Virus record (IMG/VR): IMGVR_UViG_3300031334_000002
Location: 1 to 64,000 of that record
DNA length: 64,000 nt
Direction: 5' to 3' (one strand)
Source: a virus
Positions 1 to 64,000 of the stretch are shown here, one piece after another (the stretch's first letter is position 1; every line of letters starts with the position of its first letter). The position numbers were made by a program, and so were the translations under genes. The notes beneath the pieces were generated by a model, which was not told the origin of the DNA, did not search any database, and saw only the letters and a program-made list of their open reading frames with translations.

Positions 1-13
1 TATTGGAGGAATT

Positions 14-88
14 ATGACAAAGGAAAATACTAAATTAGAAAAGATAACAAAATATCTGTTAGAGGAAATAAAAATTCAGAAGATATGA
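14..88 (+). CDS. 24-aa hypothetical peptide
   Basis: Short open frame (MTKENTKLEK...) with a good ribosome site, TGGAGGA, five bases before the ATG. It is lysine- and glutamate-rich and likely one amphipathic helix. Function unknown; being so short, it rests mainly on the ribosome site. Confidence 0.4.
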   Translation: MTKENTKLEKITKYLLEEIKIQKI

Positions 89-118
89 AATACATAGCAG
101 TTTGCGCTCACGTTCTTA

Positions 119-150
119 TTGTTAACTAGAACTATTACAATAAATTAAGG
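119..150 (+). promoter_or_regulatory. weak relative of the phage late promoter element
   Basis: The sequence TTAACTAGAACTATTA lies just upstream of the gene at 161 and shares the AACTAG core with the six leftward late promoters, but the left half (AACA) is altered. It would be the only plus-strand member. Treated as a possible degenerate promoter only. Confidence 0.2.
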
Positions 151-160
151 AGATGGCACG

Positions 161-472
161 ATGAAACTTAAACACAAAGGAGGTATATATTCTTTAAATG
201 TAGATGCCGCCCTAAGATTGTCTGAACTGAAACAATTTAACGGAAGGAGTAATACTATAGACCTCCCTAACGTAGAAGGTCTGAACGAAGCTGTCCTTCT
301 TATTAATTACCTATGTAGTATCACATTACAGAAATACCAAAGAGACTCAGAAGATTATTATCTCTTAGAAAAAGGATCTGAAATAGCGAAATTAGCAAAG
401 GGAGGTTTGGACATGTGTGAAATAAAAGACATCCTAAAAGAAGTTTACAACAAGGGTAAAAATGAAAACTAA
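161..472 (+). CDS. hypothetical protein, 103 aa
   Basis: Not recognised. Soluble, charged, mostly helical protein of 103 residues with no clear motif. ATG follows AAGGAGATGGCACG. Its 3' end overlaps the dUTPase start by 11 bases, so the two are translationally coupled and probably co-expressed with nucleotide metabolism genes. Confidence 0.75.
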   Translation: MKLKHKGGIYSLNVDAALRLSELKQFNGRSNTIDLPNVEGLNEAVLLINYLCSITLQKYQRDSEDYYLLEKGSEIAKLAKGGLDMCEIKDILKEVYNKGKNEN

Positions 473-890
473 ATTTAAGAAACTATCACCAGATGCAACA
501 ATCCCACAAAAAGCTCATCCCTCAGACGCAGGGTATGACCTAGTTGCCACAAGCTGTGTGTATGATCCTGAGACTGGTTTATATACATATGGAACATCTA
601 TAGCTTGTGCTATTCCAAAGGGTACAGTTGGGTTGCTATGTCCTCGTAGTAGTATTTCTAAAACAACATTGAGACTCTCAAACTCAGTTGGAGTAATTGA
701 TCAAGATTATAGAGGTGAGATTATTTTTAAATTCGACATGAAGTTTCCAAATAGATGTAATGAATATAAAGTAGGAGACAGAATAGGACAACTGGTAGTA
801 GTTCCTCTAGGGGATGCTGGTAGCGAAGAGGTTGAAGATTTAGATGTAACAGTAAGAGGTTCTGGTGGGTTTGGAAGTTCGGGATGTTAA
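462..890 (+). CDS. dut: dUTP diphosphatase (dUTPase)
   Basis: Hydrolyses dUTP to dUMP and diphosphate, keeping uracil out of phage DNA and feeding dTMP synthesis. The 142-residue length fits the trimeric dUTPase family. Family motifs are visible in order: motif 1 around SDAGYDLVA (residues 21-29), motif 2 PRSS (about 67-70), motif 3 GVIDQDYRGEI with the catalytic Asp and Tyr, and the C-terminal Gly-rich motif 5 RGSGGFGSSG that closes over the substrate. Overlaps the genes on both sides by a few bases, indicating one rightward operon. Confidence 0.96.
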   Translation: MKTKFKKLSPDATIPQKAHPSDAGYDLVATSCVYDPETGLYTYGTSIACAIPKGTVGLLCPRSSISKTTLRLSNSVGVIDQDYRGEIIFKFDMKFPNRCNEYKVGDRIGQLVVVPLGDAGSEEVEDLDVTVRGSGGFGSSGC

Positions 891-1183
891 CATTTTCAGA
901 AGCTTTTGATAGAATCACGACATTTGAATCAACAGGTGTTCTTTTTGAATGGATACCTGATATGGAAGATCTTGAAGACCAACTAGCAGAAGGCAATTTT
1001 AAAGAAAAACCCCCAAGTCAAATGGGATACAAAGCTGATATTCTAAGTTTAGTTTGTCTTTTTCGTTTTGAAATAAAACCTCAAACATCATACCTACCAA
1101 GAAAGAAAAAGAAAAGACTTGCAATGCATTATAAAAAGAAGTACAATAAACTTAACAAAGAGCTTAGGAGGCGTTATGACTAA
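884..1183 (+). CDS. hypothetical protein, 99 aa
   Basis: Not recognised. Acidic N-terminal half (EWIPDMEDLEDQL) followed by a very basic tail rich in Lys and Arg (PRKKKKRLAM...RRRYD), the kind of charge split seen in small nucleic-acid-associated proteins. Starts inside the dUTPase stop region (7-base overlap). Confidence 0.7.
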   Translation: MLTFSEAFDRITTFESTGVLFEWIPDMEDLEDQLAEGNFKEKPPSQMGYKADILSLVCLFRFEIKPQTSYLPRKKKKRLAMHYKKKYNKLNKELRRRYD

Positions 1184-1349
1184 ACAAGAATTCAGATTAA
1201 AACTAATACTAGAACTCAGCAATGGGGTTGCCATTAAAAATGGCGTAAACGTTGATAAGGTATTTAATGAAGCGGCTTCTGCTGGAATTGTTGCTACAGC
1301 AAATGCAATAACTGATAGAGTATTCGCTGAAACAGTAAAGGAAGACTAG
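1176..1349 (+). CDS. hypothetical protein, 57 aa
   Basis: Start chosen at MTKQEF because AGGAGG sits 6 bases upstream; the frame is open further upstream but that part overlaps the previous gene. Small, helical, alanine-rich C-terminal half (EAASAGIVATANAITD). The stop overlaps the GTG of the next gene. Function unknown. Confidence 0.65.
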   Translation: MTKQEFRLKLILELSNGVAIKNGVNVDKVFNEAASAGIVATANAITDRVFAETVKED

Positions 1350-1567
1350 TGGAAAACATTATCTATGTCGTCATTGGTCTCGTTTTGGGAGTCCTAGGTC
1401 TTACAAAGTATAAATCCAAAGAACTTCCTAAAGGTCTGTCTGACGATAAAGTAGAAGACCTTTCCGATAAGATTGATGGGTTAGATAAAAAGTCTAACCG
1501 TTTAAATAAAGAAGGAGCTTCTGACCTAAACTCAGAAGAAGTGGAGAATTTTTGGAAGAACAAGTAG
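1349..1567 (+). CDS. small membrane-anchored protein, 72 aa
   Basis: GTG start overlapping the previous stop (TAGTG). One N-terminal hydrophobic segment (residues 4-19, IIYVVIGLVLGVLGL) then a charged coiled-coil-like tail (DKVEDLSDKIDGLDKK). The hydrophobic N terminus plus soluble helix suggests an inner-membrane protein with a cytoplasmic or periplasmic helix. No family recognised. Confidence 0.65.
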   Translation: MENIIYVVIGLVLGVLGLTKYKSKELPKGLSDDKVEDLSDKIDGLDKKSNRLNKEGASDLNSEEVENFWKNK

Positions 1568-1680
1568 AACATAATTGTGAAAATTGTGGAAAAGATTCTG
1601 AAGCGTTAAGTATGTACACTGGATACGGATATCATGAAGAAACCCCTTGGCTATGTGAGGTATGCTTTGACGATGAGTAA
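1552..1680 (+). CDS. zinc-ribbon microprotein, 42 aa
   Basis: TTG start overlapping the previous gene. Two Cys pairs, CENC (residues 9-12) and CEVC (35-38), separated by about 22 residues, form a typical zinc-ribbon knuckle pair. Probably a small structural Zn protein that binds nucleic acid or protein; target unknown. No strong ribosome site, so the start is uncertain. Confidence 0.55.
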   Translation: MEEQVEHNCENCGKDSEALSMYTGYGYHEETPWLCEVCFDDE

Positions 1681-1747
1681 ACTAGATATGAGATTTCTGA
1701 TTAGTGAAAATAAGAGGTTAACTGTTGAAAATGAAATTGAGGGATGA
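1673..1747 (+). CDS. 24-aa hypothetical peptide
   Basis: Short frame starting inside the stop of the zinc-ribbon gene (ATGAGTAA). Its middle (LISENKRL) resembles the start of the protein at 49147 (LLENENRRL). Could be real or a coincidence. Confidence 0.3.
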   Translation: MSKLDMRFLISENKRLTVENEIEG

Positions 1748-1919
1748 GTTTTTAAGAGAAATGGAAAATGCTAGTACAGATTATCTAGACTGGGAAGAAT
1801 TATACTTTGGTGATAAAGAAAAGTCGGGATTAGAAGAAGCTACTGCTTCCTATGAAGGATTTAAGCATGCAATATTGTTCTTATCTTTAAAAGGGTATTT
1901 AAAAAAGGAAGAGAAATGA
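1731..1919 (+). CDS. hypothetical protein, 62 aa
   Basis: Start set at ATG (MKLRDEF); a TTG two codons upstream is the alternative. Acidic helical protein with many Glu and aromatic residues (DYLDWEELYFGD). No family recognised. Its stop overlaps the next gene's ATG by 4 bases (ATGA). Confidence 0.6.
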   Translation: MKLRDEFLREMENASTDYLDWEELYFGDKEKSGLEEATASYEGFKHAILFLSLKGYLKKEEK

Positions 1920-2263
1920 AACTACTACTAGCCCTAATATTATCAATTAACCTATCTTTTGCTCAGACAATCAAACCCATTAACCAAGGCGACACAGCTC
2001 CCTTTACTGGTTACATCATTGATAAGAAGTTTGAACAAGCTAGAAGAACAGAGAGAGAACTATTAGACCTTGAGAAGTCTAAAACGGTAGTTCTAAGGGA
2101 GTTGGGTAAGGTTCATGTAGGTAGGACTGAATTTTACAAGGAAGAGGCTAAGAGGGCTAAAAGAGAGGTTCTTAAGGGACAGTTTAAGACTGTTCTATAT
2201 TTTGTTGGTGGTATCGTTTTAGGGGGTGCTGCTGTGTATCTAGGATCAAAGGTGGCTAAATGA
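1916..2263 (+). CDS. exported, C-terminally membrane-anchored protein (spanin-like topology)
   Basis: 115 residues. N-terminal signal peptide (MKLLLALILSINLSFAQ), a charged helical middle (residues 38-88, rich in Lys, Glu and Arg) and a C-terminal transmembrane segment (about 92-110, VLYFVGGIVLGGAAVYLG). The charged periplasmic helix tethered to the inner membrane, followed at once by a small lipoprotein gene, recalls Rz/Rz1-type spanin pairs that disrupt the outer membrane in lysis. However it has a cleavable signal plus C-terminal anchor rather than the classic N-terminal anchor, so the spanin role is inference. Confidence 0.7.
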   Translation: MKLLLALILSINLSFAQTIKPINQGDTAPFTGYIIDKKFEQARRTERELLDLEKSKTVVLRELGKVHVGRTEFYKEEAKRAKREVLKGQFKTVLYFVGGIVLGGAAVYLGSKVAK

Positions 2264-2517
2264 TTAATGTTTTGAGAATTTTATTGGTAATGGTATTTTT
2301 AGTAAGTTGCAGCGAAGATCCAATTAGTGAAACAGGTACTGATAATCCTAATATTAAAATAGATCTTCTATTTAATCATAATGGATGTAGTGTTTATAGG
2401 TTTAGAGATGGTGGATATTCTCGCTATTTTTCTGACTGTAGCGGTTCTATAAGTTCTAGAGTCTACTGTGGAAAAACCTGCACCAGACCAAACACAACAA
2501 TTAATATGGGACAATAA
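2260..2517 (+). CDS. small lipoprotein, 85 aa (possible outer-membrane spanin partner)
   Basis: Signal sequence ending in a lipobox LVSC (Cys 17), so the mature protein is probably lipidated. The mature part is Ser- and Cys-rich (five further Cys) and poor in helix, more like a small disulfide-bonded domain than a typical Rz1. Starts in the stop of the previous exported protein (ATGA overlap), so the two may act together in the envelope. Function unproven. Confidence 0.65.
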   Translation: MINVLRILLVMVFLVSCSEDPISETGTDNPNIKIDLLFNHNGCSVYRFRDGGYSRYFSDCSGSISSRVYCGKTCTRPNTTINMGQ

Positions 2518-2520
2518 GTC

Positions 2521-3546
2521 ATGAAATTCACAAGATATTCATCAATTGAAAACGCATACAGAACCAAATTTATTCAAAAAATGCAAATGTATATGAGTAA
2601 TGAAGAGTTTGTTGTTCAAGAAAAAATACATGGAGCTAACTTCTCTTTCTATTGTGATGGTGAAACTGTTCTTTGTGGAAAACGATCTTCTATTTTACAA
2701 GGAGAGGAAATAGGTCAATTCTTCAATGCCGATAGTTTACTTAGTCAACATAAAAGTAAAATACTGGAGATATTTAACCACGTTAGATTGATAAAATTCT
2801 TTGATAAAGAAAGCACAGACGTAACCTCAATATCTATACATGGTGAACTTTACGGAGGAACATATCCCCACGATAATGTAGATAAAAATAACTCAGCCAA
2901 GAAAGTTCAGAAAGGTGTATTTTATTCACCAGATAATGAATTTGTTGCTTTTGATATGAAAGTTAACGAAGAGTATGTGAATATCGATCACATGAACGAA
3001 TGGCTTGATAGGTCAGGATTAACTAGATTAGAGATCTTAAAAAGAGGAAAATTAAATGAATGTTTAGATTACCCTAACGACTTTAATAGTCACTTACATA
3101 AATGTTTTCCTGAACTTGATAACAACACTTGTGAAGGAGTGGTTATTAAGACTGTCAATCCTGTTAGATTCCCTAGTGGAGATAGACCTATTGTTAAGAA
3201 TAAAAACGCCAAATGGAGTGAAAAGAAGAAAGGAGAGGGTAAAAGTGTACAAAAAGAACTACCTGAACATGTTAAGAAGCATGTATTGATAGGTCAAGAA
3301 TACATTACGGAGAATAGACTGAGGAACGTACTATCTTACATTGGTCCAATTGTTGAAGTCAAGAAAGCCTTTGGTCAGATCTTGGGAGCTTTTAATAAAG
3401 ATGTTATAAAAGACCTCATGGTAGAAAACGAAGAGTTCTTGGACCTAGAAAAACAAGATAGGAAAATAGTGACTAGTATGTTAAAGGGGTTGTCAGCGGA
3501 GATGATTAGACCCAACTTCGCCAATATACTCGATGGGGAGTTTTAA
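2521..3546 (+). CDS. rnl2: RNA ligase, Rnl2 (T4 gp24.1) family
   Basis: ATP-dependent RNA ligase that seals 3'-OH/5'-phosphate ends in nicked duplex RNA. 341 residues against 334 for T4 Rnl2. Nucleotidyltransferase motifs are all visible: motif I EKIHGANF with the AMP-accepting Lys at residue 35 (the same number as in T4 Rnl2), GKRSS, motif IIIa HGELYGG (Glu 109), motif IV EGVVIK (205-210) and motif V KNKNAKW (227-232). A C-terminal helical domain follows as in Rnl2. First gene of a three-gene RNA-repair cassette, joined to the next by a TAATG overlap. Confidence 0.93.
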   Translation: MKFTRYSSIENAYRTKFIQKMQMYMSNEEFVVQEKIHGANFSFYCDGETVLCGKRSSILQGEEIGQFFNADSLLSQHKSKILEIFNHVRLIKFFDKESTDVTSISIHGELYGGTYPHDNVDKNNSAKKVQKGVFYSPDNEFVAFDMKVNEEYVNIDHMNEWLDRSGLTRLEILKRGKLNECLDYPNDFNSHLHKCFPELDNNTCEGVVIKTVNPVRFPSGDRPIVKNKNAKWSEKKKGEGKSVQKELPEHVKKHVLIGQEYITENRLRNVLSYIGPIVEVKKAFGQILGAFNKDVIKDLMVENEEFLDLEKQDRKIVTSMLKGLSAEMIRPNFANILDGEF

Positions 3547-4553
3547 TGTCTACAATGACAGAGAAAATTATATGGTTTCAAAAATACCATCCAGAATTAG
3601 TAAAAGAAATGCAACAATGTACTCATCATGGTGAAGACCTCAATCCTTATCACTTAGAAGGGGATGTTTGGACTCACACTATGATGGTCTGTAAGCAATC
3701 AGAGAATCAATCGGAATTAGTACAATGGGCAACTTTACTACATGACATTGGTAAACCTAAGGTTCATTCTATTAATAAAAAAGGACATTCGTGCTTTTAT
3801 AATCATGATGCAGTTAGTGCTTTTATGGCTTTAGACGTTCTAGAAAATGCTAACTTTTGGAAGTTTAGCAACTTAATTGACCGACATAAGTTAACAATTT
3901 TTAAAGCAATATCAATACATACCCAAGTGTTTAAACAAACACCTGACAAACTTGGGGAAATGTTTGCTAATGATGTTCTTACTGCTGAAACTTTCTATGA
4001 GCTTGGGGTAGCTGATCATTCAGGTAGATTTACTAGTACAGAGGGTTCAGTTAACGAACCGGTATATACTTCTAGAGGATATCCTTCCGATAAAACAAAA
4101 AGACTCACTCTGTTATGCGGATTACCTGCTTCTGGCAAATCAAGTCATGTTAGTATCTCTGATTACGATTTTGTAGTATCTAGAGACGGATTAATAGAAA
4201 GTTCTTCACTAAATGGAACTTACAATGAAAAATGGAAGAACGCTGACCAGAAAGAAATAGATAGGTTACTGCAACTGCAATATGTCTGGGCAAAACAATA
4301 CAATAATGTTGTTATAGATATGACACATATGAACAAGAAGAGTAGAAGAAAATCTCTTTCTCACTTTGGAGATGAATACTATAAATGTTGTATTGTGTAT
4401 ATTTCACCTCTTTCAGTATTAGAGTTGCGTAATATGAATAGAAATGGTAAGGCAGTACCTGATGAGGTTTATGAAAGGATGTTGAAGTCTTTCTATCCTC
4501 CACTAATGGACGAGTTTGACGAGGTAATCTGGAAATATGACAACACTTTTTAA
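3546..4553 (+). CDS. HD-Pnk: HD-domain phosphohydrolase fused to polynucleotide 5'-kinase
   Basis: End-healing enzyme. N-terminal HD domain (His 44, LLHDIGK with H66-D67, further His at 75, 81 and 87) and C-terminal P-loop kinase (GLPASGKSS, residues 192-200; substrate Asp-Arg in VSRDG). This order matches the HD-Pnk family described from Runella, in which the HD domain removes 2',3'-cyclic or 3' phosphates and the kinase phosphorylates 5'-OH ends. It thus makes the 3'-OH/5'-P ends needed by the two flanking RNA ligases. Overlaps the next gene by 17 bases. T4 does the same job with a kinase-HAD phosphatase fusion, so the HD version is a non-homologous substitute for the phosphatase half. Confidence 0.9.
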   Translation: MSTMTEKIIWFQKYHPELVKEMQQCTHHGEDLNPYHLEGDVWTHTMMVCKQSENQSELVQWATLLHDIGKPKVHSINKKGHSCFYNHDAVSAFMALDVLENANFWKFSNLIDRHKLTIFKAISIHTQVFKQTPDKLGEMFANDVLTAETFYELGVADHSGRFTSTEGSVNEPVYTSRGYPSDKTKRLTLLCGLPASGKSSHVSISDYDFVVSRDGLIESSSLNGTYNEKWKNADQKEIDRLLQLQYVWAKQYNNVVIDMTHMNKKSRRKSLSHFGDEYYKCCIVYISPLSVLELRNMNRNGKAVPDEVYERMLKSFYPPLMDEFDEVIWKYDNTF

Positions 4554-5616
4554 AGAACTAGATAAAAGAGTAGAAGATGGACATCTAAGAAAGGTAATAT
4601 CCCCATGCAGAAAACTCGTACTTTTTAACTATACTGATGCTTGCACTTACGATAAAGCATGGGACGAGCATACTTTAAACGCAAGAGGTACTGTTTACGA
4701 AATCGAAACAGGTAATATTATTGCTCAAGCTTTTCCAAAATTCTTCAACTACGGAGAGCTAGACTTAGATTTACAAAAAGACTTATTACATAGAAAGGAT
4801 TTCGATGTTTATGAAAAAGCTGATGGCAGTTTAGGTATTATATATCATTTTGATGGTGAGTGGAGGGTCAACACTAGAGGGAGTTTTTCTTCAGACCAAT
4901 CTGTATTTGCATCTAGTATGTTAGGCAATTACGATCTATCGGGATTCCCTAAAGACATAACGCTCCTTGTTGAGATTATATATCCTGAAAATAGAATAAT
5001 AGTAGACTATGGGGACGATAAAAAGTTAATACTTTTAGGAGCTTTTCAAAATGTCATTGATTTAAATTCTGAATTATTCGATATAGGATCTCGAATCAAA
5101 ATGGAAGTCGCTCAAAAGAAGTCTTTCAGCTCTATTGACGAACTAATCAAAGAAAGAGAAGTTATTCCTGCAGGAGAAGAAGGATTTGTTGTTAGGTTTT
5201 CGGATGGAGAAAGAGTTAAATTTAAAGGAATGGAATATCTAAAAGTTGCAAGAATACTCCAAGGTTGTTCTCCCCTAACATTTTGGGAGTCTATGGTCGA
5301 AGGTAATGTTGATAGGACAATACTAGAACAGATACCAGAAGAGTTTAGGGATGAATTTGATAGGATTGCTCAGGTTATTGAACATAAATACAGCGTCCAA
5401 AAACAACAATACACTGCTCTTTACTTTGATATAACAAGAAAACTAGCATTACCTCTAGTTCACGATCAAGTTAACGAAGAACATAGAAAGAAATTAGGTA
5501 TATACTTAAAGGAAAATAACATTAAAGAGTCTGGTGTTATTTTTACATTACTACTTGGACAGTCTATAGATAAGCAAGTGATGAGAGCAATAAGACCTAC
5601 AGCGAACGTTCTATGA
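4537..5616 (+). CDS. rnlA: RNA ligase, Rnl1 (T4 RnlA) family
   Basis: ATP-dependent RNA ligase that rejoins broken anticodon loops in T4-type tRNA repair. 359 residues (T4 RnlA has 374). Motif I is YEKADGSLG with Lys 94 as the adenylated residue; an upstream family block TLNARGTVYE is present, as are EGFVVRF (motif IV) and VKFKGMEYLK (motif V). A C-terminal helical domain completes the family architecture. Last member of the ligase / HD-Pnk / ligase cassette, suggesting defence against host anticodon nucleases or other RNA damage. Confidence 0.92.
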   Translation: MTTLFKELDKRVEDGHLRKVISPCRKLVLFNYTDACTYDKAWDEHTLNARGTVYEIETGNIIAQAFPKFFNYGELDLDLQKDLLHRKDFDVYEKADGSLGIIYHFDGEWRVNTRGSFSSDQSVFASSMLGNYDLSGFPKDITLLVEIIYPENRIIVDYGDDKKLILLGAFQNVIDLNSELFDIGSRIKMEVAQKKSFSSIDELIKEREVIPAGEEGFVVRFSDGERVKFKGMEYLKVARILQGCSPLTFWESMVEGNVDRTILEQIPEEFRDEFDRIAQVIEHKYSVQKQQYTALYFDITRKLALPLVHDQVNEEHRKKLGIYLKENNIKESGVIFTLLLGQSIDKQVMRAIRPTANVL

Positions 5617-5810
5617 CAATTAAACTTTTATTTCCCACCATTTATGTAGAAAAAAAGTCTGAAGCATTGTTAGGTCAAGACCTAATAGAGACTAACATAT
5701 CTTTCCCTACACAACTAAATTTGCAAACTTGGTCCAATTCCGTTATACTAATTATTAGTGTGTTGGGGTTTGGAGTAAGGATATATTGGAGATACAATGA
5801 ACAAACATGA
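5613..5810 (+). CDS. small membrane protein, 65 aa
   Basis: Overlaps the ligase stop (ATGA). One hydrophobic segment near residues 41-58 (NSVILIISVLGFGVRIYW). No family recognised; likely an inner-membrane single-pass protein. Confidence 0.55.
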   Translation: MTIKLLFPTIYVEKKSEALLGQDLIETNISFPTQLNLQTWSNSVILIISVLGFGVRIYWRYNEQT

Positions 5811-6075
5811 ATGCTTAGAATTTGAAAAAAGAGGTGTGCTTCATTTTATAGGAGCTGACTTTAAAAACAACACGATAATTATAAATTCCAAGTTCGAATT
5901 AAGAAAACCTACAGTTATTGATGTACTAAAAGCATACCTAACGTTAACAATACCTGCAGCAATGTTGGCTAGGGTTATCAGAAAAACTAGAAACAGAAAA
6001 GGAACAGTTCTGGAAAATATATGTATGAAATATTATTATGACAACACGGTAAAACTTTTAGCAAAGGAAAGTTAA
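5797..6075 (+). CDS. hypothetical protein, 92 aa
   Basis: ATG preceded by TTGGAGATACA. A moderately hydrophobic helix (VLKAYLTLTIPAAMLARVI, residues 47-65) is followed by a basic stretch (RKTRNRKG). Could be peripheral to the membrane. Not recognised. Confidence 0.65.
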   Translation: MNKHECLEFEKRGVLHFIGADFKNNTIIINSKFELRKPTVIDVLKAYLTLTIPAAMLARVIRKTRNRKGTVLENICMKYYYDNTVKLLAKES

Positions 6076-6077
6076 TT

Positions 6078-7268
6078 ATGAAAAGCTATACGCACACGGA
6101 TGAACAATTACAGTTTATAGTAAAAGAAGGCAATAGAGACGACATTTCTTGGAAACAACTTGCTATCAATTTTGAAAAGAAGTTTGGTATAAGTAAAACA
6201 GAAAACGCTGTTAGAAAGCTACACTCTACTTGGAAAGATCACGACTTTTCTTCTGACGAAATGTTAAAAAACATCAAAACAGCGCATAGTACCAAGAAAT
6301 TAAACAGTAAGTTAAGAAAAGAGAACAATACTATACTAGACCATCTTGCGTTAATGGAGAACTTTCTTGACGACATTAATGAAGTAATCGTAAAATCTAA
6401 GGTTAAAAAAGAAAATCTACCCAAGGCAAGGTATAGCAAAAAAAAGAAGAATATGGGAGTAGAACTTTTTATATCTGACGTTCACGTTGGATTAAAAACG
6501 AAAAGTTACAATTTAGAAGTTTGTGAAAAAAGAGTAAAGAAGTATACTGAGGATGCAATTAAAGATATCGGTAGACACGAGAAAGATTATAATATTTCAA
6601 AAATACAAATAAACTTTGCTGGAGATCTAATGCAAGGGGAACATTTACATGGAGCTGATAGTCAACACTCGTGTGAGTTTTCAGATGCAAGGCAAATGGC
6701 AGAATCGATCAGAGTGTTCTTCTATAAAGTAGTATTGCCTGTTGCTAGGTTAGGACATAAAGTAGATATCATTGGTATAGCAGGGAACCACGACAGACAG
6801 TCTAAGGACCGACCTATTACTAATGCTGGAGAAAGATATTTAACCTACACTATCTATAAAGCTATGGAAATGTTATGTATTGAAGCAAGGCTAACCAATG
6901 TCACTTGGGAAATACCTTTAAAAGAGTATACTTCTTTTGATATGTTTGGTCACAATTTCATTGTCGAACACGGTCACGCTAAAGGAATTCAACCAAATAG
7001 TAACGCTTTAGAAAAGCAACTACTAAAAAGAGCAAACCAACTAGGTATCATTGCAAAAGGGATTAGAATAGGACACTTCCACACTTCGGTAGTTTCTAAT
7101 AACGGCAGACATATTGTCGGACCTTCACCAGTATCAGATGACTGCTTTGGTGATCACTTAGGTTACGTCTCTCACCCTGCTATGATGATTAATTACTATG
7201 TTGAAACAAAAGAGAGAAATACTAGTTTTTACCATAGTTTTGATGTTAACTTGGAAAACGTAACATGA
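6078..7268 (+). CDS. calcineurin-like metallophosphoesterase with N-terminal helical DNA-binding-like region
   Basis: 396 residues. All dinuclear-metal phosphoesterase motifs are present: SDVHVG (133-138), GDLMQGEH, GNHDRQS, a lone His in EHGHAKG, and GHFH near residue 330. The first 120 residues form a separate helical part (SWKQLAINFEKKFG... ENAVRKL looks helix-turn-helix-like) then a basic linker (KKKKN), so the enzyme may be recruited to DNA. Likely a nuclease or phosphodiesterase of the Mre11/SbcD superfamily fold; substrate unknown. Confidence 0.88.
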   Translation: MKSYTHTDEQLQFIVKEGNRDDISWKQLAINFEKKFGISKTENAVRKLHSTWKDHDFSSDEMLKNIKTAHSTKKLNSKLRKENNTILDHLALMENFLDDINEVIVKSKVKKENLPKARYSKKKKNMGVELFISDVHVGLKTKSYNLEVCEKRVKKYTEDAIKDIGRHEKDYNISKIQINFAGDLMQGEHLHGADSQHSCEFSDARQMAESIRVFFYKVVLPVARLGHKVDIIGIAGNHDRQSKDRPITNAGERYLTYTIYKAMEMLCIEARLTNVTWEIPLKEYTSFDMFGHNFIVEHGHAKGIQPNSNALEKQLLKRANQLGIIAKGIRIGHFHTSVVSNNGRHIVGPSPVSDDCFGDHLGYVSHPAMMINYYVETKERNTSFYHSFDVNLENVT

Positions 7269-7840
7269 AAGACGCCATTTCTCAACTATTCGACTACGAT
7301 TTATGTTTAGAAACTAGAACAATAACATTTTTTGACGAGGTTAACGAAGAATCAGCTAGTAAGTTCCTAAAAGCTCTACATTTACTAGACAACTATAAGA
7401 CAGGAACAATCACAGTACTTATTACCACCGAGGGTGGAGATGTTGGTGCTGGGTTAAAGATGTTAGACGCTATCAGGCTTCTAAAAAACCCCTCTAGAGC
7501 CATTTGTTACGCAGGGGTTGAGTCTATGGGTACTGTAATCCTACAAGCGTTCACAGAACGTTGTATGACCGCTAATAGTTATTTAATGATTCACGGCGGG
7601 GAGTCGGGAGCAATAGGTAAAAGCAAAGACCGAGCTGAGTGGAACAGACTGTTAGACTATCAAGAAGACATCTGCGTAAAAGAGTATTTAGACAAGATAA
7701 ACAACAGACAGAAAGATAAGAAAAAGAGAAAGTACACAAAAGAAGGCTTGACTAAAATTTTAGATTTTGATAAGATTTTGTTACCAAAAGAGGCAGTTCA
7801 ATTGGGACTTGCTGATATGATGATGGAAGGTGATTATTGA
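7265..7840 (+). CDS. ClpP-like serine protease
   Basis: 191 residues, about ClpP size. The family blocks are visible: ITTEGGDVGAGLKMLDAI, nucleophile Ser 87 in GVESMGTVIL (ClpP: AASMG), and His 110 in YLMIHGG. The lysine-rich C-terminal part (KDKKKRKYTKEG) replaces the usual handle region. Phage ClpP-fold enzymes often act as prohead proteases, but this one is encoded among early enzymes, far from the capsid genes, so a role in host-protein turnover is also possible. Overlaps neighbours at both ends by a few bases. Confidence 0.82.
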   Translation: MKDAISQLFDYDLCLETRTITFFDEVNEESASKFLKALHLLDNYKTGTITVLITTEGGDVGAGLKMLDAIRLLKNPSRAICYAGVESMGTVILQAFTERCMTANSYLMIHGGESGAIGKSKDRAEWNRLLDYQEDICVKEYLDKINNRQKDKKKRKYTKEGLTKILDFDKILLPKEAVQLGLADMMMEGDY

Positions 7841-8415
7841 TGGGTATTAAAGTTGGTGATAAATTTAAAGTAAATAATAAATACAATGACGAATTGTTTA
7901 ATGTTGGGGACATTATTACTATAGTAGACCATAAACTTAATGATTATGATGTTCGAGCTTCAGGGTCCACTCTTAAACCAGACAACTATTGGTATATTCC
8001 AAAAAAATACCTAACTCCATTAAAAGATGAACCTAAACTTAGGGTTGGAGATGCCATTGAAAAAACCCCCCCAACAACAGAAGGAGGGGCTTTACGTTAC
8101 AACGAAGGTAAACCTCAGTTTTCTCATTTATCTCCAGACTTCATACTAGAGATGATGAAAAGCATGACCGCTGCTAACGAAAAATATGGTTATTTGAATT
8201 ACGCAAAGAAAATGGACGTTCGTACAGCATCAGATAGTCTCATGAGACATTTCCTAAAGTTTCAGCAAGGGGATAACATAGACGAAGAACTAGGAACTCA
8301 CCACTTAGCTTTGGTGGCAGTTAATGCTATGATAATGTATCAGAATCTTATGGATTTTGGTGACGAAGTGGATAATAGGTATTCAAAAGCAAAAGATGAG
8401 GTCCAGAATGTTTGA
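7840..8415 (+). CDS. dATP/dGTP diphosphohydrolase-like protein (DUF5664 / MazZ family)
   Basis: Start set at the ATG (MGIKVGDKF) just after the ClpP-like stop; a TTG one codon earlier is open. The N-terminal about 60 residues look like a small beta-barrel (KVGDKFKV...VGDIITIVD). From about residue 82 the protein shows the family signature: ALRYNEGKPQFSHL, a KYGYLNY block, SLMRHFLKFQQGDNIDEE and THHLALVAVNAMIM, an all-alpha pyrophosphohydrolase. Known MazZ removes diphosphate from dATP/dGTP in 2-aminoadenine phages, but the domain is also common in ordinary phages. No PurZ is seen in this window. Confidence 0.75.
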   Translation: MGIKVGDKFKVNNKYNDELFNVGDIITIVDHKLNDYDVRASGSTLKPDNYWYIPKKYLTPLKDEPKLRVGDAIEKTPPTTEGGALRYNEGKPQFSHLSPDFILEMMKSMTAANEKYGYLNYAKKMDVRTASDSLMRHFLKFQQGDNIDEELGTHHLALVAVNAMIMYQNLMDFGDEVDNRYSKAKDEVQNV

Positions 8416-8572
8416 ATTAGCTTTAAAAATAACAATGGGGACATTTGCTCTATTCTTCTTTCTTATGTTTTTAGTTAGTTCTATTGGTATTTTTTCTGTA
8501 ACCTTTGAAATGATAAGCGGTATAGACTTAATAACTGCTTTTATTAGACCTTTTTTCCAAAGTTTAATTTGA
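8408..8572 (+). CDS. small membrane protein, 54 aa
   Basis: Start set at MFELALK because the frame upstream overlaps the previous gene. Very hydrophobic: TMGTFALFFFLMFLVSSIGI plus a second short segment, so one or two membrane passes. Holin-like size but no charged tail. Function unknown. Confidence 0.55.
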   Translation: MFELALKITMGTFALFFFLMFLVSSIGIFSVTFEMISGIDLITAFIRPFFQSLI

Positions 8573-8597
8573 CTATTTTTTAATAACATGGTATTTT
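8569..8597 (+). promoter_or_regulatory. possible sigma70-type promoter
   Basis: TTGACT at 8569 and TATTTT at 8592 with a 17-base spacer, directly upstream of the gene at 8616. It sits in one of the few gaps of this left operon. Fair but not perfect match. Confidence 0.4.
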
Positions 8598-8615
8598 TAT
8601 TTAAAGGAGAACTCA

Positions 8616-8900
8616 ATGTTTAGCAAAATTAAAAGAATGTCCAACTGGAGATTAAAAATAAAGTTTATGAAAGAAGCTCACGGTTTTAATTATTTTAATA
8701 TACTTACTCTTTTTTTAGAAGAAAGACCATTGGATGATAACCCAGAGAATTTAATTAATTCTGGATTTTTTTTACTATTTTCTCTTACTAAAGACATTGG
8801 ACCAGAAGGTAAGATCGACGGTAATTGGAACATTAGAGTACATAATAAATACTACCTAAACGGTCCGAAAGGACTCTGGAACCCAGCAACTAAACCTTAA
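8616..8900 (+). CDS. hypothetical protein, 94 aa
   Basis: Strong ribosome site AAAGGAGAACTCA before the ATG. Basic N terminus then aromatic-rich body (FNYFNILTLFLEE, NKYYLNGPKGLW). Not recognised. Confidence 0.7.
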   Translation: MFSKIKRMSNWRLKIKFMKEAHGFNYFNILTLFLEERPLDDNPENLINSGFFLLFSLTKDIGPEGKIDGNWNIRVHNKYYLNGPKGLWNPATKP

Positions 8901-8927
8901 ATACTTACTTAACAAAAAGGAATAAGA

Positions 8928-9137
8928 ATGATCAATAAATTAAAACAAACTATCGAAGCTAAATATAAATACTGGATTGCAGATTTTGTATCCTTGTTTA
9001 TATTTTTAGTACTAGCTTCTATTGTGTCTACTTTTTTAGACTCAGCTTACTTGGGCGTAGTATTCTTTGGATCGGGACTTCTGCATGGAAAACTTTCTAA
9101 ACCATTAGAGGAAAAGTTAGTTGAAAAAATTAAATAA
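8928..9137 (+). CDS. membrane protein, 69 aa
   Basis: Two hydrophobic segments (residues 20-38, DFVSLFIFLVLASIVSTFL, and 42-54, YLGVVFFGSGLLHG) and a charged C-terminal helix (LEEKLVEKIK). Topology suits a small helical-hairpin membrane protein. It is not near the lysis-type virion genes, so function is open. Confidence 0.65.
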   Translation: MINKLKQTIEAKYKYWIADFVSLFIFLVLASIVSTFLDSAYLGVVFFGSGLLHGKLSKPLEEKLVEKIK

Positions 9138-9333
9138 TCACATTGGCGAATGGACGAACGAATATACTGATCTCGTTCTTATTGTTAAAAAAGTACATCA
9201 CAGATACGAAGACGGTACAGTAAAAATTAGATACCGTCTTCTCAATAAGAAAAATGGCATAGAATATGAGAATCGTAACGGTAAACTTCCCAGTACTTTT
9301 TTTAAAATAAACAAAAGAATAGCGAACACATAA
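9121..9333 (+). CDS. hypothetical protein, 70 aa
   Basis: TTG start overlapping the previous gene by 17 bases. Basic, strand-rich pattern (DLVLIVKKVHHRYEDGTVKIRYRLLN) like a small beta-barrel. Not recognised; the TTG start without a clear ribosome site lowers confidence in the N terminus. Confidence 0.55.
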   Translation: MKKLNNHIGEWTNEYTDLVLIVKKVHHRYEDGTVKIRYRLLNKKNGIEYENRNGKLPSTFFKINKRIANT

Positions 9334-9343
9334 GCGAGTGTAA

Positions 9344-9658
9344 ATGAATAAAAAGGCTCAAAAGATGACTTATCCTAAAGAAGATAATGCTAAACTTAAA
9401 GACGCAAATAGAGAATTGAGAGCTAAAGTAAAAAGACAAAAGAATGAAATCGTACAATTACAGAGACGACTAGACCAGTATGAAGATGCTTTTGCTAGAA
9501 ATTACGACCATATTACAGGAATGATGGAAGGGATGACAGTAGAAGACGCAATAAGGATAACCAAAAAACAATCAAATAAATCTAAACCCGAGACTAAAGA
9601 AATAGTAAAAGAAAAGTTTAAAGAAATGTACAGTAGGAATAAAAATGAAGAGAAGTGA
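9344..9658 (+). CDS. coiled-coil protein, 104 aa
   Basis: Residues 12-50 form a strong heptad-type helix (NAKLKDANRELRAKVKRQ...), followed by an acidic linker and a Lys/Glu-rich tail. Probably a dimeric coiled coil. Overlaps the next gene by 14 bases. No family recognised. Confidence 0.65.
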   Translation: MNKKAQKMTYPKEDNAKLKDANRELRAKVKRQKNEIVQLQRRLDQYEDAFARNYDHITGMMEGMTVEDAIRITKKQSNKSKPETKEIVKEKFKEMYSRNKNEEK

Positions 9659-9893
9659 AATGTTAGATATTATAGAGGTTAATATCTTGGAAACCGAGGG
9701 TCAACTTAACGCTTATCAATTAGCCGAAAGGTTATTGACTAGGATACAACAGTTAGGAATGTTACCACCTCTTTCAAAAACTAACGATGATGTCCTAAAT
9801 GAGCTTATAATGAGTTCAGAACCTGTTAATGGTAGAATATACGATTCTGATAATGTTATGTCATATTTTACATGGGAGCCAGAAGATGATTAA
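9645..9893 (+). CDS. hypothetical protein, 82 aa
   Basis: Helical, acidic protein (MLDIIEVNILETEGQLNAYQLAERLL), with a winged-helix-like first half. No motif that names a family. ATG within the end of the coiled-coil gene. Confidence 0.65.
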   Translation: MKRSEMLDIIEVNILETEGQLNAYQLAERLLTRIQQLGMLPPLSKTNDDVLNELIMSSEPVNGRIYDSDNVMSYFTWEPEDD

Positions 9894-10251
9894 ACAAGGA
9901 TATTATGGGTTGGTTAGAGCTGACCTTGATAGAAAAGAATACCCCCATGGAGCTGTTCTTTTAATTATGTCACACAATACTCACGAAAAACAGTACCAAG
10001 TCACTGATGTACTAGATAGTATTGCAACTAATATAAATCCATACATTTTAGAGAACGAAGAAACAGGCTTTAAGATCACAAAAGAACAATTTGACACAGG
10101 AGAGTTTCTTCCTTACAATATGGTAGAGCCTTTTACCTTTGAACCTGAGTTGACTGTAGTAAAGTTCTTACGTTCTACTGTGGGCATTATATCGTTAAAT
10201 GTCTTAGTTTTTTGTGCTGGCGCACTTCTTGCTCTGGAGTTTGTAAAATAG
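9886..10251 (+). CDS. hypothetical protein with C-terminal membrane anchor, 121 aa
   Basis: Start at MIKQGYYGL (ATG overlapping the previous stop); the longer frame upstream only shadows the previous gene. N-terminal 95 residues are soluble and strand-rich; the last 22 (TVGIISLNVLVFCAGALLAL) form one membrane segment. A tail-anchored protein facing the cytoplasm is the simplest reading. Confidence 0.65.
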   Translation: MIKQGYYGLVRADLDRKEYPHGAVLLIMSHNTHEKQYQVTDVLDSIATNINPYILENEETGFKITKEQFDTGEFLPYNMVEPFTFEPELTVVKFLRSTVGIISLNVLVFCAGALLALEFVK

Positions 10252-10262
10252 ACCCTATAAAA

Positions 10263-10667
10263 ATGAAACCCAAAATTATATCCGCTCTCAGAAAATTAAC
10301 TTATGGGTGGGAGCCGAGAAAGGAAATGTCAGCAGCCGCTAAAAGAGCCCCTGCAACATGGGAATGTTGTGCCTGTAATTATTGGTGTTATGATGGAACT
10401 TCTGAAGTCAATTTCAGGAAACTTAAGGATGAGTTTCCTTCACAAAATATTAAAATGGAAAAATGTAAGGATGACCATATAAACCCAGTGATAGACGTTA
10501 AAGATGGGTTCGTAGATTGGAACACTCTTGTCGAAAGGATGTTTTGTCCTTATGATAATTGGCAAAAAGTTTGTAAAACCTGCCATGATATGAAAACAAA
10601 AGAAGAACGAGAACAAAGAAAACAATGGCGAAAGAAAAGAAAGGTTGAAGAAAATGCAAAGACTTAA
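10263..10667 (+). CDS. HNH endonuclease-like protein
   Basis: 134 residues. Two zinc-binding Cys pairs (CCAC at 35-38 and CKTC at 104-107) flank an HNH core: Asp-His at 71-72 (KDDHINPV), Asn 99 and His 108 (CHDMKT). This arrangement is the classic Zn-stabilised HNH nuclease of phages. Start set at MKPK; the frame is open upstream but overlaps the previous gene. Could cut host or phage DNA, or be a free-standing homing nuclease. Confidence 0.82.
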   Translation: MKPKIISALRKLTYGWEPRKEMSAAAKRAPATWECCACNYWCYDGTSEVNFRKLKDEFPSQNIKMEKCKDDHINPVIDVKDGFVDWNTLVERMFCPYDNWQKVCKTCHDMKTKEEREQRKQWRKKRKVEENAKT

Positions 10668-11511
10668 CAGATGGGAAGCTAAATATATAACAGATCTAAA
10701 AGACAAAGATCTACTAGCTTGGGATGATTTTTACGCATGGCAAAGATACCCTAAATTCTCTTGGGTTTATGATAAGCAGGCTTTAGCTAAGTTTACTAAT
10801 CTTCCCACCTACGATCTTGAAAGAGAGATACCAGATAATTCTTTTTACCCTTATATAGTGAAACCTAGAACAAACTTTGATGGTCTATCTAAAGGCTGTT
10901 ATGTTGTTAATTCAGAAGACGAGATAGAAGACTGGTCTGGGATGATTGCTCAGGAATTTATGGTTGGACAACAAGGCACTGCAGATATCGTAATACTAGA
11001 AGGGACGATAAAGGACTCATTTGCGTTTACAACTCACACAAACTTCTACGGAGAGATTACTTTATTTGAATCTAACCCATTTCTACCTCTTCCTGTAGCT
11101 AACCTAGTTAGGAATCTATTTCAAGACTATACAGGAGTAATTAATGTTGAATACATAGAGGGTACTGTATTTGAGATACATCTTAGACCTAGTTTACAAT
11201 TTTATGACATCTGTGGCGGTTTTATTGAACAGTTACCTAGTTTTATGAAAACCAAAAAATGGGAAAAGACTAAGTATGAAAGGACGTTTAGTAGAGTATT
11301 CAGGACCAAACATGATGGTATTCCAGAGATAAAATCACTACCCCCTATAGGCGAAGCAATTAGAAGTATTCAATTATGCTGGGAAGACGGAAAGAAACTT
11401 AGCGAAACTGATCCTAGTCTAGGAAAAAATAGATACATGGTAATAAATGGAACAAACTTGCAAGCCATTGAAAACTATGCAAAAGGAATAAACTTATGTC
11501 TAAAACCGTAA
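10654..11511 (+). CDS. ATP-grasp-like protein
   Basis: 285 residues from ATG (MQRLNRW); a TTG three codons upstream is the alternative start. Blocks resemble ATP-grasp enzymes: PYIVKPRTNFDGLSKG (ATP-binding Lys and Gly-rich loop), IAQEFMVGQQGTADIV, and VINVEYIEGTVFEIHLRPS (metal-binding Glu and Arg). Such enzymes ligate an amine or thiol to a carboxylate using ATP. The substrate cannot be told, and I see no peptide or partner gene that fixes it. Family placement is from pattern alone. Confidence 0.55.
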   Translation: MQRLNRWEAKYITDLKDKDLLAWDDFYAWQRYPKFSWVYDKQALAKFTNLPTYDLEREIPDNSFYPYIVKPRTNFDGLSKGCYVVNSEDEIEDWSGMIAQEFMVGQQGTADIVILEGTIKDSFAFTTHTNFYGEITLFESNPFLPLPVANLVRNLFQDYTGVINVEYIEGTVFEIHLRPSLQFYDICGGFIEQLPSFMKTKKWEKTKYERTFSRVFRTKHDGIPEIKSLPPIGEAIRSIQLCWEDGKKLSETDPSLGKNRYMVINGTNLQAIENYAKGINLCLKP

Positions 11512-11672
11512 AATTCACTTGTACAAATCGCAAATGTCGTTTAGAGTACAATGTATCTAAGTCTCAAGAGCATATTGAGAGACTTCATACCTGCTTTGAC
11601 TGTAAGTCAGTTGCAGTAAAAAACATTGACCAAAAAGTGGTCTTTATTCACCCAAAGAAACGGAGGTTTTAA
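11496..11672 (+). CDS. zinc-ribbon microprotein, 58 aa
   Basis: Begins inside the end of the ATP-grasp-like gene. CTNRKC (9-14) and CFDC (33-36) give a four-Cys zinc-ribbon; basic tail HPKKRRF. TAATG overlap with the protease gene. Probably a nucleic-acid or protein-binding Zn knuckle. Confidence 0.65.
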   Translation: MSKTVKFTCTNRKCRLEYNVSKSQEHIERLHTCFDCKSVAVKNIDQKVVFIHPKKRRF

Positions 11673-12385
11673 TGAGGGTAGTTTACTTTCTTTTAGCATT
11701 TTTAATCACAGCCTGCAGTGGCGACCCTAGAACCCCCAAACAGAAAATGAGACAAGACACTGGCAGTGCCGTAGTTAGGATCTTCGGCAAGACCTCTCAA
11801 GGATACCCATCAGGAGGCACAGGATTCGTCGTAAGAGCTTCTTCAGGAAAGACCTATATTCTCACTAACAAACACATTTGTAAGCTTCAGGACACTTCTC
11901 AGAGATTGATAGTGGAGTTCCCCGGTTTAAAACGTAAATATAAGAAAAGAGTCATTGAAATTAGCGAAGAACATGACCTATGTTTGGTAGAAAATAACCT
12001 AGGCTTTAAAAAAGCTCTGATTATTGCTGACAAAGTATCTACAGGAGAACTAAGTTACGTCGTTGGGCATCCTAAATTGTATGCACTTACTGTGGCTGAA
12101 GGCGAGTATATCGAAACAGCTAATATTTCGGTTATAACGAGTAAAAAGGACGGTAAACCTGTTCGGATTTTTAGAAAAGAGAACTCTTCCATGTCGATTG
12201 CAGGAGTTGTCGAGCACAGTGCCTTTAGGTTTAGTGTTTACTCTAGGGGAGGTAACTCGGGCTCACCTATTGTTAATAACCTAGGTCAAGTTATTTCTGT
12301 ACTGTTTGCAGGTAACAGAAATGATGTAATGGAAACGTATGGAGTACCACTAAAAAATGTCAAACGATTCATTGAAGGATATTAG
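11672..12385 (+). CDS. lipoprotein trypsin-like (S1) serine protease
   Basis: 237 residues. Signal peptide with lipobox ITAC (Cys 15). Complete catalytic triad: His 68 (LTNKHIC), Asp 102 (EEHDLCLV) and Ser 196 (GGNSGSP), in the order of DegP/S1 proteases, with the typical GTGFVV strand early and a GQVISVLFAG end. It lacks a PDZ domain. Predicted to sit on the periplasmic or outer face of the envelope. A secreted phage protease could process receptors, degrade envelope proteins or block superinfection; this is inference. Confidence 0.85.
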   Translation: MRVVYFLLAFLITACSGDPRTPKQKMRQDTGSAVVRIFGKTSQGYPSGGTGFVVRASSGKTYILTNKHICKLQDTSQRLIVEFPGLKRKYKKRVIEISEEHDLCLVENNLGFKKALIIADKVSTGELSYVVGHPKLYALTVAEGEYIETANISVITSKKDGKPVRIFRKENSSMSIAGVVEHSAFRFSVYSRGGNSGSPIVNNLGQVISVLFAGNRNDVMETYGVPLKNVKRFIEGY

Positions 12386-12692
12386 TTCCTTACAAAACAC
12401 AGTATATAGATACCTAAAAAAACGTAACGTTAGAGGGGGGGGTTGTAAAACTCCTCTTTTCGTGTTATATTATCATTATGTTACTTATTGTCGAACTAAC
12501 TATTGTAAATTCGTTTCACCAATTGAGTTTGCTAGGAGAATGACTGTCTACTTTGAAAAAGGAAAATCAGGTAGATATAGTTACTATTTAACTAATTTGG
12601 AACCTCCAGAGTCAAAAAGAAGACGTAGAATTCGACTGTGGTATGATAAAATTTGGGCAAGGATGCGTAATGACAAAAAAGAAGAGAAGTGA
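12357..12692 (+). CDS. hypothetical basic protein, 111 aa
   Basis: Starts 29 bases inside the protease end. Basic, Tyr-rich; C-terminal Arg run (SKRRRRIRLW). The middle (SPIEFARRMTVYFEKGKSGR) resembles small DNA-binding domains of phage primases or homing enzymes, but I cannot place it. It contains an 8-G tract at about 12435-12442. Confidence 0.6.
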   Translation: MSNDSLKDISSLQNTVYRYLKKRNVRGGGCKTPLFVLYYHYVTYCRTNYCKFVSPIEFARRMTVYFEKGKSGRYSYYLTNLEPPESKRRRRIRLWYDKIWARMRNDKKEEK

Positions 12693-13353
12693 TTATAAAT
12701 ACCCTAACCTCAGTAGAGAGGTTAATTTGAAGTCCCGACAGGACTACATTGAAACTGATTACATAAACGGAATATACGACAATAATGGAAACGAATTGAT
12801 GCGTCCAATGACAGCAGAAGAAAAGGAATGGTTAGATACTTTCTATGGGGAGACAATTGTTACTTCGAGTAAAAAGTTCAATCCTACACCCGAAACAAAA
12901 AAACTAGCAAAAAGAAAAGGAAAATACAAAGCGAAAGCTGCTAAAAGAAAAAAAGAAATTAAACTAAAAGAACATGAAAATGATAATAAACTAAAGTACT
13001 ATAAGAAAAAAATTAGTGATATTGAAGAGTGTTTAGATTTTTTAAGAAAAGAAGCAGGAGTGTTAAACTATAAATCAGAGGACCAAAGGTCGTTGTATAA
13101 AGACAACAACACAAGAAATGATTGTATCTATAATAATTTAAAATCCAGAGGAATGTTAATTGATTTAACCATTGAAAATTACGATTCATTTATAGCCCAA
13201 ATGTGGGAGCTTATTTCGACTGACATATATGATTCTCAAGATGCAATGATAGAGGAAGTAGAAAAAAGACTTAGAGGTAGTTTTTTACCAGAATCAGTAG
13301 AGAGTTATCCCCAAGATCTTAGTGATTCCAGCGATTCCTCCGATGATGATTGA
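12670..13353 (+). CDS. coiled-coil protein with acidic tail, 227 aa
   Basis: Start at MTKKKRSDY (AAGGAT upstream). Central Lys-rich coiled coil (residues 80-125), C-terminal DSSDSSDDD. Last gene of the left rightward operon; its final 60 bases overlap the end of the convergent gene 13294-13623. Function unknown. Confidence 0.7.
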   Translation: MTKKKRSDYKYPNLSREVNLKSRQDYIETDYINGIYDNNGNELMRPMTAEEKEWLDTFYGETIVTSSKKFNPTPETKKLAKRKGKYKAKAAKRKKEIKLKEHENDNKLKYYKKKISDIEECLDFLRKEAGVLNYKSEDQRSLYKDNNTRNDCIYNNLKSRGMLIDLTIENYDSFIAQMWELISTDIYDSQDAMIEEVEKRLRGSFLPESVESYPQDLSDSSDSSDDD

Positions 13354-13623
13354 AATAAGACCTAATCTTGTAGACCAGTACTTTACCTTTAAATTTCTCT
13401 CTTTCTTTTTTAATTCTTGAAATTGATGTATTTCAGCTATTTCTACTATTAGTGGAAGTTTTTCCAGAACAGGAATTAATTCATTTATAATCTTTTTGTC
13501 ACCCGCAATATGTTCTTCGATTTTAGGTAACATGTGTTTCATGTCAATTCTCATTTCTATAACATCATGCTGCACTTTATCTAACTTATCTTCAATACGC
13601 TCTATTCTATTATCAACTTTCAT
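13294..13623 (-). CDS. coiled-coil protein with C-terminal membrane segment (holin-like candidate)
   Basis: 109 residues. N-terminal heptad region (RIERIEDKLDKVQHDVIEM), then a C-terminal hydrophobic helix (LGLISIIIGGIAGITKILG). This XhlA-like layout is seen in some phage holin partners. It is the last gene of the leftward virion operon. Its ATG overlaps the previous stop region. Confidence 0.6.
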   Translation of the reverse strand: MKVDNRIERIEDKLDKVQHDVIEMRIDMKHMLPKIEEHIAGDKKIINELIPVLEKLPLIVEIAEIHQFQELKKKERNLKVKYWSTRLGLISIIIGGIAGITKILGITLY

Positions 13624-15871
13624 CCTCTTTCTCCACTCTACGTAACAGCTCTCTAAATGCTGGTTGCTGTAATAATCCCATCAACGTTGTATTTTTCTTA
13701 CCTTGACCTTCTCCCTCAATTTTTGATAGTACCCTAGCAAAATCCTGAGCAGCAGGACTGTCCATTTCAGCCATTTTAGTTGAAACGAAATTAATATTCT
13801 CATCACTTTTGAGACTCTCTAATTTAGCCACTACCTGACGGTCTGGTTTCTGCTTTAAAGGGGTTCCGGCTTCATAACTACCATAATTAGCCTTACCTGC
13901 TTCCCTAGCTTTAGCTTGTCGATGAGGGGCTTGTCTGTTCATTGCAGCTATTGATATTGGTGTTGGGTTTAACTGTTCCACTGCAGCATAGGCTCCTTTC
14001 GCTAGTGGACTTTCTAGACCAAACTCATCCCCTGCTTCAGCATAATCTGCAGCAAATGTGGCGAGGGGTAGTGCACCTAATGCAACTTTTCCTAGTCCTT
14101 TGACTAGTGGGTTTTTACCTATTTTACTTGCAAACTTTGCTCCTCTAGTTGCCATTTCTTGAACTTTTGTTGCTGTACTTCTTAAAGATCTCTCAGCAGG
14201 GGCAACTGCCATACCTCCAGTCTTTACCGCAACTAGAGCATCTAACATACTAGCTTTATTTTCTTTAGTTGATTGTAGTATTTTATTTAATTCAGCATCT
14301 GTTATTAAGTCCTGTCTATTATATCTTTTTAATAAATCCATTAAATCGCTTTTAGCAGTAAGCTCTGCCCCCTCTTCAACACTCATTAGTCCTGCTAATC
14401 CCCTGTTAAAGTTGCTAGATGTAGTCTTTTGTCTGATCTTAGTACCTTTTCTATTTTCGGTAAAATCGTCAACAGATTCCAAAGGTAAGTCTCTTAGTAA
14501 GGACTTACTATCGCTAATTGCCCTTGCAGCTTTATTATCCGCATGTTGAGCGTAAGAAGACAGTTCATGCATGACCTCTCTCATTGCTTTTCTAACTTCA
14601 TCAGATCCTGTTTTTCCATACTGCTTGTTTAAGTACTTTCGTAAAGAGTGTAAATCTGACCCTTTTAGTACTTTTTTATTACCAATTCTAGCTTTTAATG
14701 TCTTCATAAAAGAATCAACCTCTGGTGATAGGTTTTTTGTTTTTATTGAAGAAACTTTTGCTGCTTTTTTTGCTTCCTTATAATCTGAACTTAATTTTTC
14801 TAGTCTACTATTAGCTTTTTTAGTATTACTTCCTATTCTTTTAAATTCATCTTTTTTATCGTAACTTAATTGTTTTTTATCTTTTTTTAATTGTATGTTT
14901 TCTTTTTTTAGATCATCAACAACCTCTTGGTCTTTTCTGATAAGTTCAAAATCTTCTTTTAGTTGTTCGCTTAGTTTTCTTTTAGCATCTTTTAGTTTAT
15001 TCTCTTGTTCCTTTATATCGAAGATGGCTTCTCTACTTCCACCTGCTCTTTGGTATTCTACTTTTTCATCTCTAAGTTCAGATAAACGATCGTTTATCTC
15101 AGCTATCTGTCGATTTTTAGTTACAGTTAGATCCATTTTTTTTGATTTATTAGCTTCATACTCTCTAATACGATCATCAGTCTCTACTGACTTATTTTCA
15201 ATATCTCTTAGTTTTTGTTCATAGAAGTTATTAGCTTTTTCTTTTACTATTGCTTGTTTTTCAAGCTCCACCTGAGCTTTTGTTCTTTTAGTTTCTGCAG
15301 ACTTTAACCTTCTTTTTCCTTTTTTAGCTTCTTGAAGTTTTTTCTCGTCAGGCTCAAATAAAGCTCCTCCTGTTTTTTGTTCAAGTTCATCAATTAACTC
15401 ATCAGTCTTTAACTGTATCCCTTGTGCGTCCATTACATTTCCAACATGCTTAGTTGCTGTGTATCCCGTATCTTCAACGTTTTTATTGAATTTAGCAAAA
15501 TCGTCACCCAGCGTACCCGGACTAGACTTAATCTCCTTGTACCTATCAACGTTTTGGTATAACGTTTTTACGTCTGAAGAGTCTAACCCACCTAAAGGAA
15601 GTCCTCCAATAACTGAAGCTCCTGCAGCTTTTACGTTCTTTTTAAGACTTTGAACGGGTTTACTGTTAACCACATCACTAACGCCTTGACCTATTAAATC
15701 TGCCTCAAGAACACCAACATTAGGACTAGGTAAATTAGATTCGTCTGTTGGAGAATCCGAAAGTTCTCTAAGTTCTATACTTTCAACATCATTTACATCA
15801 AAAGATGTAGTTTCATCCCAACTTGGGGTTTCAATTATTTCTTCAGTGTCGTCCCATTTTGGAGTTTCCAT
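13613..15871 (-). CDS. large internal virion (ejection) protein, 752 aa
   Basis: Start at METPKWDD (AGGATTAAT upstream); four extra codons are open above. Acidic Trp-containing N terminus, then a very long Lys/Glu coiled coil (about residues 190-380), then Gly/Ala-rich blocks (LVKGLGKVALGALPLA) that could insert in membrane. Position after the nozzle-like gene and next to the transglycosylase gene fits the T7 gp15/gp16 type ejection proteins that line a DNA channel. Assigned by position and composition. Confidence 0.6.
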   Translation of the reverse strand: METPKWDDTEEIIETPSWDETTSFDVNDVESIELRELSDSPTDESNLPSPNVGVLEADLIGQGVSDVVNSKPVQSLKKNVKAAGASVIGGLPLGGLDSSDVKTLYQNVDRYKEIKSSPGTLGDDFAKFNKNVEDTGYTATKHVGNVMDAQGIQLKTDELIDELEQKTGGALFEPDEKKLQEAKKGKRRLKSAETKRTKAQVELEKQAIVKEKANNFYEQKLRDIENKSVETDDRIREYEANKSKKMDLTVTKNRQIAEINDRLSELRDEKVEYQRAGGSREAIFDIKEQENKLKDAKRKLSEQLKEDFELIRKDQEVVDDLKKENIQLKKDKKQLSYDKKDEFKRIGSNTKKANSRLEKLSSDYKEAKKAAKVSSIKTKNLSPEVDSFMKTLKARIGNKKVLKGSDLHSLRKYLNKQYGKTGSDEVRKAMREVMHELSSYAQHADNKAARAISDSKSLLRDLPLESVDDFTENRKGTKIRQKTTSSNFNRGLAGLMSVEEGAELTAKSDLMDLLKRYNRQDLITDAELNKILQSTKENKASMLDALVAVKTGGMAVAPAERSLRSTATKVQEMATRGAKFASKIGKNPLVKGLGKVALGALPLATFAADYAEAGDEFGLESPLAKGAYAAVEQLNPTPISIAAMNRQAPHRQAKAREAGKANYGSYEAGTPLKQKPDRQVVAKLESLKSDENINFVSTKMAEMDSPAAQDFARVLSKIEGEGQGKKNTTLMGLLQQPAFRELLRRVEKEDES

Positions 15872-15872
15872 A

Positions 15873-17354
15873 TTAATCCTCATACTTTATAAATTCTTTA
15901 GTTTCGGCATCAAATAATGCAGTCCTTCCGTCTTTTGTTTTTCTTTTTACCGTTACGGGCATTGTTTTTTTTTCGCCTACAACAGAAGCAAAACCTGATA
16001 AGGATTTATTTTTTTCATAATATTGAGCTTTTTTAGTTTGCATCTTTAAGTTATCTTTTAGTTCTTTTATCTTACCCTGTATCCTTATAGCATTACTTTT
16101 ATTATCCAACTCGTCATTCCAAAACTCTCTAGCAGCAGCCTCACGTTCCGCATCAGAAAGCTGTCCACCAAAAAGCTCTTTTAGTGTTTTATTAGCAAAG
16201 TTTCTAGCATCATCTCTACGCTCAATAGCAAGTCTACTTCTAAACACGTCAGGTATAGGAAATCTAGTTCCTCCGGCTTCTCCAAAGCCTGTATCTGCTG
16301 CAACTTCTGCTTGTAACTTTTCTAACTTTGCGATAGTATTTGATGCATTATTCATACCTGTAGCTGTAAATTTGTTATATTCTTTAGCGTAATCTTTATC
16401 TACGGCTTTTTGTCCTTCAGTTAAGCCTTCTTCCTTCTTTTGTTTTTTATCTAATCTTTTATTTTTAGAAATCAACTCTTTATTTCTTAAATCTAAAGAT
16501 TCTTTCTGATAAGGAGTCATATTAGGGTCTTTCCCTAATCCTTGTAGTTTTGCTATATTGATAGTTTCATTGAGACTAGGAGCTGGTCCTGCATCAAATT
16601 GTTGAGCTTTCAAAGCTACACTGTTTGGTGAGTATTTGTCAAAAGTAGAAGCTATTGAAGAAAGAGCTGACATATTATCAGCACTTGATTGTCTCTTATT
16701 GTATTCTTCTTTTTCTCTTCGATAGTCCTCTATAAGCTTTTCTATATTATCAGGTTCTTTAGACATTAACCCTCCATCATCATAATCTTTAGCTGATTCT
16801 ACTTCAACTTTAGGGGCACTTCCTAAACCATTAAGTTTATTTTTTAAGTCTTCTAATTTTTTTAATTTATCCATTTCTTTTTCATCCTTTAATGGGATAT
16901 TATTTAACAAATCTAAATACTCAACTGCTTTTGTACCATATGCATCAGTAGGAACCTCTCCTGTTTTTAGCATTTTAGAAACACCCCCAGCTCCCACTAA
17001 ATGAGCCGCACCAACAAGTCCTGACTCTGATACTTTCCTTCCGTTAAAGTCCTTACCTATATAATCAGTAGCACCTTTATTTTTAAGATATTTTCGACTA
17101 AGTTTAATATGGTCATCCATAGCTTTTTCTTGGATTTCTGGGGAATTTAAAAAGTCTTCTTCTCTCTTTATTCCATCCTTTCCTGTCCAGTTACCTTTTT
17201 TATCCTTGTATCCAGTATCAACTAGGGCATCTTTACCAAACTGATACTTTCCAATATAGCCTAGAGTGTTCTTGGCTTTGTAATTGTTACTGGATTCTCT
17301 TTTAGCTAATATCTCTTTGTACTTTTGCAATGAAGCGGGGTCTCTTTTCTCCAT
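15873..17354 (-). CDS. virion protein with N-terminal lytic transglycosylase/lysozyme-like domain
   Basis: 493 residues from MEKRDPAS, chosen because AAGAGGTAAA precedes that ATG and the frame above it overlaps the neighbour. Catalytic-type Glu 20 in AKRESSNNY, followed by GYIGKYQFG (residues 32-40), the substrate-groove pattern of lysozyme-fold muramidases, and a later helical SGLVGAAHLVGAGG block. The rest is a long helical region. T7 gp16 similarly combines a transglycosylase with an ejection protein that opens peptidoglycan during DNA entry. Confidence 0.75.
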   Translation of the reverse strand: MEKRDPASLQKYKEILAKRESSNNYKAKNTLGYIGKYQFGKDALVDTGYKDKKGNWTGKDGIKREEDFLNSPEIQEKAMDDHIKLSRKYLKNKGATDYIGKDFNGRKVSESGLVGAAHLVGAGGVSKMLKTGEVPTDAYGTKAVEYLDLLNNIPLKDEKEMDKLKKLEDLKNKLNGLGSAPKVEVESAKDYDDGGLMSKEPDNIEKLIEDYRREKEEYNKRQSSADNMSALSSIASTFDKYSPNSVALKAQQFDAGPAPSLNETINIAKLQGLGKDPNMTPYQKESLDLRNKELISKNKRLDKKQKKEEGLTEGQKAVDKDYAKEYNKFTATGMNNASNTIAKLEKLQAEVAADTGFGEAGGTRFPIPDVFRSRLAIERRDDARNFANKTLKELFGGQLSDAEREAAAREFWNDELDNKSNAIRIQGKIKELKDNLKMQTKKAQYYEKNKSLSGFASVVGEKKTMPVTVKRKTKDGRTALFDAETKEFIKYED

Positions 17355-17355
17355 T

Positions 17356-19218
17356 TTACCTCTTGCGTTTACTGAGCATAGACATAAGATCACCCATGCC
17401 ACCTGTAGGTTCTTTAACAATTCTTTCATTCGGTAGATCCTCAATTTCTAGCTCACCTCTGGCTACTGCCATAAGATTTTCTTGTTGAGAAGGATTGACT
17501 TCTTTCGCACCTTCGTCTACCATTGTATCAGTTCTCATCTCACTTTTCAAACGCTTATAATCCATTAACATGTCGTTAATACGATCTTGTTGTTCCATGT
17601 TCAGTACCATTTCGCCATCATTTATACGATCAGGTAAGTTATCCCCTGAAAAACTATCAGTACCTGAGTCTATAATAGTGCCTTCTCCTCCATCATTGTA
17701 AGCCATTCCATTAGAAACTCCACCGTTATTATACTGATGTCCTTTTTCTATGTTTTTTATGATACTTTTATCCAGCTCATCTATTTGTTTCTTGTACTTA
17801 TTTGCGTTATAGTAGTCTTCTCCCATTTGTTGTTTCAATTGAGTCTTACTGTCTATTAACTTCTTTAGGTTATCATCTGAGTATTTAGTCCCCCCATCAG
17901 CAGCAATCAATCGTTGACTTCCTAAGCCAGATAAAGCTTTAGTATTAACTACAGGCGCATTAGATATGTTCACCTGTCTCGTTTGAGCTTTTGGTTTGTT
18001 TGATTGACCTGCAATAGCTGATAATGCTTCCATATTTAGATCTGATTTACCTTTTGGGGCTTCAGCCGGGTTAGCTTTAGGACTTCTACCGATTAGTTCT
18101 TCTAGACCTGACATTAAAGTTCCTGCTGACTCTGCTGTGCTTCTTGTACCTCTTTCTCCGAACATTGCTTTTTTATACGGATCGTCACCGAACTTCTGAT
18201 CGTTCATGTAATCGGCTTCAGCTTGCCTACCGTCCATTTGATCTTTAGAAAGTCCTCCATCAGCAAAATTACCAGAGTTATTACTTTGCATACCTCCACC
18301 AACAGCTCCACCAAGTTGAGCACCAACTGAAGCTCCTTTTGCTCCTGTCCCCGACATTGCACCAATTCCTGCTCCTACTAATGTACCAATCATCCCCCCC
18401 GGTCCTTGACTTCTACTAACATTCTGGGCAGTCATATTAGCAATAGGTTGAGTTGCATTTACATAAGCACCGGCTTTTTGCATTTCATTGCCAAATTGTT
18501 GTTGTTGTAGATTACCTAAGTTACTGTACATTTGTTGTTGTTGTTGCGACCTTTGGTCCTCTTGTCCTTGTCTAAGATTTAGGTTTTGAGAATTTGTATT
18601 TTGTCTGTTCATTGCATTAAAAGCTGCAATCTGATCTCTAGCTGTTGCTGCTGTTGATTTTTCTCCATACTCCTGTGATCTCATTCCAGTAGATGCATTA
18701 GCTACTTGTTGTAAAGCTGATCTTCTGGAAGCAGCTTGATCCATAGCGAGTCTATCGCCAGCCTCTGCTGCATTTTGTGCCGAATCTTGTGATGATTGTA
18801 GCCTAGCAATTAGTTCAGATCCTGAACCCCCCACACCACGTTGAGCCATGTCACTAAGTATTGATTTTTGTCTAGCTTGTTCGTTAGAATTTACTTCTCT
18901 CTGAAGTGATCTTCTTTGAGCCATGTCCTCTTCGGTTAACCCTGATTCAGCAGCTTCAGATAACCCTTCAAGAGCCTGCATTTGAGCGTCTTTTAACCTA
19001 GGGTCGATTTCGATGTCTTCTAAAGCAGAGTCTTCTCTATCTATATTTTGATATAGACCCATTAGTCCGGGACGTTCTGCTGCCATAGATCGAATGTAAT
19101 CTTCCATCTGATTATAGTCAGGTTCTGCTACGGCTTCTAGTTTTGCTCTAGCTGCTTTCTGTTCAGCTATAGCAGCGTTCATTGCCTGCACTTCAGCTTC
19201 ATTAGTCTTTTTACCCAT
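17356..19218 (-). CDS. Gln/Gly-rich internal virion protein, 620 aa
   Basis: Helical N-terminal half (residues 1-230) rich in Gln, Ala and Ser; glycine-zipper block (GTLVGAGIGAMSGTGAKG, about 285-305) typical of membrane-inserting ejection proteins; then the phage block DSGTDSFSGDNLPDRINDGE / MVLNMEQQDRI seen in many podovirus internal proteins. Sits between the GNAT gene and the transglycosylase gene. Confidence 0.65.
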   Translation of the reverse strand: MGKKTNEAEVQAMNAAIAEQKAARAKLEAVAEPDYNQMEDYIRSMAAERPGLMGLYQNIDREDSALEDIEIDPRLKDAQMQALEGLSEAAESGLTEEDMAQRRSLQREVNSNEQARQKSILSDMAQRGVGGSGSELIARLQSSQDSAQNAAEAGDRLAMDQAASRRSALQQVANASTGMRSQEYGEKSTAATARDQIAAFNAMNRQNTNSQNLNLRQGQEDQRSQQQQQMYSNLGNLQQQQFGNEMQKAGAYVNATQPIANMTAQNVSRSQGPGGMIGTLVGAGIGAMSGTGAKGASVGAQLGGAVGGGMQSNNSGNFADGGLSKDQMDGRQAEADYMNDQKFGDDPYKKAMFGERGTRSTAESAGTLMSGLEELIGRSPKANPAEAPKGKSDLNMEALSAIAGQSNKPKAQTRQVNISNAPVVNTKALSGLGSQRLIAADGGTKYSDDNLKKLIDSKTQLKQQMGEDYYNANKYKKQIDELDKSIIKNIEKGHQYNNGGVSNGMAYNDGGEGTIIDSGTDSFSGDNLPDRINDGEMVLNMEQQDRINDMLMDYKRLKSEMRTDTMVDEGAKEVNPSQQENLMAVARGELEIEDLPNERIVKEPTGGMGDLMSMLSKRKR

Positions 19219-19543
19219 TATTTAATTCCTTAACAAAATAGAGAAGTTCTTCATTATTTACTTGCGTGAATCCTGCAGATTCTATACCTTTTTTATTAAC
19301 TTCCCAATTATTAGTTGTGGTATCTATTGTTGTTATTACTCTATTACAATTCATTCTTTTTGCTATTTTTATGGTCTGTTCTACTAGTTTTCTTGCGATT
19401 CCTGTTTTTCTCTTTTCAAAACAAACGAACATGTCCCTAAGATATAATGCGTCATCTATTTTTTTATATGTAACAAAAGAGTCCTTATCTTCAAAACAAC
19501 CAAAACCTTCACGTTCCATTATATAATCTGAATACAAACTCAT
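19211..19543 (-). CDS. GNAT-family N-acetyltransferase-like protein
   Basis: 110 residues. GNAT core visible: LYLRDMFVCFEKRKTGIARK (strand 4 and the acetyl-CoA pyrophosphate loop, here RKTGIA), LVEQTIKIAKRM helix, VITTID strand and NKKGIESAGF. It lacks the usual N-terminal strands. Its position among the internal virion protein genes matches T7 gene 13, which is also GNAT-like. Whether it is catalytic is unclear. Confidence 0.75.
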   Translation of the reverse strand: MSLYSDYIMEREGFGCFEDKDSFVTYKKIDDALYLRDMFVCFEKRKTGIARKLVEQTIKIAKRMNCNRVITTIDTTTNNWEVNKKGIESAGFTQVNNEELLYFVKELNNG

Positions 19544-21843
19544 TATTGCCCAAGGGTTGTTTTAGCAGCATCACTTTGAACAAACGAACTTTCAGACTCG
19601 CCTCTTAGTGCGTTACTATTTCCAGCACTAAACATTTCATTGGCAGCTTGTGTTTTTTCTAGTGCAGAAATAACCGCATTTCTTATTCGATCAGCACTAA
19701 CTGATACTCCATGTCTTCCATTTTGTCCCACATGGTTCCAATAAACAGCATCTCGTAGGAGACCGATAGCATTTGGATCTCCGTTAACAACGTCCTCTAA
19801 ATTTACATCAGTGTGGTTTGTACCTGTAAATCCTTTTTCTACTAATTGTTGGATATTGGATGATATTATACCAACATCGGGATCTTGTTGTTGTAGACTC
19901 GATTTTATTTCGTTTCGTGCTTGGTCTAGATTTTCAAATTGTTGTCCCGATCTTAACTTATCTTTAAATTGCATAACCGAGTTTCTATCGTTATTACTCA
20001 GCTCACCTAAAGTCGTAGTTTGTTCTTGACCCTCACCTCTTAATTGACGAGCCATGATTTCATTTTCATTAAGAAACATTTCCTGATTATCTTTACCTGA
20101 TAGACGAGCTAGGGCTTGCGCCCTAGCCACATCTGTCAAGTTAGCTACGTCTTGGATACTATACTGAGTGGGATCATATTCATTTAGTAACGTAGCTGGG
20201 TCTAAATTGTATCTTTCTTCACCTGTAATGCCTAGTATTTCTCTATCTTGAGCTGAGAGTCCTTGACCTGATTGTAATTTATCTTGTAGTTCTTTTATGT
20301 AACTACCTTCTCCACTTTGAACTCTACTTTCTAGATCTTGCTGTAGCGTTTCGTTTGCTGTGTCTAGTCCTTGCTGTAATTCTTTTTGTAAATTCTCAGT
20401 TCCAAGTCTTAGTTCATCTTGACTAATCCTTCCTTGCTCGAAAGCATCTTTCAACATTCTTTGAGTGTTCTGTGCTTGATCTCTTAGACCCTGAACTAAC
20501 GAAGAACTTGCTTCTTTATTTCCACTTAATATCAAATTATCTAGAGTAGCTTGACCTGAAGTATACCCGCCTTGCTGACCAAAGTTTTGTCTTAGTAGGT
20601 TTCTTCTTCCTTCACTGGTATTAGATAGTTCCGCTGAACTAGAAAGTTCATCTGATTCTCGTTGCTGCGTGGTTAAATTAAGTATAGCATCATCAAACCT
20701 CTCAACGCCAGTTCTTAGGTCATTAAATCTCTGAATGTCATCCTGAGTTAATTCTTGAGAAGCATTATCTATCTTTTCCTGAATAGCAGCCATTTCAGTT
20801 TGAAGTTGGTTTTTATTTTGGAATAATCTTTGTTGTTCTTGTGCTCTATTATATTCATCCTGAAGCTGGTCTAACTTGCCCCGCTGTGTTTGATTTTGAC
20901 CTTGTGCTTCTTGTTGAGCGTTTAGGCTTTGTCTGTATTGTTGAAAAGAGTCTAAACGTCCAGTCAAAGTATTCAGTTCATCTATTAGTCCCGGATTACC
21001 TGTCCCTAGTTGTAGTTGTTCGTTTATTTGATTAACTCTAGTCTGATCTTGCTGTAAACTCTGATCTACAGCTTGAATCATGTTTTGATCTCCAGAAGCA
21101 AGTCCTTGTTGAACTTGTTCATTGTCGAAGTAAGTAGGGGTCACTCTTACGCCTTCTTGAAATCTATTATATGTCATTTGCTCACCAGACTGTACTGGTT
21201 GATTTAACTGTTGTCCAAAGTTCTGCGCCTGTTGATTAAAGTTTTGTTGTGCTTGATTGTAAGCCTGTTGTGATTGATCGTAAGCTATTTGTTCTGTAGC
21301 TTGGTTTTGTTTATTTTGATTTATATTTGCTGTTTGGTCTGTAAGATTGGGATTAAACTGATCATACCTCTGTTGTGTATCCGACTGTTGTTGCTGTAAC
21401 ATAGGGGTACTTTCTTGAATTTGAGCTTGTTGTATCGTTTGTTGACCAAAGTTCTGAGCCCCTTGTATCCTATTGCGGTTAGACTCGACCCTAGACATGA
21501 AATCGTTCTTTTGTTTACTTATTGCATTTTGAACGTTCTGGTTTTGCATTCCTGTATTTTTTTGAATGTTCTGGGACATATTCTGAGCCCCAGCTTTGTT
21601 TTGATTAATATACTTTTGGATATTAGTGAACATACCTGAAGAGGCTTTCTTAGAAGCTCCTGAGGGTGCCTTGGGGGCAGTCTGGGTGTTAGTGTTACCG
21701 ACAGTAGCACTTTGTGGTCCAGACACGTTTAAATCTTGATTCTGAGCTTGTGGTTGATTGTTTTGTTGGGTAGCGTTAGACTGAGGGGCAAGTATATCCA
21801 TGCCCGACTTTTCGTTGTCGTCCTCTTTTGGTATGTAAGCCAT
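19543..21843 (-). CDS. Gln/Asn-rich internal virion protein, 766 aa
   Basis: Extremely Gln- and Asn-rich (for example QQNNQPQAQNQDLN and NFGQQLNQPVQ), with long predicted helices and several QAQQNF-type repeats in the first 330 residues. First gene of a transcription unit: the late promoter at 21861-21880 and AGGATTAA lie just upstream. Likely an ejection protein; low complexity prevents firmer assignment. Confidence 0.6.
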   Translation of the reverse strand: MAYIPKEDDNEKSGMDILAPQSNATQQNNQPQAQNQDLNVSGPQSATVGNTNTQTAPKAPSGASKKASSGMFTNIQKYINQNKAGAQNMSQNIQKNTGMQNQNVQNAISKQKNDFMSRVESNRNRIQGAQNFGQQTIQQAQIQESTPMLQQQQSDTQQRYDQFNPNLTDQTANINQNKQNQATEQIAYDQSQQAYNQAQQNFNQQAQNFGQQLNQPVQSGEQMTYNRFQEGVRVTPTYFDNEQVQQGLASGDQNMIQAVDQSLQQDQTRVNQINEQLQLGTGNPGLIDELNTLTGRLDSFQQYRQSLNAQQEAQGQNQTQRGKLDQLQDEYNRAQEQQRLFQNKNQLQTEMAAIQEKIDNASQELTQDDIQRFNDLRTGVERFDDAILNLTTQQRESDELSSSAELSNTSEGRRNLLRQNFGQQGGYTSGQATLDNLILSGNKEASSSLVQGLRDQAQNTQRMLKDAFEQGRISQDELRLGTENLQKELQQGLDTANETLQQDLESRVQSGEGSYIKELQDKLQSGQGLSAQDREILGITGEERYNLDPATLLNEYDPTQYSIQDVANLTDVARAQALARLSGKDNQEMFLNENEIMARQLRGEGQEQTTTLGELSNNDRNSVMQFKDKLRSGQQFENLDQARNEIKSSLQQQDPDVGIISSNIQQLVEKGFTGTNHTDVNLEDVVNGDPNAIGLLRDAVYWNHVGQNGRHGVSVSADRIRNAVISALEKTQAANEMFSAGNSNALRGESESSFVQSDAAKTTLGQ

Positions 21844-21860
21844 TTAATCCTCGTATAATA

Positions 21861-21880
21861 TCCTATATCTAGTTGTTATT
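21861..21880 (-). promoter_or_regulatory. T7-like late promoter P1
   Basis: Minus strand reads AATAACAACTAGATATAGGA, ending 17 bases upstream of the ATG at 21843. It carries the TAACAACTAG core plus ATAGGA, matching T7 promoter spacing with GG as the probable start site. Confidence 0.75.
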
Positions 21881-21885
21881 TCAAC

Positions 21886-22299
21886 CTAGTATATGACTTC
21901 ACATAACAGTTGAAAGCGGTTAGAAGCAGGTAAACCTGTAATTTTATTGACTTTATATAGTGAATTGCCCGTAGGTTCAAACGAAATGAAAGGTGAAGCA
22001 TTAGGGAATACCGCCCTATTCGTAAGATTTTGAGCACTTAAAACAACAATACCTCTAATAGTATTTCCGGTTTCAGTTCTGAAAGTTATTGGATTTATTG
22101 AGTTTCCAGATCCATCTAATGTCACGTCTATCGTTATTAACTCTCTATTTATGTTGTCGTAGTCCAACCTACCATTAACAGTATCAACGGTCTGTGTCAT
22201 AAAGTAATTAAATATTTCAGCAAACTTAGCTACTAACTCACGATCCTCTTCTTCAAAATCTTCTATCCTAAGTCTTTGCACATTTGATAGTCTAGTCAT
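21886..22299 (-). CDS. virion-associated protein, 137 aa
   Basis: Helical N terminus (RIEDFEEEDRELVAKFAEI) followed by a beta-rich domain (NRELITIDVTLDGSGNS...RFQLLCEVIY). Placed between the nozzle-like and internal protein genes, and starting inside the stop of the nozzle-like gene. Similar small proteins accompany podovirus tails; the exact role is unknown. Confidence 0.6.
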   Translation of the reverse strand: MTRLSNVQRLRIEDFEEEDRELVAKFAEIFNYFMTQTVDTVNGRLDYDNINRELITIDVTLDGSGNSINPITFRTETGNTIRGIVVLSAQNLTNRAVFPNASPFISFEPTGNSLYKVNKITGLPASNRFQLLCEVIY

Positions 22300-25200
22300 T
22301 ATTTATATGCCCTGTTACTAATCTGTCTAACCATTAAAGAAATTCCGTTTATCCTGACTATTTCCCTAGCATTAAGATGGTTAATTTGGACTGTCAAATA
22401 TCGACACCTTTGCTTTTCAAGAGGTATTAAAGTTCTAAAAGGAACATCGTTACCTAAGCCTCCCCAAGTACCTGTACCCCAAAAAGGTGTACCCCATTCA
22501 CCAATTCCCAGTCCACTAAAATTAGTAGAGACGAAGGACGCAGATTGATCACTGGCGTAAGCTATAGACCCACCATAGAAAGCACTTTGGTCGAATAAGA
22601 TTGTTCCTTGTCTTATTTGTTTTAGCAGTGTTGGGTCTCCAAAGTGTTCTGGGGCATATTGAACTTTTACTGGTATCCCTTTGAATATTGTTATAGAACC
22701 TTCCACGAATGGCGTATCGAAAAGTCCAGTAAGTAAGTTGCCTTGAGTTGTCACGCTATCAACGACTACTTCATAAGAAACAAGAAGTGATACTTCTGAG
22801 TAATCTTTAAAAGAAGTACCTGAACTGACAATATTCAATTCTTGCATTAGGTCGTTGTATTGATCTTTTTGTGTTTCGATGTCATTACTGTATACAACAG
22901 GCGTAACCGATATACCATCAGTAATTAATTTATCATTAATATCACCCAACGCATTACTAATCCTAGTACCTGCAGCGTATTGAATAGTCTGTTCGTAATT
23001 CGAACTAGATACTCCGTTATCGATATCTAATTTTTGTAAGAGCCTTCTAATCACAGATAAGGTAACGTATTGATTTTGAAAAACTACATCACCTTTTTCT
23101 ACTTCAGAAACTGTACTTACGCTTAATACATTAGAAGAAACTCCTGAAGGTAATAATGTTAAATTAAAATCTCTGTCAGAATAGTCTGTTCTGTTGTTGT
23201 TTTTACGTTCCTGAGTTAGTGTATTTCTATCACCTGCTCCTATTATTAATTTATCATTTCTACTAGTTACCATACCACAAGTAGCGTCTATAATGAATCT
23301 AGTCCAAGTTCTAGTAAAAGAGTTAAACCTATAGCATTGTGTTGCCGTCGTATCCTCTTCATTCGTTGGTAACCACAAAAGATAACTTCTATCTGAACTG
23401 TATGATACACCAAATGCTACAGTAGAAAAGTTAAACCTACTATTAACTACATTTTTTATTAAGTTCTCTATAGGTCTTGATATTACCTGTACTCCAGTGT
23501 CTGAAATCCTAACAACACCTTCATCAGTAAGAGCATAGATAACATTATTTAACACAACAGCACTGTCAGGAGCTTTTAGCTCCGTAGACCCATCCAATAA
23601 CCTCACAGTGAAATTGGGAGCAGAGGTTCCAGATATGATATATATGCCGTCTTCCTTTAATGCGAATAAGTTATCTCTTAGAGGTAGTATTCTGAGTATC
23701 GGTTTGTCTTTAGGACCGATATCAATAAAATTAACTATAGGGACAGCCTCTGGTCTATTGCTTTTTGAGAAGTATATCCTATTGGGTTTTTCTTCATTAT
23801 CAGAAAAGTTACTTCCTAAAAATACCTCTCCTTCATTGAGGGTGTCTGTTGTTGTTTCAAAAGGTATAGTAAAATTATTATTATTTATCTTAGTGATCAA
23901 AAACGATCCTCTAATTATAGGACTTGAAGCTAAGTTTTCAACAAAAACAGTTTGACCTGTTGCATATCCATGACTGACGGATTCAATGTTAGTAGCTGTT
24001 CCTAATGTGGTTGATGTTATAGTCTTTTCTAAATTTAAACTAGGGTCGAAACTAGGTTGTGTGTTTAGGTCTGATGTCGCTATGTAAAATGTATCATCTA
24101 CTAATGTTTTAGCTTCTAGCAAGATTATCCCCGGAACGTCGTTTGCTGAGGAAAGATAATAAGCATTAACTGGGGATAGACTATCTGCGTTAATAACTTT
24201 AACTATACTTCTAGCAGTTTCATCTATACTTGCGGCAACTGATATTTGATTAGAAAGAAGAAATTCTTGCAAGCCAGTGTCTTCTCCATCCCCTTCTGTA
24301 GAAGGAGCAGAAAATACAAACCCTGTACTTTCTGAAACGGAATCCCTAGCGTTTTCAGTTACGATACCATTCTTAGACCATGTTATAGTCATAACTGAAC
24401 CTAAAACTGAAATTTCAAAATCACCGGTAGTAGCAAGTGCTGTTGCTATTTTTACTGCAATATCATCAGTAGAATCTCCACTATTATAACGGACCCTAAC
24501 TGCTATTTTATTATCGAATTCAGAATCAGTAGGTAGTGGGTCATTACCATCTTCGTCGAAATAAACAAAATACTTCCTCTGGTTTCTAGCTGAGTCGATT
24601 AACCAACCTTTACCGCCTATTGTATTAGAGTTTACTTCTATATCTTGAACTTGAGTTTCACCTATCGCTGTGTATTTTCTTTTAACTTGGTCGTTAGCTA
24701 TGATAAAATCAGAAACTCCAGATGTAAAAGAAAGAACAGAAACTAAGTTAAAAGTTAACTTATGAGTTGTTTTAGTATTTGAAAAAAACGTAGAACCATT
24801 AAAAAGTGCTATATCTTTTGCTACTGGAGGTCTAGAGTTCGCTTGAGTTATGCCTTCTCCAGATATAGGATTCGTGTATAAAAAAGCTGCTGAAGCTCTA
24901 AAATCCTCGGGTGTTATATCTTCAATTGTTACTTCGGTTAAGAGATCTCCGTTCGAATCTAGCGGATTTCCTTCGAATACTAAATTCATTTCGTCCCCCG
25001 GATCAATATCATCAAGGGTTAATCCGTCAGGGACTGTTACTGAAGTAGTTCTGTATATTTGATAGAAATAGGTATTGTCTATTCCAGAAGGAACACTAAA
25101 ATTAACAGTTGTATTTGCAGAAGTTCCCTCTGTTACTGATCCTTGTTCTAAAACTGTAGTAGTAAAATTAGTAGCCGGTCCTCCTGATGTTTCGTAGTCA

Positions 25201-26099
25201 GCAACGTCGTCTACGTTTTCTGCTTCTACTACCGAAACTTGAACTGCATTAGAACTAATCGATACTTCAAACTCAAATAAATTAGATATAGCGTCAGCTG
25301 TTTTAGATGCTGTAGTCAAGTTTGTTTGACCGGGACTTGATAAATTTATTTCAATACCAGTTTTTCCTAAGGTTTCTGCTGTCTGAGGTTCTTCATCCGT
25401 ACCCGATAACTGATACCAAATAAAATAATCATTTACGCTTGACGAAAAAGTAAAATACTCTGCGGTTGTAGGAACGGATGTGAATGTTATCTGAAAAGTC
25501 TCTGAAACCTCCACCGAGTTGCTTGTGTTAGTTAATACGAAACGTTCTGAAGGGTGTCCCAAGAGTAAATTACTATTGTTATCTTTTTTTCCCCACAAAA
25601 CTCTATATGCGGTTTTACTTTGAGGAGGAAGAAATCCGCTTTGATTAAACAATAAAGACGCCTCCAAAGATACTGCCCTAGGTACACCTGCTTCTTCTAT
25701 CGAATCAACAGTCACTTGGGAAGAGTTAACTGCTGATATCTTTTTAATGCCACTATTTTCTGTAAAGTAAAAATTACCGTTTGCTTCTAATGATTTTATT
25801 CTAAGACCAGCTTTTAGTTCTTGATATGAACCAATAAAATCAGTAAAAACTCCAGAACCGTTATCATATTGTAGTTGATCGTTAAAGTGTCTAATAATTA
25901 AATCTTTATACTCACTAACTTGTTTCACTCGATCATCAATGTTAGGAAGATCATCACCAAACTCAGCTTGACCTCTTCTAATTTCGATAACATCATCTTC
26001 GTCTATTATGATATTATTAGCAATATCCATGGCTCCATCAGGAACTGTCGTTTCATTTTTGTACGTGTACAGTCCTTTTGCGTTAAGTGTAAATGGCAT
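22299..26099 (-). CDS. tail tubular protein B-like (nozzle) protein, 1266 aa
   Basis: Very large strand-rich protein. Opening MPFTLNAKGLYTYKNE and NIIIDEDDVIEIRRG, and later PILRILPLRDNLFALKEDGI and NVIYALTDEGVVRIS, look like the beta-propeller of podovirus nozzle proteins (T7 gp12). Long Thr/Ser-rich inserted domains in residues 180-700 explain the size, well above T7 gp12 (794 residues). Directly follows the adaptor-like gene with a TAATG overlap, as gp12 follows gp11. Confidence 0.75.
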   Translation of the reverse strand: MPFTLNAKGLYTYKNETTVPDGAMDIANNIIIDEDDVIEIRRGQAEFGDDLPNIDDRVKQVSEYKDLIIRHFNDQLQYDNGSGVFTDFIGSYQELKAGLRIKSLEANGNFYFTENSGIKKISAVNSSQVTVDSIEEAGVPRAVSLEASLLFNQSGFLPPQSKTAYRVLWGKKDNNSNLLLGHPSERFVLTNTSNSVEVSETFQITFTSVPTTAEYFTFSSSVNDYFIWYQLSGTDEEPQTAETLGKTGIEINLSSPGQTNLTTASKTADAISNLFEFEVSISSNAVQVSVVEAENVDDVADYETSGGPATNFTTTVLEQGSVTEGTSANTTVNFSVPSGIDNTYFYQIYRTTSVTVPDGLTLDDIDPGDEMNLVFEGNPLDSNGDLLTEVTIEDITPEDFRASAAFLYTNPISGEGITQANSRPPVAKDIALFNGSTFFSNTKTTHKLTFNLVSVLSFTSGVSDFIIANDQVKRKYTAIGETQVQDIEVNSNTIGGKGWLIDSARNQRKYFVYFDEDGNDPLPTDSEFDNKIAVRVRYNSGDSTDDIAVKIATALATTGDFEISVLGSVMTITWSKNGIVTENARDSVSESTGFVFSAPSTEGDGEDTGLQEFLLSNQISVAASIDETARSIVKVINADSLSPVNAYYLSSANDVPGIILLEAKTLVDDTFYIATSDLNTQPSFDPSLNLEKTITSTTLGTATNIESVSHGYATGQTVFVENLASSPIIRGSFLITKINNNNFTIPFETTTDTLNEGEVFLGSNFSDNEEKPNRIYFSKSNRPEAVPIVNFIDIGPKDKPILRILPLRDNLFALKEDGIYIISGTSAPNFTVRLLDGSTELKAPDSAVVLNNVIYALTDEGVVRISDTGVQVISRPIENLIKNVVNSRFNFSTVAFGVSYSSDRSYLLWLPTNEEDTTATQCYRFNSFTRTWTRFIIDATCGMVTSRNDKLIIGAGDRNTLTQERKNNNRTDYSDRDFNLTLLPSGVSSNVLSVSTVSEVEKGDVVFQNQYVTLSVIRRLLQKLDIDNGVSSSNYEQTIQYAAGTRISNALGDINDKLITDGISVTPVVYSNDIETQKDQYNDLMQELNIVSSGTSFKDYSEVSLLVSYEVVVDSVTTQGNLLTGLFDTPFVEGSITIFKGIPVKVQYAPEHFGDPTLLKQIRQGTILFDQSAFYGGSIAYASDQSASFVSTNFSGLGIGEWGTPFWGTGTWGGLGNDVPFRTLIPLEKQRCRYLTVQINHLNAREIVRINGISLMVRQISNRAYK

Positions 26100-27061
26100 T
26101 AGTTACCTCTAAATTTGTTACGGTTTCCGTTTACTGCATCTCTAAGGGGACTATGGCGAGGCTTGATCTTTTGCGGAGCACCTTCCACTCTATTATCTAT
26201 TAGGTTAGTTACTGCTTTTTCCATTTTCATAAGTTTTCTTGTTGCATTTGTTAAGCCTTCGGTGTCACCTAACGCTTGTAAACAAAGTAAAGCCCCTCGT
26301 TGAGCTAAGATTGCATGTAGTTCAGTTGGCATTTGGGGATATGGTGACTCTTCGGCTTGACATATGTAGTCTCCAGAAACTAAATCAGAAGGTAACATAT
26401 CATTATTAATAGTTACTGACTTAGTGTTCTTATTTATAGAGGTTGCTTGTATATCAAACTTTTTCAATTTATTAGGAGACTTACTACCTACTATGTCAAA
26501 TAAAGGATTATTTGCAAAGGTATCAGGAAAGTTATCTATCGTTATAACCGTTTCTGTAGTTCCTTTTGTTATTCCTATAATTTTTCCTGTTTCTTTTACT
26601 AGAACTAGATCGCTAGGTCTTAAATAGAAGTACATGCGTAATTTAGAATTAGGTTGAATAGACAATGAAGGAATAACTACGTTGTTGTTTTCTAAATAAA
26701 AAACCGATGCTTGATTTGTCGAATAAGAACTAGTGTAATCAGATATCTCTTCGAGACTAACTCTTGACAGTTCTGAAGGATTTCCAGCACTGTCAATGTA
26801 TGCAACATCTCTAAGTTTGTTACCTATTGAGCGATAAGGAATCTCATATTGAAAGGGAGCTTCAATATCTGCAGGTATTTCAACATAATTAACTAAATGT
26901 TCCTCGTGTTGTTCCAGCAAGTAAGGGAGAATCCCAGTACTAATCTCTTCGTTCAGTATCTCTAAAAAATCTTCTGACTCAAACGTAGATTGGTCGGTTG
27001 GTATCAGAGCGCGTCTTTTTAGTGATCTGATTAAATCATCAGATGTTAAGGGTTTAGCCAT
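26099..27061 (-). CDS. head-tail adaptor-like (tail tubular A) protein, 320 aa
   Basis: Begins TSDDLIRSLKRRALIPTDQS and continues with a helix-rich adaptor pattern (LEILNEEISTGILPYLLEQ); inserted strand-rich part in residues 90-230; C-terminal helices ELHAILAQRGALLCLQALGD. This is typical of podovirus adaptor proteins that dock below the portal. Neighbour of the nozzle-like gene. AAAGG upstream of ATG. Confidence 0.7.
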   Translation of the reverse strand: MAKPLTSDDLIRSLKRRALIPTDQSTFESEDFLEILNEEISTGILPYLLEQHEEHLVNYVEIPADIEAPFQYEIPYRSIGNKLRDVAYIDSAGNPSELSRVSLEEISDYTSSYSTNQASVFYLENNNVVIPSLSIQPNSKLRMYFYLRPSDLVLVKETGKIIGITKGTTETVITIDNFPDTFANNPLFDIVGSKSPNKLKKFDIQATSINKNTKSVTINNDMLPSDLVSGDYICQAEESPYPQMPTELHAILAQRGALLCLQALGDTEGLTNATRKLMKMEKAVTNLIDNRVEGAPQKIKPRHSPLRDAVNGNRNKFRGN

Positions 27062-27076
27062 TTTTTTATACCTTTA

Positions 27077-27313
27077 TTATTTAGATTTTTTCTTAGATTC
27101 CATTGCAGCCTTGATGAGGTCTTTCATGTCTCCAGACTTAATACTTTTTACTGTGTCTTCGGCAGCTTCTAGTCCTTCTTCTAGTCCTTCGGCATCATCG
27201 GCTACCACTTTTACTGCCATTTTGCCTTTCAATTCTTCTGGCATCTCGCTTCTTTTCATTTCTGATTTCAAGGATTTAATAGCTTCTCTTCTAGCTTTAT
27301 TGTTATTTTTCAT
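27077..27313 (-). CDS. hypothetical small protein, 78 aa
   Basis: Lys/Glu/Ala-rich helical protein (EAIKSLKSEMKRSEMPEELK). It opens a transcription unit, with a late promoter at 27320-27339 that would give a leader of about 10 bases (GGAGAATCA). Could be a virion or assembly helper before the adaptor. Confidence 0.6.
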   Translation of the reverse strand: MKNNNKARREAIKSLKSEMKRSEMPEELKGKMAVKVVADDAEGLEEGLEAAEDTVKSIKSGDMKDLIKAAMESKKKSK

Positions 27314-27812
27314 TGATTCTCCTATTTCTAGTTGTTATTAAACTTTCTATATCGTGCGGTTTTACTAAATCAGCGTCTAGGTCGTAATCTCCTAAGTGTT
27401 TAAAAACATGAAGATATAATAATTCGGAACAATTTCTTCCTGTTTTCCAAGGGTTTTTAACCTTAACCCCAAAAACATTAAGTATATCTACCAACACTAT
27501 TCCTACATTTTGCATAACGCCATAAGGAGCACCTGCTTCCTCGTGGCATTCATTTCTAATTGTTAAGTACAATTCATCAGAAACCTCTATTATATATTCT
27601 TTAACTATGTTGTGTTTTTTAATAAACTGCAACTCAGACATATAGTTTACCATTCCGTCTGAAGCTTGATAAAAAGTATCATACTTAAATATAGGACTGT
27701 CCATTCTAAGGGCAACGTGTGAATACTCTTTATTAGTCCAAAGTCTTATAAGCCAAGAACCTATAGCAAATTTCTTTTTGGACTTTGTAAATACTATGTT
27801 TAATTGTCTCAT
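27303..27812 (-). CDS. permuted NlpC/P60-like protein
   Basis: 169 residues. Pattern of the circularly permuted papain-like fold: early His in EYSHVALRM (about residue 33) and late nucleophile-type Cys in TGRNCSELLYLHVF (about residue 133), with a DTFYQAS strand between. Family members cleave amide bonds in peptidoglycan or lipids. In this tail-gene setting it could aid cell-wall penetration or serve as endolysin. Substrate unknown. Confidence 0.65.
   Translation of the reverse strand: MRQLNIVFTKSKKKFAIGSWLIRLWTNKEYSHVALRMDSPIFKYDTFYQASDGMVNYMSELQFIKKHNIVKEYIIEVSDELYLTIRNECHEEAGAPYGVMQNVGIVLVDILNVFGVKVKNPWKTGRNCSELLYLHVFKHLGDYDLDADLVKPHDIESLITTRNRRINEK
27320..27339 (-). promoter_or_regulatory. 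T7-like late promoter P2
   Basis: Minus strand AATAACAACTAGAAATAGGA, followed by GAATCA and the ATG at 27313. The probable start base lies in the GGAG that also serves as ribosome site. It lies inside the 3' end of the NlpC/P60-like gene. Confidence 0.75.
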
Positions 27813-28438
27813 TTTACGTACGCTCTTACTGTTGCCTTTACGCCAACATCAGTGGTTCCGTTTGATGTATATTTTATTCTAATTATTAAACCTAAGAGGT
27901 TTGTTTCAGTAATGGCTTTGTTTTTTGCGTGAGCATATCCCACGGTGTTATCTGATTTATGTATATCAATAGGAATACTATCTAGGTATAAGTGGATATC
28001 CTGCCCTGATACTGGGTGAGCTATGCTCATTGATACAACGTCATCTCTATGAAAATCATACGCTATGAGGTGTCCGTCTTTTACAAATAAGTCTGATGTC
28101 ACTGTATAATCAAAGCTAGTGGTCGTTCCTGCTGTTGCTGTAAAGATAATGCCCTTATCGGACACCCTGTCTCCACCTTGGGGAATGACCTCTTCGTATT
28201 TAACTACTGACTTGTCAGGTGCGGATGCTCCTGTGTGTGAGCTAAGTAATGCGACTAGCAAGGTCTCTTCTTCGGTTGATAAGGGTGCTTTAAAGTTTAT
28301 ATCTAAGTTATCGTTTGCCGCTGATACACTAGCTAATGCTATAGTTATAGAAGACTCTACGATCTCTTTGTTAAGTTGAACCATGTCTACTTTGTTATTT
28401 AAAGTAGCCAAAGAAATGTTGTAATTGTAATTAGTCAT
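27809..28438 (-). CDS. structural protein, 209 aa
   Basis: Start at MTNYNYN, which has GGAGAACAAA before it; four codons are open above. Strand-rich, Asp/Ser-rich sequence (TATAGTTTSFDYTVTSDLFV) like fibre-associated or baseplate beta-sandwich domains. Lies between fibre gene and NlpC/P60-like gene. Confidence 0.6.
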   Translation of the reverse strand: MTNYNYNISLATLNNKVDMVQLNKEIVESSITIALASVSAANDNLDINFKAPLSTEEETLLVALLSSHTGASAPDKSVVKYEEVIPQGGDRVSDKGIIFTATAGTTTSFDYTVTSDLFVKDGHLIAYDFHRDDVVSMSIAHPVSGQDIHLYLDSIPIDIHKSDNTVGYAHAKNKAITETNLLGLIIRIKYTSNGTTDVGVKATVRAYVK

Positions 28439-29940
28439 TTTGTTCTCCAAACTTCTATGACACTTTCATACACTCTAGATTCCCTATTTGATCTTTCAGG
28501 TCTAAGTTGTAACGTAAAGGTGTGGTTTCCTACTGATAAGTTCTCAGCATAGTGTAGTAAATTGTTTTGTATTCTTTGATCTTCTCTGCTGTCTTTTGGT
28601 TCTATCCTTAGTTCTTTGACTTCTACTCCGTCAAGTAATACTCTAACTAATATGTCGTTAGCTGTCGAGCCATGGCTCCAAAAGAAATCAGCGTTTAGCC
28701 TGTATGTGTTAGTTCCAGTAGACTCTGTTACAGTAAAAGGTAGTTCATCATAAGTAACAAAGGAGTTTCCTGTAACAGTCACAGTTGCTATTCTCGTTGT
28801 ACTGTCTGCGTCTCTTCCGAATACTACTGAATTTAGTTGTGTTTGCAGTTTTCCTATTGCAACAAGTATAGAATCCGATGCTGTTACTAGTGTTGTGTTC
28901 GCAAAGGATAATCCAGTTAAGATGGTTGACCTAACTGTTTCAGCAAAGTCGTTGATTGTTGACGATAGTTGAGTCCCTGTGTGATTAGATCTAGCTCGAT
29001 TATTAGTATCCCTTACGTTCAGTTGTGCAGGAGTTTCATAGCCTTGCGGATTAGAGTTGTTGTACTTTAGGTTCAATGCTGTTTGTGTTGCTGTGGATAT
29101 TGGTTTGTTTAAATCACTTGTGTTATCTACGTTTCCTAGACCTACATCTGTTTTGTCTAGTTGAGAGTTTACCCAAAATGATCCATTATATTGCAAAACT
29201 TCTCCAGTTGTCTGAGTCGGTACTTGAACATCAGTAAGCTCATCTAAGGTTAGGTTCATTAGTGTGCTTATTGGAACTTTAAACCAAGCACAAGGTCTAA
29301 CGTCTACTGCGCCTCCTCCAGTTACCGTTCTAAAGTTTACGACATCTCCTGCGATATATTGTACCGGAGCAGGCAATTCTACAAAACCCGAGTTATTAGA
29401 TTGTAAACCTGTGGTTGCCACGTTTGTGTTGTTTTGAGTTACGGCTATTTCTGTGTTCGTTCCTGAAGTTTCAGCTTGATACGATACAGCAAACAATCTA
29501 GCATTTACTGGTATAGTTACGCCTATGTTTCCTGTTGATCCGTTTCCGAATGAAAACTCTAAACTATTATTAGCTAGTCCTCCGTTTTCTTCAGCCCATA
29601 TAGCAAATATACCAAATTCGTTTGGAGTAACAGTTAACTCTTCTAGTGCGCTTCTTACGTCTTTTGAAACGAAACTAGAACTGTCTAATCTTACAGAATT
29701 TGCAAAATTAGGGAATGAAACGTAGTTAATTCCTTCTGTCGATGATAGGTCAGAAACGCCATCATTTACTACAACCTCTCCTGCGTTTATAAGAGGAGTT
29801 AATTCTAGTACGGAATCTACTGTTGCTAGAGATATGTAATCTTGTGCATTTATTTCTATTTCACCCAATGCTGGAATGTCTATTCCTAAAACATTAAGAT
29901 CTATGATGGTCCCCGTGGTGTTTTTTAATATCTTAGACAT
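28435..29940 (-). CDS. tail fibre-like protein, 501 aa
   Basis: Contains the fibre signatures NRARSNHTGTQLSSTINDF (about residues 315-335) and TDVGLGNVDNTSDLNKPIST, found in many phage side fibres, then a beta-sandwich C terminus (TYRLNADFFWSHGS). N-terminal part has small strand-rich domains. Likely a trimeric receptor-contacting or fibre-connecting protein. Confidence 0.72.
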   Translation of the reverse strand: MSKILKNTTGTIIDLNVLGIDIPALGEIEINAQDYISLATVDSVLELTPLINAGEVVVNDGVSDLSSTEGINYVSFPNFANSVRLDSSSFVSKDVRSALEELTVTPNEFGIFAIWAEENGGLANNSLEFSFGNGSTGNIGVTIPVNARLFAVSYQAETSGTNTEIAVTQNNTNVATTGLQSNNSGFVELPAPVQYIAGDVVNFRTVTGGGAVDVRPCAWFKVPISTLMNLTLDELTDVQVPTQTTGEVLQYNGSFWVNSQLDKTDVGLGNVDNTSDLNKPISTATQTALNLKYNNSNPQGYETPAQLNVRDTNNRARSNHTGTQLSSTINDFAETVRSTILTGLSFANTTLVTASDSILVAIGKLQTQLNSVVFGRDADSTTRIATVTVTGNSFVTYDELPFTVTESTGTNTYRLNADFFWSHGSTANDILVRVLLDGVEVKELRIEPKDSREDQRIQNNLLHYAENLSVGNHTFTLQLRPERSNRESRVYESVIEVWRTK

Positions 29941-30416
29941 TAAGAATTACTCCCAGATAAGTTTATACCAACTACCACATTTTTAGCTGATCCTCCAGTT
30001 AGCCTAACCGCTAACTGCCTACCGGTAGTAACAGGTACTGATATTGTTCCACTATCTCCTACCTTAGACGACGTTACTGAGATTGTAGTTAGTATTGTTA
30101 AATTGGCGGAATCTCCCTCGTGTTCGTATATTGTGAGAGTATAAGTATTTAAGTTTTCAGTTGATATATAGATCCTAACAATATTTGCATTATTAAACGT
30201 GACAGCGCGACCCGATCTATTTGAAGAAACTCCTTCGTTACGGAGCCATGTATTTGCACTTATGTTACCAGATCTTCCCCATGAGAACCCCGGAGAAGCC
30301 GATGTTGCAACTTTAGTACTAAGTTCTTCAATAGCACCCTGTACATCATCGGAAGCAAATCCATTACTATCGTTATCAAAAGGAATAGATTCTGCAACCT
30401 GAGATTTTTTTATCAT
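29940..30416 (-). CDS. virion structural protein, 158 aa
   Basis: Short helical N terminus with the fibre-adapter block GFASDDVQGAIEELSTK, then a compact beta domain (VTFNNANIVRIYISTENL). The same DVQ-A-IEE block occurs in the fibres at 33494 and 36846, which suggests a fibre subunit or head decoration fibre. Confidence 0.6.
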   Translation of the reverse strand: MIKKSQVAESIPFDNDSNGFASDDVQGAIEELSTKVATSASPGFSWGRSGNISANTWLRNEGVSSNRSGRAVTFNNANIVRIYISTENLNTYTLTIYEHEGDSANLTILTTISVTSSKVGDSGTISVPVTTGRQLAVRLTGGSAKNVVVGINLSGSNS

Positions 30417-30718
30417 CCTAGATCCGTCACAACGACATCTACCGTTCCACTGTCAGTGATCATAAAAACCGATTGCCCTTTAATTGCAATTTCAATCCAT
30501 TGTTTTTTTAAAAGAGGTTCTCCTGATGCAACCGTTAATCCCGTTGGACCAACGTATACAGTCTTTGTTCCCTTATTATAGATTCTAACAAATTCTCTTT
30601 CATCAATGTTAGTTGTGGCTCCTATAGCCTCTACTTGAACAATACCTACCGAAATTACTTCTTGCTCATATAGATCAGAGTTAGTGTCATCAAATTCTCC
30701 AGATACTTGTATGCTCAT
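30413..30718 (-). CDS. virion-associated beta protein, 101 aa
   Basis: Strand-rich (EFVRIYNKGTKTVYVGPTGL) with the layout of small phage head-fibre or decoration domains; the C-terminal half of the protein at 31096 has the same feel (ITIQNLDNRAVFLGNASVTI). Overlaps the next gene by 4 bases. Confidence 0.55.
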   Translation of the reverse strand: MSIQVSGEFDDTNSDLYEQEVISVGIVQVEAIGATTNIDEREFVRIYNKGTKTVYVGPTGLTVASGEPLLKKQWIEIAIKGQSVFMITDSGTVDVVVTDLG

Positions 30719-30719
30719 T

Positions 30720-31037
30720 TTATTTTGTCCGTTTTCTTGTAGTTTTTGGTTTTTTTATTTTTTCTAATTCTTCTTTTAGAAGTTTGTTTTCTTGTTTTAA
30801 TTCTTCTGCAAATTCAACTACTTTACTGTTTTCTTCTTTTACCGCCAAACAAAGCTCATCATAAGACATTTCTATTTGAAGTGCATTCGCTATTTTACTC
30901 TGCAAATCCTGAACTAATTTAAAGGAATGATATGCTTTAGATACGTCTTCACAATCTAAATTATCTAATTTTACGTTTTGTGCTATTAATTTTAATAGAT
31001 AACCACTAACTAAATGATCCGACTTTACAAACTTCAT
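30720..31037 (-). CDS. coiled-coil protein, 105 aa
   Basis: Start at the ATG after CGGAGTGTTT; a GTG two codons above is possible. Residues 55-100 form a Glu/Lys coiled coil ending in a basic tail (KKPKTTRKRTK). Encoded directly after a terminator, within the fibre cluster. Could be an assembly chaperone. Confidence 0.6.
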   Translation of the reverse strand: MKFVKSDHLVSGYLLKLIAQNVKLDNLDCEDVSKAYHSFKLVQDLQSKIANALQIEMSYDELCLAVKEENSKVVEFAEELKQENKLLKEELEKIKKPKTTRKRTK

Positions 31038-31056
31038 AAACACTCCGAGTTAAATT

Positions 31057-31086
31057 AAAAATAGGGGCATCTTCATAATACCCCTA
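31057..31086 (-). terminator. Rho-independent terminator
   Basis: Minus strand TAGGGG, 13-base loop, CCCCTA, then TTTTTAAT. Lies between the genes ending at 31096 and starting at 31037. Confidence 0.75.
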
Positions 31087-31095
31087 AAATTAAAA

Positions 31096-31851
31096 TTATG
31101 CAAGTTCTAAAATACGAATATCCGCAGTACCAGAAGCTGAAATTGCATGAAAGTCTAGTCCCGAACCGACTTTCAGTGTAATCGAACCTCTTGCTGGAAC
31201 TCTAATTCCGTTAGAGATCGTAACACTGGCGTTTCCAAGAAAAACGGCTCTATTATCTAGGTTTTGAATCGTTATCTCTTTCCTTTCGGTTAAAGCTGAC
31301 GATACTAACTGAGTTGCAACATTTGTAACACTTATTGCAGAAGTAGCAAACCCCGTTGCTGCTCTATCAACCACTTTAAGGTCTGTATTTGTTGACACTC
31401 CTGCTAAAGTGGTGCCGTCGCCAATTCTTAGTGAATCAAAGTTAGCCCCAGTGTGTTCAAGTTGAACGTTAAGGTCGCCAGCAGTAATTTGAATATCACC
31501 AGTAGCTGATGTTAGTTTCACAGGCAGAGGTTGGTTGTTTGCAGGTGTTATGCTGTCTTCGATAACTTCAACAACAGCGCCATCTAGTCTAAACTTAACC
31601 GGACTGTCCAGTGTAGCATTAACGTTAATAGAACCGTCAGCTTGGACATCTAATTCATCACCATCAGAATCAACTATAGAAATACCACCAGTAGATCCTG
31701 CTAAATTAACATCGAGCGCTTGTACTGCTCCTGTTGTGTTTGTGTGCGTCAGTAATGTTCCGTCCGAAGAACGAAGATAAGCACCAACAGAATCACTATC
31801 TGCAATTTCTGTTGGATCGAAAATTAATTGGTCTTTTCCAATTACACTCAT
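31096..31851 (-). CDS. virion protein, 251 aa
   Basis: Beta-rich with Asp/Gly loops (GGISIVDSDGDELDVQADGS), N-terminal block FDPTEIADSDSVGAYLRSSD and C-terminal small beta domain (GNASVTISNGIRVPARGSIT). Resembles phage head-decoration or fibre knob modules. GGGAGG ribosome site. It ends at a terminator. Confidence 0.6.
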   Translation of the reverse strand: MSVIGKDQLIFDPTEIADSDSVGAYLRSSDGTLLTHTNTTGAVQALDVNLAGSTGGISIVDSDGDELDVQADGSINVNATLDSPVKFRLDGAVVEVIEDSITPANNQPLPVKLTSATGDIQITAGDLNVQLEHTGANFDSLRIGDGTTLAGVSTNTDLKVVDRAATGFATSAISVTNVATQLVSSALTERKEITIQNLDNRAVFLGNASVTISNGIRVPARGSITLKVGSGLDFHAISASGTADIRILELA

Positions 31852-31866
31852 AAAACCTCCCTAAGG

Positions 31867-32808
31867 TTATGTCCAGTAAACCAATTCTACAGTTTTACCG
31901 GGTTTATTTGTTTCAAAGAATATCGTAACGCTAGTTGTTAAAAGGTTATCTTCTGTATATATAATCGCCCTCTTTAATTCAAGAAAACTCCCTGCTGCGT
32001 CATATTTTATTTTTAGTTTTGTATCGTTCTCTCTTACTTTTATAGTAAATTTTTTGGTATTATCAGGTAGTGCTATTGATTGTTCAGTATTAGCCAATAG
32101 CACCGTCAGGTTTACGATTGTTGGAGTTCTCGAACTTGATTCTAAAGTCACTTCAATAGGACTTGTATCTATAACCTCAAAGGTTTTTTCATAAGGATTA
32201 TAAACATACTTAATGTCGTTTTGTTGAGGGAAATCGTAAGTCTTTACTAAACTTGAGATACCATCCTGTATTGTATCGAAATTAAACCCCGTATCAAAAT
32301 CTGAAATACTAGATTGACCTATTACTTCATTTTCTATTTGTATTTTATTACCAAGTAACATTTTAACATTAAACTCTGGTATGTTATTTAAAACGAGTTG
32401 ACTTGCTAAGGCTGTAATTCCTGCAGGATCATTGAAAGCCACTGGCACTTCTATTCCTGTTCTACCGGGTATTTCAGGATCTACTCCTGTCCCTCCTACA
32501 TTATACCAAACATAAAATTGTTTTTCGTTCTGTCCCGAGTTAATAAGAAATGTTTTATTATTTAAACTTCCAGCAACATCAGCTAAAGTAGTTAAGTTAT
32601 ATATTCCTCTTTTTTCATCATAGTAAAAATCAGCACTTTCTACTGAGTCATTACCGTCGTAAGCTAAAACAACATGACTCCAATAAGATCCTACGATATT
32701 GTCAGTATCGATGACACGTAAAGCGTCCGCTTCTTGAGAGTGAACATTCTTTAAGACCCCTCCGGGGTCTAAGTTACTAGCATACTTCCTTGTTGGTCTA
32801 CCTACCAC
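31867..32808 (-). CDS. virion protein, 313 aa
   Basis: Start set at the GTG after AGAGGTATATA (overlapping the previous stop); a longer frame to 32847 is open but overlaps the neighbour. Mostly beta (EVTLESSSRTPTIVNLTVLL). Residues 60-190 include a FYVWYN / IEVPVAFNDPAG block also seen in the nozzle-like protein (YFVYFDEDG / IAVRVRYNSG), suggesting a shared inserted domain. Tail or fibre-associated. Confidence 0.55.
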   Translation of the reverse strand: MVGRPTRKYASNLDPGGVLKNVHSQEADALRVIDTDNIVGSYWSHVVLAYDGNDSVESADFYYDEKRGIYNLTTLADVAGSLNNKTFLINSGQNEKQFYVWYNVGGTGVDPEIPGRTGIEVPVAFNDPAGITALASQLVLNNIPEFNVKMLLGNKIQIENEVIGQSSISDFDTGFNFDTIQDGISSLVKTYDFPQQNDIKYVYNPYEKTFEVIDTSPIEVTLESSSRTPTIVNLTVLLANTEQSIALPDNTKKFTIKVRENDTKLKIKYDAAGSFLELKRAIIYTEDNLLTTSVTIFFETNKPGKTVELVYWT

Positions 32809-33484
32809 TATATACCTCTTTTGCCGAAAGCTGAATAGGATGATCAACTAAAGGGAAATATATTGAGAAAACATCACTCCAGTTTCCGTGAGTTCTTTTT
32901 ATTAGAAAATCACAGACTAATCCTGCGAAACGCATACTTAAAAAATTACGCTTTAACATCTCGACTTTAACCCATGTTAAAAGTTTTCCAGAGGTATGAG
33001 GTCTAGATTTCATGCAAGCAATAATACAAGCTACTCCCAATAAAGGCAAGAGGAGTCCACCTATAATAGGACAGTTTACTGCTACGTACAAAACCCAGTC
33101 TCTCGGGTGTATCAATCTTACTTCTTTATCTTTAACGTTATTATAAAAAAACAACTTTTGATTCTTTATTTCAGCCATGATCTCTTTATGAAAAACCCAG
33201 TCTTCCCTGTAACTAATTAACATTATGGCAATCAATTGATCAGGAGACATATAAGTGTCTCTTTTGTGAGCAACTCCAAATTCAACGTGTGAGGGGTTTT
33301 GCATGAACAACCCTTGTCCTACCCTGCATTTTTCTATAGAACGCTTTAAAATAGCAATTCTGGCTCTCTGATCGTTACCTTTTCTCTCCTCTAAGAGTAT
33401 ATGTTGTAGAGTCCAGAGTAGTCCATTCTCAGCTCCACTTTCATCTGGTTTTGAATTTGTTAGTCCGTATTTATCTATAAACAT
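32798..33484 (-). CDS. hypothetical protein, 228 aa
   Basis: Not structural-looking: mixed helical protein with a hydrophobic stretch (CPIIGGLLLPLLGVACIIACM, residues 138-158) and a Trp-rich body. A MSPDQLIAIMLIS block suggests a helical enzyme or chaperone. Encoded in the fibre cluster, so it may modify or chaperone a fibre, or be a virion membrane-interacting protein. Confidence 0.55.
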   Translation of the reverse strand: MFIDKYGLTNSKPDESGAENGLLWTLQHILLEERKGNDQRARIAILKRSIEKCRVGQGLFMQNPSHVEFGVAHKRDTYMSPDQLIAIMLISYREDWVFHKEIMAEIKNQKLFFYNNVKDKEVRLIHPRDWVLYVAVNCPIIGGLLLPLLGVACIIACMKSRPHTSGKLLTWVKVEMLKRNFLSMRFAGLVCDFLIKRTHGNWSDVFSIYFPLVDHPIQLSAKEVYSGR

Positions 33485-33493
33485 TATTATCCA

Positions 33494-35014
33494 TTATATA
33501 TGAGTTACGAGTGCTCTAAATGACAATTCCGTAGATATGTGTCCTGTTATATCAGTAGAATCATACGTAACTTGACCATCGTTGTCTATGTCAAATGTTA
33601 CCCCAGATAAGTCTCCCAAGCTGGAGTATGAGATTTCCCAGACACCACCACGATTGAGTCCTAAAATCTCGAATGCTTCAAATAGATCCAAAGTTGCATC
33701 TCTACTTACTGATACTAAGGCTTTAAAAGACCTAACAACAAGTTTATCAAATAGTAAACCAGTCACATCAAGTCCACTTACGTTGTTTGCTCCTATAAAA
33801 CTAGTTAGATCTATATCTCCACTAGCCTTGGCTAAAGATCCAGCAGGAGTTGCGTTGTTTATGTATGTCTTTATTGCGTCAACCGACGGAGCTTGATCTG
33901 TTTCGTTCCCTGTTGTGGAGTTCACCACTGCTGATGTTTTAGCCCGTGCATCTGTAAAATAAAGGTTAGCGATTCCTTCACTGAGACCATCAGTATCCTC
34001 GGCAGCAAAATCTATACCAAATAGCGAACTAAAATTAGAGATAGCTACTTTTTCATTGTCAACTTCTTCAATGGCATCCTGAACGTTGGTTGCTATGATG
34101 TCGCCTGCGGGAGTAAACGTAATCTCTGAAGCTTCGTCCTTAGTTAACACTGCAGTATCTACGTAATTTTTTACAGTTAGTGATGTTGGCACTTTCGTAT
34201 CGTCTGCTGTAGAAAGAGTATCATCTAGATCAATAACTCCTGTTTTGAAATTATCTAACTCGATATTACTGACTGTATTACTATCTAGGTCTATAGTTTT
34301 ATTGAGTAAGGATTGAGTATGGGTTGTCGTTGCAATTTCTCTTAGATCGCCAACTTCGCCCACTTTCATTTTAGAAGTAAGAGTTGAATCGAACCCCAAA
34401 GCAACGTTAGTTGCATCCGACATTTCAACAGTTAGACCGGCAGTGCCTAAATCGGCAGAGACTTCAGTTCCTCCATCGTTTACTGTAATATTTGCATCAG
34501 AGACATCTAAATTAGTCGAGTTTATTGAAGTTGTTGTTCCATTGACAGTGAGATCACCAGTTACAATCATGTCTTGAATGCCAGTAACATTGCCAGAATC
34601 GTCAACAGTAATTGACGTTTGTTCCATGTCAACCCCAGTAGTTCCAACAGATTTTAATAATCTATTATCTGCAACTGGAGATATTCTGTTTACTTTTTCA
34701 TCTAATCCATCTTGTATTTTCTGAGAAGACCATAAAGTTGATGTTGTTGTTTGCGCGTCATCCTGTACTCTATGTTCTTCTATTTCAAAATTTAAAAGAA
34801 GGTCATGGTCAATGACAGTTTCATCAACATCTAAAACTAGGGTCTCGTTGCCAAATGGGTTGCCTATTGATTTGGTTATTTTTCCTGATAACGCAGGTTG
34901 TATTTTATCATCTAAGAATCCAGAGCTACTATCAGAGATTCTAGTCTTAACTCGAATGTCAGTGCCACCTGTAGCTAATAGATCTATTCCAAGTCTTTTG
35001 TACGTGTTTGCCAT
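33494..35014 (-). CDS. tail/head fibre protein, 506 aa
   Basis: Fibre blocks: TQSLLNKTIDLDSNTVSNIE, TSLTVKNYVDTAV, NVQDAIEEVDNEKV (about residues 225-325). The last 90 residues form a domain clearly related to the C terminus of the protein at 39833 (shared pattern D-GQ-TY-S-D-T-H-S). The N-terminal 45 residues probably dock to the virion. GGAGGCATTAG upstream. Confidence 0.7.
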   Translation of the reverse strand: MANTYKRLGIDLLATGGTDIRVKTRISDSSSGFLDDKIQPALSGKITKSIGNPFGNETLVLDVDETVIDHDLLLNFEIEEHRVQDDAQTTTSTLWSSQKIQDGLDEKVNRISPVADNRLLKSVGTTGVDMEQTSITVDDSGNVTGIQDMIVTGDLTVNGTTTSINSTNLDVSDANITVNDGGTEVSADLGTAGLTVEMSDATNVALGFDSTLTSKMKVGEVGDLREIATTTHTQSLLNKTIDLDSNTVSNIELDNFKTGVIDLDDTLSTADDTKVPTSLTVKNYVDTAVLTKDEASEITFTPAGDIIATNVQDAIEEVDNEKVAISNFSSLFGIDFAAEDTDGLSEGIANLYFTDARAKTSAVVNSTTGNETDQAPSVDAIKTYINNATPAGSLAKASGDIDLTSFIGANNVSGLDVTGLLFDKLVVRSFKALVSVSRDATLDLFEAFEILGLNRGGVWEISYSSLGDLSGVTFDIDNDGQVTYDSTDITGHISTELSFRALVTHI

Positions 35015-35017
35015 GTC

Positions 35018-35374
35018 CTAATGCCTCCGCTTACCTGAAAACTCAACTACTTCGATATCACACGAACCGCTATTAATAACAAAAGCAACTCTAATGTAAT
35101 TAACACCCATTTCAGAAACATCCCAAATATGAGTTCCTGTTGCATCGGTTACATTCTGAACAGACTCATCAATCCTAGAAAAACTTTGACCATTAGTTGA
35201 AACCTCTAGGTAAAGGTCCATATCAAGTCCTACTCCATTCAAATAATCAACTTGAACCGAAAACGTATTCTCAACACCAGATATATCATAATCTTCAGTT
35301 GTAGTGTCAGAACTAATAGATTCTGGACCTTCTAGTATTTTCTTTTTTACAATAGCGTCAAGAAAGTTACCCAT
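35018..35374 (-). CDS. virion-associated beta protein, 118 aa
   Basis: Short helical N-terminus then beta-sandwich (FSVQVDYLNGVGLDMDLYLE ...IRVAFVINSGSCDIE). Similar small proteins co-occur with phage fibres. TAATG-type overlap with the preceding gene. Confidence 0.55.
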   Translation of the reverse strand: MGNFLDAIVKKKILEGPESISSDTTTEDYDISGVENTFSVQVDYLNGVGLDMDLYLEVSTNGQSFSRIDESVQNVTDATGTHIWDVSEMGVNYIRVAFVINSGSCDIEVVEFSGKRRH

Positions 35375-35568
35375 TATGATTCCTTCTTAAGTTTTTTAGT
35401 GACATAAGGCATCAAACTAACTAAGGCTAGTCCTATATCATTAGCCCCTAGTGCAGGGGTTACCATGATCTTCCCTAGCATTAATATTGCTGCGATATTT
35501 GAGATAGACAGGTTATTTTCATTATCTAGTATTCTAAAAAACCTACCGACTCTTTTAATCTTTTCCAT
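35374..35568 (-). CDS. small membrane protein, 64 aa
   Basis: Basic N terminus, then two hydrophobic stretches (ISNIAAILMLGKIMVTPALG and DIGLALVSLMPYV) and a Lys-rich tail (TKKLKKES). Size, two segments and basic C terminus suit a holin, but other candidates exist at 13294 and 47411. Confidence 0.55.
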   Translation of the reverse strand: MEKIKRVGRFFRILDNENNLSISNIAAILMLGKIMVTPALGANDIGLALVSLMPYVTKKLKKES

Positions 35569-35569
35569 A

Positions 35570-35606
35570 TGCGTATATTCCCTATTATCTATTAACCTTT
35601 GGTATT
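35570..35606 (-). promoter_or_regulatory. possible degenerate late promoter
   Basis: Minus strand TTAATAGATAATAGGGAAT followed by ATACG upstream of the ATG at 35568. It keeps TAGATA-TAGG-A-AT-ATACG of promoter P1 but not the AACAAC part. Low support. Confidence 0.25.
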
Positions 35607-35628
35607 TACTTATATTTTACATTTTCTT

Positions 35629-35656
35629 TTGACAACTCTTCTTTTTTTGTTATAAT
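35629..35656 (+). promoter_or_regulatory. near-perfect sigma70 promoter, antisense to the virion operon
   Basis: TTGACA at 35629 and TATAAT at 35651 with a 16-base spacer: both boxes exact. It points right, against the genes at 35759-36844, and no plus-strand coding frame of size follows. Confidence 0.75.
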
Positions 35657-35662
35657 AAAAGA

Positions 35663-35758
35663 CACGATGTGGTTGAGTATGCTAATTTCACTTTTGGTCA
35701 CATTAGCTTTTCGACACATAGATTACAGTTTTATTGTACAGATGTGACACATTGTGGA
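35663..35758 (+). ncRNA. candidate structured small RNA
   Basis: The expected transcript from the exact sigma70 promoter begins near 35663. It can fold: outer stem ATGTG/CACAT and inner stem GCTAAT/ATTAGC with a loop between, then GTGACACATTGTGG. No coding frame is present in this 190-base gap. It could be a regulatory RNA or antisense transcript reaching the gene at 35759. The end is not defined. Confidence 0.35.
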
Positions 35759-36226
35759 TTATGTATAACTTTCATATCCGGGTATATGTCTAACGGATTC
35801 CACCCACTTCTTCCACCCATCAAACTCCATCAGCTTACGTTCTAATTTACCCTTTTTTATATCTTCTGGTAAATTACGTAAATATTCTCTATACTTCCTA
35901 TATTCTTTTCTCTTGTTAGAATCTAGAGGATTGTCAGCAAGTTGAGTCCAGTCGGTTTCTTTTAAAAGAACATCCCTGTCTTCTCTTAAACGTCTCAGCT
36001 CTAGTTTTAGTTTGTCTTCTTCACATGATATGCTTAAGTTTTCTAAAAGCTTTAAACGTTTTTCTGCTAACTTTTTATCTTCTTCTTCTAGTATATATTT
36101 CTTAAAGTACTCGTATGGTTGATACTGAGGAGCTGCTGTTACCAACAACTCCTCGATATCATCTAACGCCTCAAATCTTTTGGTCCACTCAGCAGTATCC
36201 AAGACGTATTCCTTTATTCTTCCCAA
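35759..36226 (-). CDS. hypothetical helical protein, 155 aa
   Basis: TTG start overlapping the previous stop; another TTG at 36202 has a better ribosome site (AAAGGA) and may be the real one. Highly charged helices (KKLAEKRLKLLENL, LKLELRRLREDRDVLL). The end (YREYLRNLPEDIKKG...FDGWKKWVESV) resembles the DUF-type tail assembly chaperone seen next to fibres in several phages. Confidence 0.55.
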   Translation of the reverse strand: MGRIKEYVLDTAEWTKRFEALDDIEELLVTAAPQYQPYEYFKKYILEEEDKKLAEKRLKLLENLSISCEEDKLKLELRRLREDRDVLLKETDWTQLADNPLDSNKRKEYRKYREYLRNLPEDIKKGKLERKLMEFDGWKKWVESVRHIPGYESYT

Positions 36227-36450
36227 CTAGACCATTTGTCTAGAGGGCATTTTTCTTGTCTGATTAAGCTCTTAGCTTTTATAAAACAAAAACACTCTCC
36301 ACATTGTCCTGTAGCTTTTAGCCTAGGACACCCTGCGCAAATTGCTCTTCTTTCTTCTTTAACAGCTTCTGGTACAGATTGATCTACTCCAGTAGCTGCG
36401 TTCTTAGCAATAGTAAATAGTGACTTCATACCACCTTTAATCTTGCTCAT
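36214..36450 (-). CDS. cysteine-rich zinc-binding-like protein, 78 aa
   Basis: Eight or so Cys in residues 36-70 spaced as CAGCPRL...CGECFCF...KCPLDKW, a pattern of small phage Zn/Fe-binding proteins. Encoded next to a thioredoxin-like gene, so redox or metal handling during fibre assembly is possible. Confidence 0.6.
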   Translation of the reverse strand: MSKIKGGMKSLFTIAKNAATGVDQSVPEAVKEERRAICAGCPRLKATGQCGECFCFIKAKSLIRQEKCPLDKWSSWEE

Positions 36451-36844
36451 TTAGTAAACCTCTCATTTGCTCAAGTAGAGGTTTTAGTTCTGTAGGGTTA
36501 TTAGTTTTACCTAAGAACTCTTCGTCTTCTGGGTTAACAAAATAAAAAGAAGGAGCAGCGTAGATAGGCTCTAGTATGTCATTGCCTTCTTCGTCTTTTA
36601 GCACCTTTGAAAAAGGACGACCTGAGTGGTTTTTTAATACCTCACCTTTGTCGTCTTTTAAGTATTCTTTTGCAGGCTCTAACTCTGCATGAGCTATGTA
36701 AAGCTCAATCTTGTCTACAGGAAGAGATGCCTCAGTAAAGGTAAACTCTTTGTATTCGTTTTTTAGCTTCTCGAAAAGTAGCTTAGCTGCATCGCAAGCT
36801 CGACACCCTTCTAGTTGATAAAAAACGACCTCCATGCTACTCAT
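36437..36844 (-). CDS. thioredoxin/glutaredoxin-like protein
   Basis: 135 residues. Active-site-like CRAC (Cys 14, Cys 17) after a FYQLEGC strand, and a cis-Pro-type turn APSFYFVN (about 104-111). The middle is expanded relative to glutaredoxin. May reduce or form disulfides. Its place between the big fibre and the Cys-rich protein suggests a helper in virion protein folding. Confidence 0.7.
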   Translation of the reverse strand: MSSMEVVFYQLEGCRACDAAKLLFEKLKNEYKEFTFTEASLPVDKIELYIAHAELEPAKEYLKDDKGEVLKNHSGRPFSKVLKDEEGNDILEPIYAAPSFYFVNPEDEEFLGKTNNPTELKPLLEQMRGLLNEQD

Positions 36845-36845
36845 A

Positions 36846-39821
36846 TTACCTGACCTTTGTGATTTTTAACTGAGTATAAACTTCACTTACTCCAAAGTTT
36901 GAAGCGAGACCAAAGCCTGATGTTGACTGAGTTCTGCTACATCGGTGTTGAATTTCAAACACCTTAGCTACACTAATATTTAGTACTCCTTTGAATGGCG
37001 AGTTTGTCGGCATTGCCACGGAACTACTAGCATCATCTCCTCTAGCAGTACCGCCAATAATGCTATCAACTGAGTCTGTAATATTTCTAACTTTTGTTTT
37101 ATGAATGTTAACAAAATAAGCAGGGCCATATCCCTCAATGGTGTATTTGCCCGAATCTAAAGTAAGTTGATTTGAAGATAGCGACAAGAAATAACAGTCT
37201 CCCTCTAGGGTATTTATATCTCTAGTTCGCCACGCTCCTGATGTAAAGGTTCCCCCTGCGCTATCGTTTATCTTAACGTCTTTAACGTAGCAAGTAGGTT
37301 GATCAAGACCGTTAGGAAATACCATCGTTCTCTCGGTTTCTTTTATGTAGTCGGGTGCCATTTTCGTAATTGCGCAATGGTAGTTTCCGTCTACGTCAAC
37401 ATCGGAGCTGGCAATATATGTCCTTACGTCAAAGCCAGTTGTCGTTACATTTTTTATCTCTGCATTTACGTTCCCAAAATCATCACTTGTGCATCTTACA
37501 GATGGAATCTTTGTTAAGGATAACCCTGGGTATGCTATAGAGGTGCTTCCTGTGGCAGACCTAGATACTCCGAAGGTTCCGACAATGGACTCTTCGCTAA
37601 TGACGGCTGTTCCATTATTCGTTACCCAAAAAGCAAAATCATTCTCCACGCTGCTAGAATCTGTGCGCCCCATTACCACTACACCTTGGGCTGAGTCTGA
37701 CCAGCCTGCGATTGGTACTTCAAGCCAAAAGGTCTGAGCCTCACCTGTACCAAAAACCGTACCACCAGTTACGGGGGAAGTTTGTACCGTTGAAACTGTC
37801 CTGTCGCTTCTCCCAAGTTCAATAAACGAGTCGCCCTTTGTAGCCAAGAAATGGAGATATGTGTTTGAGTTACTTGCTCTTAATAGCCTTCCCGTAGGGA
37901 CAACTAGAGCGGTTTCCCCTCCGACTGTTAAACCATTAGGTAGACCGAGCTGAAACAAACTTCCTGTAGGTGTACCAGTTGTAAAAGTCCCTCTTATTTT
38001 CATATTAGAGCCACTTCTCATCCACTCGATTGCGACGAGGGAGGGGGTGCCTATACCTTGAAAGACTGGAGTATAGGACTCCCACTCCGAACTAGCATAA
38101 ACATCTGTAGGGGCAAGAGGGTTAACCTTAAATTCGACGTCATCAATAGTCAACACTGCACCAATATTCTCAGTGATAACTTGAATACCATAACGCATTT
38201 CGGTACAAGTTTCTGGTATATTAAATACCAATTCAGTAGGCTTAACTGTTGCATTTGCTCTTAGTGGAGCAGAGGCTATAACCGCAGAATTAGTTACATC
38301 GTATACAATTAAATCTACTTCATTATTGTTACCAGTGTATGTAGAGGAGATGTTAACTCCTGCTAATTGTCCACGCTCTTTGATATCTACAGCAAAGGCA
38401 GGAAAAGCGAAATAGTCCATAGATGAACCAGCTACTTGAGTGTATTTTATACTACGATCTCCTTTTAAAGGAGATACTTCTTCGTTAACAGGACTCGCAG
38501 AGGCAACTCCTCCACCAAGAAACGCTGCATCACTACCAGTGGTAGCATCAACAGCTTCTGTTTGTTCAAACCTCTCTACGTGGAATATATCAACTCCACC
38601 AACACCAGAACCTCCGATTGAAATTAATTCAGCATCAACAACTTGGTACATTTGTTTTTCATCAGTTGCAAAGACAATTTGACCGTTTGAAGCACCAATA
38701 GCATAAACCTCTAAGTTTACTTTAGTATCTTGTTTTACATCACTTCTAATGGGCGTTTCTAAAGACGCGCCTTGTATCGTTTTACTTGTGAGTGTTTGCG
38801 AGTCGGTAGTTCCAACAACGTCGCCAGTTACACCGTGAACTCCAGAAGTATCTCCCGTATGAGATGTTAGGTCTGCGTTAGTAGCTCTGGTATCAATATC
38901 AGTTTGAAGTTCATTTACAGCTTCTTGCATATCAGTCGCAACTAAATTACCAGAAGGAACATTAGAAATAGCTGAAGCGTCATGAGCATCTACAGCATCC
39001 GACAAGTGATCAGATAACCCAGAAGCAGCATCAGAAGCAACAGTTTCGGTTGTGTCTAGTCTTCCCTCAACTTCATCAATGGCACCTTGAACTTGAGTAG
39101 CAGCAAGTCCTGATGTTGTATTAACATACTCTATGGCTGACGCAGCATGAGCGTCCGTAGCATCGGTTATGTGAGCGTCTAGTTGTCCAGATGTAGCTCT
39201 GGTATCAATATCAGTTTGAAGTTCATTTAGAGCACCCTGAGCGTCTGTGGCAGCTAGGTTTCCTGAGGGGGTGTTTGTGATAGCGGAAGCTGCATGGGCG
39301 TCAGTTGCGTCAGCAATATGGTCATCTATATCAGATTGGGCAGAATCTCCAGATCCTTGAGCAGCAGCAGCACTGTTAGCAACGTTATCAAGAGCAGCTT
39401 GAACATCAGTTCCAGCCACATTAGGATTTGTGTCATCAAAACTGATCTCTGAAGCGTCATCCTTGCCTGCGATAGCAGAAGCAACGTGAGTTCTAACTGC
39501 AGCAGCAGAGGGAAGTTCAGTATCAGTTCCTGCAACACTGATATCGGTAGTCAAAACTCCTGATTTTAGGTTGTCTACTTCTAGGTTAGACACTGTTGCA
39601 GTATCTGCGTCAATTGTAACTGAATTGTCTGCAGAACTTAGAGTTTTGTTACTTAGTGTTTGCGTTTGATCATTCGTGACAATCTCTCTTTCAGAGCCTT
39701 CAGTAAAAATCTTTTGTTTACTATCAGCAGAGTCGTTACGAATTTCACCTTCTTCTGTTGCAGCAGAAGTAGTAGGCTTTGTTATAACGCCTTTTGTGAA
39801 TCTTTTCGATTTAATTGTCAT
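36846..39821 (-). CDS. large tail fibre / spike protein, 991 aa
   Basis: Residues 50-340 hold at least four repeats of about 70 residues, each with HI-DATDAHAASAI and GNLAATDAQGALNELQTDI-type blocks, giving a helical-beta shaft; the C-terminal half is a series of beta domains ending FEIQHRCSRTQSTSGF. Likely the main receptor-binding fibre. The shaft shares paralogous blocks with the fibre at 33494. CGGAG ribosome site. Confidence 0.8.
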   Translation of the reverse strand: MTIKSKRFTKGVITKPTTSAATEEGEIRNDSADSKQKIFTEGSEREIVTNDQTQTLSNKTLSSADNSVTIDADTATVSNLEVDNLKSGVLTTDISVAGTDTELPSAAAVRTHVASAIAGKDDASEISFDDTNPNVAGTDVQAALDNVANSAAAAQGSGDSAQSDIDDHIADATDAHAASAITNTPSGNLAATDAQGALNELQTDIDTRATSGQLDAHITDATDAHAASAIEYVNTTSGLAATQVQGAIDEVEGRLDTTETVASDAASGLSDHLSDAVDAHDASAISNVPSGNLVATDMQEAVNELQTDIDTRATNADLTSHTGDTSGVHGVTGDVVGTTDSQTLTSKTIQGASLETPIRSDVKQDTKVNLEVYAIGASNGQIVFATDEKQMYQVVDAELISIGGSGVGGVDIFHVERFEQTEAVDATTGSDAAFLGGGVASASPVNEEVSPLKGDRSIKYTQVAGSSMDYFAFPAFAVDIKERGQLAGVNISSTYTGNNNEVDLIVYDVTNSAVIASAPLRANATVKPTELVFNIPETCTEMRYGIQVITENIGAVLTIDDVEFKVNPLAPTDVYASSEWESYTPVFQGIGTPSLVAIEWMRSGSNMKIRGTFTTGTPTGSLFQLGLPNGLTVGGETALVVPTGRLLRASNSNTYLHFLATKGDSFIELGRSDRTVSTVQTSPVTGGTVFGTGEAQTFWLEVPIAGWSDSAQGVVVMGRTDSSSVENDFAFWVTNNGTAVISEESIVGTFGVSRSATGSTSIAYPGLSLTKIPSVRCTSDDFGNVNAEIKNVTTTGFDVRTYIASSDVDVDGNYHCAITKMAPDYIKETERTMVFPNGLDQPTCYVKDVKINDSAGGTFTSGAWRTRDINTLEGDCYFLSLSSNQLTLDSGKYTIEGYGPAYFVNIHKTKVRNITDSVDSIIGGTARGDDASSSVAMPTNSPFKGVLNISVAKVFEIQHRCSRTQSTSGFGLASNFGVSEVYTQLKITKVR
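38881..38917 (-). repeat. 37-bp exact direct repeat in the fibre gene, copy A
   Basis: Identical to 39193-39229. Encodes the ELQTDIDTRAT block of two shaft repeats. Exact DNA identity implies recent duplication or gene conversion within the fibre shaft. Confidence 0.85.
39193..39229 (-). repeat. 37-bp exact direct repeat in the fibre gene, copy B
   Basis: Second copy of the repeat at 38881-38917, 312 bases away in the same frame, so recombination between copies would delete 104 residues without breaking the frame. Confidence 0.85.
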
Positions 39822-39832
39822 TTATTTCTCCG

Positions 39833-40303
39833 TTATAAATCTATTGTTTGGGCTTTAAAAAGTATCAATGATGAAACGTGATCAGTTAAGTCACTGGAAG
39901 TATATGTGAATTGCCCACCTGAGGTTATATCTAGATTAACTCCAGTGTCATCACCAGTTGATTCGATACTAATTCTAAAATCAGCACCATTGAAATTTCC
40001 ATATATTGGACCAGATTCAGTAATAACGGAAGCTCCGCTATCAAAAGTTCTGATTACGAGATATTCAACATCTATATGTTGAACTTCACCTGTGTTAAAT
40101 ACTAATCCGGGGATGTTTTGAGGAGTTATAGAATTGTTTGCTAGGTTTGCTGCACTTATCAATATATCATTTGGTCCTAAGAAATTGGCAAGAGCCGCTG
40201 TTACACCTTCTGCCCATGCTGTGGCGTCTTCTCCGTGACCGTTACCTTCACCTTGAACTGGATAATTATATGTAGTATTACCTATTTGTAACTTGATTGA
40301 CAT
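39833..40303 (-). CDS. virion fibre/decoration protein, 156 aa
   Basis: N-terminal strand and helix (LQIGNTTYNYPVQGEGNG) typical of phage fibre-adapter proteins; C-terminal about 90 residues are homologous to the C terminus of the fibre at 33494. First gene after the capsid terminator and the late promoter at 40321; AAAAGG ribosome site. Probably a short head or tail fibre made in high amount. Confidence 0.65.
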   Translation of the reverse strand: MSIKLQIGNTTYNYPVQGEGNGHGEDATAWAEGVTAALANFLGPNDILISAANLANNSITPQNIPGLVFNTGEVQHIDVEYLVIRTFDSGASVITESGPIYGNFNGADFRISIESTGDDTGVNLDITSGGQFTYTSSDLTDHVSSLILFKAQTIDL

Positions 40304-40320
40304 AGTGGACCTTTTAATAT

Positions 40321-40340
40321 TCTCTAATACTAGTTGTTAA
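40321..40340 (-). promoter_or_regulatory. T7-like late promoter P3
   Basis: Minus strand TTAACAACTAGTATTAGAGA, 18 bases before the ATG at 40303, immediately after the capsid terminator. The start region is AGAGA rather than AGGA. Confidence 0.75.
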
Positions 40341-40348
40341 ATAATACG

Positions 40349-40377
40349 AAAAGAGGGGAACAGAACGCTCCCCTCTT
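40349..40377 (-). terminator. Rho-independent terminator after the major capsid gene
   Basis: Minus strand AAGAGGGG, 11-base loop, CCCCTCTT, then TTCG. It ends the capsid transcript just before promoter P3, the classic arrangement around a highly expressed capsid gene. Confidence 0.8.
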
Positions 40378-40402
40378 GAACTTGAATACAGGACGTATTC
40401 TA

Positions 40403-41650
40403 TTATGATTTAATGAATGTGAGTAGTACTGTTTTACCGGGACAACAGGTAAATAACGCTTGATCTGTGTACATTCTCATTTCGTAACCGTTAAAACCTT
40501 CCATTAACTTAAGGAATTGACCGCCTAGACCCGGACGCTCATAAGTAACATCGGAAGAACCGATTCTCATGAAGTCTTTCTCACAGATCATGTAAGCATA
40601 TCCTTCTTTACAGTAAATAGTAGAGCTGATGCGGATAGTACCGTTTTGAGCAGTAAACTCAAGTTCTTTTGAACCGTTTTTTAGTTTAGAATCAGAGTAT
40701 GAACTATCAAACTGTCTTTTAGCAACTTGCTCAGTAAGAAGGTTAGACCATGATTTAGGGTTACAAAGTAGAAGAACTTCTTCATCTGCAAGACCTTTTT
40801 CCATTGCTCTTGAGATACCAGATTCAACTTTAGCGAAAGAAAGAACAGCTTCGTTACCAGCAAAATCAGTACCAACTTCTACAACGTTACCTTTCCAGAG
40901 ATTGTATGCAGAAGCATCAATGTTGAAAAGTACACCAGTATTAGTGATGATTTTGTGAATACCAGCAAATTCGTTGTCTTTTGCACCTTTGTAAAAGATT
41001 ACGTCAGTAGCAGCAACTGAAAGAGTTGTTAGATCTGTCCCAACTGTAACGGTTTTAGCGTCAAAGTCGTAAGAAACAACAGCAACTTCACCTCTAAGAG
41101 CACCAGCAGCACTATAAATTTGAATTGGCATATTTTCAGTACCAGACCAAATTCCTGCAGCCCATTCGTGATCTTCGATTTTTATTACATCATCACCAGC
41201 ACCTTGTACTGCTTCGACTACACCAAGACCAACTTGACCGTACATAAGTTGTACTTCGAGTCTGCGAACGAATGATTTAAGCATATTTTCAACAATAAAC
41301 TTAGTTTCTTGTACAAAAGCGCCTTTACTGTTGCTTGAACGAGAAGCGGCACCAACAGAAAGAAAAGATCTAAGGACCATTTCGTGACCTTTAATCTGGG
41401 CTCTTTTGTGAGTAGAAGCAACCGCTTGGTTAAGAGCAAAAGCTGTACCATCTTGTCCACCATAAGTGAAACCGTGCTCAAGACCTAAAGAAACAGGTTG
41501 AACGTAGTCAAGACCGTTTTGTTTCTCAGCTCCGATAAAAGCAATTGAGTTATAAAGTTTAACGCCTTCAGGAATGAGATCTACGATCTTATCAGCATAG
41601 ATATCCTTAAAGTGTGCGTTAAGTGTTTGAAAATCGTTATTTTGTGGCAT
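40403..41650 (-). CDS. major capsid protein
   Basis: 415 residues. HK97-fold style: N-terminal helix region (TLNAHFKDIYADKIVDLIPEG), long spine-helix-like block, FAGIHKIITNTGVLFNIDA and EEVLLLCNPKSWSNLL in the A-domain, and an RISSTIYCKEGYAYMI strand near the end. Own promoter (41771) with a 120-base leader, strong AGGAGATTAATA ribosome site, own terminator and adjacent scaffold gene all support the call. Confidence 0.88.
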   Translation of the reverse strand: MPQNNDFQTLNAHFKDIYADKIVDLIPEGVKLYNSIAFIGAEKQNGLDYVQPVSLGLEHGFTYGGQDGTAFALNQAVASTHKRAQIKGHEMVLRSFLSVGAASRSSNSKGAFVQETKFIVENMLKSFVRRLEVQLMYGQVGLGVVEAVQGAGDDVIKIEDHEWAAGIWSGTENMPIQIYSAAGALRGEVAVVSYDFDAKTVTVGTDLTTLSVAATDVIFYKGAKDNEFAGIHKIITNTGVLFNIDASAYNLWKGNVVEVGTDFAGNEAVLSFAKVESGISRAMEKGLADEEVLLLCNPKSWSNLLTEQVAKRQFDSSYSDSKLKNGSKELEFTAQNGTIRISSTIYCKEGYAYMICEKDFMRIGSSDVTYERPGLGGQFLKLMEGFNGYEMRMYTDQALFTCCPGKTVLLTFIKS

Positions 41651-41770
41651 TATTAATCTCCTAATAGATTTTTGTTTTAAAGTGTGTTATGATTAAATTG
41701 TCATATTCACATGAGGGTATCTAACAATCCATTAAGGGTATGTATGAATCCTAGTTATGTTTCAATAACT
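41651..41770 (-). other. major capsid 5' leader
   Basis: About 120 bases between promoter P4 and the capsid ATG, the longest leader in the block. AT-rich, with no strong hairpin seen by eye, ending in AGGAG. Other late genes have leaders of 10-60 bases. Confidence 0.5.
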
Positions 41771-41790
41771 CTCTAATGCTAGTTGTTAAA
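41771..41790 (-). promoter_or_regulatory. T7-like late promoter P4 (major capsid)
   Basis: Minus strand TTTAACAACTAGCATTAGAG, placed exactly after the scaffold stop codon (41791-41793). It drives the major capsid gene. Confidence 0.78.
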
Positions 41791-42795
41791 TTATCGTCCT
41801 AAGTTCCTGAAAAAGTCAGAAGATCTAAGTTTTTCTTTTGAAGAATCTTCTGTTTTCGATACCTTAGCCGTTTCTTTTATTGTTTGCTTTGGGTTATTCT
41901 TTATAGAATCTACTCGACTTTTACGAAGTCTTTCGATATTCTTTTTACCAATAACTTCCTCCATCATAGTTTCTGGTGCGTTGTCTAGGAAACTTCTCAT
42001 CTCTGCTCTAATTTCTTTTTCTACTTCAGGTATAATATCTGCAACAGTGATTCCGCTTGCATCATATCCATTCTCTTCAGCATAATCCATAGCATGTAAC
42101 AGTGCATCTGCAATCCTAGCCATAGTTTTTTGTGTCGGAGGTAAAGTACTGTTATCTTTTAATTCAGTAATGATTTCTTCTTCTAATTGCGCTCCAGCTT
42201 CTGCTATTTTTTCTTGTTCTTCTTTGTCTTGTTGAGTTTTCTCAATTTCTTGAAGACGTTTGCGTGCTTGAGATAGTTCGATTTCCATCTTTTCTTTCTC
42301 TAGTTGATCTGGGGTTTTTTTCATTTCTTCAATTCGATCTTCGATGAATCTTTCATTAAGATCTTCTGGATCTAGACCTAGCTCTTTTAATACTTCCCAA
42401 GGATTAGATTGTAGTCGGGCAATTTCATTTTCATACGTTTTTTTTAATTTTGCAGCTTCTTGGGCTGTGTGATTAAAAGCTGCTGATTTTTGAAGTTCTT
42501 GTCGGACGGCATCTTCATCCGAAAGATCAATCTCTCTTTCAATTGTTTTACCATTAACTTTTAATTGGAACTTACGTACCATTGATTTAACTTCTTCTTC
42601 CGAAGCACCATCTTCAATAGCCTCTGCCACTTCTTCTTGAAACTCTTCGGTAGTTTCTGCTTCAACTTCGGGTGAATCAACGATATCAGGTGAATCAACG
42701 ATATTAGGTGAATCGTCAACAATTTCTAGATCTGTTGTTTCTTCTAAAACTTCCGTTACTTCTTCTGGTGCTGAATCTACTGCTTCATTCGACAT
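41791..42795 (-). CDS. capsid scaffold protein
   Basis: 334 residues, very acidic N-terminal 100 residues (TEVLEETTDLEIVDD, repeated SPDIVDSP), then a central coiled coil (KEKMEIELSQARKRLQEI) and basic C terminus. Position between portal and major capsid, acidity and coiled coil fit scaffold proteins. ATAGGAG ribosome site. Confidence 0.8.
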   Translation of the reverse strand: MSNEAVDSAPEEVTEVLEETTDLEIVDDSPNIVDSPDIVDSPEVEAETTEEFQEEVAEAIEDGASEEEVKSMVRKFQLKVNGKTIEREIDLSDEDAVRQELQKSAAFNHTAQEAAKLKKTYENEIARLQSNPWEVLKELGLDPEDLNERFIEDRIEEMKKTPDQLEKEKMEIELSQARKRLQEIEKTQQDKEEQEKIAEAGAQLEEEIITELKDNSTLPPTQKTMARIADALLHAMDYAEENGYDASGITVADIIPEVEKEIRAEMRSFLDNAPETMMEEVIGKKNIERLRKSRVDSIKNNPKQTIKETAKVSKTEDSSKEKLRSSDFFRNLGR

Positions 42796-42832
42796 AATCT
42801 TCTCCTATGTTACAATTTATATATGTAAACAT

Positions 42833-42857
42833 GTCTCAGCCGTTATTGGTATGAGAC
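42833..42857 (-). other. inverted repeat before the scaffold gene
   Basis: GTCTCA and TGAGAC separated by 13 bases, at the end of the 42857-43126 gene and upstream of the scaffold ATG. No T-run follows, so it may be an RNA-processing or stability hairpin rather than a terminator. Confidence 0.4.
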
Positions 42858-43126
42858 TAAAATGCTGTGTTGTCGTCTTCGAATTTTCTTTGTTCTCTTA
42901 ATTTTTTTAGTTTTTTTAATATCCTCTCTTCTTTTTTTGTGTCACCATCTTCTGATGCTTGGATTGAGTCTTTCGCTAATTTCTTCATAACAGACGTCAT
43001 TGTTTTATCTCTTAGTTTTTCCAAAGCTTTTTTCCGAGCTGTATTGGGACTTTTTAATGATTCAGAACCATCTACTTCAACAACATCACTATCTAAATAC
43101 GTCTTTACTCTCTTTTTATCTTTCAT
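42857..43126 (-). CDS. small charged virion-block protein, 89 aa
   Basis: Lys/Asp-rich helical protein (KKALEKLRDKTMTSVMKK, EERILKKLKKLREQR). Directly between portal and scaffold genes, overlapping the portal stop. Possible minor head or assembly protein. Confidence 0.6.
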   Translation of the reverse strand: MKDKKRVKTYLDSDVVEVDGSESLKSPNTARKKALEKLRDKTMTSVMKKLAKDSIQASEDGDTKKEERILKKLKKLREQRKFEDDNTAF

Positions 43127-45192
43127 TAACCTACCTTTGGTGGTTGTGCAACTCTAGGCATCCCTGAGGTATTAGATGCTTGTTGGGACTCTGCTCCGGG
43201 GTTTCCCATTGCAGGAGAGGGTGCTTGATTAGGTTGAGGTGCTGCTGCATTATTAGGATTGACAGGACTACCTCCAACTGGAGCTAGAGGTTGTTCTCCT
43301 ATTATACTAAGAAGATCTGGGTTAACTTGTCTCAACGCATCAACGTGCTCTTGGATATGAGCTAGTGCTCTTGTAACTAATTCGATGTCTAGTCGAGCAT
43401 CGGGGTCAGCAAGTACAATTTTATGCTCTCTAATGTGTAAAGCATGATCGTCGGTATCAATTGCAATAACATCACTACTATCATCAACCAGTCTTTCGTT
43501 TTCTGCTTTTATTAATAACAGTTCGTCGTGTTGACCTTGGATCAAAGGTTCTAGTTTACCAGTATTAAGCACTGCGAAATATTCTTCTGGACTTTTTATT
43601 AGTCCCATTTGTAAAAGATTAGAAGCCATCTCTGCTCTACCGGCTGTCGTCTGGGAAAGAGGATTACCGGCATCAACCACAACTCTAGTGATACTATTAA
43701 CATCATCTCCGACAAATTCTTTCATCTTACTTCGATTAGATTTTCCTGCAATTTCGGCTATCCTAGGGACTTTTGCAAAATCCTGAATTAGCTTAATTAA
43801 GCCTGTACCGAGGTCTTCAATCAATTGGATATAAGATTGAGACAGACCTGAAAGAAACTGTAATGCTTGAGATTGAACTAATGCTAGTGCATTACCCGAC
43901 CTCAGTGAAGCTTCAGGATTACCCCTTGCAACAGAGTTAACACCAGAAACCGTTTCCATTGCTCTCTCTATCATTTGTAGGAAGTTAAAGATTTCTCCGG
44001 GGGTCTGAGTTAAGTTTAATGAAGTAGGTGCACCTCCGTTTGGAGCCCCATCTACTGTGTTGTATTCGATAAAATTCATACCTTCTGCAACCTGAGAAAC
44101 TTTAACGTCATTACCTCTTGGACTTAAAATACTTTGAACTCCGTGCGCATTTTGGTTAGTGAGAATTGTAGAATATAATGTATTTACTGCATCCTGCATT
44201 GGAAGTAAATCAAACATTGAAGTATACCCATAAGGTGTACCTAATATGTCCGAAGGAGATATCCTATATATAGGCAGGTTTCTATAAGGCATGGGAGTAT
44301 CCATAAGCGCGATATTAGTATCAACATAAAGAAGATACCTGCCCTCAGGAATGGACTCTGTTTTTTTATGAAAAAACTCATACACAGGAACTTCAACGGT
44401 ATCATCGATATACGACAACGTTGCGCGTATCCCACTTTGTTCTTGGTTTTTAGACTTTAGAGACATTATTTCTTCAGCTTTTTCTGGATATTTTGCCGCA
44501 ATGTCGAATTTATTCTTAAACGTTCTAGTAAGAACCCAATCGTGGTTTTCTGCGCTTTCTTTTGTATTATCAAAAATAACATCATAAGGTGATAGGTTTT
44601 CAAACTCAACATCACCTTGATATACTGGGAATGGTTTTAGAATACGACCATTCTCGTCAAGAGGGTTATCGTCTTCATCATAGTCAACTATTAGTTCTTC
44701 ATCAAAGTCTATTGTATCGTATACTTCACCGCTAGTTGAGTTCCATTCCATTTTTATAAAACCCGAACCAAGAACGATAGCATACTCAACCGCTTTTTTA
44801 ATAAACCTTTCTAGTCGTTTTTCTCTCATATAGTATTCTAGGATGCCATGAGCGAGGTATGTTTGAACTTGAGATTTATGGTCGATATTAGATGATCGTG
44901 CTTGGAAAGCTGGTCGAGTTGATGTCACCATAACTAACATATGTTGAGCTATATTTCTAAAGTGATTAACCGCAATATTTACATACTCACCTTGCTCTCC
45001 TCCGAAAGTTATTTGATGTCCATCTCCACCATTATCAGTAAAATAGGCTCCATGATACGACATCCAGCTTCTTTTAATTTTTTCAAGGTATCTATTATGA
45101 TATAGGTGATTAAACCAATTAGAACCTTTCTTTGATAAATATTCGACGGTTTTCTCTACTTTGTCTGCAGCAAAATATATTTCTGAACTCAT
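43126..45192 (-). CDS. portal protein
   Basis: 688 residues. Portal traits: EYYMREKRLERFIKKAVEYA, GSGFIKMEWNS, the DPVN-type block SPYDVIFDNTKES, then PYGYTSMFDLLPMQDAVNTL and a long helix with GVNSVARGNPEASLRSG before the crown region, and a Pro/Asn/Gln-rich C-terminal tail. Length suits podovirus portals with a barrel. Gene order terminase, portal, scaffold, capsid supports it. The leader is about 10 bases after late promoter P5. Confidence 0.9.
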   Translation of the reverse strand: MSSEIYFAADKVEKTVEYLSKKGSNWFNHLYHNRYLEKIKRSWMSYHGAYFTDNGGDGHQITFGGEQGEYVNIAVNHFRNIAQHMLVMVTSTRPAFQARSSNIDHKSQVQTYLAHGILEYYMREKRLERFIKKAVEYAIVLGSGFIKMEWNSTSGEVYDTIDFDEELIVDYDEDDNPLDENGRILKPFPVYQGDVEFENLSPYDVIFDNTKESAENHDWVLTRTFKNKFDIAAKYPEKAEEIMSLKSKNQEQSGIRATLSYIDDTVEVPVYEFFHKKTESIPEGRYLLYVDTNIALMDTPMPYRNLPIYRISPSDILGTPYGYTSMFDLLPMQDAVNTLYSTILTNQNAHGVQSILSPRGNDVKVSQVAEGMNFIEYNTVDGAPNGGAPTSLNLTQTPGEIFNFLQMIERAMETVSGVNSVARGNPEASLRSGNALALVQSQALQFLSGLSQSYIQLIEDLGTGLIKLIQDFAKVPRIAEIAGKSNRSKMKEFVGDDVNSITRVVVDAGNPLSQTTAGRAEMASNLLQMGLIKSPEEYFAVLNTGKLEPLIQGQHDELLLIKAENERLVDDSSDVIAIDTDDHALHIREHKIVLADPDARLDIELVTRALAHIQEHVDALRQVNPDLLSIIGEQPLAPVGGSPVNPNNAAAPQPNQAPSPAMGNPGAESQQASNTSGMPRVAQPPKVG

Positions 45193-45198
45193 ATTATC

Positions 45199-45218
45199 TC
45201 CTGTTTCTAGTTGTTACT
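45199..45218 (-). promoter_or_regulatory. T7-like late promoter P5 (portal)
   Basis: Minus strand AGTAACAACTAGAAACAGGA, followed by GATAAT and ATG at 45192. It overlaps the terminase stop (45214-45216). The GGAG at the predicted start doubles as ribosome site. Confidence 0.75.
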
Positions 45219-46695
45219 TTTTCCGATTCATCACTGAGTTCATAAAAGTTTGTTGACTAGTTTGTTTATTTCCTAAGTGTGATTGGTAAACATTACTTCC
45301 TGATAATTCGAAATACCCTTCTGGATAGGGATTTTTTTCAGGTTGCAAATTTCTAACGAGATACACGAGCGCATCAAGTAAATCTGAGTGATTAGCTTTA
45401 ATATTCTTATTTTTATTTCCTTTATTTCTAGCAAATTCTTTTCTATTAGGTTTCCATTTAGCATTGCGAATATGTTCTATTAAATTAACACATCGGGGAT
45501 GGATCTCTATCTCACCACGTTTAAACATCATCCTAACCATGTTCACTTTATCTTCTTTTCCGTCTTTTTTTGTAGCTTTAAATCTGATATCATGGTTAGC
45601 AAGAAGGTCGTTTATGAGAAGTGGTAAGTTATTATCAATAATTCTCATGTAAGGTTTTTTTACTTCGCCAGTATACGGGTTTGTGTATACTGAGGATTCT
45701 TTTCTAACTATACAATTAGCTATATCGTCAGTGGTTAATGCTCTTTGTCCTTCTCCACCAAGAACACCTTCATCTACTATTACTAGTTTTTTTCTAAGGT
45801 AATCAAAATAACCAAAAACTATTCCAGTTAAATCGACAACTGCCGGATCGCACGACACGTACCCATCGTAGTAAACTGGAATTTCTACCTCTTTGAGTAT
45901 ATCTTTTTCAAGATCGGACCACTCAGGAATAACCATTAAAGAACTATATGTATTACTCTTAAGAAGGTATTCTCTTTGGTATTCTGGATCTTCCTCTCCT
46001 AGAGGGTATCTGGCTATAATTTTTTCTCTAACTTTATCATTAATTAACGGATTCGAGTATATATCGTACTCAACAAGCCAACCTTTGGATCTATAAACAT
46101 CAACAAAGTTAGTTAAAAAAGGATGATCAGGTTCTTTAGAGGGAGTTGATGCTATTATCATTTTACCATTAGTAGTTGTCATGGTAGGTAATAGAATAGA
46201 GTTAACTATGTACATCATGTCGTTATAAGGAAAAAACCCACCTTCGTCACATAATATTAAATGTATAGTCTTTCCTCTTGCCGCTTCTGCATGTCCACCA
46301 TCAGCACCAGCCATCATAATAATAGAACCGTTGGGGTATACAAATTCTTTATCTGCGATTTTATGTTCAGGTTTAAGGTATTCAGGACAATCTTTATGTA
46401 TTGTTCTCATTTGTTCTTTAGCGACTGCTGCTGCCATGTTTTTTTTAGGAAACATTAATAGAACTTTTGTGTTCGGGTTTTTTTGACAATACTCTGCAGC
46501 AATTAAACACATGGTATAACTTTTTCCTGTTTGTCTCGAACATAAGAAAACGGTAATGTCGTGAGGCGAGTCGTACACTTTATCGCGCATTTCTTTTTGT
46601 ATTCCTTTTAGCTTATACGACAAATCTCCAATTTCCCAGAGTTTCGCTATTGCTTGTTCTTTAGATAATGTCTTTTTTCCACGTTTGGTTGTCAT
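45214..46695 (-). CDS. terL: terminase large subunit
   Basis: DNA-packaging ATPase and headful/end-cutting nuclease. 493 residues. Walker A CSRQTGKSY (52-60), Walker B LILCDE (147-151 region), coupling STPSKEPDHPF, RNase H-like nuclease with Asp 283 (SCDPAVVD) and a second acidic cluster (MRIIDNN) and a C-terminal HSDLLDALVYLVRN, as in terminases of T4/podovirus type. Overlaps promoter P5. Confidence 0.93.
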   Translation of the reverse strand: MTTKRGKKTLSKEQAIAKLWEIGDLSYKLKGIQKEMRDKVYDSPHDITVFLCSRQTGKSYTMCLIAAEYCQKNPNTKVLLMFPKKNMAAAVAKEQMRTIHKDCPEYLKPEHKIADKEFVYPNGSIIMMAGADGGHAEAARGKTIHLILCDEGGFFPYNDMMYIVNSILLPTMTTTNGKMIIASTPSKEPDHPFLTNFVDVYRSKGWLVEYDIYSNPLINDKVREKIIARYPLGEEDPEYQREYLLKSNTYSSLMVIPEWSDLEKDILKEVEIPVYYDGYVSCDPAVVDLTGIVFGYFDYLRKKLVIVDEGVLGGEGQRALTTDDIANCIVRKESSVYTNPYTGEVKKPYMRIIDNNLPLLINDLLANHDIRFKATKKDGKEDKVNMVRMMFKRGEIEIHPRCVNLIEHIRNAKWKPNRKEFARNKGNKNKNIKANHSDLLDALVYLVRNLQPEKNPYPEGYFELSGSNVYQSHLGNKQTSQQTFMNSVMNRKK

Positions 46696-46730
46696 TTGTT
46701 CCGTCGAATTTATTAGATTTACTGTTATTT

Positions 46731-47078
46731 TTAACTTTTTGCTATTTTGATCAGATCTTTAACTTGGGCTTTAGTTTTGGTTTTAGCTTTCTTTTTAGGT
46801 TGACCTCCCCTAATAAGGTTCAAGTCTTTCACTAGAGTGTCGAATATTTTAGCTTGTTCTTGGTCGAAAGCCATTCCTTCAGATTGTTCCTTTAATCTAC
46901 CTATCTGAGAGATACATATATATTCCTCATCTGACATTTCAGGTATATCATCTATGTCTAGGTCATTATCTCTTATAATCTGTTCATACTTGTAGATTTC
47001 TTTTTCTAATTCGGAAATTTTTTTTCTTAAAGCTTCATTCTCAAATCCACTTTCCATTCCTAGTATATCATCTGACAT
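46731..47078 (-). CDS. possible small terminase / packaging protein, 115 aa
   Basis: Sits immediately upstream of terL in the transcript, the usual spot for terS. Coiled-coil N-terminal half (LRKKISELEKEIYKYEQII) then helical part (ISQIGRLKEQSEGMAFDQEQ) and basic Lys-rich tail. Lacks an obvious helix-turn-helix. ATTAGGAGAAAG ribosome site. Confidence 0.5.
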   Translation of the reverse strand: MSDDILGMESGFENEALRKKISELEKEIYKYEQIIRDNDLDIDDIPEMSDEEYICISQIGRLKEQSEGMAFDQEQAKIFDTLVKDLNLIRGGQPKKKAKTKTKAQVKDLIKIAKS

Positions 47079-47346
47079 TCTTTCTCCTAATCTCTCTAGT
47101 AAGTTTCACGCCAAGTCCCATTGCTTGGATGACTCGACGAACTCTTTCTTTTAGGTATCTAATGTCTTTGGTTTGAGATACCCCTCTCCTAACTATGTTT
47201 CCATTACCCATATTAACGATCTCGAATTTCATACCTTCAGGGTAGAGTCTAATGGTATAACGTGCTCCGGTTACTTGTGATAATATAACCCCAGATACGA
47301 GTCTTTCATTTTTCTGGTCTTTAAAGTATCTTATTCTAGTTTTCAT
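47068..47346 (-). CDS. hypothetical basic protein, 92 aa
   Basis: Basic, beta-rich first half (RLVSGVILSQVTGARYTIRL) and Arg-rich helix at the end (LKERVRRVIQAMG...REIRRKNVR). RNA- or DNA-binding-like composition. Overlaps the next gene by 11 bases. AGAGGACTTA before the ATG. Confidence 0.6.
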   Translation of the reverse strand: MKTRIRYFKDQKNERLVSGVILSQVTGARYTIRLYPEGMKFEIVNMGNGNIVRRGVSQTKDIRYLKERVRRVIQAMGLGVKLTREIRRKNVR

Positions 47347-47410
47347 TAAGTCCTCTTGTCAAAAACATTTATTTACTTCCTGTAAATTGTTTTTGCCTAC
47401 GGCATCCTGC

Positions 47411-47761
47411 CTAAAAGCGCATTCCACCTTTAGTTTCGATAGTTTTACTAATTTCACGTTTTGTGTATTCTTGATCTGTTAAGAACTTCTTAAGTTTTAA
47501 GGCTGCAATGTCATTTTCTTTTTTTAAGGCAGCGATTTCGGAATCTTCCAAAATAGGCTTTTTAAGGTCAAGCTCTTTATCAAGGATACGAAATTTTCTT
47601 AAGTCCTTACGGTGTAGATGTGACAACACCTTAGGGACTACCATCAAAAGAGATAGGACACCTAAAACGAGAGCTTCTTGGAATGTAATTGGATGTAATA
47701 CTGATTTAGAACAAATAAATAATAAATAGGCTACAAATAAGCCTAACGGAAGGTGTTTCAT
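47411..47761 (-). CDS. holin-like membrane protein, 116 aa
   Basis: Start at MKHLPLG with CAGGAGTGAAAAA before it; twelve codons are open above. Two membrane helices (PLGLFVAYLLFICSKSVL and EALVLGVLSLLMVVPKVL, residues 5-22 and 30-47) and a long charged cytoplasmic tail with coiled coil. Class II holin topology fits, but the long tail is unusual, and it is early in the late operon. Confidence 0.55.
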   Translation of the reverse strand: MKHLPLGLFVAYLLFICSKSVLHPITFQEALVLGVLSLLMVVPKVLSHLHRKDLRKFRILDKELDLKKPILEDSEIAALKKENDIAALKLKKFLTDQEYTKREISKTIETKGGMRF

Positions 47762-47808
47762 TTTTTCACTCCTGAAGTAAGTCCAGTAAACCAGCAATTA
47801 AGTATTGT

Positions 47809-48045
47809 TTACTTTTTCTTTTTAAGTAGTTTTTTTAATTTATCATATTTGACACCACCACATGCGTAAGTGTCATTATCTTCTCTTTCTTTTCTTTTTT
47901 TGTTGGCAGCATCAATGGCTTTTGCCCGAGCTATGTCAGTTGGGTCCATTCCTTCGTAATTTCTTTCATAAGGATCTTTCTCGCCAGTTTCTTTTCTTCT
48001 TCTTTTTTTAGAGAGCAATTTAGCTCCCATAGCTTTCCAATCCAT
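47809..48045 (-). CDS. basic hypothetical protein, 78 aa
   Basis: First gene of the leftward virion operon. Extremely Lys/Arg-rich (LSKKRRRKETGEKD, YDKLKKLLKKKK), with a DPTDIARAKAIDAANKK helix. Probably binds nucleic acid or scaffold. GGGAGAGTCAAC before the ATG and late promoter P6 upstream. Confidence 0.65.
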   Translation of the reverse strand: MDWKAMGAKLLSKKRRRKETGEKDPYERNYEGMDPTDIARAKAIDAANKKRKEREDNDTYACGGVKYDKLKKLLKKKK

Positions 48046-48095
48046 ATGTTGACTCTCCCAAGTATATATGCTATTCTTATTTTGACGTATTAATA

Positions 48096-48115
48096 ACCTA
48101 TATCTAGTTGTTAAA
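48096..48115 (-). promoter_or_regulatory. T7-like late promoter P6 (start of virion operon)
   Basis: Minus strand TTTAACAACTAGATATAGGT, 50 bases before the ATG at 48045. It opens the whole leftward block, at the divergent junction with the rightward genes. Confidence 0.78.
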
Positions 48116-48118
48116 TTT

Positions 48119-48266
48119 ATGAAAAACTACCTATTTAAATCTAAAGTTCTTTTCCCTTTGTCCTTCTGAAGAGGAGTATTGGGTAGATGCGGAGATTATT
48201 GTTGATGAATTAGCCTACATGATTTTATCTCAATGGGAAGTAGGGTCATCTAGAGCAGTTTGGTAG
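48119..48266 (+). pseudogene. probable frameshifted small coding region
   Basis: ATG AAA AAC TAC... encodes MKNYLFKSKVLFPL and then stops, while the overlapping frame continues with a protein-like stretch (CPSEEEYWVDAEIIVDELAY ... SSRAVW) lacking its own start codon. The two together read as a 45-50 residue protein broken by one shift near 48155-48165. Could be decay, a sequence error, or programmed shifting. Confidence 0.4.
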
Positions 48267-48322
48267 GTTGAGAACAATAATTCTCTATATTTTAGGTTTA
48301 ATGTTACAATTAAGGAGTCAAT

Positions 48323-48547
48323 ATGGGGTTATCTGGAGCAGTCTGTCCGGCAAATAGGTCTAAAAACATTCTAAAAGACCTTCAATACATAAAAGAAACC
48401 TATGTTGAGTACTTTTTAGGTGGAAATGAGAGTGGTTTGCGTGAAGCTAGTGATCTTTTTTCTAAGATTGAAAAGTATATAGTAGAAATCTCAGCAGAAA
48501 GGAAAGTACTAGATGCTAAATTGGCTGAAGAAATTAAAAAATCTTAA
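48323..48547 (+). CDS. hypothetical protein, 74 aa
   Basis: AAGGAGTCAAT before the ATG. Helical (LKDLQYIKETYVEYFLG, FSKIEKYIVEISAERKVL). First intact gene of the right rightward block. Its first bases (GGTTATCTGGAGCAGTCTG) resemble the end of the broken gene upstream (GGTCATCTAGAGCAGTTTG). Confidence 0.6.
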   Translation: MGLSGAVCPANRSKNILKDLQYIKETYVEYFLGGNESGLREASDLFSKIEKYIVEISAERKVLDAKLAEEIKKS

Positions 48548-48635
48548 AATTTGGTGTTATTTTGGGTTTCATAGATGGGTAAAGATTAAAAAGGAGTTGA
48601 TTTGTTCAAAATGTGGAAAGATTGTACTATTCTAA
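48513..48635 (+). CDS. zinc-finger microprotein, 40 aa
   Basis: Frame bridging the genes at 48323 and 48602. Pattern WCYFGFHRW...CSKCGK is that of short phage proteins with a Cys-His/Cys-Cys zinc finger (C-x-F-G-x-H-x-W then C-x-x-C). Its codon frame is distinct from both neighbours. The conserved motif is the main support. Confidence 0.5.
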   Translation: MLNWLKKLKNLKIWCYFGFHRWVKIKKELICSKCGKIVLF

Positions 48636-48889
48636 TAGGTCTTTCACTGCCTCCCGTACTTTTTATTTGCTTTTGTTTGTATTTTATAGTACCTTCTTAC
48701 AGAGTTGGTGATTGTTTATTGCTAAATGATAACAATAAGTTGTACAGAGTTACTGGTTTCAGACTAGACCGCTATATTTTGAACGAAAAGATAAAATTAA
48801 ATTATAGAATGGTAGATAATAGCTCTAAAAAAGTAAAATGTACCATTTCTGTAAAAGATAAATATATGTTAGATAAGGACTTTAAATGA
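48602..48889 (+). CDS. membrane-anchored protein, 95 aa
   Basis: TTG start with AAGGAGTTGAT ahead; an in-frame ATG lies three codons in. One N-terminal transmembrane segment (TILIGLSLPPVLFICFCLYF, residues 8-27) and an extracytoplasmic beta-rich domain (YRVGDCLLLNDNNKLYRVTG). Typical small phage envelope protein. Confidence 0.6.
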   Translation: MFKMWKDCTILIGLSLPPVLFICFCLYFIVPSYRVGDCLLLNDNNKLYRVTGFRLDRYILNEKIKLNYRMVDNSSKKVKCTISVKDKYMLDKDFK

Positions 48890-48972
48890 GAAAAGTGTTT
48901 GATAGCATTGCTATAATTCTAATAGGTTGGAGTTTAGGTACATTAATTACACACTTAGTATTAGGAGTTTAG
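48886..48972 (+). CDS. 28-aa membrane peptide
   Basis: ATGAGA overlapping the previous stop. Nearly all hydrophobic after a short charged start (IAIILIGWSLGTLITHLVLG). One membrane pass. Its tight coupling argues that it is translated. Confidence 0.45.
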   Translation: MRKVFDSIAIILIGWSLGTLITHLVLGV

Positions 48973-48973
48973 T

Positions 48974-49150
48974 ATGTATTGTGCTATATTAACTTTGTTG
49001 TTGGTTAACGGACAGAATTGGACATTTGAAGACCTGAATGATATGGAGTATCAGGCAATCAAATGTAATACCAGAGGGTTAGGTTGTTTAAGTAAGGTTA
49101 CGAAAAAGAGTGAATACGAAATAGAATACACTTGTGAGGTAAAAAGATGA
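48974..49150 (+). CDS. small exported Cys-containing protein A, 58 aa
   Basis: Short hydrophobic start (MYCAILTLLLVNGQ) then WTFEDLND, C-x5-C (CNTRGLGC) and C-terminal YTCEVKR. Clearly paralogous to the gene at 49386 (LLLVLLNGQTWTFKDL...C...CL-KFVKK...EC). Probably exported, with disulfides. The ending ATGA overlaps the next gene. Confidence 0.6.
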   Translation: MYCAILTLLLVNGQNWTFEDLNDMEYQAIKCNTRGLGCLSKVTKKSEYEIEYTCEVKR

Positions 49151-49389
49151 GTAATTATACGTTTTTATTAGAAAATGAAAATAGAAGACTAAGAAAGTCA
49201 GTTAAAAAAGAAGTTGAAGACAACCATAATCAATTATTTGATAGAATTGACTTTTTAAATGACAAAATTATCGAAGCAATCGGTTGGATGCACGCTGAAG
49301 CTTGTGTTGCTGTAGACAAAGGGGAAGATATTAGAAATATATCAATCCCAGATTTAATAGATAGAGCAAAAAGGGATTTAGAGTTGTGA
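49147..49389 (+). CDS. hypothetical helical protein, 80 aa
   Basis: Strongly helical, charged start (LLENENRRLRKSVKKEVEDN), then an amphipathic body (DFLNDKIIEAIGWMHAEAC). Lies between the two paralogous exported proteins. Not recognised. Confidence 0.6.
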   Translation: MSNYTFLLENENRRLRKSVKKEVEDNHNQLFDRIDFLNDKIIEAIGWMHAEACVAVDKGEDIRNISIPDLIDRAKRDLEL

Positions 49390-49565
49390 TCTGTACGGTA
49401 CTGTTGTTAGTTCTACTAAATGGTCAAACATGGACCTTCAAAGACCTGACTAATATCAGAGCTTCTGCTAAATCTTGCCAAAGAGAATATAAACAATGCT
49501 TAGGTAAGTTTGTGAAAAAGGGTAATAGGAATTACTATGCAGAATGTAAAAATAAAAGTAAGTAA
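49386..49565 (+). CDS. small exported Cys-containing protein B, 59 aa
   Basis: GTG start overlapping the previous stop. Hydrophobic start (CTVLLLVLLNGQ), WTFKDLTN, then CQREYKQC and a late YYAEC. Paralogue of the gene at 48974; the pair brackets the gene at 49147, consistent with a duplication of a two-gene unit. Confidence 0.6.
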   Translation: MICTVLLLVLLNGQTWTFKDLTNIRASAKSCQREYKQCLGKFVKKGNRNYYAECKNKSK

Positions 49566-49812
49566 ATATAAAAGAGAGATAGAAGAATACTACATGTATG
49601 AAGATATTTTTTGTACTAACTGTGGAGAAAAAGGACACGTTTATAGTCGGCTAGGTAATGAATGTTACTACCAAGGGGCAACTTATTATTGTATTAATTG
49701 TAGTAGCGTGGCAATGGAACCTTGCTTCCATAAAACCGAAAATGACGAATCTATCATTGCTTTGAAGAAGACATTAGAGAAGGCTTTAGAGCTTGACAAG
49801 AAAGAGGACTAG
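49537..49812 (+). CDS. zinc-ribbon protein, 91 aa
   Basis: Two CxxC knuckles: CTNCGEKGHVYSR (residue 26 on) and CINCSSVAM (about 52-60), with an additional CFH. Charged helix C-terminal. Probably a DNA- or RNA-binding zinc ribbon. Begins inside the end of the exported protein gene. Confidence 0.62.
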   Translation: MQNVKIKVSKYKREIEEYYMYEDIFCTNCGEKGHVYSRLGNECYYQGATYYCINCSSVAMEPCFHKTENDESIIALKKTLEKALELDKKED

Positions 49813-49881
49813 GGATAGTATAGGTTTAGCCCATGGGAGGGCTTAGAGAAAGGATGAGAGCTTCTGGGGGAGGAGTTAGTA

Positions 49882-50016
49882 ATGGAGACTACGTTTACAA
49901 TAAAATTAGACCATGAAGGGTTTTTTATTGCAAGAAATGTGACAGTTATGTCACCCCCTACAAGATTAACCGAAGAACAATTAATGGAGCTAAACGTTGA
50001 CGTTGTATATATTTAA
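49882..50016 (+). CDS. hypothetical protein, 44 aa
   Basis: GGAGGAGTTAGTA before the ATG. Sequence FTIKLDHEGFFIARN...SPPTRLTEEQLMEL looks like a small alpha/beta unit. Too short for the usual gene-size cutoff, but the ribosome site is strong. Confidence 0.5.
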   Translation: METTFTIKLDHEGFFIARNVTVMSPPTRLTEEQLMELNVDVVYI

Positions 50017-50354
50017 TACTATAAGACAAGCGATCTACCAAAAATGCTTCCTGAATGTTCCAAGCTAAGTTTAAACGGAACTAAAGATTACAAAGTACAC
50101 ACGCTAACCCAGAGAACCGATCGTCTTAGAGGGTGTAGGTTTTATTTGTCGATTGTTTTTGGTTTAATGAAACGTGCGAAGAAATAATCCGTATCACCAA
50201 AAGGGACACTAAAGTTCAAGCTATTGATTGTTGGTCTGGAGAATGGGGTGATGTGTGTAACATACAGTATTAAGTCTAGGTAAGTATATATATTGTTAGA
50301 GAGTCTCCTATAAATCACCCAACCCAAATGTCCCTCACCCCCCACCACCCCCCT
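50017..50354 (+). other. gap with fragmentary coding signal
   Basis: An ATG frame at 50044-50187 (47 codons, MLPECSKLSL...) lacks a ribosome site. An overlapping frame from 50155 to 50273 reads EEIIRITKRDTK...DCWSGEWGDVC without a start. Together they look like a small gene interrupted by frameshifts, but three frames are open here so this may be chance. No promoter seen. Confidence 0.3.
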
Positions 50355-50388
50355 TGGCATGGAACTTGCAGATGCAATAAACGTGCCA
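50355..50388. repeat. symmetric dyad, copy 1
   Basis: TGGCA-N6-TTGCA-N2-TGCAA-N6-TGCCA, perfectly symmetric over 34 bases. Arms of both inverted pairs are exact. Confidence 0.85.
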
Positions 50389-50398
50389 GTGTTCTAGC

Positions 50399-50432
50399 TG
50401 GCATGGAACTTGCAGTAGCAATAATTGTACCA
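50399..50432. repeat. symmetric dyad, copy 2
   Basis: TGGCA-N6-TTGCA-N2-AGCAA-N6-TACCA, same spacing as copy 1 with one change in each right arm; the left N6 (TGGAAC) is identical to copy 1. Confidence 0.8.
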
Positions 50433-50441
50433 GAGCTACCC

Positions 50442-50449
50442 CTTGCAAG
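50442..50449. repeat. partial dyad core CTTGCAAG
   Basis: A perfect 8-base palindrome between copies 2 and 3 sharing the TTGCAA core but not the outer arms. Possible degenerate or weak site. Confidence 0.4.
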
Positions 50450-50467
50450 TAACGGACCAAGAAGACT

Positions 50468-50501
50468 TGGCAACCTACTTGCAGATGCAATAGTTGTGCC
50501 A
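50468..50501. repeat. symmetric dyad, copy 3
   Basis: TGGCA-N6-TTGCA-N2-TGCAA-N6-TGCCA, all four arms exact as in copy 1, while the spacers differ (ACCTAC, TAGTTG), so the arms are what is conserved. Confidence 0.85.
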
Positions 50502-50508
50502 ACCTTCT

Positions 50509-50565
50509 AAGATAGTTCTTGACACATAATAGTTTGATTACCCAAACAAAGATAGTTCTTGACAA
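50509..50565 (+). repeat. direct repeat AAGATAGTTCTTGACA, two copies 40 bases apart
   Basis: Copies at 50510-50525 and 50550-50565. Each contains TTGACA, but no good -10 box follows at 16-18 bases in either, so these may be binding sites or upstream promoter parts. Confidence 0.55.
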
Positions 50566-50823
50566 ACCTTTTAGTATGCAAGATCTATGCCATTAATACC
50601 TTGTCAAGTGTTAATATTCTGACACCCATTGTATAAACATTTTACATATCTATCAGGATAACAGAATGACCGCTCTAAGCTATCCTAACGTTACCCCTAG
50701 TCAGTACATGGAAAGTTATTTTAAATGGATTCTAGAGGTAATCTGAGCTGCCACAGATTGTTGGTATTAGGTCTATGGCATGTTTCTTGCAATACCTTCT
50801 TATAGTGTATATAAAAATAGTGC
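50566..50823 (+). other. non-coding control stretch
   Basis: About 260 bases with no protein frame. Holds TGACACCCATTGTATAAAC (promoter-like) near 50630, and a half-dyad at 50776. Lies between the dyad array and the first early promoter. Origin of replication or early control region are the likely roles. Confidence 0.4.
50776..50791 (+). repeat. half-site of the dyad element
   Basis: TGGCA-N6-TTGCA with the same spacing as the left half of the three dyads; the right half is missing. It sits 33 bases upstream of the -35 box of the next promoter. Confidence 0.6.
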
Positions 50824-50849
50824 TTGTAATAAATGACACATGGTGTATA
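50811..50849 (+). repeat. 39-bp exact repeat, promoter copy 1
   Basis: Identical to 51146-51184. Contains the whole promoter core from ATAAAAATAG to GTGTATA. A duplicated promoter cassette. Confidence 0.85.
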
Positions 50850-50851
50850 CT
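50824..50851 (+). promoter_or_regulatory. early sigma70-type promoter E1 with ACAC-N3-GTGT operator
   Basis: TTGTAA at 50824, 16-base spacer, TATACT at 50846. The palindrome ACACATGGTGT (50836-50846) ends in the -10 box. Drives the gene at 50886. Confidence 0.7.
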
Positions 50852-50885
50852 GGTTATATAGAAATAAACAACAAAGGAATTAAAT

Positions 50886-51149
50886 ATGACTAAGTGTCCA
50901 AGTATTTTAACTCACCTATTAAGCGTTTATAAATCAGCCAATGATGAGGGAGCTGCTTACAGAACATTAAAGGCTTGTGTATTCACTAATAATCAGCCAG
51001 TCAATATAGTGTCAGCGATGACGGCGATTAGAGACATTCAATGTATGATTAGATTAGATAGGTGTCATGCTGTAGAATTAGAGTATTGTATCAGATACTT
51101 TTCAGAAGTAACGGCATATAGTGCGATTGAAATAAATCAGCGATTATAA
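50886..51149 (+). CDS. hypothetical early protein, 87 aa
   Basis: CAAAGGAATTAAAT before ATG. Helical, Cys-containing (KACVFTNN, IQCMIRLDRCHAVELEYC). First gene after the control region, so likely made at once after infection; such proteins often take over host functions. No family recognised. Confidence 0.65.
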   Translation: MTKCPSILTHLLSVYKSANDEGAAYRTLKACVFTNNQPVNIVSAMTAIRDIQCMIRLDRCHAVELEYCIRYFSEVTAYSAIEINQRL

Positions 51150-51184
51150 AAATAGTGCTTGTAATAAATGACACATGGTGTATA
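51146..51184 (+). repeat. 39-bp exact repeat, promoter copy 2
   Basis: Second copy of the promoter cassette at 50811-50849. It begins at the stop codon region of the gene at 50886. Confidence 0.85.
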
Positions 51185-51186
51185 AT
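51159..51186 (+). promoter_or_regulatory. early sigma70-type promoter E2
   Basis: TTGTAA at 51159, 16-base spacer, TATAAT at 51181, with the palindrome ACACATGGTGT at 51171-51181. Drives the gene at 51218. Confidence 0.72.
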
Positions 51187-51217
51187 GAAGTATAGAAACA
51201 AACAACAAAGGGAACTT

Positions 51218-51484
51218 ATGAACTTAGACACTACACTTATAGAAAATTTAGAGCTGATAGACAAAAAGAGAGTAGGTCAGGAATTTGAAATGATTTCAAA
51301 GCATGGTAACGCATACAGGTTTAGTCTTATTTTTAATAGTCGTGGTAACTATGGCTATATAATTGAAAGGCAAAACGGAATTACAGGAAAATACCATTTT
51401 GAAACTTCTAGCGGATACCTAACAAGTAGGTCTCACCTATATCAATGCGTGGAGTCTCAAGTATTTTACCACTATGAACTTTAA
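51218..51484 (+). CDS. hypothetical early protein, 88 aa
   Basis: Start at MNLDTTL because the promoter -10 box lies at 51181, inside the longer open frame, and AAAGGGAACTT precedes this ATG. Strand-rich centre (RFSLIFNSRGNYGYIIERQN). Single-gene transcript. Not recognised. Confidence 0.65.
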   Translation: MNLDTTLIENLELIDKKRVGQEFEMISKHGNAYRFSLIFNSRGNYGYIIERQNGITGKYHFETSSGYLTSRSHLYQCVESQVFYHYEL

Positions 51485-51487
51485 TAC

Positions 51488-51515
51488 TTTTTAATTATGA
51501 CACATGGTGTATAAT
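51488..51515 (+). promoter_or_regulatory. early promoter E3
   Basis: TATAAT at 51510 with the palindrome ACACATGGTGT (51500-51510); the -35 is weak (TTTTTA). Drives the gene at 51557. Confidence 0.6.
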
Positions 51516-51556
51516 GAGCTGATTTACTAGAGTGTAACAAAGATAGGGGGTAACTA

Positions 51557-51817
51557 ATGATTTACTTTGTGCAATTACTAAAAGCTGTTAAAGATAAAAG
51601 AATGTTAGCAATGATGCTAAATGATATTCAGTGGGAAGTGGAGGAGCTAGGTTACACTGGTCTAGAGAGTGAACTAATAAATGAATTATTGTCTAGTCAT
51701 TTTGGTGTCGAGATAGAATGCCCTAATCAACTAGATATGTTAACTAAGTGGGTACTCAATAATCAAGGTCTCATCAATACAAAGGCTGAAGAACTAGTGA
51801 AATCATATAACCTGTAA
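51557..51817 (+). CDS. hypothetical early protein, 86 aa
   Basis: AGGGGGTAACTA before ATG. All-helical acidic protein (MLNDIQWEVEELGYTGLESE). Ends shortly before a terminator, so it forms a single-gene unit. Not recognised. Confidence 0.65.
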   Translation: MIYFVQLLKAVKDKRMLAMMLNDIQWEVEELGYTGLESELINELLSSHFGVEIECPNQLDMLTKWVLNNQGLINTKAEELVKSYNL

Positions 51818-51843
51818 ACTAGGTAACATTTAAAAGATCATAG

Positions 51844-51867
51844 CCCCTAGAAATAGGGGTTTTTTTT
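51844..51867 (+). terminator. Rho-independent terminator
   Basis: CCCCTA-GAAA-TAGGGG followed by eight T. A tight GNRA-type loop and long T-run; ends the E3 transcript. Confidence 0.92.
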
Positions 51868-52393
51868 GGTTAAAATAGTTATTGACAAACAGTGGCACTT
51901 GTGCATACAGGGGATAGTTGCAATGACCTAAAACTGCTGGAAGAACTGGACCTAATATTGACTGAGATAGAGGTAAGTGGTTGATATCAAAGGGGTTTTA
52001 TGGCAGCCTTCTTTGGTATACCCTATACACTACTTTTAAGCTGTATAACCTAATTCGCTATCAGCTAGTAACCTTAAGCACTCTTTATTGTAATGTTTGG
52101 AAGTTTTATAGATAAGAAAAATGTTGGTGACTACATGGTTACTCTGTACTACCAGTTGTTAAATGTTGACTTACGCATTTAGTTAAATGGCGAATTTCTA
52201 GGATAGGAGACCTAAGAGGATGTAATAGATATTAAAGCACGGTCGTACTTACGCACAACTAAGTTGTTGATTACTGGTGAGCGTAAACAGATTCCAAGTA
52301 CTTACAAAATGTAATTTGGTGGAAAGATTTTCAGGTATTAAAATAATAATTCAATTATAGCCTATTATTAAATAGTTATAATAAATTATTTTC
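51868..52393 (+). other. stretch without a firm gene
   Basis: About 525 bases after the terminator. A TTGACA at 51882 with a poor -10 (CATACA, 51904) could start an RNA. Tiny frames exist: 52000-52053 (MAAFFGIPYTLLLSCIT, AAAGGGG upstream) and 52093-52182 (MFGSFIDKKN..., 29 codons, no ribosome site). An inverted pair TTACGC/GCGTAA encloses CAACTAAGTTG near 52250-52290, so a structured RNA is possible. None is secure. Confidence 0.3.
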
Positions 52394-52422
52394 TTTACAC
52401 GAGGTGTTATTTTTGCTATTAT
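52394..52422 (+). promoter_or_regulatory. early promoter E4
   Basis: TTTACA at 52394, 17-base spacer, TATTAT at 52417. The palindrome ACACGAGGTGT (52397-52407) here overlaps the -35 rather than the -10. Drives the gene at 52575 through a leader of about 150 bases. Confidence 0.6.
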
Positions 52423-52455
52423 AGTTATAGGGAAACAAAACAAGGGATTAAAGCA

Positions 52456-52503
52456 ATGAACCAACTAAACGAAGATTATATCTTTGAAGTGAGGAAAAAA
52501 TGA
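52456..52503 (+). CDS. possible 15-aa leader peptide
   Basis: MNQLNEDYIFEVRKK with AAGGGATTAAAGCA upstream, lying in the leader of the gene at 52575. The downstream leader can pair GAAGTGA with TCACTT. Could be a translational or attenuation leader; weak support. Confidence 0.25.
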   Translation: MNQLNEDYIFEVRKK

Positions 52504-52574
52504 AGTGGACTTAGACAATTATACCGCAAAAGGTCAATGTTAAAAAATACTTCACTTTCGGGGAGAAAATAGTA

Positions 52575-52967
52575 ATGAAAATAGAAATAACACCTAAACA
52601 ATTATACTTGATAGAACTAATTAATGAGAAGCGGGGTAAAAGAAATAAGTTATTAGCTAGTCAGTCTTCCATAGACTATTACACTAAGTGGTGGGCTGAT
52701 TACGCTCTAGAAATAATAGAAGAGCTAGGAGACTTTGATTTTAGTGGGGTAGAGGTAGAGATAACAGATAGCACTAGTTCAAATTGTTATCGTTCAGAAA
52801 ATTATAAAGTAACATCTCCTAGAAAGCTAGAATCAAGAGACCTAGATATACTTAGAGCTTATGATACTTTTATGGGAGGTCAGGAGGTGGGAAAGTTATA
52901 CCGAGAGGAGGAGATAAACGGAAAATTTGTCTATAATCTAAAATCGGTATGTGATAGTTCAGACTAA
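52575..52967 (+). CDS. hypothetical early protein, 130 aa
   Basis: GGGGAGAAAATAGTA before ATG. Helical first half (KQLYLIELINEKRGKRNKLL) and a strand-rich centre (FSGVEVEITDSTSSNCYRSE). Not recognised; part of the early single-gene transcript series. Confidence 0.65.
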   Translation: MKIEITPKQLYLIELINEKRGKRNKLLASQSSIDYYTKWWADYALEIIEELGDFDFSGVEVEITDSTSSNCYRSENYKVTSPRKLESRDLDILRAYDTFMGGQEVGKLYREEEINGKFVYNLKSVCDSSD

Positions 52968-53000
52968 ACAAAATTATTAGAATAGTGGTTTATTTTTTAA

Positions 53001-53029
53001 TTGACATACTGTATTAAATAATGTATACT
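53001..53029 (+). promoter_or_regulatory. early sigma70 promoter E5
   Basis: TTGACA at 53001, 17-base spacer, TATACT at 53024: near-consensus. No ACAC-N3-GTGT palindrome here. Drives three very small genes from 53069. Confidence 0.78.
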
Positions 53030-53068
53030 AATTTTAGAAGGTAATAAATGATTCAAAAAGGAGACAGC

Positions 53069-53221
53069 ATGACTATTACTAAACAAATATCAGTTATCAT
53101 TAGAATTCTAAACAATTCTAGATTACACACTTGCCCTTGTGGATTTCAATGTATGCCTATGATTGTCAGTGGTAATAAGTTTACGTGTCCAGAATGTGAA
53201 AATGAAAGCGAGATTCAATAA
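53069..53221 (+). CDS. zinc-ribbon microprotein, 50 aa
   Basis: AAAGGAGACAGC before ATG. Zinc-ribbon CPCGFQC (residues 23-29) and CPEC (40-43). TAATG overlap with the next tiny gene, so the three genes to 53444 form one operon. Confidence 0.62.
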   Translation: MTITKQISVIIRILNNSRLHTCPCGFQCMPMIVSGNKFTCPECENESEIQ

Positions 53222-53310
53222 TGATAGAATTATTTGTATACATTAACGGCTTTGTTATTGTAACAATAATCGGTATTGATATGTTGATGAATAGTAAAAG
53301 GAGAAGATAG
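53221..53310 (+). CDS. 29-aa membrane peptide
   Basis: One hydrophobic segment (VYINGFVIVTIIGIDMLM) and a basic tail SKRRR. Starts in the previous stop (TAATG) and shares its own stop with the next GTG. Probable inner-membrane micropeptide. Confidence 0.5.
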   Translation: MIELFVYINGFVIVTIIGIDMLMNSKRRR

Positions 53311-53444
53311 TGAAATATGTAATTGCGCCACATAAAGGATACTGGGCAGTATGGGAAGATGTTGACAATTGGAAGAAGTGTAACCCTATTAGTGATCTTT
53401 ATGTGGATTATATGGGAGCATTCCAATGGTTATTAACAAAATAG
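53310..53444 (+). CDS. hypothetical protein, 44 aa
   Basis: GTG start overlapping the previous TAG, preceded by AAGGAGAAGATA. Trp-rich (GYWAVWEDVDNWKKC...FQWLL). Small soluble domain of unknown function. Confidence 0.55.
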   Translation: MKYVIAPHKGYWAVWEDVDNWKKCNPISDLYVDYMGAFQWLLTK

Positions 53445-53447
53445 TTA

Positions 53448-53476
53448 TTGACGCAGTGTATAAAGTATGATATAAT
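53448..53476 (+). promoter_or_regulatory. early sigma70 promoter E6
   Basis: TTGACG at 53448, 17-base spacer, TATAAT at 53471. Starts four bases after the previous stop codon and drives the DUF2786 gene. Confidence 0.78.
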
Positions 53477-53504
53477 TATGTATAACCTAAAAAAGAGGAC
53501 AATC

Positions 53505-54152
53505 ATGGAAAAATCAATACTCGAAAAAATACAAAAACTTTTAAAACTAGCCGAGTCGTCAAATGAGAATGAAGCAAAACTAGCAATGACTAAAGCGCAG
53601 GACCTCATGTTGAGACATAATATCAGTATGCGTAGCGTTGAAAACCATGATAGTGAATATATCAATGAAACTTCAGACACTTTTAAAAGAAAGCCCGAAA
53701 ATTCGGACTATATCAATAACATTTTAAGAAAATACTTTTTTATTGAGATAGTAACATCTAAAAGACATGGGGGTTCATTTTTTAATTATATAGGTGAAAA
53801 AAATAACGTTAATACGGCTATTTATATGAGAAACTTTATAACTGATACTTTTAAAAGGTTGTGGTTAGACTACAAAAAAGAGACTGGGGTAAGTGTTAGG
53901 TCTAAAAGTTCTTTCATGTATGGATTACATCAAGGTTTTTGTGAGAAGTTAGAAGAACAACGACAAAACGTAGAGCAAGAAACAGGACTAGTACTTGTAA
54001 ACGACCAAAAAGCAACCAACAAAATGAATGAATTATTTTCTAAATTGTCAAAGGGTAGGGCTTCAAAAACTACTATTAGGGATTGTCAAGCTGTTAATAG
54101 TGGTGTAAGACAAGGTAAAAAGATTACAATATCAGCAGGTGCACTAAAATAG
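53505..54152 (+). CDS. DUF2786-domain protein
   Basis: 215 residues from MEKSILEK, chosen because the promoter lies inside the longer frame and AAGAGGACAATC precedes it. The first 45 residues are the DUF2786 signature (ILEKIQKLLKLAESSNENEA then KAQDLMLRHNI); the rest (residues 55-215) matches the usual C-terminal partner region of phage DUF2786 proteins, ending GVRQGKKITI. Molecular function is not established for the family. Confidence 0.85.
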   Translation: MEKSILEKIQKLLKLAESSNENEAKLAMTKAQDLMLRHNISMRSVENHDSEYINETSDTFKRKPENSDYINNILRKYFFIEIVTSKRHGGSFFNYIGEKNNVNTAIYMRNFITDTFKRLWLDYKKETGVSVRSKSSFMYGLHQGFCEKLEEQRQNVEQETGLVLVNDQKATNKMNELFSKLSKGRASKTTIRDCQAVNSGVRQGKKITISAGALK

Positions 54153-54155
54153 TTA

Positions 54156-54185
54156 TTGACATACTATAACACACTGTGTTATACT
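54156..54185 (+). promoter_or_regulatory. early sigma70 promoter E7 with operator
   Basis: TTGACA at 54156, 18-base spacer, TATACT at 54180; the palindrome ACACACTGTGT (54169-54179) abuts the -10. Confidence 0.75.
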
Positions 54186-54203
54186 TAGGTAAGGGAGTAA
54201 AAG

Positions 54204-54674
54204 GTGAACTACAAAAGAAAAGACATTGATCTAGCTTATAGTAATATTAGAACTATTATTGATAAGCTCATGATACGATATCAGGTTAATTTTAAGCCCT
54301 CTAGTAATGCTCCTAGTACTTACAAGGCTATGCGCTCTAAAAGAGACGAGAACGGCTATTTCGTTGTTTACAACGGTGGTGATCATGGACTACTAGGTGA
54401 GGACTATAATATTAAGTTTAGAGCCCTACATGACTTTATGCATTACAAGCATAATTTAAGTTTTAAATTTGAAGATGAAAGAAAATTGTCCGATATAACA
54501 ATGATAACTTTTAGTGAAATGGCATGGGGTGAACTAAACATTACAGCTTGGCAGACTCATTGCATTCGACAAGTTATAGATAGGGAAATAAGAGGACAAA
54601 TTGATTATTTTGAAACAAGAGGTCACTATGTACCTAATCAAAGTGTGTTTATTTTAGACCACTTCAACTTATAA
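54204..54674 (+). CDS. conserved-looking protein with HDFMHY motif, 156 aa
   Basis: GTG start after AAGGGAGTAAAAG. A FRALHDFMHYKHNLSF block (about residues 76-91) and later WQTHCIRQVIDREIRGQ give several conserved-type His residues (HD-x2-H), as in a metal-binding helical protein. I recognise the look of a phage-specific family but cannot give it a function. Confidence 0.7.
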   Translation: MNYKRKDIDLAYSNIRTIIDKLMIRYQVNFKPSSNAPSTYKAMRSKRDENGYFVVYNGGDHGLLGEDYNIKFRALHDFMHYKHNLSFKFEDERKLSDITMITFSEMAWGELNITAWQTHCIRQVIDREIRGQIDYFETRGHYVPNQSVFILDHFNL

Positions 54675-54689
54675 ACAAAAGGAATTTAC

Positions 54690-55175
54690 ATGAAAAAACT
54701 AATCGCATTGGCTACTCTAGTTTTACTAACAAGTTGCGGGAAAGACATTTCAGTTATTGAAACTTTTAAAACTCAAGATTTCGAAGGTTTCTATTTTTGC
54801 GACAATCAATCAAGTTTAGAATTACTAGTTGATTTTAACAATAGAGTGACATTTGAAACAAGCGGTCAATCTCTTAATACCGTTAATCCAGTTAACGACA
54901 CACTAGGGACACATCCAACAATTGGAGAAAGGGATTTATTGATGGCTAACAATAAACTAATAGTTACACCTAGAAACTACAACTATAATTCAGCCACACA
55001 CGATATCGAAGAGGACATTGGTGGGTCCGACATCAATGGTAACAGACGCACGGACTTAGAGGTAGTTTTGGTTAAAGAAAAGGAAGTGAACATTACTATC
55101 AGCATTTTTGCTAATGCTGTAAATTCAAATGTCAATAATGTTGTAGTAAAAAGAACAATTAATTGTAAAAAATAA
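54690..55175 (+). CDS. lipoprotein, 161 aa
   Basis: AAAAGGAATTTAC before ATG. Signal with lipobox LTSC (Cys 16), then a beta-rich mature domain (FEGFYFCDNQSSLELLVDFN; VNITISIFANAVNSNVNNVV). Probably outer-membrane or periplasmic. Early expression of a lipoprotein suggests superinfection exclusion or envelope modification, as inference. Confidence 0.72.
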   Translation: MKKLIALATLVLLTSCGKDISVIETFKTQDFEGFYFCDNQSSLELLVDFNNRVTFETSGQSLNTVNPVNDTLGTHPTIGERDLLMANNKLIVTPRNYNYNSATHDIEEDIGGSDINGNRRTDLEVVLVKEKEVNITISIFANAVNSNVNNVVVKRTINCKK

Positions 55176-55176
55176 G

Positions 55177-55204
55177 TTGACAATAATAACGCATAGTGTA
55201 TAAT
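55177..55204 (+). promoter_or_regulatory. early sigma70 promoter E8
   Basis: TTGACA at 55177, 16-base spacer, TATAAT at 55199; ACGCATAGTGT (55189-55199) is the operator with one mismatch. Confidence 0.75.
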
Positions 55205-55230
55205 TAAAGTAAGTCAAAAAGGGGGTATTT

Positions 55231-55425
55231 ATGGCATCACAAAATTATCTAAATACTCAAGAAGGTGAAACTACGGAATTGGTTCAAATTTTCCTACCTA
55301 CCATAGATACCCCCCCTTCTATTTCTCGTTTACATGAGCTGAGGATGACGAAAAGAGTAATGGACAAAGTAAAGAAACAAAGCGAAACATTTTATAGATA
55401 TAACGACAAGGAGAATGTAGCATGA
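55231..55425 (+). CDS. hypothetical protein, 64 aa
   Basis: AAAAGGGGGTATTT before ATG. Thr/Glu-rich start and helical, basic C-terminal half (LHELRMTKRVMDKVKKQSE). Not recognised. Confidence 0.6.
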   Translation: MASQNYLNTQEGETTELVQIFLPTIDTPPSISRLHELRMTKRVMDKVKKQSETFYRYNDKENVA

Positions 55426-55523
55426 AAGGATTAAATAGTCAGAATTTTTTCTATTTAGGATTACTAATTGGTTTATCTATTTTAATAATTATGCAGGAGC
55501 TACTGGAATGGTTTATTGGATAA
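55422..55523 (+). CDS. 33-aa membrane peptide
   Basis: AAGGAGAATGTAGC before ATG. FFYLGLLIGLSILIIMQELL is one membrane segment. Stop of the previous gene overlaps (ATGA). Confidence 0.55.
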   Translation: MKGLNSQNFFYLGLLIGLSILIIMQELLEWFIG

Positions 55524-55576
55524 CAAAACATTTAATTTTATTGTACTTTTTAATTTTTATAATCAATCAAGCTTAA
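55508..55576 (+). CDS. 22-aa membrane peptide
   Basis: Overlaps the previous micropeptide; CAGGAGCTACTGGA precedes ATG. Almost wholly hydrophobic (ITKHLILLYFLIFIINQ). May be a toxin-like or coupling peptide, or not translated. Confidence 0.35.
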   Translation: MVYWITKHLILLYFLIFIINQA

Positions 55577-55588
55577 TAGGAGCATAAC

Positions 55589-56230
55589 ATGGCAGATAAA
55601 AAAGGGAACACTGGTTACAGGAACACTGGTTACAGGAACACTGGTGACATGAACACTGGTAACTATAACAATGGTGACAGTAACACTGGTAGCTGTAACA
55701 CTGGTTACAGGAACACTGGTAACATGAACACTGGTAACATGAACACTGGTAGCTGGAACACTGGTAACATGAACACTGGTAGCTGGAACACTGGTAACTG
55801 GAACACTGGTAACTATAACACTGGTAGCTGTAACACAACAACACCTAATGTTAGATTATTTAACAAAGAAACAGACTGGAAATTTACGGGGACGAAGTAC
55901 GCATCTTTTTTGAATAAAATTTATAAATACCAATGTAATCTTTGTAGGTGGGTATATAGTAAAGACATGACACTTGAAGAGAAAAGGGACCATAAGACAC
56001 ACGAAACTACAGGAGGTTATTTAAAAGTGTTAAAATCTAAATACAACGAAAAAGAAGTCTCAAAAGAGGACATTGATTACTTTGAAAGTCTTCCTAACTT
56101 TTGTCCTAAGATACTAGAGGAGACTACTGGAATTGTATTAAATAAAACCAAAACAATAGAAATTGACGGAGAGACCATTGAAATTAGTCTAGATAGTTTT
56201 AATCAATTAAAGAAAAGTTTACTTAAATAG
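55589..56230 (+). CDS. pentapeptide-repeat (NTGxx) protein with C-terminal phage domain
   Basis: 213 residues. Residues 7-81 are 15 consecutive NTGxx pentapeptides (NTGYR, NTGNM, NTGSW, NTGNY and so on) encoded by a 15-bp DNA repeat, predicting a right-handed four-sided beta helix. Residues 83-213 are a separate domain (VRLFNKETDWKF; CNLCRW; YFESLPNFCP) found with such repeats in other phages. Some pentapeptide proteins mimic DNA and bind gyrase; no direct sign of that here. Confidence 0.82.
   Translation: MADKKGNTGYRNTGYRNTGDMNTGNYNNGDSNTGSCNTGYRNTGNMNTGNMNTGSWNTGNMNTGSWNTGNWNTGNYNTGSCNTTTPNVRLFNKETDWKFTGTKYASFLNKIYKYQCNLCRWVYSKDMTLEEKRDHKTHETTGGYLKVLKSKYNEKEVSKEDIDYFESLPNFCPKILEETTGIVLNKTKTIEIDGETIEISLDSFNQLKKSLLK
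55607..55831 (+). repeat. 15-bp tandem repeat, 15 units
   Basis: Units of the type AACACTGGTNNCNNG, coding the NTGxx pentapeptides. The near-identical units make copy number prone to change in frame. Confidence 0.88.
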
Positions 56231-56240
56231 GAGAAGGACT

Positions 56241-56651
56241 ATGCGTCAAGTTGTATTTACAGAATTTTTTATCTTTTCAGCACATAAAAAGGGACTCTCG
56301 GTAAACGAGAATCATAAGAGGTCTAGAGAGCTTTGGAATGTTTTAACAGATTTAGGTGTCAACTTTGTTAACGTGGGAGGATGTTATAAAGACGATAAAC
56401 AACAATCAATTATGTTACTAGACGGGAATGAGGAAACTGTAAAAGAGCTATGCGGCTTATATGATCAAGAAAGCTACTTGCATAGAAGTGCGGATAACTC
56501 CGTTTTACTTAAAATGTTAGAAGGGGAAATTATAGAGTTAGGAGAACCATTGGTAATAACTCAAAATGAACTAAACGATTTTGAAAGTTACACAATTTTA
56601 CCTCAAAAAAATGGCACTAATCTGTATTTTACTTTTAAAAAGGTACAATAA
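56241..56651 (+). CDS. hypothetical protein, 136 aa
   Basis: AGGAGAAGGACT before ATG. Alternating strand/helix pattern (VVFTEFFIFSAHKKG; ELWNVLTDLGVNFVNVGGCY; SIMLLDGNEETVKELC) like a ferredoxin-like fold. Phage-type protein, function unknown. Confidence 0.68.
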   Translation: MRQVVFTEFFIFSAHKKGLSVNENHKRSRELWNVLTDLGVNFVNVGGCYKDDKQQSIMLLDGNEETVKELCGLYDQESYLHRSADNSVLLKMLEGEIIELGEPLVITQNELNDFESYTILPQKNGTNLYFTFKKVQ

Positions 56652-56654
56652 AGG

Positions 56655-56683
56655 TTGACAAGTAATGACACATAGTGTATACT
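56655..56683 (+). promoter_or_regulatory. early sigma70 promoter E9 with operator
   Basis: TTGACA at 56655, 17-base spacer, TATACT at 56678; palindrome ACACATAGTGT at 56668-56678. Confidence 0.8.
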
Positions 56684-56701
56684 TAGGTAAGGGAGATGAG
56701 A

Positions 56702-57250
56702 ATGAACTACAGCAAGAACATTGAAAATATCTTTAAGCAAGCAAAACCTTATCAGATCGCTCAAGGCAAAAATTGGTATAGACAAGCTAATGCGTTTTGT
56801 GAAGAAATTTCACAAAGTCATAATTTGCCTACTTGGAAAGTGGCGTTAATTGTTTCTGCATTGTCACCTAGAAATAAATGGCATAGAAATAAACTAGACG
56901 CTATCAATCTAATTGAAAAACAATTAGACGGGAAGTATTCAACTTTTAATTCTAATAGAGATAAGGCTATCAATATTCTAGGTTGTGAGAATATATTACA
57001 AGGGCTATCTCTACTAGGTAAAGGTAAGAAAACACGAGCTTTCTTTTTTAACATCTATAACCCAAAAAGTAAGGTTGTTTGCGTAGACTCGTGGGCGTGT
57101 AGGATAGCTGGACATCCAAAAGACTCACCTACTCCTAAGCAATATGACGTTATAAGTGACGCATATAAAAAGGTAGCAAGTAAGTTTAACATGACGGCTA
57201 GTGAATTACAGGCAATTACTTGGTGTGTATTTAGAGGAGCTGCGGCATGA
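56702..57250 (+). CDS. phage protein with glycosylase-like helical pattern, 182 aa
   Basis: Start at MNYSKN (GGGAG six bases before); an ATG two codons up touches the ribosome site. Blocks ALSPRNKWHRNKLDAINLI, KKTRAFFFNIYNP, VCVDSWACRIAG and ELQAITWCVFRG form a family seen in many phages. The GKGKKTRAFFFNI...VVCVDSWACRIA order resembles the helix-hairpin-helix and catalytic region of DNA glycosylases (K-T--F, VDTHV-R), so a DNA-base function is possible; this is inference. Confidence 0.7.
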   Translation: MNYSKNIENIFKQAKPYQIAQGKNWYRQANAFCEEISQSHNLPTWKVALIVSALSPRNKWHRNKLDAINLIEKQLDGKYSTFNSNRDKAINILGCENILQGLSLLGKGKKTRAFFFNIYNPKSKVVCVDSWACRIAGHPKDSPTPKQYDVISDAYKKVASKFNMTASELQAITWCVFRGAAA

Positions 57251-57372
57251 TGATATTTTTAACATGTAACGATTGTAACGAAGAGGTAGAGGTCTATTGT
57301 GATGGTGACGGTCCTATGATGTGTCCAGAGTGTATGAGTATTGATAACTTTAGTGAGGTGGATTATGAATAA
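57247..57372 (+). CDS. zinc-ribbon microprotein, 41 aa
   Basis: ATG overlapping the previous stop. CNDC (7-10) and CPEC (26-29) give a zinc ribbon with acidic loops. Ends overlapping the next ATG. Confidence 0.6.
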   Translation: MMIFLTCNDCNEEVEVYCDGDGPMMCPECMSIDNFSEVDYE

Positions 57373-57628
57373 ACGAGAACAATTAAAAAAAGAATTAAAA
57401 GGTAAATTTTTTACAGTAGTATTCACTAAGAAAAACGGCACACTTAGGAAAATGAATGCAAGACTTGGTGTTACTAAACATTTAAAAGGTGGCAGTAAGT
57501 CTTTTAATGACGCTGATTTTAATTATCTAACAGTCTTTGACCTACAAAAGAAAGCTTATAGAACTGTAAACCTAAACACTGTAAAAAAGATAACCTGTAA
57601 AAAAGACTTGACGCATCTTGTTAATTAG
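57365..57628 (+). CDS. SH3-like beta-barrel phage protein, 87 aa
   Basis: Start at MNKREQL with GTGAGGTGGATT upstream. TVVFTKKNGTLRKMNARLGV, VTKHLKGGSKS, LTVFDLQKKAYRTVNL blocks match a small phage family annotated as SH3 beta-barrel fold. Role unknown, perhaps protein or nucleic-acid binding. Confidence 0.72.
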   Translation: MNKREQLKKELKGKFFTVVFTKKNGTLRKMNARLGVTKHLKGGSKSFNDADFNYLTVFDLQKKAYRTVNLNTVKKITCKKDLTHLVN

Positions 57629-57636
57629 GATATAAT
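57608..57636 (+). promoter_or_regulatory. early sigma70 promoter E10
   Basis: TTGACG at 57608, 17-base spacer, TATAAT at 57631. No ACAC-N3-GTGT palindrome. Drives 57654 and the rIIA/rIIB-like genes. Confidence 0.75.
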
Positions 57637-57653
57637 ATAAATAGGAGGTAATT

Positions 57654-57860
57654 ATGAACTTAAACGAAAAAGATTTTAAATTAATTATCAAAAGCTTAGA
57701 ACTTCTTACAAAAGAAGCCGACAGTCAAAAAAGCAAACAATACATAGTAGAACTTAGGGATTACTTTTCGAATGCGCTTTGTGATATGTTACCCCTAGAA
57801 ACAACTAAAGAAGATTGTCCAGACTATAATAGACTAACAGTAGAGGAGAGTAACAAATGA
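57654..57860 (+). CDS. hypothetical protein, 68 aa
   Basis: AGGAGGTAATT before ATG. Acidic, helical (KLIIKSLELLTKEADSQKSK). Overlaps the rIIA-like ATG (ATGA). Not recognised. Confidence 0.62.
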   Translation: MNLNEKDFKLIIKSLELLTKEADSQKSKQYIVELRDYFSNALCDMLPLETTKEDCPDYNRLTVEESNK

Positions 57861-59821
57861 AATACCAAACTTCAGAAAATAAACTAATACAGTCACAGAA
57901 AACTATGTCGGTAGAGTTGAGCCTTAATGACACAAAAAAGGCTATTGAACTTCTTTACTCTCAATACAGAAATCCAATTAGAACTACCGTACAGGAAATT
58001 GTATCCAATGCTTTTGATGCGATGACGCAATCTGGCAAGGAAAATGTGCCTATAAAAATACAAGTACCTAACGAAATAAATGACTTTATGTTTGGTGTTA
58101 GGGATTACGGCAATAGTATGGATGATCATACTATAAAAACAGTTTATATGAGAGTAAACGCTACGACAAAAGGCGCAAGTAACAATCAAATAGGAGGATT
58201 TGGTATTGGCTCTAAGACACCTTGGAGTTACACCGACACGTTTATATTGAAAACCTTTTTAAATGGAGTAGAGACTCATTACGTGCTTGTTAAGGGTAGA
58301 AATACAGTGCAAATAGGTTACAAAGGTGAGACTGAAGAAGATAATGGCACTGAGGTACTTTTTAAAACTAAAAGACAAGACGTTGATTCATTTAAGTCTG
58401 CCATTAGTCGAATTAGTTTGCTAGCTAAGACTAAACCACAAGTAAATGGACACGTTAGAAATAAAGTGCTTAACAAAATCGAAGCTTCTAGTAACATATT
58501 TTTGATTGACAATTACATTGATTCCGAGATCTCTAAGGTTTTTGTGAGTATGGGAGGAGTTTTGTATAGAATATGTCGTAATGATTTCCCACTACCTTTA
58601 ATAGGTCAAATAACTACAGGACTAAAAAATTGTAATCTCATTATAACCTTACCTATTGGATCATTGATGCCACTACAGACAAGGGAGGGGTTATTCACAC
58701 AAGGAGACGAGGGACAAAATAACAAAACAATACTAAAAAAAATCCTAAAATCCACTTATGATAAATTAGTAGCCCTAGAGACAAAAGAAAAAAGTAAAAT
58801 TGTTGATATAGAGACCGCAATAAACTATAATGCGACGGCTAAATTTACCTTAGAACATAAAGAGTTTTCTTTTGGTAAAGTAAAGGTAAATTGTAGAAAT
58901 CAAATTGACGTATCAGAGTTCAAGGTAAAAAACCTATTTAGCATTATTACAAGGAAAAGGAAGCGTTATGGACAAGGCAAAAATTTGACTGCAAGAAAAG
59001 ATACTCAAAATTGGATTACCATAGGAGAGAAAACCGTCATGTTTAGTGAAGTTTCACCCAATATAGCTAAACTAAATAAAAGACTTTGCGAGATTACATA
59101 TAAAGAAGACGTTGTTGTTCTTGAAAAACATTTATTTGAAAACCAAGAAACTTACGAAATGCTTAAACTTCAATTAAAAGCGATTGATGTTCTCAAGATC
59201 GAAGTGCCTAAGGTAACTAGAACTTTATCCAGTAGTTACAAGAGAGATAGTAATGAGGTTGTTTTATATAATTATGACAATAGCAGATCACATAGCGTAT
59301 ACCTTGACGAAGGGTTTAAATCTCCGACCATCATAAGAAAAAAAGGTGACAACAATGGTATATTTACAGCTAAACATTTAGGTGTACTTGGTTATGACGT
59401 TTATTATGTTGCACCTTCTAACTTTAAGAAATTTAAAGGTGTTAGTAATGTATTTAATGATTCGGACGTAAATGACCTAACACCATTAAGAAAGGAGTAT
59501 GTTATATGTTTTGCTAACAGGGTAACTAAAAATATTCAACTACAATGGGACTCTGAAAAAATAGAGCTATTACCTGAAAATAAGAGAATCTTATTTAAAA
59601 CTAAAACGACTACATTAGATCATTATAATTTCTACGGAATAGAAAAGCTACTAAAAACGAATAAATTCGATAAAGAAATGAGAAGGGAGATAAAAAGAAA
59701 AATAAGAGCTTTCAATTTAGAAAAAAAATTACCTTTAGTTGGGGTAGTAGAATCTTATGACATTGATGGTCAAATAGCTACAGAATTAAAAACCTACATA
59801 AACAATAAATTGGGAGAATAG
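57857..59821 (+). CDS. rIIA: rIIA-like protein (GHKL ATPase)
   Basis: 654 residues. N-terminal Bergerat ATP-binding fold: Asn 51 in QEIVSNAFDA, D-x-G-type VRDYGNSMD (81-89) and IGGFGIGSK (112-120). The downstream transducer-like and long C-terminal regions fit T4 rIIA (725 residues). rIIA acts with rIIB in membrane-linked protection from the lambda RexAB system in T4; the molecular mechanism is not fully known. Paired here with rIIB as in other phages. Confidence 0.85.
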   Translation: MKYQTSENKLIQSQKTMSVELSLNDTKKAIELLYSQYRNPIRTTVQEIVSNAFDAMTQSGKENVPIKIQVPNEINDFMFGVRDYGNSMDDHTIKTVYMRVNATTKGASNNQIGGFGIGSKTPWSYTDTFILKTFLNGVETHYVLVKGRNTVQIGYKGETEEDNGTEVLFKTKRQDVDSFKSAISRISLLAKTKPQVNGHVRNKVLNKIEASSNIFLIDNYIDSEISKVFVSMGGVLYRICRNDFPLPLIGQITTGLKNCNLIITLPIGSLMPLQTREGLFTQGDEGQNNKTILKKILKSTYDKLVALETKEKSKIVDIETAINYNATAKFTLEHKEFSFGKVKVNCRNQIDVSEFKVKNLFSIITRKRKRYGQGKNLTARKDTQNWITIGEKTVMFSEVSPNIAKLNKRLCEITYKEDVVVLEKHLFENQETYEMLKLQLKAIDVLKIEVPKVTRTLSSSYKRDSNEVVLYNYDNSRSHSVYLDEGFKSPTIIRKKGDNNGIFTAKHLGVLGYDVYYVAPSNFKKFKGVSNVFNDSDVNDLTPLRKEYVICFANRVTKNIQLQWDSEKIELLPENKRILFKTKTTTLDHYNFYGIEKLLKTNKFDKEMRREIKRKIRAFNLEKKLPLVGVVESYDIDGQIATELKTYINNKLGE

Positions 59822-59822
59822 C

Positions 59823-60587
59823 ATGCCAACTGTATTTATTACAAATAAAACTATGACAGTTATTAACAAAGGTAAAATAGAAATAGTAGATTTGAATACT
59901 GATCTAGGTAAGGAATGTTTAATTGCATATCAAGATGATGACATTGATGATATTATTTTTATGATAAACGAAGATAAAATTTTAGGAGATGATGTAGAAG
60001 AATCAACAACCGGAAACATATTAATAGAAGGGGTAGAGTTAGAAGTTGACCTAGCTAACAAAGTTCGACAATTTAAAAACGAAAACGTTCCTTTTGATCA
60101 CCTTCTAAAGTTCGCGGAAAGGGTAAAAGATAACCCCTCTTTTAACAGTAGGAAGATGCTGTATAAGTTTTTAGAACATAACGGTCATCCTATCACAAAA
60201 ACAGGGACTTTTCTTGCTTATAAAAAGGTTACGCATGATTTTAAGGATTTACATACTAAATCTTTTGATAATTCAATTGGTAACGTAGTAGAGATGGATA
60301 GGAATCTAGTAGATGATAATCCGAATAATACCTGTTCTAGTGGGTTACATGTTGCATCTTTTGGGTATGCAAAAGACTTCGGAAATGGTAAGCTACTCTT
60401 AGTAGAGGTTGCTCCAGAGGACGTAGTCAGCGTTCCAGTAGACTACAAAGGCACAAAGATGAGAACTTCTAGGTACACCGTGTTAAGTGAAGTTAACGAA
60501 GAATTAGACGGTCTAATAGTGGAGGATCGCGACGAATCATTTGAAGAAGATTGGAGTATTGACTATGATGGTAGTTTGTATTGGTGA
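59823..60587 (+). CDS. rIIB: rIIB-like protein
   Basis: 254 residues. C-terminal blocks TKTGTFLAYKKVTHDFKDLH, SIGNVVEMDRNLVDDNP and TCSSGLHVASFGYAKDF are characteristic of rIIB. Directly follows rIIA (one-base gap). The N-terminal region is shorter than in T4 (312 residues). Confidence 0.85.
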   Translation: MPTVFITNKTMTVINKGKIEIVDLNTDLGKECLIAYQDDDIDDIIFMINEDKILGDDVEESTTGNILIEGVELEVDLANKVRQFKNENVPFDHLLKFAERVKDNPSFNSRKMLYKFLEHNGHPITKTGTFLAYKKVTHDFKDLHTKSFDNSIGNVVEMDRNLVDDNPNNTCSSGLHVASFGYAKDFGNGKLLLVEVAPEDVVSVPVDYKGTKMRTSRYTVLSEVNEELDGLIVEDRDESFEEDWSIDYDGSLYW

Positions 60588-60596
60588 GGAGTAGAA

Positions 60597-60740
60597 ATGA
60601 AATGGATATTTTTAATTGTCACAATTAGTACTTTAGCTAGCGAGGTCTGTTACGAAGTGACTTGCACAAGAGTAACTAATGGTGTAACTTTATACACAAC
60701 AGCATGTAACTACTGTCCGATAGGTTGGACACAAGAATAG
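60597..60740 (+). CDS. small exported Cys-rich protein, 47 aa
   Basis: GAGGAGTAGAA before ATG. Signal-like start (MKWIFLIVTISTLASE), then CYEVTC and CNYC. Probably periplasmic with two disulfides. Below the usual size cutoff, but the ribosome site and spacing support it. Confidence 0.6.
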   Translation: MKWIFLIVTISTLASEVCYEVTCTRVTNGVTLYTTACNYCPIGWTQE

Positions 60741-60747
60741 GAGAGAT

Positions 60748-60972
60748 ATGAGAACTTTTAAGAAATACGCTAACAGAAAGCTTTATAGCACTCAGGATAG
60801 TAAGTATGTAAACCTTACTCAATTGTACAATGAAGTAAAAGGCGGAGTGACCGTTATCGTTACTGAAAATAAGACTGGTAGGGATGTTACACTAGAGACT
60901 CTAAAACAGGCTGTAATGCGTTGTAAACCTATGAGCTTAGATAGTGTAGAAGAATTAATTAGAAACGATTAG
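60748..60972 (+). CDS. PhaR/PHB_acc_N-domain DNA-binding-like protein, 74 aa
   Basis: The sequence is almost entirely the PHB accumulation regulatory N-terminal domain: FKKYANRKLYSTQDSKYVNL, LYNEVKGGVTVIVTENKTGR, DVTLETLKQAV. In bacteria this is the DNA-binding part of PhaR/PhbF repressors, which also sense PHB. The C-terminal PHB-binding helical repeat is missing. AGGAGAGAT before ATG. A compact phage regulator is the likely role. Confidence 0.85.
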   Translation: MRTFKKYANRKLYSTQDSKYVNLTQLYNEVKGGVTVIVTENKTGRDVTLETLKQAVMRCKPMSLDSVEELIRND

Positions 60973-60980
60973 GAGGCATA

Positions 60981-61208
60981 ATGAAGTACGCTGAGAGCAC
61001 ATTGATGTTACAGTCTATATTAGATAAACTCATTATGGACCATAATGTGGATACTGAACTAAGAGCTGACATTGATGGATATCAAGTTGCTATGTTTGAT
61101 TATGAAACTCAAGAAATGTTGGCTAGTTTTAGTGGTGAGGATGAAAAAGAACTAATAGTTAACATGGCACTAGGTAATTTCATTGGCAGAAGAAGACTTT
61201 CATGGTAG
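60981..61208 (+). CDS. hypothetical protein, 75 aa
   Basis: AGGAGGCATA before ATG. Acidic mixed fold (LRADIDGYQVAMFDYETQEM; FSGEDEKELIVNMALG). Not recognised. Stop overlaps the next gene. Confidence 0.62.
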   Translation: MKYAESTLMLQSILDKLIMDHNVDTELRADIDGYQVAMFDYETQEMLASFSGEDEKELIVNMALGNFIGRRRLSW

Positions 61209-61399
61209 TGTTATATGTGTTTTTACTTGTAGTACTTTCTTGGTTATTTTCGGTTCATCATGTGGAAAGAGCACATAAGATAGTGGAAAGGTGTAGGATA
61301 GAAAGAACATCTAGGTATAGAAAGTTAAAAAAAGAATTGTTTATAGAAAGAGAACATGTTAAACTACTAGTGAGTTCAGCAGCAAGGAGAGTGAAGTGA
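61202..61399 (+). CDS. membrane-anchored Rz-like protein, 65 aa
   Basis: N-terminal hydrophobic segment (VLYVFLLVVLSWLFSV) then a basic helix (KIVERCRIERTSRYRKLKKE). Topology resembles an inner-membrane spanin (N-terminal anchor, long charged helix) but it is short. The following lipoprotein gene at 62280 is separated from it by another gene. Confidence 0.5.
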   Translation: MVVLYVFLLVVLSWLFSVHHVERAHKIVERCRIERTSRYRKLKKELFIEREHVKLLVSSAARRVK

Positions 61400-62283
61400 T
61401 AACAATAAGAACTCAGAGAGAATGGGATGAGCTACCAGAATTGTTCGATGAGTTTACCGTGATTGAAATAAGGTCGGAAGAATGGGTTAAGATAAGAAAG
61501 ACACCTGAAAACTCTCGTGTTGAGGCATGGGGCTCTTCTCGTGTTGAGGCAAGGGGCTCTTCTCGTGTTGAGGCAAGGGGCTCTTCTCGTGTTGAGGCAT
61601 GGGGTTCTTCTCATGTTGAGGCATGGGGTTTTTCTCGTGTTGTGGCATGGGGCTCTTCTCGTGTTACGGCATGGGGCTCTTCTGTTTGTGATAACGGGTC
61701 AACAAACACTCAAATTCAAGCAGGAGACAATTCTACACTATATCTAAATGTCGAGCCGGCACACTTTAAGGCTGAAGACACGGTAAATATTATCAGGGAG
61801 TTTATTTCGCCTTCTTTCGAGCGGTGGCTGAGTCGTGGTTGGGTTGTTGCCGACGGTATTAGACAAAAATTGGTCAGCAAAAAATCCCTTGGCAACATTA
61901 CAATTTACACCACTGAGGATTTTTGGGGCGAGACTTTTTACGTCGCACAGCTTGGTGATAAGTTCGCACACGCAAATTCTATTGAAGAAGCAAAAAATGA
62001 CCTTAGGTACAAAATTTCTGACAGAGATAAGTCACACTACGAAAGCTGGACGCTCGAAACCAGCGCAAAGGTAGACGATATGATTGAGGCGTATAGAGTA
62101 ATAACCGGTGCGTGTTCGACTGGCACGAAAATGTTTTGTGAAGGACGCGAGCTGAAGGATGACTACACGGTTAAAGAGGTGATTGATTTAACTAAAGGAC
62201 AATATGCAAGCGAACAGTTTTCGCAGTTTTTTAAGAGCAAGCAAGGAGAGTTTTTAGCTAAGATTAATGGAGGTGAGAAATGA
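61396..62283 (+). CDS. repeat protein with VEAWGSSR tandem repeats
   Basis: 295 residues, GTG start. N-terminal domain, then seven 8-residue repeats (about residues 41-96: SRVEAWGS type) predicting a beta-solenoid, then a globular C-terminal domain (residues 115-295, with WLSRGWVVADGIRQKL and DKFAHANSIEEAKNDL). The C-terminal part uses GC-richer codons than neighbours (GCG, CGC, GAG), suggesting separate origin. Similar repeat proteins are common in phages; function unknown. Confidence 0.75.
   Translation: MITIRTQREWDELPELFDEFTVIEIRSEEWVKIRKTPENSRVEAWGSSRVEARGSSRVEARGSSRVEAWGSSHVEAWGFSRVVAWGSSRVTAWGSSVCDNGSTNTQIQAGDNSTLYLNVEPAHFKAEDTVNIIREFISPSFERWLSRGWVVADGIRQKLVSKKSLGNITIYTTEDFWGETFYVAQLGDKFAHANSIEEAKNDLRYKISDRDKSHYESWTLETSAKVDDMIEAYRVITGACSTGTKMFCEGRELKDDYTVKEVIDLTKGQYASEQFSQFFKSKQGEFLAKINGGEK
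61513..61680 (+). repeat. 24-bp tandem repeat, 7 units
   Basis: Units TCTCGTGTTGAGGCATGG(GG)CTCT with few changes. Unit is a multiple of three, so gain or loss keeps the frame: a variable-number repeat. Confidence 0.88.
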
Positions 62284-62468
62284 AATACTTAATATTACTA
62301 TTGTTTATGGGGTGCGCAACACCAAGACCTGAGGTAACTACACCAAAACAAATAGTATTCAAAAGTAAGCAGGTCCGAATTATGGAATGTCTACAATTCG
62401 TAAAGTCAATGGAAAGTGATGATAAATTTGCAGGTGAGTTCTGTAGAGGTATCTACAAGGAGGATTAG
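62280..62468 (+). CDS. small lipoprotein, 62 aa
   Basis: GGAGGTGAGAA before ATG. Lipobox LFMGC (Cys 12), mature part short and basic, with two further Cys (MECLQF; GEFCRGIY). Outer-membrane lipoprotein of the o-spanin size class, but not Pro-rich. Overlaps both neighbours by a few bases. Confidence 0.62.
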   Translation: MKYLILLLFMGCATPRPEVTTPKQIVFKSKQVRIMECLQFVKSMESDDKFAGEFCRGIYKED

Positions 62469-63055
62469 TGTACGTATGTCAATGTGATCCAAGTAAGGAT
62501 GACGCTTTAGAAGCAGTGGGTTCTTTTAGACAGGTGGAAGTAGATGGTGAAGGGATATGTAATGAGTGTGGGTATTATGCATTATTCACTACCACCTTTC
62601 AGGGATCTGCCATGAGAGGAATGTTCGATTCACAAGGATGTACTATTTTTACGAGCAATAAATTGTTTACTTATTTTGAAAACATTAGACACATAGAGTC
62701 AAAGTATCAACTTTATAAGATTAGAAAAGGACTCTCGGAAAATGGATACTATAATGGTAAAAATTACACTGTCATCCTAGGTCATAAAAATGAACTACCT
62801 GAAGAGTTAAAATTTAGTGAACCTAAACCTATATACGTTTTTAAAACTACAGGAAGCTTTGAAGGAGTATACGATACCCAAAAAGCGGTAACAGATGGCA
62901 CTGGTGTATCAAAAGAGATCGTAAGGAAATGCTTAAAAGACGGTCAGTGGAAAACTAAGAAAGGGTTTATTATTACTTATAATAAAAACCTAAACGTACA
63001 AGAACATCTTAAAAATATAAAAAAATTAAGGGACCAAGAAGAAATCGATTACTAA
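62468..63055 (+). CDS. Zn-binding-like protein with C-terminal NUMOD-like motif, 195 aa
   Basis: GTG start after AAGGAGGATTA. N-terminal CQCDPS and CNECGYY suggest a zinc site (residues 4-39). The C-terminal part (IYVFKTTGSFEGVYDTQKAV, VSKEIVRKCLKDGQWKTKKG) looks like the NUMOD DNA-binding helix module of homing nucleases, but there is no nuclease domain. A DNA-binding protein is the best guess. Confidence 0.55.
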   Translation: MYVCQCDPSKDDALEAVGSFRQVEVDGEGICNECGYYALFTTTFQGSAMRGMFDSQGCTIFTSNKLFTYFENIRHIESKYQLYKIRKGLSENGYYNGKNYTVILGHKNELPEELKFSEPKPIYVFKTTGSFEGVYDTQKAVTDGTGVSKEIVRKCLKDGQWKTKKGFIITYNKNLNVQEHLKNIKKLRDQEEIDY

Positions 63056-63065
63056 AGGTGATAGA

Positions 63066-63293
63066 ATGTTTAAAATAGAAGACGTATATTTTGATGAACT
63101 AGATTATTTTTTTAACTACGAGTTTGATTTTCCTAATGATGAAACTTTTCCACTAGATAATAAACAGAAAGAGATTGACACAGGGTATTGTTCATGTAAT
63201 AATAGGAAAGAGACTAAGGTTCTAATTATGAACGAAGTTGTATATGTATGTAAAAAAGCCGATGGTGGCTGTGGTCGAGAAATAAAAAAATGA
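63066..63293 (+). CDS. zinc-ribbon-like protein, 75 aa
   Basis: AAAGGTGATAGA before ATG. Acidic aromatic N terminus (YFDELDYFFNYEFDF) and Cys set CSCN...CKKADGGCG near the end. Stop overlaps the next gene (ATGA), so it is coupled to the PRPP-synthetase-like enzyme. Confidence 0.6.
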   Translation: MFKIEDVYFDELDYFFNYEFDFPNDETFPLDNKQKEIDTGYCSCNNRKETKVLIMNEVVYVCKKADGGCGREIKK

Positions 63294-64000
63294 TATACTT
63301 AGAAAACCAACCAGTGGATGTTACTATATTTCCTGATAAAACCTCTCAAGTATGGAATGTTAATGAACAATGTTTAGCCTCAATAAAAAACTTTACTAAT
63401 GGCGCTCAGTGTACCGTTACTTGGTCTTTTGAAAGTGAGGGTGAATTTCTTCATCTTGCTCAATTAAAAGATCTACTAGATAGCGAAGGTATTTCGTCTA
63501 TACTAAATATACCAACGTTACCCTATGCTAGACAAGATAAGGAGATTAACAATAAAGAAACGTTTGCACTTAGAACTTTTGCTAAATTATTAAATACTCT
63601 AAAATTTAAAAGAGTCTATTCAAAAGACGTACATAATATAAAATTAACGGAAAGTCTAATAGACAACTTCGCTAACATAGCTGCCGACCCTTCTATCAAT
63701 ATGGTATTTGATAGAGTAAAAGCTGATATGATATGTTTTCCTGACGAGGGAGCTAAACTTAGGTATAACCTAAAAAAAGAGAGCTGTTATGGTATCAAAA
63801 AACGATGTCCTGAAACAGGGTATATAGAAGGGTATAATTTCGTTGGTGAAGTTAGAGGTAAGATTATTCTGATCTGTGATGATCTTGTTGATGGCGGTAT
63901 GACATTTATAAAATGTACTGAGAAATTACTACAAGGGGGGGCGAAAGAGGTTTACTTATATGCCAGTCATGGTATATTTAGTAAAGGAACTAACGTTCTT
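63290..64000 (+). CDS. prs: ribose-phosphate pyrophosphokinase (PRPP synthetase)-like, truncated by window end
   Basis: 237 residues visible, continuing past the edge. Family blocks: LPYARQDKEIN (ATP-binding, as in Prs YARQDR), KRVYSKDVHN (DLH-type), and the PRPP-binding loop ILICDDLVDGGMTF followed by GGAKEVYLYASHG. Canonical enzymes make PRPP from ribose-5-phosphate and ATP. In phages a Prs homologue beside a nicotinamide phosphoribosyltransferase-like gene serves NAD+ rebuilding; in the NARP1 route the homologue (Adps) uses ADP-ribose instead. The partner would lie to the right, unseen. Confidence 0.88.
   Translation, partial: MIYLENQPVDVTIFPDKTSQVWNVNEQCLASIKNFTNGAQCTVTWSFESEGEFLHLAQLKDLLDSEGISSILNIPTLPYARQDKEINNKETFALRTFAKLLNTLKFKRVYSKDVHNIKLTESLIDNFANIAADPSINMVFDRVKADMICFPDEGAKLRYNLKKESCYGIKKRCPETGYIEGYNFVGEVRGKIILICDDLVDGGMTFIKCTEKLLQGGAKEVYLYASHGIFSKGTNVL

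Follow-up and report, generated by a model that had tools for sequence, protein, structure and literature searches.

The seven sites and their surroundings

Which RNA polymerase reads the late genes of an uncultured phage of about 80 kb? The question arises from a window of 64,000 nucleotides, positions 1 to 64,000 of the 80,105-base IMG/VR record IMGVR_UViG_3300031334_000002 (here G000), in which a short element recurs in the late block. A preliminary description of the window had listed six copies as T7-like late promoters on the minus strand. In our analysis TAACAACTAG was found seven times in the whole record (0 forward, 7 reverse) and nowhere else. Within the window, the exact matches to AACAACTAG lie at 21869, 27328, 31931, 40330, 41779, 45207 and 48104, all on the minus strand, and all seven equal TAACAACTAG. 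The six copies listed before were all recovered, and the one at 31931 had been missed. Furthermore, the ATAGG ascribed to the copies holds only in part: at offset 12, five of the seven sites have an exact TAG, with CAG at 45207 and TAC at 31931.

The TAG box lies 5–7 nt from AACAACTA, and the first A of AACAACTA is separated from the next start codon by 23, 23, 34, 35, 67, 88 and 137 nt. Several copies overlap Shine-Dalgarno sequences; at the portal gene, AGGAG at 45198–45202 overlaps the edge of the site and can serve as the Shine-Dalgarno sequence. Behind the capsid gene, the 90 nt upstream of the site folded with −24.0 kcal/mol. In shuffled windows AACAACTAG had a mean of 1.17 matches, and seven were reached in 1 of 100 shuffles. 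On its own, the word count is hence only modestly beyond chance, and the case for the sites rests on the comparison with relatives.

Table 1. Predicted features of the window, with matrix scores of the sites and their counterparts by position in the related record G011
Feature	Position	Strand	Score (bits)	G011 counterpart	Remarks
Candidate late-transcription factor, family A4	12643..13353	+			In 7/7 compared genomes or long fragments; also in G025P
Putative late promoter before gene 19543-21843	21862..21878	-	25.1	13753
Putative late promoter before gene 27077-27313	27321..27337	-	22.9	19478
Seventh copy, weak, without TAG, in 3' end of ORF 31867-32847	31924..31940	-	15.9	24719	Counterpart within homologous gene
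Putative late promoter 3' of major capsid gene	40323..40339	-	24.1	32920	Directly behind terminator-like hairpin
Terminator-like hairpin between capsid gene and promoter	40349..40377	-			GC-rich stem, then T run
Major capsid protein	40403..41650	-			phrog_14242 2.3e-13
Putative late promoter between gene 41791-42795 (scaffold position) and major capsid gene	41772..41788	-	22.4	34736
Portal protein	43126..45192	-			phrog_156 5.9e-28
Putative late promoter before portal gene	45200..45216	-	18.5	39030
Terminase large subunit	45214..46695	-			phrog_2 3.9e-31
Putative late promoter P1 (TAACAACTAGATATAGG), first in late block	48097..48113	-	26.2	41290
Early block	53001..57650	+			sigma70-like promoter words at 53001, 53448, 54156, 55177, 56655, 57608
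Candidate DNA-binding regulator, PHB_acc_N domain	60748..60972	+			Pfam PF07879 6.9e-17; in 5/7 genomes or fragments

Conservation in related phages

Among 43 related loci, of which L002 represents the phage's own species and L013 and L022 are nearly identical to each other, TAACAACTA-N4-TAG has 43 late-strand copies in 18 loci and a single copy on the other strand. In the same loci the controls were empty, both for gaps changed by −2 and +2 and for two permuted cores; shifted-gap forms do occur singly in whole records (1 in G000, 1 and 1 in G013, 1 in G019 and 1 in G020). Each of the seven sites has a counterpart in G011 at the corresponding place in the late block, and three of these counterparts hold the full TAACAACTA-N4-TAG. 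Within 190 nt past the capsid stop, the motif is present in some form in 22 of 42 loci; for AACAACTA proper the figure is 13 of 43, including one case (L076) that does not resemble a promoter. The bare 8-mer AACAACTA is found 100 times on the late strand of the 43 loci and 21 times on the other, a bias that we do not take as proof because control words were biased too (AACTACAA 60/23, AACAATCA 30/10, ACAACATA 21/10, AACAACTC 26/14, ATCAACAA 51/48).

The core differs between sister phages, where it reads AACAACTA, AACAACTT with TACACA upstream, AACAAGTA in the phage that encodes an ECF sigma, or CACCCTTATAT. The motif of the phage's own clade is compact and has no upstream box, an arrangement that a T7-type enzyme would also give. 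In G020, TACACA stands 16 nt before AACAACTTA, exact at six of ten sites, with 5/6 letters at two and 4/6 at two, and G009 has a conserved upstream block. Single-element and bipartite versions are both present among the related lineages. Among the literature matches listed, the letters of AACAACTA stood in one record, on a duck herpesvirus gene and unrelated by its title; the motif may nevertheless have been published.

For a genome-wide scan, which the preliminary description had proposed, a matrix was built from 49 relatives' sites, hand-picked between genes or at gene ends (loci L011-L017, L019, L020, L023, L051, L057, L065, L069 and G013) and containing none from the phage itself. Left out were in-gene copies, the sites of L018/G009, L021 and L022 (which duplicate L012 and L013), L064, and individual sites in L013, L014, L017, L023 and G013. 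In the closed 79,868-base genome the seven sites rank 1–7 with 26.2 to 15.9 bits, followed by 14.4 bits at 52160 minus; the training sites were picked for holding AACAACTA, so that the core is fixed by construction. In 60 simulated genomes, 0.025 sites per strand scored at or above the sixth site, and the maximum on one strand was 23.1.

A conserved element at late-unit starts, on the late strand, is thus found in the genome and in its relatives. From conservation, strand, position and the terminator-like hairpin that immediately precedes the site 3' of the capsid gene, the seven sites are very probably late promoters of the phage, as the preliminary description had proposed for the starts of the virion units.

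Search for a polymerase and for specificity factors

The same description had placed a T7-type polymerase outside the window. We read the remaining 16 kb, and a separate contig closed the phage genome to a circle of 79,868 bases; as far as sequence searches tell, the complete genome holds no single-subunit polymerase gene. The PF00940 profile had no match up to E=10 in G000, G009 and G013 (T7 control, 9.9e-110), and the T7 polymerase protein had none in five phage records while T7 itself was detected. Scanned in six frames, G000 has no word for motif C. Motif B words free of stops number three; their open frames span only 121, 23 and 25 aa, and the 121-aa frame lies opposite rIIA. In 12 further related records no single-subunit polymerase appeared at E<=1, in a search whose own controls stayed blank. 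Family, protein and motif searches together give no support for a T7-type polymerase in the phage, although a very divergent enzyme might escape them. The agreement with the T7 promoter at about 12 of 19 positions was reproduced against promoter phi1.1B of the T7 record at two sites; the other five agree at 9–11, and 103 of the 159,698 19-mers of the genome reach 12/19.

Sigma factors were searched for in G000 with PF04542, PF08281, PF04545 and phrog_1740, with no match at E<=10; a phiEco32 control was detected by PF04542 and phrog_1740, not by the two region-4 models. Comparison by hhalign of 653 proteins from seven records found only the sigma of G025P, and the best probability in G000 was 3.2 %. 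Pfam, PHROG, in-house bacterial and phage sigma profiles and hhalign yielded nothing convincing as a divergent sigma in the phage, where such a protein may have diverged beyond recognition. A single T4 gp55 sequence had no hhalign match in 653 proteins, a weak test that had no gp55 positive control. Small region-4-like helix-turn-helix proteins (73–78 aa) occur in G014/G022/G023, with one in G016; no G000 frame was among the matches listed in this search, down to E=7.3.

G025P encodes an ECF sigma of 159 aa (PF04542, 4.8e-5), recognized with 97.2 % by hhalign against sigma factors without itself. The record has nine TTAACAAGTA sites, all on the late strand and eight of them in the late block, six of these with TAG. 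Its form TAACAAGTA-N4-TAG is one core base away and lies mostly at the same boundaries. No relative of this sigma was confirmed in viral contigs. The sigma was seen in one of the eight records read at length and may be unrelated to these promoters.

Two further proteins are listed in Table 1. The structure model of the A4 protein is poor (mean pLDDT 63.7, pTM 0.27), and the family bears no resemblance to sigma factors. The PHB_acc_N protein gave a good model (pLDDT 85.3), which had no match in the PDB at E<=0.001.

Discussion

We favor, with a probability of roughly 0.57, that the host multisubunit RNA polymerase, redirected by a phage sigma-like specificity factor, reads the seven late promoters. 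Early genes on the other strand would probably start from ordinary sigma70-like promoters. Such words number 12 on the early strand of G000, including one that falls within the late block, plus 4 on the late strand, which exceeds the 3–12 in total of the shuffles only a little; they are no more frequent than in shuffles in G013, G019, G020 and G016. Once the phage-encoded sigma-like factor is made, the core enzyme would be moved to TTAACAACTA-N2-TATAGR, with AACAACTA serving as a −10-type element and transcription starting about 5–8 nt downstream of it, at or next to TAG. An intrinsic terminator would separate the units, at least behind the capsid gene. The promoter role of the sites, their start point, the register and the reading by a sigma-like protein are all what we infer.

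Such a late-promoter system would be akin to those of phiEco32 and Salmonella phage 7-11. According to two reports (PMC8948821, PMC4281155), the phiEco32 sigma gp36 uses the single element tAATGTAtA and the 7-11 sigma gp47 the bipartite GTAAtg-(16)-aCTA, with late starts 6–9 nt from the element. Like our phage, phiEco32 (Kuravirus) has a genome of similar size (77,554), the order terminase, portal, small gene, scaffold, capsid (here from 46695 to 40403, with a 334-aa gene at the scaffold place) and a single short element at its late units, from which its start lies 6–8 nt downstream (PMC8948821). However, the phiEco32 element is a different one, and no gp36 homologue was found here. BLAST at 1e-3 of phiEco32 1-49000 against G000, G009, G011 and G013 matched only HNH-type genes and thymidylate synthase. 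Phage 7-11, although related to a phage with a single element, has the bipartite form, a difference also present between the lineages here, and its aCTA resembles the ACTA end of AACAACTA (PMC8948821); its upstream box is another one, and the own clade here is without any. The late promoters of AR9, AACA-(6N)-TA/G (PMC5312081), are read by a phiKZ-type multisubunit nvRNAP and likewise place an AACA element few nt before a T(A/G) start, although the spacing here is 8 nt. In coarse tests without control, the six frames of G000 contained a single DxDGD word, at 31671 in a frame of the late strand, and no polymerase name was found among the family matches of its large proteins. The best named-phage match is Proteobacteria phage MWH-Nonnen-W8red 1 (CP017838, Silvanigrella), with 28 % for the capsid (its only match) and 27 % for the terminase; this phage differs in that it has just 3 scattered AACAACTA words, with none where its capsid and terminase genes start in the part examined.

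Host sigma70 holoenzyme with a phage activator appears unlikely to us as the reader of the sites. TAGRNN would then be the −10 hexamer, AACAACTA (−24 to −17) an activator site in the spacer, and the start would lie about 10 nt further downstream. At L065 11309, L069 2775 and L014 7903, TTGACT and TAGAAT/TAGGAA are indeed separated by exactly 17 nt and have AACAACTA between them, an overlap that allows another register, and a conserved small DNA-binding protein (PHB_acc_N) exists. However, only three such sites were seen, hexamer position 17 is not conserved in the matrix, and a start at the portal ATG would make the transcript leaderless despite the AGGAG in the motif. In L048 the capsid gene is followed by an ordinary sigma70-like promoter and then a GIY-YIG endonuclease gene, so that sigma70-like promoters may belong to inserted genes; this explanation is not established for L065 and L069, since the genes behind their sites match no Pfam family.

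We regard reading by a T7-type single-subunit phage polymerase as improbable; the sites would then be ~20-bp promoters whose +1 is the first G of TAGG. The compact motif of the own clade, the rigid start box TATAG and the two sites with 12/19 agreement are in its favor, and with the portal Shine-Dalgarno sequence at the box, transcription would have to begin no later than the G. Against it stand the polymerase searches in the closed genome and the 12 further records, the extra upstream box in the sister lineages G020 and G009, and the 103 genomic 19-mers that reach 12/19. A host alternative sigma whose use is only timed by the phage would fit with the lack of a recognized sigma gene; the change of core between sister phages, however, suggests co-evolution with a phage protein, and G025P carries its own ECF sigma, which leaves this reading with little probability. 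Least of all do we expect a conserved RNA or DNA element at late gene boundaries, a processing or binding site other than a promoter: the overlap with Shine-Dalgarno sequences would suit it, but one copy lies directly behind a terminator-like hairpin, others are 67–137 nt from start codons, and G020 has a second box at fixed spacing.

Returning to a redirected host polymerase, we may tentatively speculate that, in this uncultured ~80-kb phage lineage, an initiation factor without recognizable relative, e.g., A4, turns the enzyme to AACAACTA-type promoters, that the site has split into at least four lineage forms, and that one member relies on an ECF sigma instead. Judged by sequence comparison, many related uncultured phages retain the putative late signal, altered in ways specific to each lineage, and a TATAG box is not by itself enough for a T7-type promoter. 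The four core forms represent a natural series in which apparently a single promoter has diverged while staying at the same boundaries between genes, so that it can be tested how phage promoters and their specificity factors co-evolve, and the sites point to a missing transcription factor in this group of uncultured phages.

Genome organization

The window covers positions 1-64,000 of a virus record of 80,105 bases, the ends of which overlap imperfectly: positions 1-84 equal 79869-79952, and 347-508 match 79944-80105 at 98.8 %. Since G002, another contig from this phage, spans the junction, the genome closes as a 79,868-base circle. A 262-base stretch at one record end (85-346) is absent from the repeat at the other end and carried by G002; it is an assembly or population variant.

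The virion gene block, at about 13.3-48.1 kb of the window, is oriented leftwards and flanked on both sides by rightward replication and metabolism genes (DNA polymerase, helicase, Erf, thymidylate synthase, RNA ligases, rIIA/rIIB, NAMPT). In the NAMPT gene (record 64047-66485; L001:47-2485), the middle part, roughly residues 312-636, instead resembles PHROGs for ribonucleotide reductase, PhoH and thymidylate synthase and is probably an intein. Two related-looking NTG-repeat-rich proteins occur in this one genome (window 55589-56230, matching Pentapeptide_2, and record 69601-70287).

Virion genes of the window and counterparts of the seven motif sites in the related record G011
Feature	Position	Direction	Context
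Terminase	45214-46695	leftward (minus)	virion block
Portal	43126-45192	leftward (minus)	virion block
Major capsid	40403-41650	leftward (minus)	virion block
G011 counterpart	41290		head of late block; by position only
G011 counterpart	39030		upstream of portal
G011 counterpart	34736		between scaffold-position gene and capsid
G011 counterpart	32920		upstream of gene after capsid
G011 counterpart	24719		upstream of gene matching 31096-31851
G011 counterpart	19478		upstream of gene matching 27077-27313
G011 counterpart	13753		upstream of gene matching 19543-21843

A conserved, probable late promoter motif

TAACAACTAG occurs seven times in the 80,105-base record, always on the minus strand. All six copies of the preliminary description were recovered, and one at 31931 was added. 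This overlooked seventh copy (window 31924-31940, minus) is weak and lacks the TAG box downstream of the core; it has a counterpart in the homologous G011 gene. The next start codon follows within 90 nt at six of the seven sites and after 137 nt at the remaining one. By word count alone, seven copies were reached in 1 of 100 shuffles, a modest excess; judged from the sequences compared, it is the related phages rather than the word count that decide on the reality of the motif.

Capsid searches yielded 18 loci, then 43 from viral contigs and 4 from genome contigs, with capsid identities of 33-100 %. The motif scan took in 43 loci, with our own species as L002 only and L050, L007-L010 and L024 excluded; L013 and L022, both counted, are 99.97 % alike. 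There, TAACAACTA-N4-TAG was found 43 times on the late strand, that of the virion genes (18/43 loci), and once on the other. Gaps altered by +/-2 and two permuted cores gave no hits in these loci, and GAT for TAG gave one; in whole records, shifted gaps occur singly (one each in G000, the record of this phage, G019 and G020, one and one in G013). G011 has counterparts for all seven sites, three with the full TAACAACTA-N4-TAG, and additional AACAACTA words within genes. Many loci show a hairpin and T run past the capsid stop, as judged by eye, only that of our phage having been folded. Within 190 nt past this stop, some motif form is present in 22 of 42 loci and AACAACTA itself in 13 of 43, among them L076, where it is unlike a promoter.

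In the closed genome, the seven best scores of a matrix built from 49 sites of relatives fall on the seven sites of our phage. AACAACTA is invariant in the matrix by construction; T at -1 is found in 49/49 sites, TA at 10-11 is weak, and T12, A13, G14 and a purine at 15 occur in 46, 40, 41 and 47. The eighth-best match (14.4 bits) is TAACAACTGG at window 52160, minus, within the early block. Conserved sites at matching late-block boundaries in relatives make the late-promoter reading of the preliminary description well supported.

Variant forms occupy the same kind of places in G013, G019, G020, L075, G009, G025P and other loci. G013 and G019 carry AACAACTACTTATAGAG-type sites, G025P carries TAACAAGTA-N4-TAG, and 11 of the 43 loci together contain 22 copies of CACCCTTATAT, every one on the late strand; its permuted form occurs once on either strand. 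G020 features ten TACACA-N16-AACAACTTA sites, the TACACA box being exact in six, and L075 a similar arrangement; in G009, an upstream block precedes AACAACTAT and the TAG box is not kept.

Possible early promoters and the register of the start

Words with at most one mismatch from TTGACA-N16-18-TATAAT were counted against shuffles. G000 has 12 on the early and 4 on the late strand, where shuffled sequences gave totals of 3-12; the corresponding counts for G009 are 10 and 1 (shuffles 1-7), and those in G013, G019, G020 and G016 lie within the shuffle range. These words weakly suggest host polymerase at the early genes of G000, and the support is better in G009. A perfect TTGACA-N16-TATAAT at window 35629, plus, is directed against the late block.

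If AACAACTA acted as a -10-type element with the start at the TAG, the portal-unit transcript would begin at its AGGAG. A sigma70 register would place that start near the ATG; sites L065 11309, L069 2775 and L014 7903 fit this register. In L048 (11342-12112), a plain sigma70-like promoter lies past the capsid gene, ahead of a GIY-YIG endonuclease gene. Sigma70-like promoter words also lie past the capsid gene in L049, L065 and L069; the genes at the L065 and L069 sites matched no Pfam family.

Which polymerase may read the probable late promoters

The T7-type polymerase that had been proposed outside the window was not supported. PF00940 had no match at E<=1 in G000 and 12 related records, where the controls of the search were blank, nor at E<=10 in G000, G009 and G013 (T7 control, 9.9e-110), and the T7 polymerase protein matched only T7 itself. 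Six-frame scanning of G000 for polymerase motif patterns gave nothing for motif C; for motif B it gave three words free of stops, lying in open frames of 121, 23 and 25 aa. A very divergent single-subunit enzyme may be encoded. Two lineages, G020 and G009, have a second box about as far away as a -35 lies from a -10, an arrangement that favours a multisubunit polymerase acting with a sigma-type factor.

PF04542 had no match in 13 viral records, our own included (phiEco32 control, 6.5e-5), and matched contig 114 of a metagenome bin, the relative G025P; this contig of 82,488 bases encodes a 159-aa ECF-type sigma amid phage genes. In hhalign this protein reached 97.2 % against sigma factors without itself, and phiEco32 gp36, tested likewise, 96.3 %. 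A screen of seven records (653 proteins, 70-420 aa) showed no other sigma-like protein: this one scored 99.6 %, the profile including itself, the next 30.6 %, and the best G000 protein 3.2 %. The nine TTAACAAGTA sites of G025P are all on the late strand, eight within the late block: ahead of the first late genes, the portal and the scaffold-position gene, on the capsid side of the latter, and ahead of counterparts of the genes behind our sites 27336 and 21877; the place matching site 31939 has none.

Neither of two candidate factors resembles sigma: the small protein A4 (12643-13353), one of the non-structural families common to all seven records compared and found in G025P at 62867-63301, and a PHB_acc_N DNA-binding-domain protein (60748-60972), present in 5/7 records; of the other two, G020 has none and G011 is a fragmentary record. 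In the CACCCTTATAT lineage, L119 (553-774), L120 (465-698) and L121 (512-748) encode small proteins (73-78 aa) whose helix-turn-helix resembles that of sigma region 4; one such protein occurs in G016 too.

G025P thus has its own sigma and sites one core base from our motif, and G000 has no visible sigma. PMC8948821 puts the sigma factors of phiEco32 and 7-11 at 15 % identity, so a sigma of this phage could plausibly have diverged past recognition. With the factor itself not found in this phage, recognition by a sigma-type factor is the best available reading of its probable late promoters.
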